Assembly (NCBI RefSeq): GCF_025024155.1
Contig: NW_026251711.1
Location: forward strand, 186,001-250,000
From: Gamsiella multidivaricata
Taxonomy: Eukaryota; Mortierellomycota; Mortierellomycetes; Mortierellales; Mortierellaceae
DNA length: 64,000 nt
Reading direction: 5' to 3'
The notes below the pieces were generated by a model. That model saw nothing but the letters and a program-made list of their open reading frames with translations, was not told where the DNA came from and did no database searches. This document shows positions 1 to 64,000 of this stretch, in pieces. Each line of letters begins with the position of its first letter. Positions within the stretch are counted from its first letter, which is position 1. The position numbers were made by a program, and so were the translations under genes.

Positions 1-2290
1 CCCTCAGGTCGCCTGTCCGGGTTCGCACTCCATCTGTCCCCCCCGCTCTTTTTCCTTTTATCTCTCACTTCCCTGTAACGACCCTCTTTTCCTCTCTTCA
101 CACCTTTATTATTTTCTTAACGACTCTCCCTCACACCTTCCCCCCCGCACCGTTAACGATTACGACCTTCCCTCACACTTCATTAACGACCCCATACATC
201 CTTGGACAGGAAACAGCAACCACAGCCTAACACATACTCATTCACTCACTCATTCGCTCCATTAACGACCCATTGCAACGAAACGAACAACAACTCGCCA
301 TTACCAATCGATCAAAAGAAAAGTTAACGAAAACACAGCAGCCTTTTATACATTTCCCCCCCGCCTCTGCACGTCCATTCCCAACGCCCATCTTGCAGCC
401 ACTTGTTTGTCATCACCCTAAACTCCCGTCTTCCCGCAGAACGTCGACCCGCCCATTCTCCATCCAAAGCACCTCCGCGGCCCGACCATAAAAAGGAAAA
501 GATACCGTGCATCCCTCTCTGCTGTCACGGACCAACAGTAAGTTTATTACGGTATCCCATACCGTCGTCCTTTGTCTTCTTCCCACCTTTCCCATTTTGA
601 CCCCAACATCCCCCCTCTCTGACCAGACCAATGCATGCATCCACAAATCATCCCGACCACCCATTACCAGATGGTCCTTATGCCAACAGTGCCGACAATG
701 CACCTGCCCTGGACCAATTGCTCGTCCATTCCTCCTTCCTCCTGCCTCTTGTCAGCAACACTTACCATCATCACACATGCCGCGCGCAGCTTTTTTTTTT
801 TTTCTTGAAACGATACCCTGTTCCCGTAAGGCCTTCTCCAATGGGCTTCTTCCCTATTTTTTCGATGCCAGCATTCCATGCTGTCTTGTGAGAACCCTAT
901 CTCGCTCCGCCAGCATCCAATGCAATGGCATGCCCACAACCCTGAAGCCCTTCCTTCAATCCTTCGTTTCAAGGACCTTAATTTTTTGCGCACCTTTTTT
1001 TTTTTTTTTCCTGCCCCGCTTTCGCTTCCCGCGGATGATGGGTCTCCCTAACTTTACACATCCGACCATGCCCACGCCACTTACTCGGCCATCTCCTCGC
1101 GATGTATCATCTGTTCTCTTCGAGGAGACCTTGATGAGGACATCCATTGCGTGTCTGTTGTTTTTTTCTCATTGTCGTAACATCTCACAGCCTTCATTGA
1201 ATGGGTCACGCCTTTTTTTTTTTTTTTTTTGTATTGTTGTGGTGGTTACCCATCTGGGCTGCATGTATGCTTTCCTGATTTATCCAACACCAATACTCCT
1301 TCTGTTTGTACGCACTTTCGCTTCGTCCTTTGGCTACAGCACATTGTTTCCGAGGGTAGTGAAAGAAAAAAGAGGACGGGACTTGGCATCGGCATCTTTC
1401 ATGGCGGCATACATTGCCATTGTAATCGAAGCACGATAAGGCGCAAAGGAAGGGAAGCGCTGGCACCACGTGGAGTGTCAGGGGATTATCTGGTGTAGAA
1501 GTCTCTGGAGAGATACCCGAGACCCGCTGCCCCATCACCTATCGAACCCATATTCCTATGGGTCATGATTTGCATATGACCCTTGTTCCTCGTTCCTTGT
1601 CCAGACTCGTATTTTCCTCGAGTGAGAACTTTCTTCCCTTTTCCCGTAATCGGACTGAGTGAGAGTGTGCATATTTTATGGCAATGGTACCATGCACATT
1701 GTAGGGGAAAGCGGCGAGTGGGGGGAGGGACGAGGACCCATTCGACCATTGCTCCATCACCCACAACCGATCTCCAATCTCTTTTCTTTTCTTTTCTTCT
1801 CTTCTTCTTCATCCCTCTCCCTCATTACCTTCCTGTTCAGTTCTGATCACCTTCCTACCTGTATATGTATAATATTCTAATCCCTAATCTCTAATACTTA
1901 ATATACTTCTCTCACTCTCTTACTCTCACTCCCACCCGATCGCTTTACATCCACGCCCTATTCCTTCTATCTCTATACCTTCCTCCTCCTATCCCTTCTA
2001 TCCTATCCCTCAATCCCCCTTCTCTCGCTAATCTTCTGTGCCGTCCCACTCCGCATCTCTCGCGATATCTTCCCATCACTCCCCTCCAATCCCCGTCCAT
2101 CTCTCGCCCTCTCGCCCACTCGATTCGCACGTATACCCCACACGCCTACCGTCCGCTCTTCACTATTCACGCACCAGTTCAGATCTTCCGACTCCCTATA
2201 CCCGACGCACTCCATCGCACGCGATAACACACCCTTAGGGGACCTTCCTCGCCTCCGTACCAGCCAGTCTCATCAGTCTCACAATCTATT
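1..2290. other. Gene-free pyrimidine-rich upstream region
   Basis: No coding region is supported here. The strand shown is strongly C/T-rich with several T homopolymers (near 791, 992, 1213 and 1783-1800). The longest open frame (507-1439) translates to low-complexity Ser/Pro/Phe-rich sequence with no family resemblance. The stretch probably holds the promoter and leader of the CEP120-like gene starting at 2291, and possibly the end or promoter of a gene left of the window. Confidence 0.6.
73..330 (+). promoter_or_regulatory. Cluster of TAACGA motifs
   Basis: The hexamer TAACGA occurs about six times in 250 bases (near 75, 118, 154, 184, 263 and 324), four of them as TTAACGAC/T-like octamers and several preceded by CA or CG. 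The spacing is irregular, so this is not a tandem repeat. It resembles a cluster of binding sites for a Myb-like factor, but that identity is inference. Confidence 0.3.
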
Positions 2291-5200
2291 ATGCAATCAG
2301 AATCAAGGATGACCAGCCCCACGCCGAGATATACCATTCTGGTGACCATTGTCGAAGGTGAGTTTCAATCTAACAAGTAACCTATTTTTTTAACGATCCA
2401 ATTGAGTTTATAGGACTTGTTCACGTCCCATCTTCCTTGTCCTTGTCCTTTTTTCTTTTTATATATATATATATATCCGTGCCTTGCTCTACTGCATATT
2501 AAGGCATTAGCAACCGAGTTGTAGTTCCATATCCGACTGCTCGCTGTGATATCAAAGGACTCAACACGTTCATATTCTCTTTGGATCCCGCATCCCACAT
2601 CCACACAATAGTCTACTCCACTCCTCAATTTGCATCTGCCCTTTTGATCTTTTCCTCACTCTCGTCATCGCCCTCACCTCTCCACTTTTTTGGTTCCTCA
2701 AGAATGGGGGTTTTTTTCCTTGCCCTTCCTCTTTCCGGCTCTTTGTGTTCCCACACTTTTCTTTTTTCTTATGATTTCATCGCATGAGCCAATAGTGAGG
2801 GAACACAAAGGAGTACAAGATGAAAAGAAAAAGGGAGGACAGTGGGTAGAGTTGTGTAGGATAGTACAGGGGAAGGGCATCGCGAGATTAGGGTAGGGCA
2901 AGTAGAGGGTTGTTTTGAAGAAGGGATTGATGTCTCTTTTTGGTCTTTCGGAAACCTGCATCTGTGCATCTGTGCATATGGATCATATGCGCGACAGACA
3001 ACACTTTGTCTTTCACGCCCGTTTGGGCATTGGTGGGCAATCGAGAAGGTGGCGAGCCATTTGTTTATTCTTTTTGCCATGGAGTAAAAAATCAATAACA
3101 GCATCAACAACAACATCAGCAACAAAAATTGATATCTACAAGGACGATGTGCGCAATGCCGCTTGTCAATGCAGGGCATTGCAACAAAAGGCAGACTGAC
3201 AACAAAACAAAGACAGCAAAGGGTACCGTCGAGGAAAAGAAAAGCACCAAAGCGCGTGTGTTGCGATAGGTGATCGTGTGTAGAGGAGTTAACTGTAAAT
3301 GAGAAAAAAAATATCCGGCGACCGGGGTGCTGTGTAGGACGGGGAGGGATGCTTCCACAATGGATTATATGAACGCGCTGCTATTCATAGATACCCCAAC
3401 CCCCTCTCCTGGGGCACAGAGATACATAACCCCACATCCCTGTTTGTTCATTTTTATTTTCATTGCAGCCACGCGCATATCCTCGCTTGTACATGGCTAT
3501 CTATTGCATCCATGGGTGTGCGGTGGGAGGGTCCAGCAACGGAAAGGGAAAGGGAAGGGAAGGGAACCATAGCCACATCCATTCCAATCTGCTCCTATTC
3601 CATCTTATCCCATCCCATCGACCGTTGGTTATATTTAGACTAGACGCATTCGTTTCGTTCCTGACGCGTGTTTGACTGACCAATCGTATTGCTCCGTTCT
3701 CGTATCTTTCTAGGCCGCTACTTCATCCGGGACCCAGACTGCCAACTGTTGGTGCAGTGCCAGTTTAACGACGCCCTCTTCATCGAGAACCCAGAGACTA
3801 ATAGCCATTCCTATCCAGAGGTTCTCAGCACTGATCCCGTCGAGCAGACGCCCTACCCAATCTGGGACACAGAGCTCGCCTGGGATCTCGACGCGGAGGT
3901 CCTTGACATCCTCCGCATCGAGCGTGCGTCCCTGAAGCTCAACTGCTTCTCGATCAATCAAAAGACGAACGAGGAGGAGTCCTTGGGCCATGTCATTCTT
4001 GACCTATCCTCAGCATTCGAGCCCGAGTCCGCAGAGGAGCAGTGGACGACCCTGACCGGTTCTGATACTGCCGGTTTCCGCGGCTTGCAGCCCGAGCTCA
4101 AGATTGCCTTTACCATCGATGATGGTATCTCAGAAGTCACCCCCACGATCGACACCCTCTTGACCAGTATCGAGTCCACCTCTGGTTCTGAGGATGTCGA
4201 GCACCTGGAGCAACATCAGAAGCGCCTCAGCAAGGCCATGCTCCATGGTCTCGAGGAGGAAGACGAGACCGAGGATCAGTACGAGGATGACGATCAAGAC
4301 GCACACGTACCCTCTGTCGGTGACAAGTCCTTCTACCACTCCAGGGACGATGATCATGATATCGATGTACCCGAGTTTGATGCCGACGAGTCCATGCAAA
4401 TGGATATTCCCGTCGACATTGGCGAGGCATTGATCCCTACCGAAGTCAACGACAAGGGTTTCCTTCAGCTTGGTCTCGGTAGAGATTTCTTCATCTTTAC
4501 AATCACAATCCAGACCGCCCGGAATATGGGCAGCCTTGTTGAACGCTATGCAGCCTCACAAGATAAGGGTGTCAAGGCTGTCGAGAAGGGTCTCTACCTT
4601 TACTATAGCTTCCTCGGCAACAACGTTGCTACTCAGTTCCTCAGCAACGCTGCCGAAGGTACTCCTATTGAGGAGATCGCCCTGAGGCTAAAGTCATCCA
4701 TGGAGTCGATGTACCAACACTTCAGAGATGGCGAAGAGTTAGTGATCAACCTCTGCCACGAGGCGAATCTCATCGGTACAGCCACGATCCCCTTGGCCGT
4801 CATTCTCCTGCACGGAACCGCGAACCTGTTCCATGCCAGCCCCCAGTTCTACCCGTTCCAGGCCGCTCTTCAATCGAACGAGATGGGTTCCAAGCCCTCG
4901 CCATCTGAGATCGCCTTCATCCAGGTCGGCATGCACGTCACTCGCGATCTGAACACGCTCTCTGTCCCAAGCACACCGGCCATCCGTCGCTCGTCGCAGG
5001 GCTCATCCCCGAGAAGGATCATCAGACCTCCGGGCATCGAGGTTGACATGTCCCGCAATGTCGCTTCTTCCAGCTCTTCTCGCTCCCCACGTCGACATGA
5101 CTACAAGTTTTCGATTGAGTTGACTTCGTTCAAGTCGCTCTCCCGGAACTTGTCCAACGTTTCTCTGCGGTACAACTACAGGCCATTTGGACCCAAGTCG

Positions 5201-7537
5201 ACCCAGCCCCCTGTCAGTGTGTCTCGTTTGGTCCCTACCTCATTGCCTGATGCGCGCCGTACATTCCAGCTGTGCCAGACACCAGAAGCCCTCCGTAATC
5301 AACTCAAGACCCCGTTGGTTGTCGAAGTCTGGTGCCAGCACCCCGAGACCCACCAGAATGTCTTGCATGCCTCGGGCCAGATCCATCTGATCGATATTTT
5401 GGATGAGGGAGCGTCCCCGTCCTCTGAGGGCCGCATCCAACGTCTCCAATCAAGTTTTGTGGTAGTCCTGGAGGGTGGAAGCAACCCAGTCGGTGAGATT
5501 CAGTTTGCTTGCTCCCTGGAGGATCTTGGCGAGTACTTTGACAGCCAACAGAGCGAGATCCTATCGACCACGCCCATTCACTCGATGGAGCTCCACCATC
5601 AGCACCACTCAAGAGGAATCTCGGATGACCTGGCCAGCAGCGGGCCCGAGCCACAGTATGGTTTCCATCCAAGAGGCAGCAGCTACGAGGTTATGTCTTC
5701 AGAACAGGATGATGATCGCTCCCAAAGACATCAGCACCCTGTTTCGCACTTTGCGGAGGGATACAGTGACCACGATCGCATGGAGACTTCGGCGACCCCT
5801 GGACGAAACAGTCAGCGACCCGTTTCTGTTCGTCTCTCGCAGGTCCGCCACCTTTCGCAGGCCCACCAGAACAGCCATCCTCACCACCACCACCCCTATG
5901 GCAAGCCCTCGAGCCCATCTGGAAAGAACGACCCCCCCATGGACTACCAGATGGCGTTGAAGCAGCAGCTTGCTAAGCAGGTCGAGCTCAACCGTCAGGT
6001 TGAGTACGATCTGCTCCGTCGGTCGCCGATCTCGAGCTTGCCCCATTCTCTCCAGCAGACACTGCAGGCGGACAAGTCCACACGCCCCAGTACGACTCTT
6101 GACATGTTTGACAGCAAGGACAATGCCGAGGACATGATTGCACAGCAGGCGAAGCAGAAGATGAAGGATCTCAAGGCACTGGATTACCAAGTCCAGAAGC
6201 AGTTGATTGCGCTTGAGTTCCGAGAGCGCAAGCTGTTGCGTGCGGAGGAGGCCCTTCAGCGTCAGCAGACCAACTTCCAAAAGGTTCTGGATCGCCATGG
6301 ATACTCTCAGGGTGCGTTCCAGCACCCAGACCAACCATTTGTGATGCAGAAGTCGTCGAGTGCCGCCAACGGCAACGGCAACCAGTCCATGATGGGAAGC
6401 AACCCAGCCCCTCAGGATTTCTTTTTGCTCCAGGATCGGTTCCGAGCCCTGCAGCGACAGAACCAGCTGTTGGAGGCCGAATTTAACCAGTACCGACAGG
6501 AGCACCCGGCCCATATTAACATGACGAGCGTGAACAATCTTCATCAGACGATTGCGGAACTCGAGTCAACGAACAGCAAGCTGATGAACGACGTGACGTT
6601 CGCGAACAACTATAAGGAGCACTACAAGGCCTTGTGGACGCATTCGCTCCAAGAGATTGCGTCGATGCGCCAGGATCTCCAGATGGGGATGGAGATCAAG
6701 ATGATGCAGCAGTTTAACGAGGTCGATCAGCTGAAGCTCATGGGCATGACTCGCGCGGAGGCCGATCACGGCCAGGACCGGATTATTTTGCGCGGGATCA
6801 AGACGGAGCTCGAGATGCTGCAGCATCAGATGCAGCCGTTGTTCCCGGACGATGATATGTCGTGGGAGCAGCAGTCGCAGCATTCACAGCAGCAGCAACA
6901 GCAAAAGTCGCATCAGGAGGCTCCGATGCGCGGATCCGGGCGCCATGAACATCGCGGTAGCCGGGATGATGATAGCGAGGACTCGGATGATCATAGCCAG
7001 TACGGTCATCGTCGTGGACTCCAGCAGCAGCAGTTTCCATTCGGACAGAGTCAACAGCGACACCAGCAGACTCAGCAGCAGCGACAACAGACGCAGCAGC
7101 AGTATCGTGGAGGACAGCAGCAGCAGTTTGGGGGGATGACAAAGTCAGGGTATGAGCCTTTCCCGAGTTCGGCGCAGCGTGGTGGTGCCGGCGGTAACGG
7201 CGGAGGCAAATTTCAGGGGAGTTTGGAGTCCCTGATTGAGAGCGTGAGCAGCAGCAGCAACAACAACAACAACAACCAGATGAACAGCAGTAGCAGCAGC
7301 AATATTGGGTTGGGTCGATACGCACAGGCGAATATGGCAACGAACTTGAGCCTGCAGGAGGACGATGATGAGGAGCATGAGGACACGTTGGTCGATAATA
7401 CGATGTTGCGATCGATGATGGGTAATGGACATGGATCGGCACCTTTCGGTCAAGGCCCCCAGAACCAGCAGGGGGGCAAGTTCCATGGCGGATCGATGAT
7501 GGGGCCGTTCTCGAATACCCAGCATATTCACTCTTGA
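2291..7537 (+). CDS. CEP120-like triple-C2 centrosomal protein
   Basis: Two exons, 2291-2357 and 3714-7537, encode about 1,296 aa. Exon 1 restores the first C2 strand (YTILVTIVEG) directly before GRYFIRDPD, matching the opening of animal CEP120. Three C2-like domains follow: about residues 13-150 (with the DPV..T..P.W.TELAW pattern), about 265-390 (GFLQLGLGRDFFIF, then a long SMESMYQHF loop), and about 480-610 (beginning HDYKFSIELTSF and containing PLVVEVWCQHP). Residues about 770-1110 look like coiled coil. The tail is Gln-, Ser-, Asn- and Asp-rich low complexity. CEP120 is known in animals and protists as a daughter-centriole protein acting in centriole elongation and cilium formation. The homology is clear from the order and spacing of the three C2 domains. 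The function in a fungus is unknown. The C-terminal low-complexity tail reads continuously to a TGA stop. Confidence 0.85.
2358..3713 (+). other. Long first intron of the CEP120-like gene
   Basis: A GTGAGT donor at 2358 and TTTCTAG acceptor ending at 3713 bound a 1,356-nt intron, roughly ten times the size of the other introns here. Splicing joins GAA-G to GC-CGC in frame and completes the C2 motif. It holds T-rich stretches and no convincing nested gene. Small frames within it (for example 2769-3179 on the minus strand) look random. Confidence 0.75.
6880..7300 (+). repeat. CAG/CAA-rich low-complexity tract in CEP120-like exon 2
   Basis: Interrupted CAG and CAA codons encode poly-Gln runs (about 6886-6903, 7021-7125), followed by AGC/AAC runs encoding Ser and Asn stretches (about 7249-7300). 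They lie in frame in the disordered C-terminus. Confidence 0.8.
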
Positions 7538-8182
7538 GTTGCCGATTTGACTTTGTGAATACCTAACACACACATACACACACTAACATTCATTCACAAA
7601 AAAAAAATAGTTTTTTATTACAGTAGTCCTTGTCTTTGCTGTTGCTCGTTGTTACCATAGCCTTCTTTTCCTGACCTTTAGAAACAAACCCTATCTTTGT
7701 ATTTTTCTTTTTTTCTTTTTTTCTTTTTTTCTCTTCATTGTTTTCTATCTTGTATGCTGCAGCCTTGTATTGCTATCCATATCTCCCCCCTGCTTAGATC
7801 TTTTTTTTTTCTCTCTCTCTTCTTTTCTTTGTTTCATTTATACCCTCTTTTCCTTTTTTTTTTTCCCCTTACCACGGCAATCCGAAGTTGGAAGCTGGCA
7901 GCGTAGTAAAAATAAATAAATATACATCACAAAACTCGTCTTCTTTCTGCCGAGTCGTAAAACGCGGTCTATATCTGATTGTGAAACGCGTACAGAACAC
8001 GTCGCGCGCTGAGCTAAATTACGTCACGCGACGCGTTTTCCTTCGGGGTCGAAACATGCGCAATTCCTTCACTCTCACCATTTTGCTCATCGCCTCCACC
8101 TCCGCCATTGTCCCCCCTCCCCCCCTTCCTTTTCCCTTCCTTCGCCAGCACCTACCCACCTTTTATTCCTCATTGCTTCACG
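7538..8182. other. Intergenic: CEP120-like 3' region and CUZ1-like promoter
   Basis: T-rich and CT-rich sequence with several T homopolymers (7609-7615, 7708-7730, 7801-7811, 7853-7863). A CG-rich patch with repeated ACGCG elements (about 7960-8035) lies 150-220 bases before the next start codon and may be part of that gene's promoter. No gene is seen. Confidence 0.5.
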
Positions 8183-9801
8183 ATGGAGTTCCCGTCGGTG
8201 GGTGCGAATTGTGCCTTTGTATCCTGTCAATCGCACTCGTTCCTTCCGTTCGAATGTTCTTTCTGCGGGAGCACCTTCTGTGGGACCCATCGGCTCCCAC
8301 AGGACCATGATTGTACGAACTGGTCGATGAACTCGTACGCGAACTCGGTTGAAGTCTGTGAGGTCTGCCAGAAGATGGTGCTTGTGCCTAAGCTGCAGGA
8401 TCCTAAAACTATTGTAAGGGGGGGGGGTTTTTTTCTTTTTTTTTTTTCGATTCGTTATTTTTATCGGTACCTTTGTTGCCGCTATTGTTGATTGGCTGTA
8501 GTGTCATGGCGATGGTTCAATTGGCAACTTTTCTGAGCGCTATGCTATGGATGGATACCATGGAGGAAAACGAGGTTGACTAACGAACTATCTTTCTTAT
8601 GCGGGCGGGTACGAATTGGACAAACAGTTGACCGAACATCAAAGTTCCGGCTGCACGACCCACCTGCTTCCACCCGTCCACTCGATCGCGGTCCTGTGTG
8701 GACTCGCACCGCGATGCAAGCGGCGGGACCGTGTCGTCCAGACGTGTCCTGATTGCGGCGTTACTTTTTGTTTAGCACACCGACATGCTGTTGACCATGC
8801 GTGTTCGAAAATCGGAGACCGCAAACGGCAGGCGGAGGCGGAGATGCAGCGGAAGAAAGATCTCGGGGCGGAGATCAAGGAGAAGTTTGGGATTGTACCG
8901 GGCGATGGGAAGGCCAAAGCGAGGAAGGAAGGTGGGGAGGGCCAAAATGAGGAGGAGAAGAAGAGGGAGAGAGCCGAGAAGGCCAAGGCGGCGATTGCGG
9001 AGGCGAAAGCAAAGGTTGCGGCAAGGAATAATGCAGCTGGCACAGGGGTAGCAGCAGAAGCAGGCGGGCCGACATCAACGACGAAGACGATGGCATCGAC
9101 ACCACCGAAGGTCAAGAAGGCGTCAAGGGTGGTCTCGGTGATGAAGCTAAAGAAGATTGCGCAGGTAACGAACATACTCTAAGTTAGTTTATTGTAAGCA
9201 CCTTCTGGAACCTCTTTGGACTGACCGGTCTTTTTATTTTGTTCTTCGGGACGTTGATCTGCAGGGCGAAGACAAGGTCCCGCTTAGCTCGAGAATCTAT
9301 GTATCAATACGATCGCCCACGTTTCCGCATCTGGATGACAAGGCTGTTTATATCGACAAGGTATCATTTTTCTCTACCGCTGATTTTGTTTTGTCGATAT
9401 ACTTGTTCCTGATACTTTGACTAATTTGCCCTGCCGCATGTTTCTTGCTACGAAACAGACATGGACTGTTGGACGATCTCTGGATAAGATTTTGGAGTGG
9501 CTGAAGATTGTTGTACCCAAGAATGAGCCCTTTGACGCGCAAAAGGTAAACCGCACACTTTCTGTGCGTTCTTTCATCAGCACATCATATCTATTTCCAA
9601 GAGAACTGGTACTGAACTTGTCCTTATCCTTCCGTTTCATGTTGCACATCCAATTAGCGGTTCAGCATATTCCATGCGAAGGATATAGGGGATATACCGG
9701 TGGTGCTCAATATGCAGGACCGCCTACAACAGATGGCGCAGGTCGAAAGCGGCGACATCTTTTACTTGGCTCCTGCAGATTGCACTTGGCCAAGCACATA
9801 A
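8183..9801 (+). CDS. AN1-type zinc finger protein, CUZ1/ZFAND1 family
   Basis: Five exons (8183-8413, 8628-9164, 9265-9360, 9459-9545, 9658-9801) join in frame to 364 aa. Two AN1 zinc fingers lie at the N-terminus. The first is about residues 10-55 (CAFVSCQSHSFLPFECSFCG, then FCGTHRLPQDHDC). The second is about 87-130 (CPDCGVTFCLAHRHAVDHAC). A Lys/Glu/Ala-rich charged linker (about 130-255) leads to a C-terminal ubiquitin-like region, including a TWTVGRSLDKILEWL segment like that of human ZFAND1. Yeast Cuz1 and human ZFAND1 bind Cdc48/p97 and the proteasome and help clear stress granules after arsenite. The architecture supports the same role here. The acceptor of intron 1 (CAG ending 8627) is the least certain junction, although a TTGACTAAC branch-point-like site lies 50 bases before it. 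The gene converges on the AP endonuclease gene, 124 bases away. Confidence 0.85.
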
Positions 9802-9925
9802 TAAAGCCCGCATCGTCAAAAAACACTGCCAAGTTCAGTCGAGCAACTGCATCTGCTTATTCGTGAACAACGAAAAAAGGAAAAGAAAAAGAAAAAAAAA
9901 TGTATTTACAGGAAAACAGCGACCA

Positions 9926-11225
9926 TTACAGCGCACCCTTGACGACCAAAACAACGGGGACGTGGTCACTCGCTCCATAGCATTCATCACGAATGACACT
10001 CTCGACGACACGCTCCTTCTGCAACTCCTTATCTGTGACAAAGTAATCCAATCGCCAGCCAATACCCTTGACACGACACTGGAACCGATAAGAGAAATAC
10101 GAATACTGTCCTGCAGCCTCAGGTCCCTCTCCCTGGGTCTCACGGAACGTATCGACCAAATCAACCTCATCCAGGATCGCGGAGAAGCCGGCTCGTTCCT
10201 CCTTTGTGAATCCCGCAGACATAGTATTTGTAGTCGGGTTGCGCAGATCGATGGGCTTATGGCAGACATTGAGATCGCCCGTCCAGATGATATGCTTTCC
10301 CTTGGCCTTGAGCTGAAGGAGCCATTCCTTCATGGCGACATCCCAAACCATACGTTCCTTGAGGCGGACGAGGCCTTGGCCGGCGTTGGGAACGTAGCAC
10401 CCAAGGAGGAAGCAGGTCGGATACTCAAGGGTGACGATGCGGCCCTTGGTGCAGCCGGGGTCAGGGTGGGTGGGGAGACCGGGGGTGACGTTCAGAGGAG
10501 TAGTCTTGGAGAAAATGGCGACACCGGCGTAGCCCTTTTTGTCCTTCTCGAAGCCCCACCAGCTGAAAGGGTAGACCTTGGGATCGACAAGATTGAGGAG
10601 TGGTTGGTTAACCTTGTGCTCTTGCAGGCAGATCACGTCGGCGTCTTCGGCGCTGATGTATGTTTTAAACCCCTAGGAACATTAGAGAAAGAGGAGGGGG
10701 GTCGGTGTACAGTTAGTTATCGATGTTTCTTCGTTCTTCTTGCAGAATAGAAAGTAACACAGTGCATGATGGAAGATGTGCCAGATGTTTTACCTTCTTC
10801 AAGGACGCGTTCAGGCCACTGACGTTCCAGGACGTGAGCTTGACACATCCCTCAGGAGCCTTGGGCAACGACAACTTGGTGGGCATCACAGTGTTGGTAT
10901 GGGCTCCTGTACGGATCGGCGTCTTAGCTTCAGACCCCTTCTTGACCAAGGCTGGTTTCTTTGCGGGCGCTGTCTTAATTGGTTTGGTCGTCGTGGCCTC
11001 TGCCTTGGCAGAGTCGCCGTCCTCCAGGTCGTTATCGTCCTGATCCTCATTGTAGTCGTGCCTGGCCTTCAAACGCTTGTTGGAGGCATCCGTGGATGTT
11101 TCGGTAGCGGCCATAGTGGTGGTGGTGTTTGAGGTTTCTTCTATGGAGACACTGCTGGCACCGATCTTTGCGGTGACTCGAGAAGAGGAGAGGGAAGTGG
11201 TTGCGATGGTGCGTTTGGTGGTCAT
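9926..11225 (-). CDS. AP endonuclease, APE1/exonuclease III family
   Basis: Two exons on the minus strand (11225-10794 and 10672-9926) give 392 aa. Residues 1-120 are disordered and rich in Thr, Lys and Asp, with a possible nuclear targeting patch (NKRLKARHD). The endonuclease/exonuclease/phosphatase fold fills the rest. It contains LTSWNVSGLNASLKK (metal-binding Asn), DVICLQEHK (catalytic Glu), GDLNVCHKPIDLRNP, and the terminal SDHVPVVL with the catalytic Asp-His. These are the signature residues of apurinic/apyrimidinic endonucleases, which cut DNA 5' to abasic sites in base excision repair. The intron falls inside the conserved block and splicing restores KKGFKTYISAEDADVIC. The chosen start (11225) is the Met beginning MTTKRTIATTS. 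The frame stays open upstream to 11441, so a longer, possibly mitochondrial form cannot be excluded, but it would overlap the promoter of the divergent metallochaperone gene. Confidence 0.9.
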
Positions 11226-11541
11226 GGTCGTCGACTGGGTTAAGAAGACTGATTCGAGGAAGGGCTGAAACTGGCACGGTCGAGTCGACGAAGAAAGATG
11301 TCGAGATGCTGGTGTTGTTGAGTGGGAAGGGATGACTAACCGAGGCAGGATGCGGAGGTGTGCAATCGGGTGAAGAGGAGATCGCATGGGGAGGGGTGTC
11401 TGTTTTGGTGGCAACAAAGCGCAAACAGCGAGACGCGCCATTGGGCAAGAGCGGAGTCAGGAACATGGACACAGGTCACAGAACTAGTCCATTCGGTTCT
11501 TGCCAGTGATCTTACATACCTTGTCTGCATCGCGATCAACC
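11226..11541. promoter_or_regulatory. Shared divergent promoter region
   Basis: About 316 bases separate the start codons of the AP endonuclease (-) and the ZNG1-like gene (+), so both promoters must lie here or overlap the transcripts. No clear TATA box is visible. Confidence 0.45.
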
Positions 11542-13246
11542 ATGGACTTGCCAGGACAGACACCCAACATTCTCAGCAAAGGAGGAAAGACTCCTGTTAC
11601 GGTCTTTACAGGATTCGTCGGCGTTGGAAAGACTGTATGTAGCTTGACTCTATTTGTCCTTGTCCCAGCCGAAAAGCAACTGAATAACTGGACTCACCAT
11701 TGACTTTTATATCGTGGTATGCTAGACCATTATCCTATCCCTGCTGCAATCAATGCCCAAGGGATACAAGTTTTGTCTGCTCAAGAACGAATTCGGAGAT
11801 GTGAAAGGTTCATCTTTTCTTCCTGATCATCGTATCGCTATGGAGAATGGCAAAGGATCGCGTCTCACTGACCGCACACGTTCTTTTCTTAATATGCAGT
11901 TGATTCCCAGATCGCAAAGCTGAGCAATATCGATGTTCAGGAAATGACCAATGGGTGTCTGTGTTGCGTCCTTGTCGGCCAGATGAAAGAGGGGCTCCTG
12001 GAGCTGAAGGAGAAGTATCAGCCAGATCGCATCATTATCGAAACCAGTGGCTCTGCATTCCCAGGTACAAAAAAAAGAAGAAAGACGAAGCCCACTTTTC
12101 TCGATCGAAATGCATTCGTTTTGCATATCAGGAACCAAATATCATACTGAATCAAGTATCTTGCACCATATATGACTCGTAATCGTTAGGTCCAATTGCA
12201 TGGCAGATCAGGGAGTTGGCGGACGATGGATTCGTGCTGGACTCGATCTTGAACGTGGTCGATTGCAAGAACTTTAATGGATATGCTGACAACAGTTACA
12301 CGGCACAGTTGCAAGCCAAGTACACAGATCTGGTTCTCTTGACCAAGCACGAGGGTGTATGTTGTTTGCCATCATATCGTTATGCAGATCACTAAAAAAA
12401 AAAAAAAAAAAAAAAAAAGAAAAAGAACTAATAGGTTGATGAGTATGCTAACTAAATCTCCCCATATATACTTAGGTCAGTGAAAGGGAATTGGACAGAG
12501 TTATCGACCGCGTCAACGATCTGAACACGGACGCACCAAAGGTTTTTGTCAACGCCGACCAACCCGTCTCTCCCGAATTGATCTTTGGCCTCGACACTAA
12601 ACTCTTTGAGCTACAGGGAGCCATGGCGCCCAACAACAAGGCCTTCGAGGACGAGTTAGACCAACAGGGGAATAAGGCTCATTACAAGAATGAGTTCGAC
12701 ACTATGGAGATCAAATGCTTTGGCGACAGAGACGGTCGCGCCGGCCACCTCAGTCTAGAGAAGTTTGAACAGTTCTTGGCAACACTGGATAAGGATGATG
12801 TGTATCGACTCAAGGGCTTTGTACGACTCTCAGGAATCAGGAATGGGGATGGTGAGACGCCAAGGATATTGGTCTGTGTGATTAACCATGCGTTTGGCAA
12901 GTGGACGATTATCCCAATGCCCGAGAAGCAGGACCTGGAACCTTCGGAGGAGCGGACGGATAGTCCGGCGCATGATCATGATCATGGTCACGAGGGACAC
13001 CAACACCATAGCCATCCCCATGCGTCGAACCATAAGAACAAGAATCAGGCTCTGCAGATGCATTTTATTCTAATGGGCGAGCTGTGGGGCATTAAGCATA
13101 AGCTGATCTATGGATGCGGAGCAAATTACCCGACCGGCCATGTCCTCTGTGAGTTCAAGAACAGTCGAGAGGTTGTTGAGTGGGACAAGTCGTTACCGGG
13201 GACGTATACCGAGTTCGTGACGGAGCAAATGGCGTCGAAGCAGTAG
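11542..13246 (+). CDS. Zinc-regulated GTPase metallochaperone, COG0523/CobW (ZNG1-type)
   Basis: Five exons (11542-11634, 11726-11807, 11900-12064, 12190-12356, 12476-13246) give 425 aa in frame. The N-terminal G domain has a Walker A GFVGVGKTT split by intron 1, EFGDV at the end of exon 2, the metal-binding CxCC-type motif in MTNGCLCCVL, the ETSGSAFPGP region, and TKHE in place of NKxD near residue 165. The C-terminal CobW domain contains a histidine-rich insertion (residues about 315-340, HDHDHGHEGHQHHSHPH). In vertebrates and yeast the ZNG1 proteins hand zinc to methionine aminopeptidase in a GTP-dependent way. The CxCC motif plus His cluster supports a metal-transfer role, with zinc most likely. 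Exon phases and family motifs agree at every junction. Confidence 0.88.
12394..12418 (+). repeat. Poly-A tract in intron 4 of the ZNG1-like gene
   Basis: An uninterrupted run of about 25 A lies inside the 119-nt intron 12357-12475. Confidence 0.9.
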
Positions 13247-13388
13247 TCGCGAGGGAAATGATAAACATGGATATAGAGCTATATAACATCATGTCGTTGT
13301 GCGGACTAAATCGATGGTTTTGTTTTTTGTTTTCTATCTTTTTATTTTTGCTTTCGTTTTATTAATGGCCGTTTTGGCACAGCGATCT

Positions 13389-14655
13389 TCAAAGAAGGAG
13401 CATTCCCATCCGTAGCTGGTTATCGAGATCGCATGCTACAAAGAATCCTTCTAGGTCTTCGTTAAACTCGAGCGACAGGACGCCTTCGTTTGCGAAATCG
13501 CAGAATCCGAGTGGTCTGATCCGTTGTTTCACGTCTCCGTGTTGGAACCTTTTGTTATCGCAAAAAAAAAGAAAGGGATACCAGTGAATATCTCAAGTTG
13601 CAGCAGTCTTTACATTTACCGCCGAAAAAGCCGAAAAAGACAACAGCAACTTACATGTGAATCTTGCCGTCAGAGTCTGTGACGACAAAGATATCCGGCC
13701 GCTGAGGAACATGCTTCCCCTGCCACAGCGTACTACCTTCACCATTCTCTCCCATACCAATCCCCTCTAACGGAGTCCAGTTCCCTTGCGCGCACGACAA
13801 TTCCCCGTCCACGACCGCGATCGTATGCATGGTCCCCTCCAAGGTCGAGGCGACCATTGACCTCGCCCCTCCATGCCTCCTGTCGAATTCGAGAGAACAC
13901 ACCCCAAACTTAATGTTCATCTCGAAAATCGGCCGACCCATCCTCAGATCCAGAACCCGGATATCTCCATTATCGTATCCCGCCGCGACGAGTAAATCGT
14001 CAGCACCCGATTCTGCGCCCGCGATCGAAGTCCCCATAGTCACACACCAGACATCGTGTCCCTTGGCGCCCTTCTTGGGCGCGATATTCGAGATCGGGCT
14101 CGCACTTGCCCCACCACCGGCCGCGGCTTCCTTATGGTTCTGACGAGCATCCCAAAGTTTCACAGTACCATCCCGACATCCTGTCACGAACTCGGGCCGC
14201 CCCGACACCGCACCCGCGCCATCCATACAATTGACAACATCCTCGTGTGCCTTGAACGTGCTCAGCGGAAATTCTGTCCTATTCAGGTCCCACTGCCCCA
14301 CGCGTCCTTCAAAGTCCCCCGTCAAGAGATGTGGCAACGTCGACGTCCGAGCGCTCGACCGAAACGTCCCGCTCTTGAACTGTGTCTTCTTCTCGGTCTC
14401 GGAGACCAATTCGAGATGTATATTTTCCGCTGCCGGTTTCTTTGTCGCCGACCGTTTCTTTCCTTTGGCGCTCGTGTTTATGGCGGGGGCGTCAAAGGTG
14501 TTGGCGCAGACTTGGATAACCCCAAACCCACTGTCGTTCGAACCGAACGCACATATCTTCGTCGTCCCCGGGATCCAGAGCGCCTGAAATGCTGTGTAAT
14601 CGAGCCGCTTGTTCGCGACGTGCATTATGTTGGCATCAATGACCGGTTTTGACAT
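13389..14655 (-). CDS. WD40 protein, WDR92/DNAAF10 (Monad) family
   Basis: Two exons on the minus strand (14655-13655 and 13548-13389) encode 386 aa. WD repeats are recognisable at LLTGDFEGRVGQWDL, EFVTGCRDGTVKLWDAR, LLVAAGYDNGDIRVLDLR and MVASTLEGTMHTI. The stretch FGVCSLEFDRR and the order of repeats match WDR92 closely. Splicing of CAC-AT to G-TTC adds a C-terminal blade with VLSLEFNEDLEGFF and LDNQL, which aligns with the end of the human protein. An unspliced reading stops at KIHM. In animals and algae WDR92 is a co-chaperone factor for cytoplasmic assembly of axonemal dynein arms and binds the R2TP/prefoldin-like complex. A non-ciliary R2TP role is the likeliest function in a mould. The family call is firm; the role is inference. 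Confidence 0.88.
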
Positions 14656-14921
14656 CTCGACAAGTTGAACGTGTTCGATGGTGAATTGTTAACGAACAAC
14701 CATGTATACATTTGACAACGAGTACTCTTTGACAATAGTGACCGCTTCCAGAAATCCCTTATTGCAGAAAACCCTAGATAGTTGGAAGCGCGTTGCATAG
14801 CGACCTAATATTTATACATGGTGTGTTGTTTACTTGCGAATTCAGGCCAGGCACTATCTTATGCTCTTGTCTATGATTAAGAATGTTACAAGGTCCGTGA
14901 TCCTATCCTTCCATTGCTCCA

Positions 14922-17900
14922 TTATGCCCCTCGCGACAGGCGCTTCGTCTCATCTGGCGTAAGCTTCAACATTTGAGCGACCACAGGCACCAATTGTTGC
15001 TATATTGTAGGATAAAATAAGATAAAATGGGAAGAACACAATAGCAGCATTAGCCGACCCAGTTTGAATAAAATAGCAAGCCAGGGTTAGGAAAGTAGCA
15101 TAAACTTACGCGACGCTCCTTGTGCTCCATAAAGTTCAGCAGTACGTTCTTCAGGTACTCCACATTAACATCATCTTCCTGCTGTGGTGTCTGCTGTGAA
15201 AGAAGTCGCCCGAAATGAGGCGTGCTAGGTGGCGTCGACTGCGGTGACATGGCTCCCCTATTGTTCGGCCCCGATGTCTGTACCGTCGGCGTCTGCGGTA
15301 CACCACTGCCACCTGGTGCGAACGGGCCTGGACTTGGGGATGGTGACACTCCTGGCATTTGCTTCTGCAGCTTGCGGACCTCCTCCTTCAGCGTCTTGTT
15401 GAGTGTGCGCAAATGTCCCTCGCGCATCTTGGACTCCTCGACAAATTTCTCGTGCAAGCTCTTTTCCTGTGCAAGAATCCCTTCTAGGTCCTTGAAATGT
15501 TGCTATGAACGCAGCAGGCGTGCATTGTGTCAGCTCCGATTTCTTCGATGATGTGTATATAATCAACGAACGATAGGAAAATACTTACGAGTCCCAGTTC
15601 GAGGTCACGCTTGCGGTCCTTCAGCTCCTTGACTTCGGCCTCCAGCGCGGCCACCTGCTCACCATTCTGCTGCCGAAGCTCAGTCAACTGCTTGACCTCT
15701 TCGCTCCTCCTGTTCTCCTTCTCCTTTAGTTCCGCAATCACTGTTTCCTTTTCGTTAACAGCCGCCTTCAGCTTCTCGACCTCAGCGCCCAAGGTCTCCT
15801 TGGTCTCCTCGACTTCCTGCTGCAGATTTTCCAGCACAGTTCGATGCGTCTCACTACGAGTCTTCATAGCAGATTGCACCTGTTCCAGTTTGACCTCCAA
15901 CTCTGATGCCTTCCTCCTCAGTCCCTCGCACTCGGCAACCTTTGTCTCTGCCAACCGTTTAGCATGCGAGGTCTCTTCCTCCAACATCGTCACCCTATCG
16001 CGCGCCTCTTCAAGCTGGTGACGATACTCCCTCATTTCGTGTTCCACGTTCTCGAGAGATGTTTGAGACGATTCAAACTCGGCCTGCTTCATCTGAAGTT
16101 GATCGAAATACTGCTCCTTCTCCTGGATCAACTTCTCCTTGTCCTGCGCCATCTTCGCATGCACTGCTTGCAAACGCGACAGGTCACTGGCTGCAGTTGC
16201 CTGTTGAGCTGTCGCCTTGTTTACTTGCGTCTTGGCCTCCTGTGTAGCCTTCGCCATCGCAATCTTGACGTCTTCCAGTTCGTCCGCGACCTCTTGCTTC
16301 TCTTTCTCGAGTCTCAGGATCTGCTTGCGTGTTGTCTTAAGCAATGTCATCGACTTCTGTAGCTTGTCCTCGTCTTCGGCTTTTGTCTTGCGGGCCTCTT
16401 CCAGGTCTTCGTCACGCTGATGGATCGTCTCCTTCGCGAGTGCGAGCGCCTCCTTCGTGTCACGGTCCTTGTTCATCAGCGAGCTGACCTTCGCCTGCAG
16501 TTCGTTCACCTTCTCCTGGGCCTCGGTCTTGCCTGCCGACATCTGTGAATTGTCGTCCTCCATGACCTTCAGCAGCTTGGCGGCCTCGTCCTTTTGTGCT
16601 TTGATGTCCTTGAGCTGAGTCTCAAGATCTCCCATTTGCTTTTCCAGAGACTCTTTTTCCATGGTCAGAGTGTGCACCTGCTCCTGCAGTCCCTTGATCT
16701 CGATAGAGCTCGATGACTCAAACTCCTTCAACTGCGCCTCCACTTTGGCAAGTTCGGTCTTGTTATCCTGCAATTCCTTGGTAAGGGAAGCAACCTTCTC
16801 TTCGACATCCTGCGTGGTCTTGGATGCGCCTTCATGAGTAGTCTTCAGCTCCGCCTCAGCCGACGCCAGCTTGGCCAGAGCAGCATCACGTTCGACGACG
16901 ATGTTATCATAATTCGACTTCAGCTCTTGATGCCCCGTATCATTGTCCTTGGTCACCTTGTCGAGATTAGCGCGCACAGATTCCAGATCCTTAGTCAAGG
17001 ATTCCTTTTCCTCCGTCAACGCGGCAATCTGGCTGTTCAAGGCATCCTGGTGACCTTTCTTGGCTGTCTTGGATTGCTCGGCCTGGGTTTCAAGTGCCAC
17101 AACCTTTTCTTGAAGAAGATTGCGCTCCTTGGTTAGCTCCTCAACCTTCTCCCGAACAATGTCGCGCTCCATTGTCAACTCCTCGAGCTTGATAATTGCA
17201 GACTGATCAGCCTCGCGAGCCGTCTCAAGTTCACCGATGAGTCGCTCTCTCTCTGACTTTGCGCGGTCCTGCTCCTTGGTCAGCAAACCTTGATGTTCTC
17301 CGATCTTGGCCTCGAGTTCCATCTTTTCCTTGCGCAAGTTCACAATTTCTTTCTCGATTGCCTGATGCTTCTCCTGTGCGGTCTTCTCTGCCTCCAGACG
17401 AGCAATTTCAAGTTCTTCGTGCTTCTTGACCAAACTTTCGCGCTCCTTCGTTATAGTCTTGACCTGCTCGACAGTTTCCTCATACTTCTTGCTACCTGAG
17501 ACGGATACCTCTAAGAGCTGCTTTTTGACATCTTCAAGCTCATTGGCCAATGCTTGCTCTCTTTCCTTGACATCCTCAAGCTCATTGGCTAATGTTTGCT
17601 CTCTTTCCTTGACGTCCTGCAGCTCCTTTACAGCAGCAGCCTTCTTAGCCTCGAGCTCCGTAATCTTCTTTGCCGTCGCAGAGGAGGAATCCTGGTACAG
17701 CTGCAGTGCGTTATCAAGCTTTGCCTGCATTGCATCCATCCTAGTCGCGGTGCTCCCATGATCAATTGCCTCCAGTCTTTCGAGACTATCCTTGAGGGTC
17801 GAAACCAGAGCCTCGGCTTCTTGCTTGGCAGCCTTAGTGTGGTTCAGCTCCTGACGCAGTTTCTTTTGAGCATTCTTTGAAGGATTCTGGTTAAGGGCGA

Positions 17901-20900
17901 CGATCTCTGCTTCAAGCTGTTTGATCTTGGCCTGTGTTTCTTCCTCAGCCGCAGATGATGACTCGGACTCGACTATCAGTCCCTTGCCCTTGTTCTCTGT
18001 AGTGTCCGCAGGAGTAGTAGTAGTAGCAACAGCGGCCTGGGTTTGCTGCTTTGCTTTGAGGAGATCCTCCTCCAAAGATGCAATCCTGCCAGTGCTATTG
18101 CGCTCCTGCTCCTGCACAGCAGCCAGTTTCGCCAAAATCTCGTCTTTCTCCCTGTTCAACAAGTCGACTTCTTGCTGCAGCTCATCCGCTTTAACAGTCT
18201 TGGCCTCCAGTTCTTTTTCCTTTTCGTCCGCCTTAGACTTCCATTCCTCCATGGCCTGAAGACTGCTCGCTCCATTGCGTTCCTTTTCCTGAACAACAGC
18301 CAGCTTCGCCAAAATCTCGTCCTTCTCCTCGGTCAGCGCATCGACTTCCTGCTGGAGTTCGTCAGCCTCGAGGGCCTTGGATTTCAGCTCCTGCTCCTTC
18401 GACTCGACCTCGACTTTCCATTCCTCCAGAATCTTGGTCTTTTCACCCAGGAGGATCTGTATGTGCTGCTCGTTCTCGGATGCAGCTTTAGCAAGAGCCT
18501 CCTTTTCTGCAGCCAAGGATTCGATCTGTTTCTGGTTTTCCTCGGCTTCCTTCTCCTTCTCAGCGACCATGGCAGTGGCTACAGCCAACTCTGTAGACAA
18601 ATCCGGTCGTTCGTTCAGCCGCTTCTCAAGATCATCGCGCTCTTTGGTCAAAGTGAGAACAGTTTCTTGCTGCTTCTGAATCTCCTCCTGAAGGGTCTCC
18701 AGCTTGTCCTGGACCTTTTGCACTTCCTCTCCGGATTGGCTGGCCTGATTGACATGCTGTTCGACGCGCTGTTCCAGATCCTGTCTCTCCTTCTTCAACC
18801 GTGTCAACTCTTCTTCGCGATCCTTGAGTGTCTTCTCGTTCTCGGTACGAAGTTTCTCGATAGATTTGTTGGTCTCCTCCCGAAGTCGTGTTTCTAATGC
18901 TTCCTGTTCCTCCTTGGCCTTCTGGGCTTCTTCCTCCAATGCCTTTTGCGCCTGCTCCCTGCCCCTTTGAGCTTGGTCAATATCCTTCTGCGCCTCCGCC
19001 AACTGTCTCTTGGTTTCCTGAAGCACCGCGTCTTGTTTCTGTAGCTCCTTGACCTGGGCTTTGACAACCTTGAGCTCCTTCTCAGTCGCAGCAGAAGAGT
19101 CCTTAATCGACTTCTGAGAAGCCTGGGTTTCGTTCAACAGAGCCTCAGCCTTGGTCTTGGCCTCCAATGCTTCAGACTCCTTCTTTAGGGCTACATCCTT
19201 GGCCTCAATTGCTTCTGCCTCGCGCTTGGCAGCAAACTCTGCCTCCGCCCGAGTCTTTAACATCAACTCTTTGGTTTCCTTTGCTTCCTGAGTTGCAGCC
19301 GCTAGCTCCTTCTCCAGATTAACCTTAGCCTCCAAATCGGCCTTTGACGCAGATTCCGACTTTGTCTCTGGAACTGAATCATCGACAATGTTGATGAGGT
19401 CAGGCGCATCCTGTTGTTGCTGTTGCTTACCCTTGTGGTTTTGAACCTGCTGTTGATGCTCCTCCTCCTCCATCTCTCCAACTTTCTTTTGCAACTGATC
19501 CAGTTTGTCAACCATCTCCTTCTTGGTCTTGATCTCCCTGTCCAAGTCTAGCTGCAACTGAAGCAACTTGACCTCAGCCTGCTCCTGCTCCTGCTGGGCC
19601 TGCTTCTTCTCCTTAAGAACGACCTCAAGACGAGCCATCAAATCTCGCAATGCCTGATCCTTCTTCTTTTGGTCCTTAGCGGTCAATTTTTTATCCTTGG
19701 GTGTTGGTGAGCTGGCGCCGGATCCAGATGCAGAGGCAGTGACGGTTTCAGGAGCAGATACTGATGCCGAGAGCGGGTCAGAGAGCGGGTCAGAAGCAGA
19801 AGACGCTGTTGCGGGTGCTGCTGTTGCGGATATGGCGAGTTGATTCTCCAGAGCCGTGATCTTTTCCTCCAGTTCAGTGATACGCCTCTGCTGGCTTTCA
19901 ATAGTCGCGCTTGTTGATGCGTCAGAGACGCTTTCCGAGCCATTGGTCGTCGATAACCTACTCTCCAGTCGCTCAATTTCCTATTTACAGATGCGGATAA
20001 AAGCAATGACATCGTTAATATTAGATTCAGCAACATACTGTAGAATGCCGGGTGATATGTTCAAGACAATACCTCAGTCTTTGATGCAAGTTGATCCTGA
20101 AGATTCTCAATCATATCCGATTGCGAAGCCGACTCGAGCACATGAACCTCCTTCATTTTTGCAGTTTCTAAAAAAAAAGAGGCCAATATGAATGTGAAAA
20201 CCAATTCATTGTGTTCAGATACTCAAATCGACAAAAGTAGCTGAGTTCAAAGCATACCTCGAAGTTCATCATTCAAGCGCCTGATCTCCTGCATGGACAC
20301 TTCGCTCTTGTAAGCCATGTTTCGGAGATGCGAATCCAACGCCTCGACGTCTGAGAGATCCTCGAGCGGCGTAGAAGCTTTCAATACAGCCTCGATTGCA
20401 ACCTTCTCCTGCACCAGTTTTTTGAACGCTGTGGCCAAATCTAATAATATTCACAAACACGCAAATTTGAATCAGACTATGGCTTACTTTGCATTCAATG
20501 GATAGTAAACAGCATTGTTCAATGTCATTATGCAGACCGCATCATGAAAATTACAGTACCTGGAAAGCGTGCCTCGTAACGTTGTAAACGCTCCAGCTTT
20601 TCGATAACTGTATCCGTCATCTCAATCCCACCAGGTTCCGCTGCCTTAACAGCCTCCAATTGCGCCGGATCGGGCTTCTCCTGCAATGGGTCCAGGGTCA
20701 ACTGTTTGACCATTGCATTCAACTTCTTGCTAACAACCGTATTAATGGGTGGGGGTGTCGATGTAGGTGGTGGAGATGATGTTGCAAAACTGATCAAGTC
20801 TGCAGATCTGCGATTTGTTTGAAGTGATCTCCTAAACAAGGACGTCGCGCTTGGACCTCCAGTACCGCTGCTAGTGCTTATCCTGGGCGATCCATGGTTG

Positions 20901-21133
20901 TTGTGGGGCGAGGGCGATCTGGGAACCGACGAGGATGATAAGGGGTCCTGGAGGAGATCGTGCTGCTGATGGTCGGATGAAGGACGATGTGACGGGCTGT
21001 TGGCGCCTGAACTCGTGGCGGCAGCTTGGGCAGCCTGAGCTGCGGCAGCCTGGGCGGCCTTGGCGGCCTCGAGACCCTTTTCTTGGATCGAGGTCAAGCC
21101 CGTGTTAAGCTTTTCCTTGAAGGACGAGAACAT
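14922..21133 (-). CDS. GRIP-domain golgin, giant coiled-coil Golgi tether
   Basis: Six minus-strand exons (21133-20560, 20440-20258, 20167-20073, 19980-15589, 15502-15110, 14999-14922) sum to 5,715 nt, about 1,904 aa, and every junction keeps phase. The N-terminus begins MFSSFKEKLNTGLTS, a likely amphipathic helix, followed by an Ala-rich and a Ser/Pro-rich segment. From about residue 230 nearly the whole protein is Glu/Lys/Gln-rich heptad coiled coil with internal duplicated segments (for example two copies of ANELEDVKEREQ). The C-terminus has a Pro/Ser/Gln linker and then a GRIP domain. That domain contains VNVEYLKNVLLNFMEHKERR, the last exon supplies QQLVPVVAQMLKLTPDET, and it includes the conserved Tyr. 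GRIP domains bind Arl1-GTP at the trans-Golgi. Long golgins of this class (golgin-245, yeast Imh1) capture endosome-derived vesicles. Which golgin subtype it matches cannot be settled by eye. Confidence 0.88.
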
Positions 21134-21856
21134 TGTTTTCGGTTCACGTCTTCAATCACCTGTATTCTTCTACTTTATTTATGTAGGAAGGAGAAAGAGC
21201 AAGCATTAGAACGAACTTGAAGAAATGGACCGCGACGGGCCAGGAAGGCAGCGTTGTCAAGCGTCCCTGCTGGTCGTCAAGGTGTCCTTGAAGTTATGTC
21301 GAGTATGGTTACTACCTTTCAGGGTATTTGTGTGATGAGGAGTAAGGGAATTACGATGCGTCTAGGACTGTCCCTGGCATACGAATAAGAAGGCGGGTTT
21401 GTGCGCGGAGCGATGGTGGCAAAAGAAGGGACTGGAAGAAGGATGGCGATGGTAGGAGAAGAGATGTTCCTTCCTTTGCTTTGTGGAGAAAACAGGAATG
21501 AACTGCTGGGAACGTGACAGCGCAACCCATTGAGCATCAAATGCATGTGCGGATTTATCATCCTGCAAGGAGGCAGTGCAAACCTCTCGCATAGTGCTGC
21601 GTGGACATTCCATCTTCCTGATTGCTATGCAGAAATTACTTGCGGGTGTTTATTTTTTCTTTTTTTGACCGATCGATATTGACGGTTCTATCCAAGGAAC
21701 ATTCCCCACTCTCTCTCTCTTTCATGCCCTCTATGCTCTATCACGTCCGCACACTGAAGCTAAGAATCAACCTATTGGTCGTTGGCTATCCGGTTTTTTG
21801 ATTCTTTGGTTGAGTGATTGCGAATGTGCCCCGTGTTTGTATATTTCCAGCTAGGA
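21134..21856. other. Intergenic between golgin and NDUFS6 genes
   Basis: Contains the golgin promoter and the 3' region of NDUFS6. A CT dinucleotide tract lies near 21709-21722. No open frame here resembles a protein. Confidence 0.5.
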
Positions 21857-22724
21857 TTAGTGGTGATGAGGCTTCTGCTCGAAACGGATGCCGCCTATAT
21901 CCAGAAGCACAAAACAAAGCACGCGAAGAAAAAAAAAGCGGTTAGTAATTTCACAGATCAAAATACCCCTTTCACAATACAACTAACAATGAACATATTA
22001 GAAACATACAGTAGCCGCATGCATGGGCACCTGGGCGATCCTATGTTATAGAAAACATACAACGGAACCATGATTAGGTGCCGCTCCGTGGCTATATTCT
22101 GTTACGTTCGTCCGATCTTTGATGCAATAGTCAAGATGATATCCATAAAGGCGTCTAAGAGTCTCCCTGGTCTTTCAAGGGTATCCAATTTCCATCCTGA
22201 TAAAATCACAAGGACGTAGAGTGGTGTGGCTGTTGAAAAATTACCAAGTTGATCCAGACAGCAGGGTGTCCCAAGGATCCTCCACCTCCATCACATTTTG
22301 CACGGCGACCCTCGACCATGCGGATAGGAACCTCGGCAATCAAATCAATAGCGGCTTGTGGTTGAGGCTAGCACGTTCAGTGACAAGTAATGTGGCATAG
22401 AATAAGTCGTTAGTATGTGTATATCGAAACCCCACTTTGGAGGTCATACACGACTTGATGATCGGCCCTGAAAGATCGGAATGTGACACCTTATACCTGA
22501 GCATTAATGTCCACATTCTCGAAGCGAGGACCCTTGAACGCCTCCTTCTTTTCAATTTGGTGCTGACTCCAGGTTGTTTCTCTGTTGACAGCCTGCTTCA
22601 GGTCGTGGCGGATGTTCTGGGCGACAACAATGGTGGAGGACAAGCAGCGAGTGGTGATGACGTTGCGGCTGGCGACGGCAAGGGCTGAGACCGCAGGGGT
22701 CTTGATGCACTTGAGGGCATTCAT
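21857..22724 (-). CDS. NDUFS6: NADH dehydrogenase (complex I) Fe-S protein 6, mitochondrial
   Basis: Four minus-strand exons (22724-22497, 22367-22245, 22040-22010, 21894-21857) give 139 aa. The tiny third exon (31 nt) and fourth exon (38 nt) were found from the family motif. Together they restore [15 protein letters not shown], and with [10 protein letters not shown] and [17 protein letters not shown] they carry the Cys and His residues of the zinc site typical of NDUFS6. Residues 1-35 ([15 protein letters not shown], Arg-containing and Ser/Ala-rich) look like a mitochondrial presequence. The subunit sits in the N-module/Q-module junction of the peripheral arm and is needed for late assembly of complex I. 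An upstream in-frame Met exists at 22817, but the chosen Met gives a cleaner targeting peptide. Confidence 0.92.
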
Positions 22725-23664
22725 TATTTTCGCGGCAAAAGAAGGAAGGAGAGTGGGGAGAAGTAGGTGGTCTAGTAGGAATGGGATGGTGAGGTGATTT
22801 CGGTGAAGGCTAGCCACGGAAAACTAATCGTTCGCATTGCTCCGAACTTGGTTCTATTGACGTCACCGAATGAAATAGTGTTCCTTTTATCTCGTTTCAA
22901 GAGTTTCAGGCACCCATCATGTTCATTTCTGAGGTGTCCCCGGTTGCTGTCCTCTTGCTTGCGCTCACTTTTGACCACAGTCGCTTTCTTGACCACGGGC
23001 TGCTGGTGGGAGTGTATTTGCTAAGGGCATGTAGGTTGTGGAAAACTTCAGTCCGCCTGTCGCTCCTACGATCATTATAACGAAATAGTCCAAGCACTCC
23101 AAAATGACATGTGGCGTTTTACCGGCAAATATAGCGCAGGACATCCAGTCGCGATTGTACGCAAGAAACGTTGAAGCTCAAAAGCCTTTGAACTAGAGGT
23201 CATATCGATAAACGGCGAACATTGGTTTGTAGGGAGAAGAGTAATGCGCACTTAATGATCCAAACTTCGATTCAGCGGTTGTATTTGAAAGTGAATAGGC
23301 GTTTCTAATCAAAAGTCTTATGCCACGACTAGATGTCCCGCACTGTAGCGTCTCTTTGTTAGTGTCAGAGCAATCGCGTTCTTGTATGTTCTGATGTTCG
23401 GGGACAAGTAGGCATTCTGGCCGGCGAAAGTACAGAGCCACGCAAAACTGCTTCAATATCTGGTTGCTTTTTCTCATTTTCTCCCCAGTAATAACACTAC
23501 CTTTGCTGAACTTGTTCACCAGTTACCGTATTTGCTCACTTTGTCGTAGTTGTTCAATTGACTTTTTCGTAAAAAGCTCGTTGAGGCAGTTTTGGAGGTG
23601 CATCTCGGGAATGAATCTGCTGTATGTTTCCAGAGTTTATGAACTAGACTAATACTTTGTATTA
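22725..23664. other. Intergenic, no gene recognised
   Basis: Open frames here are short and without similarity I can name. The part nearest 23665 probably belongs to the decayed Tc1 element, since a degraded C-terminal tail of a transposase may continue past the listed stop. Confidence 0.4.
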
Positions 23665-24060
23665 TTACCCTTCGCTCCATGAACCGCCTTGTGGCTCCTC
23701 GGCTATGTTTTTTATGCGTCTGCGGCAGTATTCAACTGGGATCCGGTATCATTCAACTGACATTCGCTCCCATAGTTCCTAGCAGATTCCTGGAGGGTAG
23801 AATACTTTCTCGGTGAATTTTGAGGTACGCCCACATGTATTCGATCGAGCTTGGATTGGGAGACTGCGCTGGGTAACAGAGAATTCTCTCTTTCGCCTCA
23901 GTCATATTCGTCAACTTTAAATAGTCTTGAGTGGCCTTTACTGTATGCTTCGAATCGTGGTCGTGCTGGAAGATCAGACTTGAGAAGTTGCGAAGGGGTT
24001 TGAGGGACTAAATCGGGGAGCGGAGTCATGTGGACCAAATGGATGCTACCAGGCATTGAA
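23665..24060 (-). pseudogene. Decayed Tc1/mariner-type transposase
   Basis: Read on the minus strand, fragments in different frames match the DDE transposase of Tc1 elements in order. FQHDHDSKHTVKATQDYLK corresponds to the second catalytic Asp block (usually QDNDPKHT). CYPAQSPNPSSIEYMWAYLK corresponds to the WPAQSPDLNPIENLW block with the last acidic residue. LWERMSVE, then an in-frame TGA, then YRIPVEYCRRRIKNI correspond to the C-terminus. Frameshifts separate the blocks, so the copy is dead. Terminal inverted repeats were not found. The region before 24060 probably held the N-terminal half but is too worn to read. Confidence 0.7.
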
Positions 24061-24139
24061 ACAGCAGTTGACAGCCGAGCAGTGTCGACTCTTGCATATC
24101 GTCTTTCAGTCAATTATATTATTATACATACAGTGTACT

Positions 24140-24245
24140 GGAGGCTCTTTTGAGTCCTTGCGGAGGCCGGGGGTATATGAAGGTAGACTTGTTGAACTTC
24201 AAACCAGCAGACGTCGACGAGGCATCCTAGTAGCCATGCTAACCA
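24140..24245 (+). pseudogene. Relic of the 3' end of an AIG1-like GTPase gene
   Basis: The DNA reads like the C-terminal module of the five GTPase genes downstream. GGGGTATATGAAGGTAG matches the GAGVYEGR codons, and a second block near 24192-24237 matches the FYSTY.P.EGEEAAL region with the intervening bases deleted. Stops and frame changes rule out function. It suggests the array once extended at least 3 kb to the left, or that a fragment was copied there. Confidence 0.45.
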
Positions 24246-24500
24246 TAGCAGATTGAGGTTTAATCCGCATAACTGCTCAAGAAGACGTCCATAGGTGGAC
24301 GATAGCTGGGTCCTGCGGTCAAGATTCTATTCTTCCTTCGTGCCTGCCTTGCTCTCAACATATACGTACTGTAGAATCGTTTCATTTCTGTCCAAGGTCC
24401 TTTCTGCATCAGTAAAAGTAAATGATATAAACAAAGCATTGCTAATGATCTAACTATCGTCTTTTCTTTGATACCTGGATGAGTGTCCCCACCATCGCTC

Positions 24501-26144
24501 CTACTCCCCGGCTGCACTGGCATCGCTATTTTCGATTTCGTCATTTTCGCTCTCGTCGTTTTCGTTTTCGTCGTTTTCGTTTTCGTCGTTTTCGTTTTCG
24601 TCGTTTTCGTTCTCGTCGTTTTCGTTCTCGTCGTTTTCGTTCTCGTCGTTTTCGTTCTCGTCGCTCTCGTTCTCGTCGTTTTCGTTCTCGCTATCCATGT
24701 AACTCACCAATGCTATAGATCTTTCCTTTAAGATTTTCTCCAGCTCTTCCCTCCTTCTGTTAGAGTGATGCACCCTTCCCTCGACACGCTCCAGCAACGG
24801 CCATGTTTCCACCATCCATCGGACGTCCTTCTCTTCCATCTGCTGCCACAACCCATCAAAACACAATCTATCCAGTAATTTCAAGCTGGACAGGATATCC
24901 AGTCCAGTTTCAAGCCTGAGATCGATTCCATCGTGAGAATCCCGCGGATCGAATTCGAAAGGCCCTACTGTCAAAAAGTCCAACTTTGTCATCCTCGCCA
25001 GCTGCTTCAGAACCAGCCGCTGCCACAGCGCCGGTTTTCCCTCCAGCCCATAAATATACAGCGTTAAGGATCGCAAGTTCATACAGATCCAGCTGTGTGG
25101 ATTGCACTCTGCTGCCCCGATAGCGGCTTCTCCATCCTCCGCGTCCAGTCCGAGAATGTCTCGAGCGTTCAGTGAATTCGCGCAAAGATATGTCAGCTCT
25201 GGGCAGGACGTCATGATCGTCTGGATCATCGGACTGGTCGCGCCGGAGCAGAGCCTGAGGTTGAGAGACGTTAAATGCGAAAAATGTCGCACGAGAGATT
25301 GGAGTGCACGCTGGCCGAACCCAGGCCCAAAGACAGAAAACGATACCATCCTTGGACAGCTATTCAGGATTTTGACGATATCCTTGTCCGGCAAGAGCCA
25401 ACCTCCCAGTTCCAATGATTCCAGAGACGGACAGAATGTGGAGAAGAGCTCACAAATAGATGTGGTCGGACATGGTTGGTCCTGGTTAGCGTACCATTTT
25501 ATCGACCGTAAACGGGGACACTTTTGGAACATCTGAAGTTGATTCTGCACCGACATGCCCGAGTCGATGTCGAGGTCGAAAACCTGTATCTGAGGAAACT
25601 CAGGCCACCTGTCCAATGAGCTGAGGTCGGCCATCACCCCTCCATTGATAACCAATTGTTCCAGTCGAACGCAAGTGTCCAGTAAGAGGTCAGTGCAGTT
25701 CCTGGATAGATTGGCGAAGTGGACGTCGAGTATCTTCAGGCGCAGGCAAGTAGATACCGCTAGCATGAAATCGTATGAGGGTTTGGTATCGAGCGCGCGC
25801 AACGTTATGCTCTGAAGGTTTGGGTTCCGAAGGACGAGGGTCGCGAGATCTTTCCAAGTCGTGGGGTCGTCGATCAAAATGAGGAAGTTAAGGTGTTCAA
25901 GACGCGTGCATGCCTCTGGGGAAAAATCTATTGGCTGGTCGTATAGGTGGAGGGTTCGGATGTGCTCGCTATTCGACTCAACGGCCTCTTTGCTGGGTGT
26001 CTTGTAATCGTCGGACCACTCGACGTGACGATATAAGAAGGGCGTGAAAGAAGCGTGCCAGTTTTTGCACACAGCGGCAGCTGAGGCGAGCTGGGAGTCG
26101 TCAAGGAACTGGGCTAAGTAGTCTCGAATCTCAGGAAGGTCCAT
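24501..26144 (-). CDS. F-box/leucine-rich-repeat protein
   Basis: A single exon of 547 aa. The N-terminus (about residues 1-45) is F-box-like: MDLPEIRDYLAQFLDDSQLA, then AAAVCKNWHASFTPFLYRHV, with the characteristic Trp. Irregular leucine-rich repeats follow (about 60-440), with segments such as CPSLESLELGGW, CPRLRSIKWY, HLTSLNLRLCSG and CPELTYLCANSL, the spacing seen in fungal F-box/LRR proteins. The last 50 residues are an acidic Asp/Glu/Asn repeat. F-box proteins are substrate receptors of SCF ubiquitin ligases; the target is not predictable. Three decayed relatives lie at 46-52.5 kb, so the gene belongs to a locally duplicating family. It has no introns, unlike most neighbours. Confidence 0.85.
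   Translation of the reverse strand: MDLPEIRDYLAQFLDDSQLASAAAVCKNWHASFTPFLYRHVEWSDDYKTPSKEAVESNSEHIRTLHLYDQPIDFSPEACTRLEHLNFLILIDDPTTWKDLATLVLRNPNLQSITLRALDTKPSYDFMLAVSTCLRLKILDVHFANLSRNCTDLLLDTCVRLEQLVINGGVMADLSSLDRWPEFPQIQVFDLDIDSGMSVQNQLQMFQKCPRLRSIKWYANQDQPCPTTSICELFSTFCPSLESLELGGWLLPDKDIVKILNSCPRMVSFSVFGPGFGQRALQSLVRHFSHLTSLNLRLCSGATSPMIQTIMTSCPELTYLCANSLNARDILGLDAEDGEAAIGAAECNPHSWICMNLRSLTLYIYGLEGKPALWQRLVLKQLARMTKLDFLTVGPFEFDPRDSHDGIDLRLETGLDILSSLKLLDRLCFDGLWQQMEEKDVRWMVETWPLLERVEGRVHHSNRRREELEKILKERSIALVSYMDSENENDENESDENENDENENDENENDENENDENENDENENDENENDESENDEIENSDASAAGE
24534..24692 (-). repeat. 15-nt coding tandem repeat (acidic tail of F-box protein)
   Basis: About ten copies of a 15-base unit encode Asp-Glu-Asn-Glu-Asn with minor changes (GAG/GAA and AAC/AGC swaps) in the last 55 residues. 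All substitutions keep the frame. On the plus strand the same DNA is open as an Arg/Phe repeat in one frame and a Val/Phe repeat in another, both regarded as shadows. Confidence 0.85.
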
Positions 26145-27268
26145 ATTGTTTGGTCGCTGGTATGTGAAAGCTGGCCAGAGATGAGGAGTGAGGACGATGA
26201 GGTGAATCGGATGAGGAATGAAGAGAATCGCTTTTGTGGCCGTGCCGCCAATCTGCTAAGGGCAACAATATATCAATTGAATCAATTGAGCAGGGTTAAA
26301 GATTGTCTAGTCATTGAACGAACCTTAATTGTCTCGACGCTTCACCTTGCATGTACTGGGCCATTAGACCATGAAGCAGACAGAGCAGGTAGTCAAGTAT
26401 AGGCCATTTTATGGTGCACATGGAATTAATGCACCACTGCAAACAAAGAAAAGTGATCGATTCATGTAGTTTGTATACTTATGCAGAAAAAAGCTGAATG
26501 GGAGATGGAGAGTGCGATGTTCCCTCGAGGCACTTTGTTCGTTCCTCTTGTGACAAAATAGGCGTGCGAGTGTAGACTATCTACAAAATGCTTGGCATTC
26601 TATGCAATCCTTGGTCCAGCAACATTGCAGGACCGAAAGCAATACAAGGCTGTACAAGAAAAAAAAAAGAAGGGGATGCATGTTTGTGCTTCGCCCTGTG
26701 CACAGATGATCTTTCAGGAAGATGAATGTGGCGCTTTGTTCGCGTTGAACAAGCGCGTATAGTCCCTTCGCCTCCCGGCAGTGGTGAATGGCCATGTCGC
26801 TTCCAGATATAAAGCCAATGGCCTTGGCTCTCCTTACCTACAACACCTTCATCTCCGACTTACTTACCACTACACTAGCACGCCCACTCAGCCCGGCCTG
26901 CCAAATCCCTAACCTTTATCGACCGGTGAGTAGCACGTCCATGAACGCCTCTTGGATGTGGAGATACTCAAGTGACTGAAGCTTGGAACTGCCATGGGAC
27001 TCTCGTTGCGCAAAATAGCATCATAAGCACCCTCAGTACCTTACGCGCCATCATCGAAAGCGGCGGATATATCTTCACCATTTGGCACTACTAGTGCGAG
27101 TGTACGTATATGTATCCGCTGTTGAGCTCGCATTTTGTTGTGTTCTTTTGCTACTTTTCCTTTGTACTCATTGCCAGTATAATCGCCGTCTAGTCGGCCT
27201 ATCCTAACGTTGCAGCAAATAGTGTCCGCTCCCTTGTGTAGCTTGATCCAGTCGGCGACCAAGGCTAC
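26145..27268 (+). other. Upstream region of GTPase copy 1, including a duplicated block
   Basis: From about 26680 to 27391 the sequence is alignable by eye with 42025-42649 upstream of GTPase copy 5. Shared landmarks include GTGAGTAGCA (about 26924), CATCGAAAGC.G.GGATA (about 27054), ACTAGT.CGAGTGT (about 27089) and CTGTTAGAAACGACA (about 27345). A likely untranslated first exon ends at the GTGAGTAG donor near 26925. Between, a segment could encode about 23 residues similar in both copies, but no start codon precedes it. Confidence 0.55.
26684..26694 (+). promoter_or_regulatory. Shared upstream motif TGTGCTTCGCC, copy 1
   Basis: The exact 11-mer occurs upstream of GTPase copies 1, 2, 4 and 5, in each case about 160-245 bases before the first predicted donor site. 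It is a candidate core promoter or factor-binding element for the array. Confidence 0.45.
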
Positions 27269-29003
27269 ATGCACAGATTGGCTTCAGAGGAGGGGTGAGC
27301 GAGAAGCCGTGTGCTATTCAGTTAATGGGTCTAGTGCTCTGTATCTGTTAGAAACGACAGTTAGACTGACCGTAATCCTTTCTCTTGTTAGGTCCGTGAC
27401 GAACCCGCCGATCTACATCAAGGAAGCACCTCAAACGCCAGATTTCATGCCAGGTGTTCCTATTTACAACATCCTCCTCTTCGGGCCACGACGGTCCGGT
27501 AAAAGCACCTTTCTTGAAGCGATCAAAACATATGCAGATTCAAGCTACCAGATCAACTACGGGGCTCTTGATGCCTTTCGCAGAGCAGATTTACAGGTTG
27601 AATCGGTTGAGACTGACTTTCCTGAATACCGACTGCACTTAAAGAAGCCCAATTCGCAACTAGAGGCTTTGCGCGATGAAGCCGATATCACATCGTTCTT
27701 TAATCCAACACCGGGCATAACTGTCGAGACTATTAAGGGAGATTCTAAACTTCCGAAGAGCGTCCTCCGCATCTTTGACACCCTTGGACTGGATGACACC
27801 GACAGCCATGACGAGGCAAACGTCGCCAAGATCCTTTCCAGACTCTCCAATGTTGAGTCTATTCACCTCGTACTTATCTTTATATCTCGACACACGGCTC
27901 TAACATCTGAGCTTCAGTCGACATTGAAAACCTACCGCAACATTTTCTCGGCTATGGGAAGCCTGCTCGCTTTCGTCCACACCAAGATCGATCTCAGAGA
28001 TCAGTACCTTAAAGACGAAAATCTTTGGAGCCATATCGAGCAAAAAAAAGGAATCTTGGGTGCGACCATGGGCCGCGACATCCCGCACTATCTCATCGAC
28101 TGCGAACTAGACGAGATACGGCCCGCATATCTGTACCTCAGACAACTGAAAATTCGCCAGACACTCCTTCTCGCAAAATTCAACGTACCCGTCCCTATGC
28201 ACAACTTACAGGTGACCAAGACCCCGAGGATGACGGAGATCGACAATTTGGTCATCCAGAAATCCAAATGTAGGCTGGCAGAGATCGAGAAGGCCACGTC
28301 TCCAGCAAATCCGAACATCTGCAATGTCGACTCTAAAATCATCAAGACCCGATACGACATTCGAGAGCATGAGGAGTACATTCGAAACCACAATACCGAC
28401 GATGTAGAGCTCATTCACGAGGCCTATTTTGAACAAGCCTGGCACCTTTTTTCCAAGCGAGATGAGGCAAGACTCAAAGCAAAGCATCTTGACGATACCA
28501 TCGACGACATCCGCGTGGAGCTCTCAGGGGTAGAGATCAAGAAAGAAAGTGGGGGTAAGGGCTTCAACTATTGGAGCGTGAGACTCATCAGAAAGCATTA
28601 CATGAACGGGACTTTCCATGCCAAGCTGTACACCACGCGGCATAAAAAGTATCGTCAGGAGTTATGTGAATGGGATATCAAACTTGATGGCGCGAAAACA
28701 ATTTTGGAAGGCTTGCATCGCGAGCGGAAACTCTTGGATAGTGCGGATATAGGAGATGACGCTACCCAGGTTCAAAGGCAGCAGCTATCGGCAGACCAGA
28801 GTCGGTATTGGAACATTATTACCCGTGCATCTCGTCTTGCGCTTCATCTAAACCTATTCAAGGCCATTGTGGAGGCTGGAGTTTATGAGGGACGCCCTGT
28901 AGATTGTGTGCAAAAAGTCATCGATTTTTATTCAGTCTACAGACCCATGGAGAGTGAAGAGGCAATTCTGAGACCAGATGAGTCGCAGCCGGAGGCGCCG
29001 TAG
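27269..29003 (+). CDS. AIG1-like P-loop GTPase, array copy 1
   Basis: Two coding exons (27269-27294 and 27392-29003) give 545 aa. The small first exon (MHRLASEEG) is matched by a homologous exon in copy 5, with the same phase and the same 31 residues from the junction to Walker A. The G domain spans about residues 35-270. Walker A is GPRRSGKST instead of the GQTQAGKST of the other copies, and switch II reads DTLGLDDT instead of DTPGLxDT. G4 is TKID. The C-terminal half has a charged helical segment with an EEYIRNHNTDD motif, the module with FNYWSVRLIRKHYM, and the conserved end LNLFKAIVEAGVYEGRPVDC. The G domain recalls AIG1/GIMAP and septin-like TRAFAC GTPases, which often act as membrane-bound scaffolds. 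Role unknown. The altered Walker A and switch II may change nucleotide handling. In the aligned upstream exon copy 1 has a TAG where copy 5 has CAG. Confidence 0.8.
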
Positions 29004-29922
29004 TCTACATTAGTTCTCGAATGGTGGACACGCAACATCCTCATTCTGCGGTCGGTCCGCTTTCTTTGATATCGAAACACATTAGTTGTCAGCAATAAAT
29101 ACGAAATCACGCAGCAGTACATTGGCGGGAATGAGCGGAATATGTGGCCATGTGGATCTATGGATCAGAGCGCTGATTACATAGCCTTGAGCATGAGTAT
29201 GGCCTCGACCGCATCATCCATAGCTTACTGAATTGCTTCTGTGCTGTTTTGATAACCCTTTCTTATTCTATTCTTCCAATATGCAACTGAGGGGTTTGCG
29301 CATAGTCTTGCACATGGCTACTACGAACCAAAAACGATAAAGCAGGCAGTGTCGATAACTCTCATGGCAATTGATGGCATTGATGCACATCTACAAATAC
29401 AGGAAGCGGCAGCAAGGTTAGTTCATGGACTTTGTTTTTTAAAAGAAGGCCTATGCTCCAACCAAGATGACCATTTGGCCACATACTACGCCAAGACCGA
29501 CACGAAGAGAGAGTGGGCGCCCGAATAGCAGCAAGGGTAAAATGGGAGACACTCTGATATTCCCACATTATCCCACAAGATACCGCCTTTGTCTTTATTC
29601 GATGTTTTTCATGGGAAACAGATGTGACATTATGCATATACAGGAAGCTTGGCAATTCATGCGGACTGGAGTCAAACAATACAGCATAATCAGAAGGGGT
29701 TGCAGACAGCAATGGAGATTTGAGAGTATTGGTATGTGCTTCGCCTTTTCAATGCGGTTCTTGCCATGGGCAAGGACTAGTAAACCCTTCCCTCGCTACC
29801 GCTGGTACGGACACAGAATATAATAGCGTGCGGAGTCAACGGCTCCCCCTTTTTTTTATTAGCAGCGCTTCTCGCCTTCAACTAGTCTCAGTTTCCATCA
29901 ACTTGATCATCTTTTGCCGAAA
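29004..29922 (+). other. Intergenic and leader region between GTPase copies 1 and 2
   Basis: No gene recognised. The last 190 bases carry the shared motif and a CT-rich leader ending in the first donor of copy 2. Confidence 0.45.
29735..29745 (+). promoter_or_regulatory. Shared upstream motif TGTGCTTCGCC, copy 2
   Basis: Exact match to the motif before copies 1, 4 and 5. It lies about 180 bases before the predicted split start codon of copy 2. Confidence 0.45.
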
Positions 29923-32348
29923 TGTGAGTACGCCATCCGAAAGAACGATTTCGCTTAAGAAACCGGCCATTAAGAAGGGCTCTGTTAACCAAACCATGGC
30001 TTCTGGAATAGGTCTGAGAAACTTTCCCGCCGCGCTCTAGAAGACTCACACACCCGAAACGGCGCCGTAGTCACATCATACGATCATAGTCCTCCAGAGG
30101 CGATCGATCCCAGCTGTGATGGCGGGCCTCCAAAATACTGCCTAAGTGGGCCCAAAACGTACGTTTAAATTCATTCCTTTGAAACTTTTCCTATTCATGA
30201 GACGCAAAAGCAAGGAGGACTATGGCTTAAGATTTTCTGCTGTGCTTTTACAACATAGCGAAAATGAATCCACAGCCTACGGGCGACTGGCGTCTAAAGC
30301 TGCGGGTGAAAATCATCCTATAGCGCAGCCGGTCCAAACGTATGTACTACCTTCGCTCACGTCTATGCCTAGTACCATAGCTGATCATGTTGAAAGGATG
30401 GTCGAGTAACCCTCTGTCTTTTTTTTTTTTTTTTTTTTACTGCAGAAATGAAGCAAACCACTGCTCTTTTGCCTGGCCCAACTCAGTTCGTACCGATGGC
30501 ACAAATGCCATGTATAGCATGGGTCATGAGCAGGCGTAAGTACCAAGCCATGTTCCCCATTCAGCGCGGCCGATGAATACCACCTAGTTATGAGAGAAGC
30601 TCTATTTGTCAACGGTTGCTGGTTACTCTAGGCTTACATTCCAAAGCTTTACCCGTAGTGGAAAAGCATCTCAAACGCCGAATTCGGACTCTGTCGTGCC
30701 TACCTACAACATTCTTCTCCTCGGACAAACACAAGCCGGGAAGAGCACCTTCCTCCAGGCGATCAGGGAATATGCTGACCCGAACTGCGAGATCGACCAA
30801 GAATCCATCGGGAGCGGCAGCCGTTCTTGTACCACAGAGGTTCGAACTCAAGAAGTTGAGATAGATTTTCCGGAGTATAGTCTTTACGACACCAATCCTT
30901 CTCTCTACTTCAATCCCACACGTTATAAGGGCACCTTCTTTCTCTCACAGGATACGCCAGTAGAGAAGGAAGTAACCGTTGCGGATCTTCTCGGCTGTTC
31001 TAACCACAAGCAATACAAGCAAAAGATTGACTATTATGATTACGATCTTCGCAGAGACAAGCCCTCTCACTTACCAAAAAGCAAGATCCGCGTCTTTGAC
31101 ACTCCTGGACTGAACGACACCAGTAGCCACGATGAGAGGAACGTTGCGAAGATCCTCTCCGCACTCATCAACGCTGGATCTGTTCATCTTGTGCTTATCA
31201 TGATCGCTCGACAAACGCCACTGACCATGGAGCTCAAAAATGCACTGGAGACCTACTACAACATCTTCTCAGCTATGGGAAGCCTGATCACGATTGTTCA
31301 TACAAAAGTGGATTATAGAAGTCAACATCACGAAGACCATCGTGAAATGGATTTTTTTAAGGAGAGGAAGACCGAACTTAGGAAAATTATGGGTCGGGAT
31401 CATTTGCACCATAAAATCGATTGCAATTTGGAGGAGGACCGACTCGCCTACAAATACTTGAGGCTACATACGATCCGAAAGCTTCTTCTCCAGGCAGTAT
31501 CCAATATACCCGTTCAACTGAGCAACATGCAGCTCTGTAAGACGCCCAAGATGATTGACATTGATGGATTAATCCAGAAGGAGTTCAGGGACAAGTTGAA
31601 GAGAATCGCAAAGAAAATCCCCCGGATCAATAACGCCATCAAAACTTCGAACGAGGCGGCCATCTGTGATGTCGACAGCAAGATCACAGAGATCAAATAC
31701 GAGATTCGTGAGATAAAAGAGTTTATAAAGAACAACGATACCGAGGATCTTGAACTCAGCCATGAGGCCGAGTATCAAGAGAATTGGAGATTATTTGGGT
31801 ACCGGCAGGAACTGAAGCTCAAGTCACCGGATTTCGACTACACTATTGACGACATTCATGTGGAGCAGTCCAAGATCGAGATCAGGGAGAGCAAAGGAGG
31901 CAAGGGTTATAAGTTCTGGAGCGTGAGATTGATGAGGGAGCCTTACCAGTACGGCACCTACTACGTCAAGCTATATGTCAAGAGGTCCAATATGCACCGC
32001 CATGAGATCCGCAAGAGGAAGATCAGGTTGGATTACTCTGAAGCGATATTGAAGGGGCTGATTCGGGAGCGCGAGCTATTAGGAAGAACGGACATGGGAG
32101 ACAAGGACAGGCTAGCTCAGAGACGCCAGTTGTTGGCAGAGAAGAATATTTGCTGGAATATGATCACTCGAGCGCAACGGAACACTCTTCATCTGAACCT
32201 GTTCAAGGCCATTGCAGATGCTGGGGTGTACGAAGGTTCGTCTGCGGATTGCACCCAGAAGGTCGTGGAGTTTTATTCGACCTACAGACCTACAGAGGGC
32301 GAAGAGGTGGCCTTGAAGCCGGATCAATCACGTCAGCGGGAACCATAG
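29923..32348 (+). CDS. AIG1-like P-loop GTPase with N-terminal extension, array copy 2
   Basis: Five coding exons are predicted: 29923-29924, 30012-30158, 30259-30339, 30446-30535 and 30632-32348, for 678 aa. The first holds only AT of the start codon; the G comes from exon 2 (MSEKLSRRALED). All four introns interrupt a codon after its second base, so the reading frame is continuous with no stop over about 105 disordered N-terminal residues. Walker A GQTQAGKST is at about 138-146, switch II DTPGLNDT, G4 TKVD. The C-terminal part has the EFIKNNDTEDLEL helix, KFWSVRLMREPY and LNLFKAIADAGVYEG. Core exon confidence is high (0.9). The upstream exons are inferred from phase and from parallel structure in copy 4. 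If they are wrong, the protein could start at the Met near 30512 (MYSMGHEQ). Confidence 0.72.
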
Positions 32349-33416
32349 TCTGCGCTGTCGTTTGTGTAGCGGTTAATAGTGGACTTAGGATACTCACGTT
32401 CTGCTAGAAGCCTCTTTTCCTTTCTCACGTCTGCCTGGCAGCCAGTTTTCTTTGATATTTTAGGGTATTAGTGTTGGCGATACACGACAGGCATTAAATG
32501 GTCTACAGATATATTGAACTTTGGTATGGAACGCGTCTGTCGCTTCTTCAGGATCTAGTGATTCATTGTATTGGTCGTGCCCTCGTAGACCCTGATATGA
32601 AGAAGCACCAGTATTGGGAAGTGGCGACTGAGTACCCAAGACGTCTGATGGTAGACCCGGGCGCAACTGTCCGCTATTCTGGCGATGCTGCCATTAGGCA
32701 AAAGATTACATGCCAAGGTCAATATGCTCTGTGGCAGCAGAGAGGTCGATATCAAGTGGCATAGAGCCGCGGTAGCGAACTTGGCGTTGAGTTTTTGTGT
32801 AGTGTACATGTCAGGGATCGCAGATCAGGGGCATCTATGAATTACTTTGAGAGGGTGCGTTCGGGGTCAGACCTTTGGACTTGAGCGGTGGAGGTTTTCA
32901 TCGCAGGAAGCTTGGAGCATATGTCGGCGGAAGTACCCAACAAGAGCTCTGTGAAATCGTCCGCAGTCCTGGACAGGGCGTAACTTCCAGCATGGATTTC
33001 TTTGTGAGCTGATTACAGAATATTCCTTAAACGACGGAGCTTCGCGTTGTTTTCATAAGAAGTGTAAGGGGCTCCCAAGTCGCGCGGTCTTGGACGCTGC
33101 ATGCAAGGCGAGTATATTCTAGAGTTGTAAATTGTCCCAAAGGTAAGCCCTTTGGTTCAGGCGGAGACGTCGAATACAGTCTGCCCTGCTGCGCCTCCTT
33201 TTACTATGCTTGGCCCATTGAGAGCTCAAATAAGGGATGGGCGTTAGTGTATCGTACCGGCTCTTGCTGCTGCGTCAACTCAAGAAAAAAAACTTCCATG
33301 TATTGAAATAACGCATTATTTCCCGCGGATGTGCGACTGGCCTGAGAAATAAAAGAAGCCTTCGCCATTTCTTAAACTTCAAACCCCTTTCCCCCCTCTT
33401 CCCCCCCAACACAACC
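32349..33416. other. Intergenic between GTPase copies 2 and 3
   Basis: No coding sequence recognised. TTCGCC at 33361-33366, shortly before the copy 3 start, is only a partial match to the motif of the other copies. The leader just before 33417 is C-rich. Confidence 0.45.
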
Positions 33417-35259
33417 ATGCCTATCGCCCTTGGCAGGTTCCTGGGAGAGCTGGCGCTCATTGTGGTCCTGGAATGGCTGAGAAGATGGTACACTTTCAGA
33501 CTACGTCCAAATATGATCGGCACGTACATCCTCTCGCAGGACTCGCCTCCGGGAGGAGAGTACAGAGGACCCATGACGTGAGTACAGCTACCGATGCTAT
33601 CGATGCTCGTCTATTCAAAGATATTAGTATCTCACATACATATGTTTATTGCTCTATTTCGACAGCAACCTCAGCAATAAATCACCGCCTGTTTACAATA
33701 TCGTCCTCCTTGGACAAACTCAAGCTGGGAAGAGCACCTTTCTTCAAGGCGTTCGCAGATATGCAGACCCAGCTTGTGAAATCGACATCAGCTCTATCGG
33801 AGGCGGCAATCAATCTCATACGTCAGAAGTGCAAATGCAGCAAATCGAGACCAGCTTTCCCCTGTACCGCGTTTACGAGGCCGAGGAAGATCAAGACCAA
33901 TCGGCCTCTCCACATCCCACCCGAGAAGTTGCCATGGAGTCGCTTCTTCGAGGGTGCGCCATCAGAGAATATAAAACCAGAATCGATCGAATGGACAACC
34001 TGGTTGCTCACAAGGACAAGCATTCCGTGTATCCCGAGTGCCTCATCCGAGTCTTTGATACTCCCGGACTGGAGGACACCAATTCGTACGATGAGAGGAA
34101 CGTTGCAAAGATACTCACGTCCCTGTCAAGCGAAAACGCCGTTCATCTTGTCCTCATTGCGGTCTCGAGCGGCAATCCATTGACACCTGGGCTTGTAGAA
34201 GCGCTCAAGACGTATTCCAAGATATTCTCGGCCATGGGTGGTCTATTGGCCATCGTTCACACGAAGTTCGAGTACAGAACTCAACATCCGGACGACAAAA
34301 AGACCGTGGCTTTCATGAAGGAAAGAGCCGCGGACTTGGACAGGATCATGGGCAGGAATATGACTCATTTCATGCTCGACTGCGACCTTGACGAGGACCG
34401 ACCCATTCACATCTATCTTCGACAAACGACTATCCGCAATATTCTCCTCGCGGCAACACATAATACTCCCGTGGCTCTCAACACAATGCAGCTGTACAAG
34501 ACCAGTAAAATGCAGGACGTGGATGCTCTCACAGCAAGACAGCAAAGCCAGGTGAAGGCGGACCTTGAAGAACAGAGAAGACACATGGAGGAGGAACAGC
34601 GTAAACGCTTGGCGGATGCCAGTGATCTGGAGAGAAGGATTAATGAGACCAGGGGCCGTATTCGAGGACTGGATGTATTCATTAATAAGAACGAGACTGA
34701 CGAACTAGTATCTATGCGCGAGGAGAGATTTGAGAATGGCTTTAACTTCTTTGCGATTCCACAGGAAGTAGAGCTAAAGGCCTACGACCTGCCATACAAG
34801 ATCGATCATGTCGAGGTGCATTGTGATGGAGTTAGAGTTTTGCATCAGGATGGAGGATACGGCCACCATCATTGGTATGTCAAGTTTGTCCGATTCTGGC
34901 ACATGCATGGCATCTACCATGCCAAGCTCTTCGTCAAGCGGCGTAACAAGATGCACCAAGAAATTAATCAGACAAAGGCCGAGCTGGAGAGATGCAACAG
35001 GACGAAGGACGACATGATCTGCAGGCGGTCTGAAATAATTGCGACGAACGAATTCCTGAACGGACCGTACGGGGTGCGACGAGAACTGGAGCAGAAACAG
35101 GGTGTTTGCTCGGAGATAATTGCACAATGCTCACGCGAGACGCTGACCTTGGATCTGTTCAATGCCTTGGTGAAAGGAGGAGTGTATGAGAACACGCCTG
35201 CCGAGTGTATGGACAAGGTTTCGGCATTTTATGCGGCCTATTCTCATGCAGAGGCCTAG
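33417..35259 (+). CDS. AIG1-like P-loop GTPase with hydrophobic N-terminus, array copy 3
   Basis: Two exons (33417-33577 and 33666-35259) give 584 aa. Exon 1 is unlike that of the other copies. It encodes a short hydrophobic stretch (FLGELALIVVLEWL) followed by basic residues, which could be a membrane anchor or signal anchor. Walker A GQTQAGKST is at about 70-78 and switch II is DTPGLEDT. The G4 position reads HTKFEY, so the Asp that confers guanine specificity is Glu. The middle has a Glu/Arg-rich coiled coil longer in character than that of the sisters (QRRHMEEEQRKRL). It ends with HHWYVKFVRFWHMHGIYH in place of the WSVR module and LFNALVKGGVYENTPAEC. This is the most divergent of the five, yet fully open. 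Confidence 0.85.
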
Positions 35260-35381
35260 AGGGTTCGATTTGGCCATTGCTTTACGGCGCACCGTGTGCT
35301 TTTGTTTGAGCGCGAATGGTTCGTAGTTCCTCAATAAATAAAAAAAAATAGGGGCGAGTATCAGAGGCACTGCGGATGTGC

Positions 35382-35392
35382 TGTGCTTCGCC
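35382..35392 (+). promoter_or_regulatory. Shared upstream motif TGTGCTTCGCC, copy 4
   Basis: Exact copy of the 11-mer, about 155 bases before the predicted split start codon of copy 4. The flanks carry a purine-rich run (AAAGAAAGAAAGAAAAAG). Confidence 0.45.
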
Positions 35393-35545
35393 AAGAAACA
35401 AATTTCCCCTCCCGCCGCGGTAAAAACAAAAGAAAGAAAGAAAAAGAAGAAAAAGGCTATTTTATAAAGCCTGAAGAGTGAAGTGTACGACAATTTCTAC
35501 AGCCTACCATCCTCTTTCCTCACTCACTTACTTTCCTTTGTCAAA

Positions 35546-38037
35546 ATGTAAGTAACCCATACCTCGATATGCTTGACTACAGCAGGCCATGAGAAGGACC
35601 CACAGTAACCATGTCACGACAATTGATGCAGGTTCGATGCAGTACAGGATATTACTCCAGACGTGCATGGAGCACAATCCCAGACCGAACATGAGGCTCT
35701 GAACGAGTCAGAAGAGTAGGTGGGAGGTCGAATTTCTTACATCATCGGCGCCAAAATCCATGATCTCCTGGTGATTAATGCGATCACATCGAACCTCAGA
35801 AACGAAGTAGTTCATGCCCTTCAAGGCTTTACACTGGTCTCGCAGGACGACGGGTATGCAATTGTAGTCGCGGCAGATGAATCTGACAGTCCTTCAGAGA
35901 CGGTCATAGCTGATACCGATGCCATGCTGTACGTTTTACCTCATGCCAACCGTATGATTTGTGATGCTGGAGCAATGTGAAAGCGAGCTTCAAACCTAAT
36001 ACTGTCCGACATGCGCACTTCTTACACAGCGTACAAGCGCTCGCAGGCTTTGATGAGGCGACCTTGAAAGCAGCGGACGATATCCCACTCTCTCAAACGT
36101 AAGTGCGCTTTTTATCCAATATCCTTCTGATTCTTGCAATGACATTAGCAACTACACCGAGTAACCCTCCTCGTCTCTCGATATAGAAATGAAACGCTTC
36201 AATGACTTGACCTGGTTGATTCTGATCGTACAAATAAGCGCGATGCCGCACACAGGTCAGTTCCGGACTAGGAGTAAGTGACGAACTACATCGTACTGCC
36301 CAGGATTTAAGACCGTGTCTCTGCCTGATGGCAAGCTCTAATGGCCATCGGTCTGTTCAATGCTGTAGAACTGGAGAATTCTTTACGACCTACAACAAAG
36401 AATTGCCTCAATTACCTCACACCCCATCCATCACTTCCACCTACAATATCCTGCTCCTCGGTCAGACGCAAGCAGGCAAAAGCACCTTCCTTCAGGCCGT
36501 TAGGCGCTATGCCAATCCGAACTGCGAGGTCGACTTTGGGTCCATTGGGAGCGGCAACAGCTCTCATACGACAGATGTGCGCACTGCGACAGTTGAAACC
36601 AACTTTCCAGAGTATCGACTCTTCGATACGTCCGCCCCTAACCGACTCAACCCAATGCAATACATGCATGTGCCTTTTCAGTCCCAGGACGGACCAGTCG
36701 AGAAGGAAGTGACATTCACAGATCTCTTTAGCGGCCCAACTCTCCCGATGCACAGGCGTAGGCTCAATCGCGAAGATTATAGCCTTAACCCAGAGAGGCA
36801 CTCTTATTTCCATAATAGCAACGTTCGCATCTTTGACACACCTGGCCTCAATGATACCAATGGCCATGACGAGAGGAACGTCACCAAAATCCTTTCCGCT
36901 CTTTCCGGTGCTGGGGCTGTCCATTTAATTCTCATCATGATCGCTGGAGGTCCACTCACGCCTGAACTCCAGTCGTCATTGAAGACTTATTCCAGGATCT
37001 TTTCGGCTATGGGGGGTCTTCTCGTGTTCGTTCACACCAACATGAGGTTCGATGACCAGCACCCCAACAACCCCAGGCTTACAGCATTCATCAACGAGAG
37101 AAGGAGCTCCCTGAGGGACATCATGGGCCGCGATATCCCTCATTTTTTCATCGATTGCGACCTCGACGAGGACCGACCCGCTCACTTGTATTGCAGACAA
37201 CGCATCATACGTCACCTCCTCCTAATTGCAAGAATGAACGAACCCGTCCCTCTGAGCAACATGCAACTGTACAAGACGCAAAAGATGATTGAGGTGGACG
37301 AACTCATTGCTAAGGAATATCGAGCAAAGCAGGCTGCAGTAGAGAAGGAAATGTCGCAGGCCGACAAGAGGGTTCGCGAAATCGACATCAGGGTCAATAT
37401 TACTCGATACAACATCCGGGAGGTAGAGGAGATCATTCGCAATTACAACACCGAGAATCTTGAACTAATTCACGAGGATCGATTTGATGAGGATTGGAGA
37501 CTCTTCTCCTTTCGACAAGAAGCGGAGCTCACGGCTGCTAATCTCGAGTATACTATCGACGTGGTTCATGTGGACGAGTTTGGCATCGAGACCAAGGGGA
37601 CCGAAGGAGGTGTAGGGCACAGAAACTGGAGCGTGCGACTGATCAGACAGTCCTTCAAGTACGGCACTTACCACGTCAAGCTGTATATCAAGCGCTGCAA
37701 CAAATATGCCCAAGAAATTAAAAACTGGAAGAGAACGTTGGAAAGCCAGAGGACGGTTTTGGAGTCTGAACTGCAGGAGCGCAATAGCCTGGTCAGTACG
37801 GATGGAGGAGAGAGTGGCGTCAGGACTCAGAGACAGCAGCTTATGGAGAAGCACAACCAGTGCCTAGACATGATCGCCCGTGCATCTCGTTCTACTCTAC
37901 ATCTGGACCTTTTCAAGGCGCTTGGGGAAGCTGGGGTCTATGAGGGTCGACTGGTGGATTGCATGCAAAAGGCCACGGAGTTTTATTCGAACTATGTTCC
38001 TGGCGAAGGCGAAGAAGTGTCACTAATGGCCATTTGA
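35546..38037 (+). CDS. AIG1-like P-loop GTPase with N-terminal extension, array copy 4
   Basis: Predicted coding exons are 35546-35547, 35632-35715, 35800-35928, 36030-36098 and 36369-38037, for 650 aa. As in copy 2, the start codon is split AT|G and every junction is after the second codon base. The roughly 95-residue extension (beginning MFDAVQDITPD) is acidic and not similar in sequence to that of copy 2. Walker A GQTQAGKST is near residue 126 and switch II is DTPGLNDT. The G4 region reads HTNMRF, losing TKxD entirely. The C-terminus keeps NWSVRLIRQSFK and LDLFKALGEAGVYEGR. The exon that corresponds to exon 4 of copy 2 is visible at about 36187-36257 but has an in-frame TGA, so it is taken as skipped inside a 270-nt intron. 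The core exon is secure. The extension is moderately supported; an alternative start is the Met at 36328. Confidence 0.68.
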
Positions 38038-38555
38038 TATTTAGTTGCCGGCACCCTGGGCTAAACGACTGGCTGAAGATCTGAGCTTGAGGCCAGCAAA
38101 ATTTGCATTCTATAGTCGAAAATACATTCATTCCGATGTTCCTTTACGTATCCACCTCACGACAATCTCAGTTTCGGCCCTTTAAACAGCCTTCACCCCC
38201 TAAAAGTGTTACTCAGCGTTGCGTAATAAATGCTAGTCAGTGGCTCGCGATTGCAAAGTTGCGGTACAAGGTAAAGATGTGAGTGAGAGTAAAAGAATGC
38301 ACACTCATGAGATATCGAGTGGGACAGCGACATTCAACTCTGTTGTGGATGCTATATAGTATGCTCTGAGACTAGCAATAGCTCGCCGGTGTTCCATAAA
38401 CCGCTCCTATTAGAGGAAATGGCACACATTTTGCTCGTCAGCTCATGCCCCTTTTTTCAGATTGTTTTCTACACCGCTGCTAATTGCTGAGATGGTCTCA
38501 AGTCAAAGAATGGGCGCGCGTTGATAACTTTATCGTATTTAAGCTCTGTTCCTGA
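38038..38555. other. Intergenic after GTPase copy 4
   Basis: No gene, repeat or element recognised. Confidence 0.4.
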
Positions 38556-39321
38556 TCAAAAGGCTGTGCATTGGTTCCCGCCACAATCGAATCCTCTACC
38601 AATACTGTCTTTATCGCCCAAGCAATGGTTATGTTGATAGCTATACTCGATACGATACGTATTTTGTAGCCTGCTATCGATCGTCGGCGCCCGTCGAAAG
38701 AATGCGTTGAAGAACGATTGGCAACCGTACTTGGTCGATGGCTTTCTCATCCGTGTCTTCCCGGAGACCCCACCTTGCTGTCTTTCTTTATGCTCGTCCT
38801 TTGCTCCTCTGCAGTGACAATTATAGCGAGCCTTGAGCTGATCGGCCCTCTCCTTCTTGACTTGAGAGCTGCTAGGCCGTACGTTGGTATATGCGCGATG
38901 TTTGGCGTTGAGTGTGAACTGGGTGCCAATGCAGTTCTGGTGCCGCGCCTTCCAGCCTTCGAAAAAAGCTGCCTTGAGGTAGAACACCAGCCTTCCTTTC
39001 CCGTCGCGGGCTATTCACTCTTTCTCTGCAGTATCAAATGCCTCAGCTGTCTCAAGGATGTACGGGTCGAATAGAGTATTTCTCACAGTGTCCCAGACTA
39101 GGGGGCGGATTTTCTCTTCCAGGTGGGCTTTCCTTTTTGCTAATGATTCAGCGTCGCCTAGGAGTTCTCCGGCATCCTCAGCACCATTTAGATCGCGTCC
39201 GCCCTCGGTCGCGTCCGCCCTCGATCGCAGAATCATCATCGCTTGCCTCTGGGTCGTCCTCGTCACCTCTGTTGTCTGCAGTGGGATCCTTCAGGGAATT
39301 ATCTTCGGCGGGTTGGTCCAT
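38556..39321 (-). pseudogene. Broken gene with WRKY/FLYWCH-like zinc cluster, probably transposon-derived
   Basis: Read on the minus strand, an acidic N-terminus (MDQPAEDNSLKDPTADNRGD) runs into a 16-bp tandem duplication that shifts the frame. Beyond it the ORF continues (LNGAEDAGELLGDAESLA) to an in-frame TGA at 39015-39017 and then on without change of frame to 38556. The C-terminal part has CHCRGAKDEH, KYGCQSFFNAFF and YRIEYSYQHNHCLGD. That is the Cys..Cys..His-x-His pattern of WRKY-GCM1/FLYWCH/FAR1-type DNA-binding domains found in Mutator-like transposases and proteins derived from them. No transposase domain follows. Two independent lesions make it a pseudogene, unless the duplication is an assembly or strain polymorphism. 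Confidence 0.6.
39193..39224. repeat. 16-bp tandem duplication
   Basis: TCGCGTCCGCCCTCG occurs twice in direct succession with one extra base per unit. Removing one 16-bp unit restores the reading frame of the pseudogene above. Confidence 0.85.
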
Positions 39322-39790
39322 TTTGGTTAGACGATGTAACTGGGTAGTCCAGGCACCAAGAAGAAAGTGTCGCTAGATAGGGAACGTTATTATACAAGAG
39401 CTCAGGATAGAGAGGTTGTTGATGAAATACCAGAGCATTTGCTGGAGCTCTCAACGAGTCATCTAACTGCCCCTATGCCAGTGCCACTGATGGGTTAATG
39501 AGGTTAATGGGGCTGTCATCCGGTGTGCTCATGGCTACAGGTTCAAGTCTGGGAGTGTGGTTTAGTATATGTTTATTAGACAAAGACTCAGGTTCTATCA
39601 ATTGGCAGCGGTGCTCTTAAATTGTTATGTCTGTGCGGGTACAGATCATAGTTCAAACTCGTTGTACTAATTCAGGCGATCATTAATTTCCACACGTTTT
39701 TCGCGTTTTTCTTTTACTCCTCAACCTCATCCACACTCCATCCTCATCCCCTATCCCACTGTTCGTCCTTCCGTTCCTTTTCACTTAGTA
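39322..39790. other. Intergenic, leader of small ORF
   Basis: No feature recognised until a CT-rich stretch at about 39705-39785 that looks like a fungal core promoter or leader for the small ORF at 39791. Confidence 0.4.
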
Positions 39791-40150
39791 ATGCTTGCAG
39801 AGGTCAGATCCCTATTAATCAGCCCATTCGTAGCCCATATACGGTTCAAGCTTGATCCAGATACTACCTCCCAGCACATCATTACTCCCACAATCGATGA
39901 CCACCCGGCATTAGAACATCTGAGCGATGATGGGTTGTTAGAGATCACTAGCATGCGTATCATCCAAGAGCCTGTTTTCATGGACAGCCTCGAAAGGCCT
40001 AAGCTATTTATTAGACTCGTTATATCCGACCGGACAGTTGCATCCATGATATCCCACCCTTATGACTACATCCCGGCTGTCAGCGTGATGATGTCTATGC
40101 GCCATAGTATCATGATGAACATTACGAGCAGCTACGAGCAAGGCTACTAG
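39791..40150 (+). CDS. Small hypothetical protein
   Basis: An open frame of 119 codons starts 10 bases after a long CT-rich leader of the type seen before other genes here. The product (MLAEVRSLLISPFVAHIRF to SSYEQGY) has no recognised domain, signal or membrane segment. It is rich in Ser, Ile, Met and His. No intron is needed. It could be a real short gene, a fragment or a chance ORF. Confidence 0.35.
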   Translation: MLAEVRSLLISPFVAHIRFKLDPDTTSQHIITPTIDDHPALEHLSDDGLLEITSMRIIQEPVFMDSLERPKLFIRLVISDRTVASMISHPYDYIPAVSVMMSMRHSIMMNITSSYEQGY

Positions 40151-40481
40151 CTAACCTTCTATCCCCATCATACCCTTTCATAAAATACATGGTTTCATCC
40201 CATCCCTCATCCCTGTGCGCTATTATGAAGTCTCCATTAGTCGATACAGGTGTTGAGTGATGAGACGCGTGATGAGACGGGCGGTGATGAGATGCGAGTG
40301 ATGAGCCGGGCGATAAGTGATGAATGTGATGAGACGACTTGTGTTGGAGGGGAATCATGGAGATATGGTATTTGGACGACAACGACGCTCCTTGGTTCAG
40401 GAAACTGCCAGGAGTCTCATGCTTTATCCTCGAATGAAGTCTCGCGCCTATTCACCGTCCAAGTCCGACAATAATGACAGC

Positions 40482-40507
40482 CAAAAAAAAAAAAAAAAAA
40501 AAAAAAA
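40482..40507 (+). repeat. Poly-A tract
   Basis: An uninterrupted run of about 26 A in intergenic DNA. It could mark the 3' end of an old retroposed sequence, but no source gene or target-site duplication is seen. Confidence 0.85.
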
Positions 40508-42030
40508 GTAACAAGTCCAGTCCATTCGGTCCTTGTCATGATAAAGGTGCGATGGCGCTTTTTCTAGTAGAAAGCGAGAGCCAGAATGCTCCACGATCTT
40601 CTCCTGTGGTTGTAATGTTGAAAGATTCGGTGAAAAAACCAGCACAATCTCACAATGGATATACCAGAAAACTAGAATCAACCCCTGTGGCTGACAAGTA
40701 CAGGGCCCCTATAACTGTTATCAACACAGAGTCGCGGCAGCCGCAATATCTTGCAGGCATCGCCCTCGGAGCCTGCACATATACAAGGACCTGAGACTGA
40801 CCCATCAACCTTGAGATTTTGCCGCTCTCATCCCAGCAGCGCCTTCACGAGCAGCAGCACCATCACGAGCAACGGCGTGTACCTGAATACAGATCTCAAA
40901 TGCTGCTCACACTGAACTCACCTCCTTTGGCCTATAGGGCCAGCCCCAGTTGGTTGTTGCGGTGACAAACAACTATGGCGACAATGAAGAGCAGGCCAGG
41001 CAGTCCGAGATCGAGATATAAAAGCAATAGCGGAAGGAGCGTGAGAAGGTGGGGCAGTTCAGAATAGAGCGGCGGCGAAAGATAGGAGCACTTTGCAATC
41101 AGCAACAACAGCAACAGTAATAAAACGACACCCATATTGCATCTAGAGTGGATGGCGCCATGAGATTGTGCACATGAGCATGAGCTGTTATGTTGCATCC
41201 TGGTCGTTGAACATTGAACACATTTTTGTTCCGGAGATCAAAGACCGCCAGCTGAAACTGACAGTTGAACGTGTATATAAAATGCCATTGAGTGCTTACG
41301 TAAAGTATTAAACAACGACCACCCTTGACAGATCTTACCGTACGCGTCCCTAACCGCAATACTGCAATTATATGTGGTCCCGTAATGAGTGGCGTGGACG
41401 AATGAACTACGACGGAGCTCGAGAGAAGGTCGGAAGAAACCAAGAAGAATATCCCTCTTGTCGACGTGGCTATTTACGAGATCGAATCCATGATTAACGA
41501 GACACAGTTCTACGCGGGAGGGAAGTTTTTACGCAACTAACACACCAACAATTTGGAGTTCGACAGGAGCGGAGCCAAGGCACCACGATTTATTATACCA
41601 CTGACGATTTTTGCGTGGAGAAAAACCGGACAGAAAGGAGTAGAGCTATGAGGCTGATCATCATCCCCAACCGCGTCCTGTTCATGGCTCCCAGCGCATA
41701 TCATAGTCTATGACGACATTTTTTTTTGTTTATCCACTGATCGCCCCCCTTCCCATTTTAATGCGCCCTGCAAACACAGAAAGCGGGAAGTCAGAAAACA
41801 GTGGGAGATGTTGCATGAGGGACATTGCGATGTTCCCGCGTCGTGCTGCCCTCACCATTTTCCATCGCTTTGGTCAGAGAACCAGTACGTGTATATTTAT
41901 TACCCAGATGCGACCAAAGAGACTACATACGTAGGACCTATACAGACCAATGTATGGTGCATAACCACTGTTCGAATGATCCAGTCACTCAATGGTGGCC
42001 CAAAATGCGGTGACGGGAATACAGCAATGC

Positions 42031-42041
42031 TGTGCTTCGCC
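42031..42041 (+). promoter_or_regulatory. Shared upstream motif TGTGCTTCGCC, copy 5
   Basis: Exact copy of the 11-mer. About 180 bases downstream is the GTGAGTAGCATG donor that matches the first donor of copy 1. Confidence 0.45.
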
Positions 42042-42529
42042 ATCAGCACAGATGACAGGTGACCCTTCGGGAAGATGATTGTGGTTATCACCATACAAAC
42101 ATAAAATCAACAGCCATCCATAACACATCTTGTCTTTTGCTTACTTACCACCACACCAGCGCACCCACTCTGTTTAGTCCTCCAGGTTCCTAACTTCTTA
42201 ATCTTTGACGACGGGTGAGTAGCATGTTTATTGATACCTTTTGATTGTGGGACATGTTCAAGCGACTGAAGCCTAGAGCCAACGTGACACTCTTATTACT
42301 CAATTAGTGGCATAGGAGTTCCCAGTATCTCACACGCCAGCATCGAAAGCAGTGGATACACCCCCATCGTTTGACCCTACTAGTACGAGTGTGTGTATGT
42401 AATCACTTTTAAGTCTGACTTTTTAGTGTGTTGCTTGTTTTAATGCCGTCTAATCGGCTCCACCCTAATGCTGTGCCAAATAGCATCTCGATCCTTGTCC
42501 AGCCTGATTCAGTCGGCGGCCAAGACTAC

Positions 42530-44324
42530 ATGCGCTTACCGACCTCAGAGAAGGGGTGAGTGTCAAGTCGTACTACTCAAGTAATGAATCCAGAGCTCAG
42601 TATCTGTTGGAAATGACAATTGAACTGACAATTTTTTTTCTTTTGTCAGGTTCGCAACGAATCCGCCGGTCTACGTCAAGGAAGCACCTCAAATATCAGG
42701 TTTCATGACAGAGGTTCCTACCTACAACATCCTCCTCCTTGGCCAGACGCAAGCAGGCAAGAGCACCTTCCTTCAGGCCGTTAGGAGCTATGCCAATCCG
42801 AACTGCGAGCTCGACTCTGAGTCCATTGGGAACGGTAACAGCTCTCATACGACGGAAGTTCAAATCCAAACAGTCGAGACCAACTTTTCCGAGTATCGAC
42901 TCTTCGATATGTCTACCCCCCATCGATCCAACCCCATGCAGTTCATGCAAGACGATCCTGCGGAGCGGGAAGTCACCTCGGCGGATTTTCAAGACTGTGC
43001 AACTGTCATGCAATACAAGAGGAAACTCGATTGTGTCGATGGCTACGAACTCCGTTGGGACCAGTCTTCTCAGATTCCATTAAGCAAGATCCGCATCTTT
43101 GACACTCCTGGATTGAACGACACCAATGGCCATGATGAAAGGAATGTCTCCAAGATTCTTTCCGCGCTTTCCAGCGCTGGGTCTATCCACCTTGTGCTCA
43201 TCTTGATCGCGCGTCAAACGCCCTTGACTCTTGAGCTTCAAGCTACATTGAGGAACTACTCCAACATCTTTTCAGCTATGGGCGCTCTGATTTCGTTCGT
43301 CCATACGAAGGTGGATTTCAGAAGCCAGTACCAAAGTGATAGGACTTTTACGGCATTTATTCAAGAGAGAAAGACATGTTTGAACAGGATTATGGGACGC
43401 AGTGTCCCGCACCATTTCATCGATTGTGATCTAGAGGAATACCGACCTGCGTATCTATACTTCAGACAACAAGCCATCCGCCGTCTCCTTCTCTCGGCAA
43501 GGATGAACAGGCCCGTCTCTTTGGGGAATATGCAGCTCTACAAGACGCAAAGGATGATCGACGTCGATGCACTCATCGCTATGGATTACAAGAAGAAGCT
43601 CGCGGAAGTCAAGAACAAGATGTCTTTTGTCAGCAGTGCCATCGGCAAAATCGACTACAGGATAGACGAGACCCGATACGATATCCGAGAGCTGGAGGAA
43701 TTTCTCCGCAACAATGATACCGAGGATCTCGAGTTAATCCACGTGGCGTCTTTTACACAACATTGGGAGTGGTTTGAGCTTTTTGGCTCTCGACAAGAAG
43801 CAGATCTGAGGGCACCGGATTTTGATTACGCCATTGACGAAGTCCGTGTGGAAATGTCCGGCATCGAGATCAAGGAGACCAGAGGCGGCAAAGGTTGTAA
43901 GAGTTGGAGCGTTAGGTTGCTCAGACACCTGTATAATCACGGCACCTATCACGCAAGGTTATATGCCAAGCGGAGCAAGGCACGCGCCGAGGCGATCGGT
44001 GACCACAAGGCCAAGCTCACTCGTACTACTAAAACTTTGAAGGACCTGATTCATGAGCGCGACAGTTTGGATAAGGCGGATTCAGGTGAAGATGGGACGC
44101 CTGGGATGAGACAGCAATTGGCGACTGAGCACAACCAATGCCTGGACATGACGGCCCGTGCCTCTCGCACTACGCTTCACTTGAATCTGTTCAAGGCCAT
44201 TGCGGAAGCTGGGGTGTATGAGGGCCGGCCTGTAGATTGCGTGCAAATGGCTGTCGATTTTTATTCAACTTACAAACCCGCTGAAGGCGAGGAGGCCGCC
44301 TTGAGGCCGGGTCGGTCGCATTAA
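42530..44324 (+). CDS. AIG1-like P-loop GTPase, array copy 5
   Basis: Two coding exons (42530-42555 and 42650-44324) give 566 aa. The first exon (MRLPTSEKG) and its phase match copy 1. The G domain is canonical for the array: GQTQAGKST at about 40-48, switch II DTPGLNDTNGHDERN and G4 HTKVDF. A helical segment (FLRNNDTEDLEL), the SWSVRLLRHLYN module and LNLFKAIAEAGVYEGRPVDC complete it. The reading frame is also open upstream of the chosen Met for about 20 residues (ending SVGGQDY), so a further 5' coding exon is possible, but no start codon was found for it. Like its relatives it lacks a membrane segment. Function is unknown. It looks the most intact of the five and is a good reference for the family. 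Confidence 0.85.
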
Positions 44325-46049
44325 CTGGGGCCTCAGTGGTCACGGTGCTAAACACCCGGTGTCGTTTTTCGTGTTAGCCGCCATATCTTCTTTTCGTAGC
44401 AGTCTGGAACCACCTTCGGTTTCTTTTTTGTTCAGCAGTTACAGTTACAGTACTTGTGAAAGTAAGCAATAGAGACAAGCACATTATTATATATTACTGG
44501 TAACTAGAACGAGTCCGGATGCTAACCAGCAGGGGACATTATTCTCGTCGTGAACACTGATATTTTGTCATAAATGCAGTCGTAGACCAAGTTCCAGCAT
44601 CTACTGCTTGGCTGCTTGTCAATAAATTCCGCGCCCCGAATTTGGCATTGCTGTAGCCGTATGGTTGTGGAACAATCGCGTTAATGTTCTACTCGACCCT
44701 TCCACCACCTTCCTCATCGTCAATGGTTCCAGTGCCCCATCACAGATACTCTCTCACTCGAGTTCCTTTGTACACTTGGCCATCCTTCGCGGAGGAGCAA
44801 GCGAGACGCTGGGGAATTGCACACGAGTCAACTGAAGTCCGAACTATAATCAAGGTAGGCATCGTTCCCCCAGTATGTTTTAATAGCATCGTGAACCGAT
44901 TTTTTTCCTTGCGAGCTACTTTTTTTTTTTTTTTTTTTTTTGGCCATGAACACTACTGAGAGAGCTCTAAGCCGACGCCATAATGGCATTGGGGCCGGTT
45001 GCCGTATAGAAGCTCGCTATTGAGAGCTACCGCTCGTAGACCGCTGATCCAACTACTGACTGCAATATATAGCAATGCCGGCACTAAATACAGTTTCGGT
45101 TGTAGCTGCGTCAGTGTACGCTTAAAAGACCAAGTTAGCGCGCCAACAAGATATTATTCTCATCAGCATCGGTGACCAAAGCGGAAAGTGCCAGCTGCAG
45201 TAGATATAGTATATACAGCACGCAGATCAAGACCTAGCTTGAGGCAGACGAAAAGCATCCCGGAGAGAGTATACAAATGGCATCGAGCGGTATTTCGACC
45301 GAAAGCCTCCTCGATCCTTATATCCATGAAAGCAAAACCGGCCAAGGCAAGCGGATGACCCCGGGAAGCGATATTGCTTCTGCGGACATGAAGTGAATCA
45401 CAATTACCAAAGCATTCTGAAACTTTCAGAGACAATAGCCCCAATAAAGTCCCCCCGTGAAAAGCGTACGAAGCACAGCAACAATTGCCTTGGAGGGAAG
45501 ACCCTCCACTCCATGCATTGTTGTGCGTGATTCCCGGTCGTGCCGGCTTGTTATCCTTTTCTCAGTATAGAGCTCCAGCTCACACCCACTACCGGCTTCG
45601 AGTGGTGTATAACGAAATACTTGCGGAGCAAACCTACTCCAGGATAGACTATAGATCATGGAGTGCTAGTTGATGCGGACGAGGAATACTAACAATGAGC
45701 TGCTGCTGCTGCTGCAGAAAAAAAACACTCCTTTGAGTTTGGGTGGTATCCCTCCTAAAAGTTGTTCAGAATCGACCTAGCGACGAACTAGCGAGATCCA
45801 TTACAAGTTATAATCGATGGGCAGGTGGAAGTACTTTCACAAGGCTCACATTCCGCGCAAGCTCAAATCGCTGACCAGGTCCTTGAGAGGTGACTCTGTT
45901 TGCTCTCAGACCTGTAGGGAGAGCGACCAAGGCTGGGAAATAACGCATCTCTAAGACTCCTTTGTTCCTAGTCCCAATAAACTGTTGAAGTGCGAAGGAT
46001 CGCGTTCAATTGCTATGTTTGCCAGCGCGCCTATGCGATGGTTTTTTGG
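44325..46049. other. Intergenic, nothing recognised
   Basis: Contains a T homopolymer (about 44922-44941) and a short GCT/GCA microsatellite (about 45702-45717). Short open frames show no family resemblance. Confidence 0.45.
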
Positions 46050-47060
46050 TCACGGAATAAACGTCCTGAAGTACTTAACGCCTAGGATACCTTGGGCATC
46101 CAAGGTAACTGCAGTGGAGCCCGTTAGCTCTGGACGCGACGTCAGAATCCGATGAGCCACCGCGCTGGGGACCCTGCTGTAGCGGTCAAGATAGAGAGCT
46201 CGTAGGCTTGAGAAATGACGCTCGAGTGCATGAAACGCCTGGTTGTCGAATGTGGGCCTATAAAATGTGAGCAACACCAGCCGCGCGCAACTTTTCAGCA
46301 CCTTGGCAAGGTTGCTGTCGGTCAAGCAATTTCCGCCCAGGGTCAAGCTGTCTAAGAACGGACAGGAGGTCGCGAGAAAGGTCACACAGAGCGGTGGTAG
46401 GAAAGTCGATCCGATATAACTCCAAGGACCGTAGACGAGGACATTTTCGGATGATCCCGATGCGGTATTGGAGCATTTTACCGGAGATGATGCTGAGGCC
46501 CAGTTGTTCCATCGCAGGAAACTCGTGCCACTTGCCCAGGGAGCCGATGTCGGGAATCATGTTCATGCGTATAAACAAGTCCTTGAGACTAGTGCAGGAA
46601 TCCAGCAACAACTCCGGGCAAACCCGGTCAAAGGTGGAACATCCGGTGTTGAGTGTCTTCAACTTTGGACAGGATGATACGGCCAGCATGAGCTCTTTTA
46701 AGAGTGGCCCTTAGGCATCGCCAACTCCCGTAGATCAGGGGTTTAGCAGATGCGAATTGCAAGGGCATCCCAGGACGCAGGATTTATAACCTCAAATATA
46801 AAGTGGGCGACTTCAAAGTGAGTGCAGCGTGGAAGAGGGAGGTCTGTCGGCTCGTTGCGTATGTGCAGGCATCGGATATGGTCGGCATTGGATGCAATAG
46901 TCTCTCTGTTTGGTCCCTTGATATTCTCAGGCCAATAGATATCGAAATACAGGATAGGTGTGGAAATGGCGTGCCAACGCCTGCATACGGCTGCTGCTGC
47001 TGCGAGGCGGGATTACCAGAAAGCGAGACAGAGCGGGGATTGTTGCTAGTAAGAAACAAA
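46050..47060 (-). pseudogene. Decayed F-box/LRR gene, relic A
   Basis: Minus-strand fragments match the intact F-box/LRR gene in order. AAAVCRRWHAIS lies near 47010. SNADHIRYLHI lies near 46880. A long open piece at 46258-46689 contains MLAVSSCPKLKTLN, LLLDSCTSLKDLF and CPRLRSLELY. A piece in another frame at 46050-46385 contains CPFLDSLTLGGNCL and LERHFSSLRALYL. Frame changes near 46380 and stops near 46740 break it. Confidence 0.75.
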
Positions 47061-48060
47061 GCGGTCCCTAGCGACATGTCGCGCCTCTGAACGTTCGCCC
47101 AGCGCTGTTGCCATAAGAATGATGCCACCACGATAGGTGCTGTGCAGCTGCTGTGGGATAATCGGCAATTGGGTGCTGAATGCGCTTTTTTTTTTTGTTT
47201 CGGTGCTTAGGAAATCAGTCGAACAGGCACAACAATCTGTTGTGCGGCATTCATACGAGGAACACGTCCCTTCATCCCCATCGCATATCTCACAGCTGGT
47301 GGTCCAAGTCTTTTTAGTCGCGGACCCCAGGATGCCCAGCGTCCGCTATTCTACTACCCCAGAAAGACAGCAACGATTTCACCGATTTTCGCTGGATTTC
47401 AGTACTGTTACCATGTGGAATTCACCGGCGAAATATATTTTTCAAAAAAATTGTTCACCGCGGTTAACCGTTCACCGGTGAGAATCACTAACTGGAGACG
47501 GACTGCGGTAGAGAACTGCCGCAACCTTACTGATGTCCTGAGAGAGAGAATACGTTCCGCCTCTCGAAACGGCTGTTGCAGGAGAATACCTCCGGTATGC
47601 GACGGGGACAGCCAGGTCAAGGTCCATCGGATCATCGTTCCTTGCGCTGTGTACTCCTAGCGTCTTTTCCCTGCGACCTTAGGCTATTCTCAGGCGCATG
47701 TACAACAAAGATGGCTCTGTTCGTGTGTATCGGCTGCTTTATTTTGTCGCTCATATGTTATGGTCCGAGATACTAGCAGATCTCAAGAATCAGACGCTCC
47801 TACACAAATGGAGACAGGTGAGTTGTTTGTGTGGCCTTACTGCTCACAAAGCGCGCACCTACCATAGTCCGTACATCGTACATATTTAGTGCACCTTGCT
47901 CTTATTTTTTTTTTTGGAATTTTTTATTTTTTTGACGCGACGCGTATCTATTTCCGCAGCGCACAACAACGGTCTGTCATACCATTATTTATCCTCCATC
48001 TACTGTATACTAATCAAATTCCATCTCTATGCTCTGCGTCGCTCGTCTACGGTATCTCAT
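47061..48060. other. Intergenic with palindrome cluster
   Basis: No gene recognised. Three short perfect palindromes lie in 25 bases at 47457-47481: ACCGCGGT, CGGTTAACCG and TCACCGGTGA. A related TTCACCGGCGAA stands at 47421-47432. Confidence 0.4.
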
Positions 48061-48710
48061 TCAGAGTTGAACAGGCTTAGCGGGAGTAGACTTGGGGTGA
48101 GCAGGCTTGGAGTGAGTAGGCTCGGTGTGGATAGGCTTGGGGTGACGCTTGCCACGGGCGGGATCCGCACCATTCTTCAAAGAGCGCTTGGGATTGGGCT
48201 TCAGATGAGGCTTGACATGGGTGGGCTTTGGGTGGGGCTTGACATGGGTGGGCTTAACAGGCTCAGGCTTGCCATTGACAGGCTCAGGCTTGCCATTGAC
48301 AGGCTCGGGCTTGCCATTGACAGGCTCAGGCTTGCCATTGACAGGCTCGGGCTTGCCATTGACAGGCTCAGCACGCTCCTCCAGATCGCGCTTGGGGTGG
48401 GACTTTGGCTTGACGTGGGTGGGCTTGGTGTGGGACTTGACATGGGTGGGCTTGACAGGCTTGCCAGGCTCGCCATGGACGGAGTTGACAGGCTCGCCAT
48501 GGACGGAGTTGACAGGCTCGGGCTTGCCATGAACGGGTTCAACAGGCTGCTCAGGCTTGCCAGGGCGAGGGACCCCCGAGAAGGATTAGGGACAGCGCGA
48601 CCCCCAACTGCAGAAGCAGGGGCCTGGTTCGTGGGATCAGCCAGAGTCGACTGAAGCAGGGCCACGCTCACGAGAAGCGAGAGGATCGCAGAAGAGGACA
48701 GGAACTTCAT
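48061..48710 (-). CDS. Secreted Pro/Lys/His-rich repeat protein, frame interrupted
   Basis: The start at 48710 opens a clear signal peptide of about 24 residues (MKFLSSSAILSLLVSVALLQ, then STLA). After about residue 45 the natural frame lies one base away. It encodes heptapeptide repeats Gly-Lys-Pro-Glu-Pro-Val-Asn and segments KPTHVKPHPK and KPAHPKSTPAKPV, ending at a stop at 48061-48063. One extra base in the five-C run at about 48573-48577 would join the two into one protein of about 216 aa. As written, the signal-peptide frame instead continues into a Ser/Leu/Met-rich repeat and stops at 48201. Either the run is miscounted, or the gene is frameshifted. A secreted cell-wall or surface protein is the best guess. 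The upstream ACC/AAC microsatellite (48711-48760) is in the leader. Confidence 0.6.
48260..48364 (-). repeat. 21-nt coding tandem repeat
   Basis: Five nearly identical 21-base units encode Gly-Lys-Pro-Glu-Pro-Val-Asn; differences are mostly synonymous CCT/CCC changes in the natural frame. Because the unit is a multiple of three, the other two frames stay open too. Confidence 0.85.
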
Positions 48711-50114
48711 GGTAGTAGTAGTAGTTGTTGTTGCGGTGGTGGTGGTGGTGGTGGTTGTAGAAGTTGTGAAGCAAGAGAAGATGGGGTTAATGATCTGAAA
48801 GAAGGGAGCGAATGCAGGCTTTTTATACAGTGCTGCAATAGCGAGGTCGCCTCCTCTCCTGGACGGACGGATGTATGCCAAGACGTATCCTAACTTTCTG
48901 GCGCTCAATTGCCGGGTGAGAAGGTTCCATAAGGGGGCTGTTGGTGTAGTATGTGGGCTAGATATGGCGTTGCTTGTGGTCCACGGCCCTATTTGTGTCC
49001 TCGCTGTGTCATATCGAGCGCTGAGTAGACTAAAAACAGGCATTCAGAGTCGAATGGACAGCAAGCACGCGTGCACCCGAGTCGGGCACAGGGCCCTACC
49101 CCACAGAAAGCAAAGACCAATCACCTGCTGCTGTTGCTGTTGCTGCAATTGCCGCATGTCATATTGAAACAGGTTGTATCATACCATAGGTAATGCACGA
49201 CATGCATCCTTGGCTCATATTTGGAAAAGGGGATGACCATGTGCGGGACAAGTTAATACACTGTACTGATAATCCTATAAACAGCGCTCCCTTCATTCAG
49301 GATATATCTCCGGCACAACAGACACGACCCACAGCGTTTCACCCATATGGATAAAAAAGAGAATGGACCGTTCAACGATAGTAAAAATAGGGGAATGAAT
49401 CGTCTTGATCATGGCTGTTGTCAGTACCTATCGAAAATTACAATGCACTTCAGCCAGACACGGCCAAGTCAGGGTCTCGGTCAAAGTCCGGATCCAACAG
49501 AGTGAAAACCCTATTACACAATAAAGCAGGGCCTTTCCTGCACGTTTGCCCTGCATCGGACAGGGCTTTACATGTACCTCTATCCCGTATCAATCAAAAC
49601 ATTTACCCGTTCCATTATAGACTATATCATATTTTCGAGGGCTGTGGCCACGTCTCCAGGTATTCATCAGCGAGTAAACCGAGGTCTCTCCCTATTTTGA
49701 TTTATTAGACCGTTTTTCCATTGCAGGTTCCAGTTATGTAGCTGAGTGGTATACAACACCCTGTACCGTCTACGCTCATATCTAGGCGGAACCCTCGCAT
49801 ACGGTAAGGGTTGGACCAATTCATGTTGCTATATTTAACACGGTTCTTCATGGCTACCAGCGTAATGTATCGAACCCTAGAGATGGTTTAATAAGGGCTG
49901 CAACAGCCATTGATAGAGTTAGCTCGTTAGAAATTAATAAACGGATTTCAGTTGATCGACTACAAGGGACTGTAAGACACTACGATGGCACATCATCATC
50001 AATCCGCGGAAGATGTTCACTCCTATCGACCTGGCCTTATGCGACAGCGATAGAGGGAATCCGCGTGTGTGGCGTCAGCGATATTCAGGTTGGAATGAAC
50101 GGTTAACGAGGTGG
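48711..50114. other. Intergenic, no gene recognised
   Basis: Begins with a microsatellite of GGT/GTT type (48711-48762). A CTG/TTG microsatellite lies at about 49130-49147. An open frame at 49418-49708 has no recognisable features. Confidence 0.45.
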
Positions 50115-50720
50115 GAAGGGCACATCAGAATACAAGACCCATCTCAGTGGCCGCAAACTGGAGTACCTCTGTATGATATCGGGCTGGTGCTGAGGTAACA
50201 GACCGGAGCCGATACTGGAGGCTAGACGCTCCATCGCAGGTAACTCGGGCCACTTGTTCAAGGACTCAGGATCTAGAGTCTAAAGTGCATGAATAGCGAT
50301 GTCCTTCAGGCGAACGCTGCCAACTAGTCAGCTCTGCGCAAACTTTAGGGAGAATGAAGTTCGGCTGCATTAAAGCGTGATAGGTTCGGGTTTGACAGAG
50401 GAGAAGCACAGGGTGTTCCAAATCACTTGGACTCGGACCCGGAACTCGCAACTGGTATACTTCAGACGTGTGAAGCATCCAAGAGGGAAGCCGCTGATCC
50501 GTGGAGCATGAAGAGCCGCCGGATATGGTAGGCATTGGCCTCAATGCCGTCCTTGCTGGGTATCCTTGTGCCATCTGGACCAGTATATTTCTGCATGCAG
50601 AAAAGATGCGAACCCCTGAATCGAGCTGAGACAAAGTAAGGATTCGGGCCAAATGGCTGCTTATCCAGAAGGTCCATGTCGGCGGTACCCATAAATCGCA
50701 CAAGGATCGAGGTGTGAAGG
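50115..50720 (-). pseudogene. Decayed F-box/LRR gene, relic B
   Basis: On the minus strand, a stretch with GIEANAYHIRRLFML (near 50520) matches the region after the F-box of the intact gene. Near 50260-50120 SLNKWPELPAMERLASSIGS, then CP-lacking QHQPDIIQRYSSLRPLRW, matches its SLDRWPEFPQ region. Frames differ between the blocks and the C-terminal half is missing. Confidence 0.6.
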
Positions 50721-51048
50721 TTGGCTAGTCGGGATCCAGATGAGCGAAGTAGACGAGTGTACGATCCAGCAATTGGTTGGGGTGTTCACTTGCAACGATT
50801 GGATTGCCACACTTAGCCAGTTATTTCCCATATTAATGTCTCTTCAGGCGCGAATGGTCTGTTGGTTGGAGCTATGAAGCACAGCAGGTCCTGCAGTAGA
50901 TGTAGGCCCTTACGCGGAAAACACGTTATAGGCCAAAGATGTGGACGAGTGCGAGACTTGGTTCTCTCCGATATTCATCCTCCTTCGCCAACCAGCTAAC
51001 AATCGACATAGCTGCTCACTATTAACTCCCTGCCGCATCCTACATTCA

Positions 51049-51080
51049 TTTTTTTTTTTTTTTTTTTTTTTAAAAAAAAA
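51049..51080. repeat. T23-A9 tract
   Basis: A run of about 23 T followed directly by 9 A, just 15 bases before the start of F-box relic C. It could fold as a hairpin. Confidence 0.8.
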
Positions 51081-51094
51081 TAACCCAGCTTGTA

Positions 51095-52464
51095 ATGGAT
51101 TTTCCTGAAATCAGAGACTCGATGGCTATGAACCTGGTCAGGACGGACCTCACCTCGGCCGCGGTTATTTGTACGAACTGGAACGCGCCATTTATTGCTC
51201 GCCCCTACGCAGTGGTACGCTAGGAGACCCCGGGCCAGCAAGAAAGTCCTCACGTCCCACACAGATCACATCTGATATGTGGTATTCTATGAAGAGTTCC
51301 CCCTTGAAGCATACACGCGACTCCAAACAATCTAGCTCGAATTTGGCACATAGTTCTAGAAGATCTGGAGGCTGTTCACGAGCACTCTGAACCATAGTCC
51401 GACACTTAACGCGTTGTGTTTGCGTGGTAGGGGCCAGGAGTACAGAAAGAACGAAGAATTAATTGATAGCGAGTTCGTGAGTATCCTGATTTTGGGCATC
51501 GGAAAGCTCGCGATAATGCCCACCCAATTCGATCGTATGAAGCGGATCTCCTTGCCCAAGTCTGCCTCAGAGTTGAGAATATGCTTATCGTCAAGTTCGA
51601 TGGATTTAGAGGCAGCTTCGAATCGGTCATCGATATGGAAAAGTGTGCTTCGTCTCTTCACCACACCAGCGCACGTTCACTGACCTGCGCGAATGATGCC
51701 CTTGAGATAAGCAGAGTTCATTCGCGACTGCCCGAACTTGGCATCGCTCATCTGGAGTATATGCGGTACGGGTCTGGTCGCTACAAGTCTTCTACTCGCA
51801 GGGTTCTTTTCACGTGGTGCTTTTCCATCTCTCCGAGACCTAGAATCACATACTATGGACTGCAGGACATCCACGCCGCTGAGACTCTGAATAGAAGCTC
51901 GAATATGAGAGCCGTGGAAATGAATGGTTCCGGGCGTCCTTAACGCTAGCACAGCTTTCTTCCAGCGTAAGGAAACTTAAATTGTAAGAATTTCATCATG
52001 TATTGGGCGCTATGCTCTAGCAGATTCTGATGTCTTTTCCGGTGTTTCAGGGCTTTACTGCATTACGCTTGGAAGTCAAGTATATTCTGAATGTCACTGA
52101 TGAAGAGGATCAATGGGACCCAGCATTTGATTCGTACAGCTAGGCCTGCCTGGAAATGAGACAGCTTCGAGTCTTCGCTTGCGGACTGAAAAACAGACCC
52201 GAGGGATGGTACCGCACAATGTTTGAACACCTCGCACGACTAACGGCACCGGAGAGCTTGAATATTGGTTTACCCCTCAATGTACTGGTGTCCCCAGGAC
52301 CGAGTAAAGATGGACTTGATCTGAGTCTAGAAGCTGAGCTGGACGTCCTGCGGACTTTGGATCGATGGAAATGGATCAGGTTTAAGGATTTACAGCTGGG
52401 AGAGATAGGTTACAGCGGCCGTATGACCACCATCGGCGAGGCTTACAGGGAAGCTGATTGGTGA
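51095..52464 (+). pseudogene. Decayed F-box/LRR gene, relic C
   Basis: Plus-strand counterpart of the intact gene from end to end. The start reads MDFPEIRDSMAMNLV, then TDLTSAAVICTNWNAPF, very close to the F-box of the gene at 24.5-26.1 kb. A stop follows near 51220. After a worn middle, 52156-52464 reads FEHLARLTAPESLNIGLPLN and GLDLSLEAELDVLRTLDRWK, matching the C-terminal LRR end. The acidic repeat tail is absent. Confidence 0.75.
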
Positions 52465-52703
52465 ACTGGAGTTGAGGTAGACCGTAACACTTGGACCTGG
52501 ATGTTCACATGCATCGCATTGACCACAGACGCCGCCGCTGCGGCTCACGCGTGTTTGCCATCAAGGAACGAGCGACGACCTTCTCCAGCTTTTAATTCCT
52601 ACTCCTTCTCTTATTTCTCTTCTTTTTTCGCTTCCTTCATCCACATTAGAAAAATAACCTCCTCTCCTTCAACTACACCACAAGGAAACTCTCAAGTAAG
52701 GCC

Positions 52704-53732
52704 ATGACTTTCCGCAACCCCAACGATGGCTCGACCTACGTCGTCAAGTACATGAACCTCATGGGCCGCGCAGGTATTAACCCTCGCTATCTCTTCAACT
52801 GCCATCTCCTACGATTCTCTTTCTCGTTCACTAGCGCTCAACTCTTTTTCTCACCTTTGTTGCGTTTGTTCTTCATCCCTTCATTCATTTTTTTTTTTTT
52901 TTTACTTCTTCCGTCTACTTCTCATATAATAGCCATTGTCCGCACGATTTTACATCTGGCCGGTGCAGAATACAAAAACGAGTTCGTCGAAAAGGATGCA
53001 GTTGGTCTCAACAGAGCAGCCTATCCCTTTGGCCATGTCCCCGTCCTGATCGAAACTCGCGCCGATGGTACTGCCTTTGAGCTCGCAGAGACCATCGCCA
53101 TCGAGGTATATAACAATGCAAACTCGTGAAATCGAAAAAAAATGACATGTAGATTTGGTGTTAAACTTTGTCAAACGAGAATGCACAGCCCTATCGCTTG
53201 CAGACAAACAAACAAAGCATTGCCGTCTTCTTGCGCCAACACCAACACCAAAAAACGCGGCGTGTCTCAACTAGGGCTCATCTAAAACTTTGTTTTCCCT
53301 CTTTCAAAACTACAGCACTACTTGGCCGAGAAATTCGGCCTGCTCTCCTCCTCATCCCCACAGGAGGTTGCCCTCCAAAAATCCGTCGCCTTCAACATCT
53401 TCTTCGAACTCTACCAACACTGCTTCCTCCCCCAGAAACCCATCCAAGAAACCATCCAAGACCCCATCTCTGAACTCCGTACCAAGGTCCTCCCACAGTT
53501 TATTCATGTCCAGGAACGCTGGTTAAACAAAAATGGGAACAATGGACATTATTTTGGGGACAGACTCTCTTATCCGGATCTCGTCCTCTTGAACTGGGTT
53601 CGCGTTCTTGAGGCCATTGGCTACAAATGGGAGGATGAAGCCAGTCCCATCAAGAAGCTGGAAGCTACCGTTAAGGCTATGCCCGAATGGAAGGGACAGT
53701 TCGATGCCTTTCATCCCTTCAATACCCTTTGA
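52704..53732 (+). CDS. Glutathione S-transferase
   Basis: Three exons (52704-52773, 52933-53105, 53316-53732) give 219 aa. The N-terminal thioredoxin-like domain (residues 1-80) has YVVKYMNLMGRAIVRTILHL, then EYKNEFVEKD. FGHVPVLIE carries the cis-Pro, and ELAETIAIEHYLAEKFGL the glutathione gamma-glutamyl binding position (usually Ser; here the Ala-Glu-Thr sequence). The helical C-terminal domain holds the N-capping motif region in YFGDRLSYPDLVLLNWV. The likely role is conjugation of glutathione to electrophiles, in the cytosol. The Tyr in KYMNLMGR sits where Sigma- and Alpha-class enzymes have their catalytic Tyr. Class assignment by eye is uncertain. It converges with MED13, with 234 bases between stops. 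Confidence 0.88.
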
Positions 53733-53966
53733 GAATAACCATTCGCGCTGAGAAATAATGTGTTACGTTGTTTTCAAGGAATAAAACAGAAATGAAGCAA
53801 ATGCACAATGGATAATGAAGCATGGGAAGAGCAATGGAGATGATGAGGATAACGAGGACTCTAAACGATAGCAAAATAACTCAAGTACAATTTGAAGACT
53901 ATGCAAGAAAATGAAAATGATTAAAAGAAAAAAGACAAAAACCAGTACAATAACACATTGATACAA

Positions 53967-56900
53967 CTACGACGAGTCCTGTACCAGCAACAACACTCTC
54001 GACAAACGTTCCACCAAGACCAAATGATGCGGCAAACAGTTAGTTTGCACCGGCGACATCGACAGATACGACAACGCATGGAACTGCTTCAGAATCTCCC
54101 GCGTTGTGTTGGCTGCCACAGATGCCTTAATCGTCGGACCCGTACCAGCACTCTGCTGCTGACCCTGACTCTGCGCCTGGCCTGGAGTCTGGCTCTGGCT
54201 CTGATTCGGGTTCTGATTTTGATGACTCAGGCCATGGCCTCCCATGAAGGTTGACGATGGTGATGAAATCAAGGGTGAAGTTCCTGTGAATTGAGGCGAC
54301 GAAAATGACGCTGGTCTGAACGCTGATCCGGGAACCGAGGGATTAGCAACAGCCGTGCTATGTCGCTGCAAATGGTACGCCGTAGAATGCTGCTGCTGCT
54401 GGTACGGCGAAAGCGAGCCAATGTTCGAAAGTTGGATATTTCCGCCTGAGGCGTTCGTTCCTGGGGTCGATCCTGACGCCGAAGATGAAACTGTAATGGT
54501 CGGCGTACGCTGAAGATAGAGCAAATGGACTTCGATAGCAAGGGCTTCTAAAGAATGCTTCTCGCGCATCACAGAGTTGGATTGAATGGGCACCTGAATC
54601 AAGTACCCTGTCGATAGCGGAAGAATCACGTCGTTCCCTGTAGCCTGTCGGTTCGACCACGAAGACGCACCCTGCTGTGTGTCCGTCTGCCGCGTGTCCG
54701 TTTGCTGCTCCATTTTCAACTGCTGCTGCTGATCAGACTCCTCTTGCTTCAGCTTGAACTCCATATCTACATCCTGGTCCTGGTCCTGGCCCAAATTTGT
54801 CAACGACCCAGACAAGAACCCGACATCCATGTTGATATCATCCTTGGAATCTTCCTGCCCACCCTCAGGACGTACTTTCAGCTCATCTTTGGACATGGAA
54901 TTTCCATCGCTCGTGCCAAATCCAAAGCCTGTTCCTACAAGCCCAGCCTCTTGACGTGGCACAATCAGCGGGATTCGATGGTTCAGAATTAGGGCGTACA
55001 CCTGTCCTGCGCTGTTCTCCAAAGTTTCGCTGCTAGCGAGTCCGCCAATACCACCCAATCCTCCAGATCCCGCAGCTTGTGATCCATTGTTTCCGCCTGC
55101 TGTCCCAGCCGCACCAGCGATCCCAAGACCAGTCGTACCAAGAGCATTCATTCCTGCATGGCTACCGCTCATGGGTGTCGCCGCAGTCGTCGTAAAATCT
55201 GGCGTCGACGATGAAGCATTCGATCCTATGGCCTGCGATAGAGGCGTCGAGATAATTGAAGAGCTTCCAGCGAGAGGGGTCTGTCCTGTTCCCATAGCTG
55301 CCGGTGTGCTGATTCCACTTGCATTCGGCGTCAGTCCTGAGACCAGGAATTCAGCACCACGACTGTGTGGATACATACGCAGGGGCGAATCAATGTCGAC
55401 CGCAACAATAGCCGTATGGTTGGTATCGCTGGTTAGACGCGTCCATTCCTGAAGTTCCAAACGCGTCATCAAGCCGAGTTTGCACACAACCGTCTTCCAC
55501 GCGAACGACCCGCGTTTTTGATAGACCAACGTCCGTGTCCAGATCTCCTTCAGGCAGTTTACAGGTGACCGATCCGCACCGCCGTTGTTGCATTCCGCCA
55601 AGTCCAACGTCATATGCTCCAACATTTCACCTCGATGATCTGTCCATACACAGACCAGCCAACGCCCCTCGAGACTAAATCCGTAGCCAACATGAAGAGT
55701 TGCTGCTGGTTTGGGAACCGAATTGGGTTTTTGGTCGACATCGAAATGAATGGACGTAGGTATTGTCTTGGCCAGCGCGAACGATGGCGCGTACGAGTTG
55801 ATCTGCGCCATCATTTCTCGAGAGTAAATCGGTCGCTCTAGGAACAACTTGCACTTCGTGTACACCGTGAAGGCAATGTCCTTCATTCCAAAGCGCAGAT
55901 ATCCTCCGAAAGTCGATGGATAAATCACATGCTGAATCGGCACCATCTGCAGGACGAGTCGCTCCCTTTGTTGTTCCATTGGCGTCAAGAGGGATCCCAT
56001 GGCTGCTGTGCGGAACTGTGTTTTCATGATTGAGAAGCAGCGGCATAGATCAAAGTAGCCGGCTCCGTGTGAGAATGGGTTCACCATGTAGATGACAGTG
56101 TGCACACCTCTCGGCGTCGAGATCCCGCCCAGAATCGAACCCAGTCGCTGACAGCCATCCAGATAGCTCCGCACCTGTCGAGCCTCCATCGACTCGCCTA
56201 GCATAGCTGGCAGCAAGGGGATCGGCACGAGTCCTGGCTTGTAGTCCTGTAAAGACCCTGGCTGATGCTTCCCGAGCAAAGACGTCTCAAAGACAACGCC
56301 GAGGTCCCTCCAAAACTTACTGACACTGTTCTCCATGTCCGCGCCCTCTGGATAAACCACAAAGTAGGCAATGCTCTTCTTGCTCGAATAAGGCTCCAGA
56401 CTTAGTTTCTCCCAAAATCGTAGGATTGTTGGTGCAGCCTCAAGCCATTCCTCATTATGGCCGACTACGATGTCCGGAGGCTGAAGTTGCAAAAGGTTAG
56501 GTTCTGCTGGTTTCTTCTTCTTGACCTGATATTTGCCGTACTTGGACGGCATCTGCTGAGCTTCCGCAAGTGAGAAGTATTGATGGAGTGTTAAGGGCCC
56601 CTTCATGACAACCGGGGGTGTGATATTGCTTTGACTGGAGTGATGACGATGTCCATGGATGGTTGTTATGCTCATTGTCATGTCCTGAGATGCATCCGAG
56701 GGTACTGGAAGCGCAATATTGTTTTCCGACTGGTTTCCCCGTAAGCGGTCAAAGAGCTCGAATATGACGGTCTTCATTTCCATCATGTTCCTGAACGATT
56801 CGTCTCCCAATGCTGGTACAGTTGCAACTCCTACAAAAAATGAGAAGGGCAAGCAGAGTGATGGTTAATATTGTACAAACCAAGTATTCATATACTGCAC

Positions 56901-59900
56901 TTTATACTGACGATAAGTTCACCTTTATGTAGAAACTCGCTCATTGTTTTCCGACGAGCAAGCATAACGTGAAAGCTTTCACCCTCGGTGATTTCACCGC
57001 TGATACCAGTTACCTCGTTTGAGCCAGCAAACGGATAGTCGCCCATGATCGCCTGCTCACATAATGTCTTGACTGCTTCCAGAAAATACTCCTCAGCTAG
57101 CGATTCCTGCATAGCCAGTGGCTCTTCAACAAGGGCAGGTGGGGCAGCAGACAAAATGGCAGGTGTAAATGGAGTATCGTATTCTGCCTCATGGTGGTAA
57201 GCGTCCGATGAGGGCCAGACCTTGGTCAATTTTCGATCAGAGCTCAGTTCCATGATCCTGGTCGGAGATGCAGGTTTCCTTGCAAAGCTAGTCGTTGAGG
57301 AATCAAGCCCTAAAAGAGCGCCACAGACCCCACCTTGTGAAGACTCTGCCAAAATTGTCTCCACAAATTTAGCAGAGTTGACACCTCGCACAGTCCACGG
57401 CGTTGTCGAGTCCTTGTTGGAGTAACTTTCAACATTTTGATTGTACATCCTGGTCAGCTTCCCGAACTTTGGTAACGAGGCTCTTGCAGTGCTGGAGCCT
57501 TCATCATCACTATCTCCTCCGGATGAGGTAGATGACGAATCGCTGCCACTATCGCTACTACTCTCCTCCTCGATTGTCGAATTATGATGTTGCTGTAGCG
57601 ATAATGAGGATACGCCCCAGGCTGTTGTCGCCATAACCGATTTATTTTCTCCTGGAGTAGTCGATCTTCCCTGGTCTTCCTGCTTCACAACTGCAATGTC
57701 GCTCGGCGTTCCTCCTTTCGATGGCTCGTCACTTTTGTTCGGATTCCATTTGAAATCCAACGAGAACATGCGGGATTTTTGTTTCCGTGGCCTGTCCTTT
57801 TGAGCCGGAACAATCCACTCCTGGTCCTTTCCAGGTTGATAAAACGGCAGCATCTTTGTTCCTTTACGATATGGACTGTAGGTTACTGGGATAGATGATC
57901 TCCTGCGCTTGTAGAGCCGCTTGTACATGAATCGGCCACCAGCTTTGTATTTGGAATCATCGACAAAGTAGTCACCAACAATCTTAAGCGGTGAAAATGA
58001 TGAGGGTATATAGCTTTGCATGGGTGAATGAACGCGCTCGACGAGAATCGAAGGGCGCTTCACCAGGGACTGCTCTGCCATGGCCAGTTGAAGTTGCACT
58101 GATAATTGCTGTTGCTGGGGATGACTGCTCGACTCTCTGTCAAATACGTTTCCTTGGGGTGTCGGGGTCAGCATACCAATGTCATGGGAAAGTTGATTGG
58201 CGATGAACTGGTCTGCAGATGGCGATGCGCCAATACTCCCGGGTTGTGCGACCGTCAACTTGTCCGATGTCCCCAAGGATAAGATGGTACTTGCAGGTGG
58301 TGTCGGCTGAGCGAATCCTGAAAGGTCGAGATCCATATTGGCAAAGAGACTGTCGTCATTCAGCGGGCTTGCAGTTGTCATCATCTGTGAAATGTCCGTG
58401 AATGCGTTCATCAACCCGTTTGTCGAGGCAATAACTGAAGATGTTCCCGAGACCACTACCGTTTCTGCGGATGTCATTGGTATACTGCTTTGTGTCGGCT
58501 GGGTGGTAAATGCAGCTGTAGGCATAGGTAGCGAACGAGGGGGAGGTTGTGGTTGCTAAAGACGAAATAATGAAAATAAATACGAATTGCTAAGGTTAAT
58601 GTCATATATAAGAGATAGTATTTAGGTTTGTGCGATTGTCAAAAAGATTCTGACAACAACCATTCTACCTCGTCAAAGAAACTGAAATCGTCCTTAGTAA
58701 CTTCACCCCAGTCACCAAGGTCATCAGAGCCTCCTCCATATAGCCCCATCATTGAGTTCATGTCCATGAGTCCAGACATCATGTCAGAATTGTCTGTCGG
58801 AAGGTCAATTGGTAATTGATACGAAGTGTTGCCAGCAGCTGCATGTGTACTCTGGGTCTCTGGTATAGAATCACTTTTTAAGTCCTTGCTGGTGTCGTCA
58901 GGGGCGCTGCTGGTAGTGCCGTTGTTATTATTTCCGTTACTATTAAATTGGGCGGTGTTGTTTATACTGGACCTGGAATAAACAAAACAGATGTAGATGT
59001 TAGAGTGGTGTCGGCACGCAAGCAGCTTGTAGACACCGAAGCATACACATACTCAATATCTGATGCCTGCATCGACCCTGCGCCAAGTTCATTACTCCAC
59101 AAACCCTGATTAGAGTCCGTTGCGTCCACTGAACTGAGATTATTGAATTTGGGTGAAGCTGTCGTAGTCTTCTTTGGTTTTTTCCGTATCCAGCCATCCG
59201 CCTCAGTTGATACGCCTGCTTTGGAGTTCAACCCCGTCTTTAATTTCGACGACTTGTTGGATATCGAAGGCGTTACCACGGACATCTGACTGTCTGTTGC
59301 AGAAGGTGAGTCTGCAGCCTTTGGCTCCGCGTTGGCACACGAATTGAGCACGATCGAGGTAAGGTAGGCGTGTGGATCCATGTAGGACCAATAGTCAATC
59401 TTGTTCGTATCGCTGGAAGCACGCTTTGAAAGGGCATCTTGCTGCTGTAGTAAAAAATGAGTCTGCTGTTGTTGCTGCTGTTGCTGTTGTTGCTGTTGTT
59501 GCTGCTGCTGCTGCTGAATTTGATTGTCTTGCTGTCGCCAGGCCAAGGAGCCGGCCTTCAATCTGTTCCTCGGCTCTATCAGGACAGGCGTGTGTTCCGA
59601 TACTGGCTGAACAAGTTTAGGGACTGCAGGCGATGTTATGGCATTCCTCGTCTTTTCTTGCCACGACCACAGCGCGAACTTTGCACCCAGATCCTCAATG
59701 AAACCGCAGCTCCTCGATCCGATGCCATCTAACGAGCCAACATCACTAGGCGAATTCTTGCAGGACACAGGCACAAACACCCGCTCAACAGGGTACTGGA
59801 GCACTACCTCGCTTTGTCCGGATGCTATACTGACAGCCGCGAGACGTGGCAGAGACAGCGACATCCGATCGATACGGTCCTGATTTGTTCCAAAGAGGTT

Positions 59901-61475
59901 TGCCCATCCTTGGAGGCATTTTTGCGTCTGCTCGTCCGTAAACTCTGTCATCTCGCCCAATTTTAACACAGCAGGCGTGCCATGCGGACTTAATATCACT
60001 ATCATTTTTTTTGATCGAATAGATCGTTAGGTTATATTTCCAGAATTGTGCCAAGATTTGTAAAACGATGTTTCTTCAGCGTAAAATCCTGCTGTTGAGC
60101 AGATACCTGGTAGCTCTGGTTCTGATGACTGTCGTGGATCCAAGTCGGTTGCGTCCAACATTCGAAGACGATGATACTGAAAAGTTGGCTGAAAGATGAG
60201 GTTGCTTGAGGACAAGTACATTGTCACGGTGCATGACAGCATGGTTCTAGATGTCCACAATAAAAATTGTTTTTATAAGCATTTTTGCTATGCCGTATCC
60301 ATGAGGAGGAAAGTAGGGCTCATTGGTTGAACAGCACTTACACTGATGGCATCTCTGGGAAATTGGGGAGTATCGATCCATCCAGTTTTGGTTGAAGCGA
60401 GGCTGGAAAGACATATGAGTTGCCTAGCCGATATCCTCCTTTCGCGACCATCCCACTATTGTCATCAGAAAAGGTGTAGGTATGGTCTTCGTGTTAACAC
60501 ATCGATTTCCGCAAGGCCCTTGTCATCATCCAATGCAGCTACACAGTACAAAAAAATACAAGCGATGGTGTCGGCAACAACAACGTTCTTGGTTGATTAC
60601 ATGCGCCCTTCACATACCGATCCAGGACGTTTCGAAGTCCGCAAATAAAGATCTCATATTCCTGGCTCGCGTTGAATAGATCCGGAGATGATGCTGAGGC
60701 GGACGAGTTGTTCGGCCGCGGCGTCTGCGACGGGCTCGCGAACGCTGGCGTATTGTTCTGCAGGATTGAATCCCATGTCATGATTCCTGATTGGCATTCT
60801 ATTGAAACAAAAGTTCGATCGCACCTATTGACGATTAGAAAAGAACGCCATGGTGCGCGTGTGCTGGACAACTGATACTCATTCCATTGTCTGAAAATGC
60901 CACCAAAGAGCTCCTGAATGGATTTGACGCGTACCCTTCAGCCTCTCCAATCCATGATCCTGTAACAGCGACTGGTCGTTCAGCCAGAACACCCAAAGTT
61001 CCCGTTCTAGGACGGCCGATCGTTTCTTTTGTGTTCCTGCTGCGTTTTCAATGTTCTGATCCGAGTATCGCCAGTGACACGGTACCCTTGCTGTCAGCAG
61101 ACTGATGTAGGCAGCCAAAAGCGGATCTGATTCCTGATGATCATGGGTTCCTTCTACGCTGTGACTATTGTCGTGATGCTGCTGGTGGCTGTTGGAGTTG
61201 TGGTGCGATGATGCTGTACGCGATCTCGACGCCGTCTTTGACCTAGTACCGGCGTTCAGTTGTCGGGCAAACTGCCGCGTGGAACAAGTGTATGAATAGC
61301 GCGTGTATCCAAACGTGGAGAGCTCCGACTAGAAAGTGTGAGGTTTTGAATCAGCGCGATGTTTCTTGTCTCTGACAAAAGGTACTGTCCTGCAACATAA
61401 GGCTATGCCATTAGCGGCAGCAAGTCTTGGACTTACGATTGAAAAGATATTGGTCGGGAAGTTGTCATGGAGCAT
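53967..61475 (-). CDS. MED13: Mediator of RNA polymerase II subunit 13
   Basis: Nine minus-strand exons (61475-61437, 61328-60935, 60798-60618, 60455-60342, 60246-60107, 59998-59053, 58972-58669, 58555-56923, 56830-53967) sum to 6,615 nt, 2,204 aa, with all phases consistent. The N-terminal Med13 domain includes ELWVFWLNDQSLLQ, SGIMTWDSIL and the VERVFVPVS block. The middle contains the acidic GDWGEVTKDDFSFFDE, a hallmark of MED13 (WTEDDFNFFD in animals). The C-terminal half has the PIWI/Argonaute-like Med13_C region: VIYMVNPFSHGAGYFDLCRC, VIYPSTFGGYLRFGMKDIAF and RWLVCVWTDHRGEMLEHMTL. MED13 joins the CDK8 kinase module to core Mediator and represses or tunes transcription. The exon 3 to 4 junction is the least certain. 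Poly-Gln and Pro/Ser linkers are typical of fungal versions. Confidence 0.9.
59463..59515 (-). repeat. CAG/CAA poly-glutamine tract in MED13
   Basis: About 17 consecutive Gln codons (CAG and CAA mixed) in exon 6 of MED13, between the N-terminal and acidic domains. Confidence 0.9.
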
Positions 61476-63085
61476 TATCAAGACGGATTAGATAGGTAAA
61501 GGATAGATGTGTGCAGATCTTGATGCTTTAATATGTGTCAATGAGGAGAGCGCGGGGGAGGGGATCTGCTCTTGTTGTTGGTATCGAGTTCAAACGGCAG
61601 ATTGAGTCGATGGCGAAAGAGAGAATGAAAAAGGCGTACAACCACTAATAAGACATAGTCTTATTGTATGGTATGAAAGTACAAAATGCTATGCAAGCAA
61701 GGATGGATAGCGTGAAGGATGAGGGGAAACAGGTGAAAGGGCGATCTGTGTCTGAATTGTGATGGTGCCTGATGGTTGGCTAGATGGGAGGAGCTGATGT
61801 GAATAAGGCCTACTTCAAGAAGGTGCTAATTGAAAATCCTCCTTCGCCGTCGCCAAAATCCAAAATCCAAAGCCTATCACGCCTTACAACGCGAACAATT
61901 GCTCGAAATAAAGCATACCTAACCGCCTATCCATCCTCGACAAGAAATATGCACAGATCGATATCAATGGAGCATTTTACAATAGTTTGCTGGGATGCGT
62001 TATATTCACCGTGTATATTAAGCAAGTTTATGAAGGTATCTCTTATCCGAAGAGACGCCTTTAAAACAAATCAAGCGTATTGTGTCGTGGGGACTTGAGA
62101 ATACCGCTTGAAACGCAGTCAACCTGCGCGTCCATTCTATCCAAAAGCCAGAGGTCGCTGTCATGTTCGTTTCGAGGAACTGTAGGCATTTATCTCGCAT
62201 AACATCCATGCAGCACAAATAAGATTCGAAGAAAGTCTCTGGACTTGAATTATGCATTACAAACGGGCCCAAGTTATACATGTCGAGTATCTATTCGCGT
62301 TTTAAACGCTAGAATAAAAATAGATGGGTCGAAAGGAAAATGAGTGATGAGACATTTCAGCTGTGCTCAATCTCGCTTGCCCCTGCACATAAATTCAGGG
62401 CAGCATTACACAGGCATTTTTTTCTCTGATACCATGAACGAAGCCCGGGACCCAACAAATAAGGCTATAGCATCCTCTAAAAGTTCCAAGTGCGCCAGAC
62501 ACATGTAATGGTAGATATTCCATACTTGTGAATACAACCTCTACGACATCAAGGTACTTTACGTGATTTGTCATCACCAATGATGAAATAAAATCCCTAG
62601 GGAAACTACGGGGGCGGCTACACAGGCGCGTCGTTAAGAGCAGCAAAGAAGCGATACGTGTCTGTCGTTGACGCGCTCTGACGTGGCAAGCATTCTCAAG
62701 TCAATATTTTCTTTCGAACCATGACCCGCCTGCACTAAAAGTTAAGAAAGCTTTGTTTATGTGGAGTAAGGAAGAAAACAGTTTTTTGTGTTCCCTCCTC
62801 CACAGAGTGTGCAGTTCTGTCTCTGCTCAACAGTTGTATACAGTCCTCTCTCATTTTCGATACTTTTTTTCGTCGAAAGTGAGATCGCTAAAGATTCCAG
62901 CGATTCTATTGGCTGGAGGGGCATTTTCAGTCAATCAGAGTACTCTATATCTAGGCTCGTAGCACTCTGCCCTCCATCATCCCCATCCCCATCCTCATCC
63001 TCATCCTCATCCTCATCGCCACCGCTCCTAGGCGTACTGATTTCAATATATGTATTTTTTTTATGCAAAGGGATATCAATAAATA
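61476..63085. other. Intergenic, MED13 promoter side
   Basis: No convincing gene. The part next to 61475 should contain the MED13 promoter. A CAT/CATCCT-like microsatellite (about 62974-63022) lies near the end of the partial gene to the right. Open frames such as 61784-62098 and 62018-62281 lack family resemblance. Confidence 0.45.
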
Positions 63086-64000
63086 TCATCGTGGCATGAC
63101 TACTCTGGTGTGTGCTGGCTTGACGGTCTTGCTTGCTGGCGGAAAACGTTTGTTGACCCGCGCTTGCTCGACGCGCAGAGCTGCCTTCTTCTTGTTGAAT
63201 GCCTCCATCTTGGATCTGTAGTCTTCGGCGAAGGACGTACGGTAGCTCTTTGAGGCGTCATCCATGCGTTTGCTCATGAGAGTATCTGCAAGCAGCTCCA
63301 CTTGTTTCCTGTATCGCCTGTGCTTCTTTGAGGTCATCAAAACTGCAGCGGCACTCAATAGATTGACGATATTCTCGCCAACAGCTTTGTCCCCTGTGAC
63401 CTCCTCCTCTTCACTCTCCCAATGCTCGTCGATAGATCCTTCCTCCTCAGTCGAAGTTGTTTGTGGTCCCGACTGGTCAGTGTCAGAGTACTCTGAGGAA
63501 GCCAATTGCTCGACTCGGCTCATATAGACGCGGCTGTGTAAAGGCTTGTTGATATGTTTGGGCTTCAGAGGAGACCCTCTGTCGTTGGTTACCACCAAGA
63601 ATGGATTGGGCACCACCACGAAATCGTCGTCTTCCGCGCCTTCGCCATCACTTGTGCTCTCTAGCCAGTCGCCATCCAAAAGCTCCGAACCCGTCTGTAG
63701 TGACAAGAAGAAGGACATGAAATCGGGGTCCTCCTGTAGTTGATCAATGACTTCGCATATGTAAGGCGAGCCATCCAAAAGTTTCGCGGTTGAAGCCAGC
63801 AGCTTCTCATGGCTCTCAAGAGCACCCATGATTGAAACACCTCTTGATATTGCTGACGAAGAGCCATCTTCTGGGACGAGGGCGTTTTGTTCCGCGGCGT
63901 CCATTAAAATATCTAGGACTGGCGTTGTTGACGAGCCGCTCTGACCTTGGTCTCTGCCACTCACTGAGTCGTGGTAACCCTGCACCCTGAACCGATGGAG
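63086..64000 (-). CDS. Unrecognised protein, partial at its N-terminal side
   Basis: The minus-strand frame is open from the right window edge to a stop at 63086, giving at least 304 residues, with the start outside the window. The product has acidic, Ser-rich stretches (STDGEGAEDDDF-like, STEEEGSIDEHWESEEEE), a helical block (ENIVNLLSAAAVLMTSKKHR) and a basic C-terminus (MEAFNKKKAALRVEQARVNK, ending RVVMPR). No known domain is recognised. Codon use is GC-rich at third positions, like the conserved genes here, and no stop interrupts 300 codons, so it is very likely real. A nuclear or ribosome-associated role would only be a guess. Confidence 0.7.
   Translation of the reverse strand, partial: LHRFRVQGYHDSVSGRDQGQSGSSTTPVLDILMDAAEQNALVPEDGSSSAISRGVSIMGALESHEKLLASTAKLLDGSPYICEVIDQLQEDPDFMSFFLSLQTGSELLDGDWLESTSDGEGAEDDDFVVVPNPFLVVTNDRGSPLKPKHINKPLHSRVYMSRVEQLASSEYSDTDQSGPQTTSTEEEGSIDEHWESEEEEVTGDKAVGENIVNLLSAAAVLMTSKKHRRYRKQVELLADTLMSKRMDDASKSYRTSFAEDYRSKMEAFNKKKAALRVEQARVNKRFPPASKTVKPAHTRVVMPR

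What the first reader, a model, noticed from the sequence alone, without database searches (positions are those of the whole stretch)
24140..44324. Local array of five AIG1-like GTPase genes with an undescribed C-terminal architecture
Five complete same-strand paralogues (27269, 29923, 33417, 35546, 42530) and one relic (24140) lie in 20 kb. Each joins a P-loop GTPase domain (GQTQAGKST, DTPGLxDT, TKxD) to a charged helical segment with a NNDTEDLEL-like motif, a beta-rich WSVR module and a terminal FKAIAEAGVYEG module. I know of no named family with this whole arrangement. GIMAP/AIG1-type proteins in animals and plants are often clustered, fast-evolving and tied to immunity, so a role in defence or self-recognition is a reasonable hypothesis, but it is inference only.
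Basis: partly seen in the sequence, partly recalled or inferred. Interest (0 to 1): 0.85.

Follow-up and report, generated by a model that had tools for sequence, protein, structure and literature searches.

The report
Expanding fungal GTPase gene array
A soil fungus carries a cluster of related genes for GTP-binding switch proteins whose second half matches no catalogued protein domain that we could find; they look like a lineage-restricted, duplicating family, possibly used in defence or self-recognition, but no function has been shown.

Summary
A sixth intact copy ends about 10 kb left of the window; no other intact copy was found in the 37.5 Mb genome. The host matches Gamsiella multidivaricata. 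Named relatives are all Mortierellaceae; four have no named source. Five of the six copies form a Gamsiella-only clade. Synonymous sites are saturated and dN/dS is 0.13-0.27 (12 of 15 pairs computable): selected genes.

'AIG1-like' is half right. G3-G4 matches AIG1, but G1-G3 spacing is about 107 residues against 41-43 in AIG1 proteins, and the G domain matches bacterial dynamin-like proteins at least as well. I file it under neither. The C-terminal half (helices, six-stranded beta module, helical hairpin, terminal helices) has no convincing Pfam or PDB match.

Defence is a hypothesis. Circumstantial support: the contig is rich in NLR-type genes, and truncated 5' copies of the gene lie head-to-head with three of them.

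The parts
24138..24195 (+). 3'-end relic of a GTPase paralogue (remnant of the ...FKA(L/I)xEAGVYEGR... end, frame broken)
   Evidence: Local DNA alignment to genes 4 and 5, scores 42 and 41 against shuffle maxima 32 and 34 of 300
27269..29003 (+). Gene 1: exon 27269-27294, intron 27295-27391, exon 27392-29003. GTPase motifs degenerate (GPRRSGKS, Arg at the aligned switch-I Thr site, DTLG) but G4 TKID kept: possible GTPase-dead paralogue
   Evidence: (P0008 deposited model)
30606..32348 (+). Gene 2, core open frame; G1-G4 motifs intact; the only one of the five over the Pfam AIG1 cut-off in my scan (35.5 bits)
33649..35259 (+). Gene 3, core open frame; the divergent member, groups with Entomortierella beljakovae and Dissophora ornata proteins
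36328..38037 (+). Gene 4, core open frame; G4 altered (HTNMRF)
42530..44324 (+). Gene 5: exon 42530-42555, intron 42556-42649, exon 42650-44324 (layout by homology to gene 1); G1-G4 motifs intact; used for the structure models
42705..43514 (+). Gene 5 G domain (residues 1-270)
43548..44321 (+). Gene 5 C-terminal half (residues 282-539): long helix, six-stranded beta module (about 341-424, GG...W...R...G), helical hairpin, terminal helices with FKAIAEAGVYEG
   Evidence: Separate model pLDDT 87.7, pTM 0.65; no Foldseek match with E 0.001 or better
26859..27485 (+). 5' region of gene 1 shared with gene 5 (about 42140-42742): flank/UTR 69%, intron 73%, exon 2 before G1 81% identical, dropping to 57% from G1 on
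24501..26144 (-). Flanking F-box-like/LRR gene, divergent from gene 1; member of a separate dispersed family
   Evidence: F-box-like at 22.6 bits, just under its cut-off of 24.3

Best explanation
A Mortierellaceae family of about 540-residue multidomain TRAFAC-class GTPases that duplicates in tandem. Shown by sequence: a G domain with intact G1-G3 in most members, a variable G4, and a C-terminal half of a kind not found elsewhere. Inferred mechanism: GTP loading makes the G domains pair face to face, as in septin/GIMAP/Toc34 and dynamin-type GTPases, and the helical and beta modules link the paired units into a scaffold on a membrane or target. Copies with damaged nucleotide motifs (genes 1 and 4) act as regulatory partners in hetero-oligomers. 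Inferred role: a cell-autonomous response to foreign nuclei, microbes or endosymbionts, working beside the NLR repertoire, because the family expands per lineage, varies between species and lies on an NLR-rich contig. The G-domain class and the evolutionary pattern are shown. Assembly and the defence role are inference.
For: Six intact copies in one 56-kb stretch and no other intact copy found in the genome. Purifying selection, dN/dS 0.13-0.27 in 12 of 15 computable pairs with saturated dS. Gamsiella-only clade of five, SH-aLRT 99. Two or more members apparently on one contig in nine other assemblies, read from equal contig lengths and locus tags. Tandem fusion P0052 and dual-GTPase P0047. 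Fold matches to Toc34/GIMAP G domains. NLR-rich contig: 8 of 46 ARM_5 loci on C104, 6 of those 8 followed by NACHT. Truncated 5' copies head-to-head with three of these ARM_5 genes. Rhizophagus Aig1 gene up when two isolates coexist (PMC7490403, passages).
Against: No expression, biochemical or genetic data. dN/dS shows no diversifying selection. The intact array itself is not next to an NLR gene: nearest ARM_5-NACHT loci lie about 32 kb left of the sixth copy and 60 kb right of gene 5. The NLR enrichment was tested after the fact (P 4e-4 with 50-kb clusters as units), and another contig (C137) holds more ARM_5 loci (9) although no family match was found there. Only 13 of 40 rows keep Arg at the site I recall as the GIMAP catalytic arginine. 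The Rhizophagus gene was not shown to be an orthologue; its authors interpret it as a mating response.
Confidence: 0.38

Rival explanations
1. A dynamin-like membrane-remodelling GTPase: G domain, helical stalk and a beta-rich tip (in place of a PH-like tip) that assembles on and deforms membranes, with no special role in defence.
For: G1-G3 spacing median 107, about as long as in dynamin-like proteins (85-104 in 7 of 8 distinct proteins measured) and unlike AIG1 (41-43 in 25 of 25). Profile match to dynamin-like proteins 96.6 over 188 columns against 83.3 over 109 for AIG1. First Foldseek row by E-value is BDLP 2j69, though at TM 0.22. PADLOC LeoBC/LeoA models match the G1-G2 region of four of five. 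Both bacterial loci retrieved are dynamin-like. Precomputed Pfam gives Dynamin_N for 12 of 51 hits.
Against: No window protein passes the Dynamin_N cut-off. The AIG1-dynamin control scores higher (109.5) than either test, so such scores do not discriminate within TRAFAC. Toc34/GIMAP head the structural second look. The bacterial dynamin helical domain PF21808 is not among the families matched by 51 relatives.
Confidence: 0.25
2. A developmental or mating-related GTPase family (spore formation, hyphal fusion, septation), expanded by tandem duplication without an immune role.
For: Purifying selection. Presence in nine Mortierellaceae genera with lineage-specific copies. Rhizophagus Aig1 listed among putative mating-response genes (PMC7490403, passages).
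Against: Copies often group by lineage rather than as stable orthologues; degenerate paralogues are kept. Neither point excludes it.
Confidence: 0.22
3. A decaying gene cluster propagated by segmental duplication with little function.
For: Relic at 24138-24195. Truncated 5' copies at three C104 sites and one C112 site.
Against: Six intact frames at saturated synonymous divergence with dN/dS 0.13-0.27; family maintained across nine genera.
Confidence: 0.05

Closest known systems
AIG1/GIMAP/Toc34 GTPases (PF04548)
   Different: G1-G3 spacing about 107 against 41-43 in 25 of 25 bacterial AIG1 proteins. Four of five window proteins are under the Pfam cut-off in my scan. No strongly hydrophobic stretch in the C-terminal 260 residues. 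Extra C-terminal half with a beta module.
Bacterial dynamin-like proteins / LeoA (PF00350, PF21808)
   Same: Long G1-G3 spacing, G1-G2 similarity, G domain followed by long helices.
   Different: No window protein over the Dynamin_N cut-off; PF21808 not among the families matched by 51 relatives; beta module in the C-terminal half.
Glomeromycotina AIG1 proteins with a Hint domain
   Same: AIG1-type GTPases expanded in another early-diverging fungal lineage (PMC8778642, passage).
   Different: Those carry a Hint domain. No window protein showed a Hint match, nor is Hint among the 22 families matched by 51 relatives.
Fungal NLR proteins (ARM_5-NACHT) of the same genome
   Same: Same contig; also a multiplied family.
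   Different: Different nucleotide-binding domain; no NACHT match in the GTPases.

Membership tests
AIG1/GIMAP | Pfam AIG1 (PF04548) score over the curated cut-off | tested here: inconclusive
   1 of 5 window proteins passes (gene 2, 35.5 bits against 27); the others score 14.8-25.7; three of five pass the generic MMR_HSR1 cut-off. 43 of 51 relatives match AIG1 at E 0.01 or better. Precomputed Pfam of a later version lists AIG1 for 18 of 51, genes 2, 4 and 5 among them.
AIG1/GIMAP | Compact G1-G3 spacing of about 41 residues | tested here: not met
   Median 107, range 58-127, in 38 of 40 family rows against 41-43 in 25 of 25 bacterial AIG1 proteins with both motifs. That eukaryotic GIMAP/Toc34 share the short spacing is recalled, not tested.
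AIG1/GIMAP | Conserved G3 to G4 stretch of AIG1 proteins | tested here: met
   Profile alignment of columns 118-233, E 2.3e-11; not specific, since AIG1 and dynamin-like profiles match each other better still.
AIG1/GIMAP | Catalytic arginine between G3 and G4 (site recalled for GIMAP7) | tested here: inconclusive
   Arg in 13 of 40 rows, gap in 16; the site was placed by motif, not by a structure alignment.
Dynamin superfamily | Dynamin_N (PF00350) over the curated cut-off | tested here: not met
   16.1-23.8 bits in the five against 27. Some relatives do pass: P0047 and P0052 of 7 scanned, and precomputed Pfam gives 12 of 51.
Dynamin superfamily | Extended G domain with long G1-G3 spacing | tested here: met
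   Median 107 against 85-104 in 7 of 8 distinct bacterial dynamin-like proteins measured (150 in the other; two more not measurable).
Dynamin superfamily | Stalk / bundle-signalling helices of dynamin type | tested here: inconclusive
   PF21808 not matched by 51 relatives; my own dynamin-like profile reached only 330 residues past G1; long helices predicted. Topology not compared in coordinates.
Dynamin superfamily | Assembly-stimulated GTPase and membrane binding | not testable with these tools
   Needs biochemistry.
Septin | Septin domain (PF00735) | tested here: not met
   No septin row for the five window proteins at E up to 1; 2 of 51 relatives match at E 0.01 or better.
NLR | NACHT or NB-ARC domain with repeats | tested here: not met
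   No such row for the five at E up to 1, nor among the 22 families matched by the 51 relatives.

The most novel reading that the evidence does not exclude
Mortierellaceae have evolved their own immunity-GTPase system, comparable in genomic behaviour to animal GIMAP/IRG genes but built on a G domain intermediate between the AIG1 and dynamin types and a C-terminal module of new fold. It pairs active and GTPase-dead paralogues and acts with a large ARM_5-NACHT NLR repertoire in non-self or endosymbiont control.
Probability: 0.2. Interest if true: 0.78.

Novelty: new variant of a known kind. Interest (0 to 1): 0.47.

Why it matters
To my knowledge fungal innate immunity is mostly studied through NLRs of Dikarya. 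A clustered, lineage-specific GTPase family in an early-diverging lineage that carries many NLR-type genes gives a concrete, deletable locus for asking whether fungi use immunity-type GTPases as animals and plants do. The C-terminal half is also a candidate new domain family and a target for structure work: 54 homologous proteins are in hand, one member is modelled with good confidence, and no convincing solved relative was found.

Tried and rejected
The family profile over 30 genomes of one bacterial order gave one weak G-domain match (E 6e-5, 1 of 30). The viral-contig scan gave 17 pattern matches and no relative.

Single-family label for the G domain: a first AIG1 profile of 4 sequences was too thin. 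With 27 sequences the scores are 83.3 (AIG1) and 96.6 (dynamin-like), but AIG1 against dynamin-like gives 109.5. Such scores cannot settle membership; I rely on spacing and cut-offs. The dynamin-like profile had 9 rows, two of them the same protein (L031, L035).

Diversifying selection: not seen, but dS is saturated and no site test was run.

F-box genes as constant partners of the GTPase: the F-box-like neighbour belongs to a dispersed family with at least 60 matches genome-wide, so its presence here is not special. A short frame in the dispersed repeat that looked F-box-like by eye had no tblastn match to the window's F-box gene there and no Pfam match. My notebook entry calls it F-box; that was by eye and is withdrawn.

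Left boundary of the dispersed repeat: I first took it for the end of a mobile unit. One search shows that the 174-kb and C112 copies go on alike past it, so it is only the point where the 428- and 721-kb copies part from them.

Rows dropped: A3 used 35 of the 51 hits plus the five window proteins; P0008 in it is the deposited model of gene 1, so gene 1 counts twice. The tree (quick method, SH-aLRT only) has 50 rows. P0002 was cut to its second unit; P0052 was meant to be cut but went in whole, as a tandem fusion. P0008, P0021, P0022, P0047, P0051 and P0053 were left out. The long branches of P0050 and P0049 are unsure.

Papers: searches. I read passages only, no whole paper. In those listings I saw no paper describing this family; most subscription papers are not held.
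Full report
Host. The window lies in a 782,570-base contig (C104) of a 37.5 Mb genome. P0003, P0004 and P0008 lie on a contig of exactly that length; P0003 and P0008 are named BC939DRAFT proteins of Gamsiella multidivaricata, a Mortierellaceae fungus.

The array. Five open frames of 536-597 codons lie on the + strand and align at 42-59% identity to gene 5. Searching the whole genome with gene 5 gave eight matches: the five, an intact sixth copy at C104:174474-176054 (ending about 10 kb left of the window, 57% identical), and two short 5' fragments at C104:430040 and C104:722790. Searching with a distant relative (P0036) gave the same eight places. Both searches score only their best candidates. 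What was found is thus one 56-kb cluster plus debris. The relic at 24138-24195 stands above shuffles for genes 4 and 5 (0 of 300 each), not for gene 3 (202 of 300).

Gene models. The deposited model P0008 confirms a short first exon (27269-27294) and an intron (27295-27391) in gene 1, and gene 5 can be read in the same layout. Between genes 1 and 5 the 5' flank (264 of 380 ungapped, 69%), the intron (69 of 94, 73%) and exon 2 before G1 (76 of 94, 81%) are alike, while identity falls to 57% (43 of 75) from G1 on. Over the coding region gene 5 is closer to genes 2, 4 and the outside copy (dN 0.30-0.33) than to gene 1 (0.40). This mosaic would fit exchange or conservation of a 5' cassette. But the tree groups gene 1 with genes 2 and 5 (95) on a long branch, so shared descent with a fast gene 1 is also possible; I did not test which.

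Selection and history. Pairwise dN/dS is 0.13-0.27 in the 12 of 15 pairs that could be computed, with dS at 1.5 or above. These are old duplicates kept by purifying selection. In a quick tree of 50 proteins, genes 1, 2, 4, 5 and the outside copy form a Gamsiella-only clade (SH-aLRT 99), while gene 3 groups with Entomortierella beljakovae and Dissophora ornata proteins (98). So at least one ancestral split predates these genera and the rest looks like lineage-specific expansion. Three protein searches found 54 proteins in all (51, two more, one more), five of them this genome's own. Every named one is from nine Mortierellaceae genera; four (P0014, P0023, P0034, P0053) have no named source, and P0053 is distant (E 2.8e-22). 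Candidates must share exact words with the query and in two searches only the best 8,000 or so were scored, so absence elsewhere is not proven. In nine other assemblies two or three members seem to share a contig, as read from equal contig lengths and neighbouring locus tags in the tables.

AIG1 or dynamin? I built comparison sets from prokaryote genomes: 27 AIG1 proteins and 9 rows of dynamin-like proteins. G1 Lys to G3 Asp is 41-43 residues in 25 of the 25 AIG1 proteins where both motifs were found, 85-104 in 7 of 8 distinct dynamin-like proteins (150 in the other), and median 107 (58-127) in 38 of 40 family rows. Profile alignment: family against dynamin-like 96.6 (188 columns, from G1 past G4), against AIG1 83.3 (109 columns, from G3 past G4), and AIG1 against dynamin-like 109.5. 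PADLOC LeoBC models match the G1-G2 region of genes 2-5 (E 6e-7 to 4e-11). The G domain is thus a TRAFAC GTPase that meets neither family's criteria in full.

The C-terminal half. Folded alone with the same relatives it reaches pLDDT 87.7, pTM 0.65: a 55-residue helix, a six-stranded beta module, a helical hairpin and two terminal helices. Conserved sites include Lys280, Met284, Asp288, Gly394, Gly395, Trp401, Arg407, Gly413, Phe496 and Tyr505. In the Pfam scan of 51 relatives, the families matched by more than one member are all GTPase or P-loop families; the rest are single-member matches. Foldseek has nothing at E 0.001; VIA's best rows are helical chains. A search drawn from residues 282-539 alone found 9 proteins among 4,454 candidates, all family members. 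It is undescribed in these libraries; a new fold is not shown.

Surroundings. The 1.26-kb stretch upstream of the outside copy recurs at C104:721642, C104:428909 and C112:353147 (86-87% identical), with a short piece at C104:595794 on the other strand. These repeats end 9-37 codons into the GTPase gene. At the three C104 sites the repeat lies head-to-head with ARM_5 genes: 717391-718440 (-, one stop inside), 424687-425742 (-) and 598013-599053 (+). The first and last are followed by NACHT; for the second no NACHT was listed. ARM_5 loci number 46 after merging 53 matches, 8 of them on C104, which is 2.1% of the genome (C137 has 9); counting 50-kb clusters as units, 5 of 31, P 4e-4. The test was made after seeing the data and assumes independent clusters. 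Work on fungal NLRs reports a helical N-terminal domain, with Linnemannia (Mortierella) elongata named as richest in these proteins and homologues in its bacterial endosymbiont (PMC9815663, passages), and 26 N-NACHT NLRs in Entomortierella parvispora (PMC12258605, passages). That ARM_5 is this helical domain is my inference.

Reading. The most likely account is a lineage-specific GTPase family that works by GTP-controlled assembly, with some members as inactive partners. The best guess at its use is a non-self or microbe response, since clustered, expanding AIG families have been linked to immune challenge in snails and corals (PMC7053062, passages; PMC3723955, listing only), and since a Rhizophagus gene annotated Aig1 rises when two isolates share a root (PMC7490403, passages). 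The step from pattern to function is not shown. Dynamin-like membrane work and development or mating remain open.

Noticed in passing
C104:173213-174473, 428909-430039, 721642-722789; C112:353147-354294; C104:595794-595850 (L018, L020, L021, L013, L015): A dispersed repeat carries the upstream region and the first 9-37 codons of the GTPase gene; only the copy at 174 kb continues into an intact gene. To the left, the 428- and 721-kb copies part from the 174-kb and C112 copies at one common point (L020:1488).
   Followed up: partly
C104:424687, 598013, 717391 (L020, L021): ARM_5 (NLR-type) genes lie head-to-head with the truncated GTPase 5' copies, suggesting that NLR duplication carried along the start of a neighbouring GTPase gene.
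   Followed up: partly
window 24501-26144 (-), 46077-47012 (-), 50124-50318 (-), 51095-51202 and 51931-52359 (+): F-box-like/LRR gene and broken relatives beside the GTPase array; at least 60 family matches genome-wide.
   Followed up: partly
window 24499-24708: 15-base tandem repeat coding an acidic Asp/Glu/Asn tail at the end of the F-box-like gene.
   Followed up: no
window 26859-27485 and about 42140-42742: The 5' non-coding region of genes 1 and 5 is more alike than their coding regions from G1 on: possible cassette exchange or a conserved regulatory block.
   Followed up: partly
P0052 (1081 aa), P0002 (861 aa), P0021 (823 aa), P0047 (867 aa), P0028 (788 aa): Tandem fusions or longer versions of the GTPase in other Mortierellaceae; some may be merged gene models.
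   Followed up: partly
P0053 (595 aa, source lgn): Distant relative of unnamed origin with G1/G3-like motifs and no Pfam match at E 0.1, so the family may reach beyond fungi.
   Followed up: no
window 33649-35259: Gene 3 was not itself among the 54 proteins returned, although genes 1, 2, 4, 5 and the outside copy were.
   Followed up: no
L009:2363-3072 and window 49125-49852: A 70%-identical repeat of unknown kind shared between the window and the 430-kb site.
   Followed up: no
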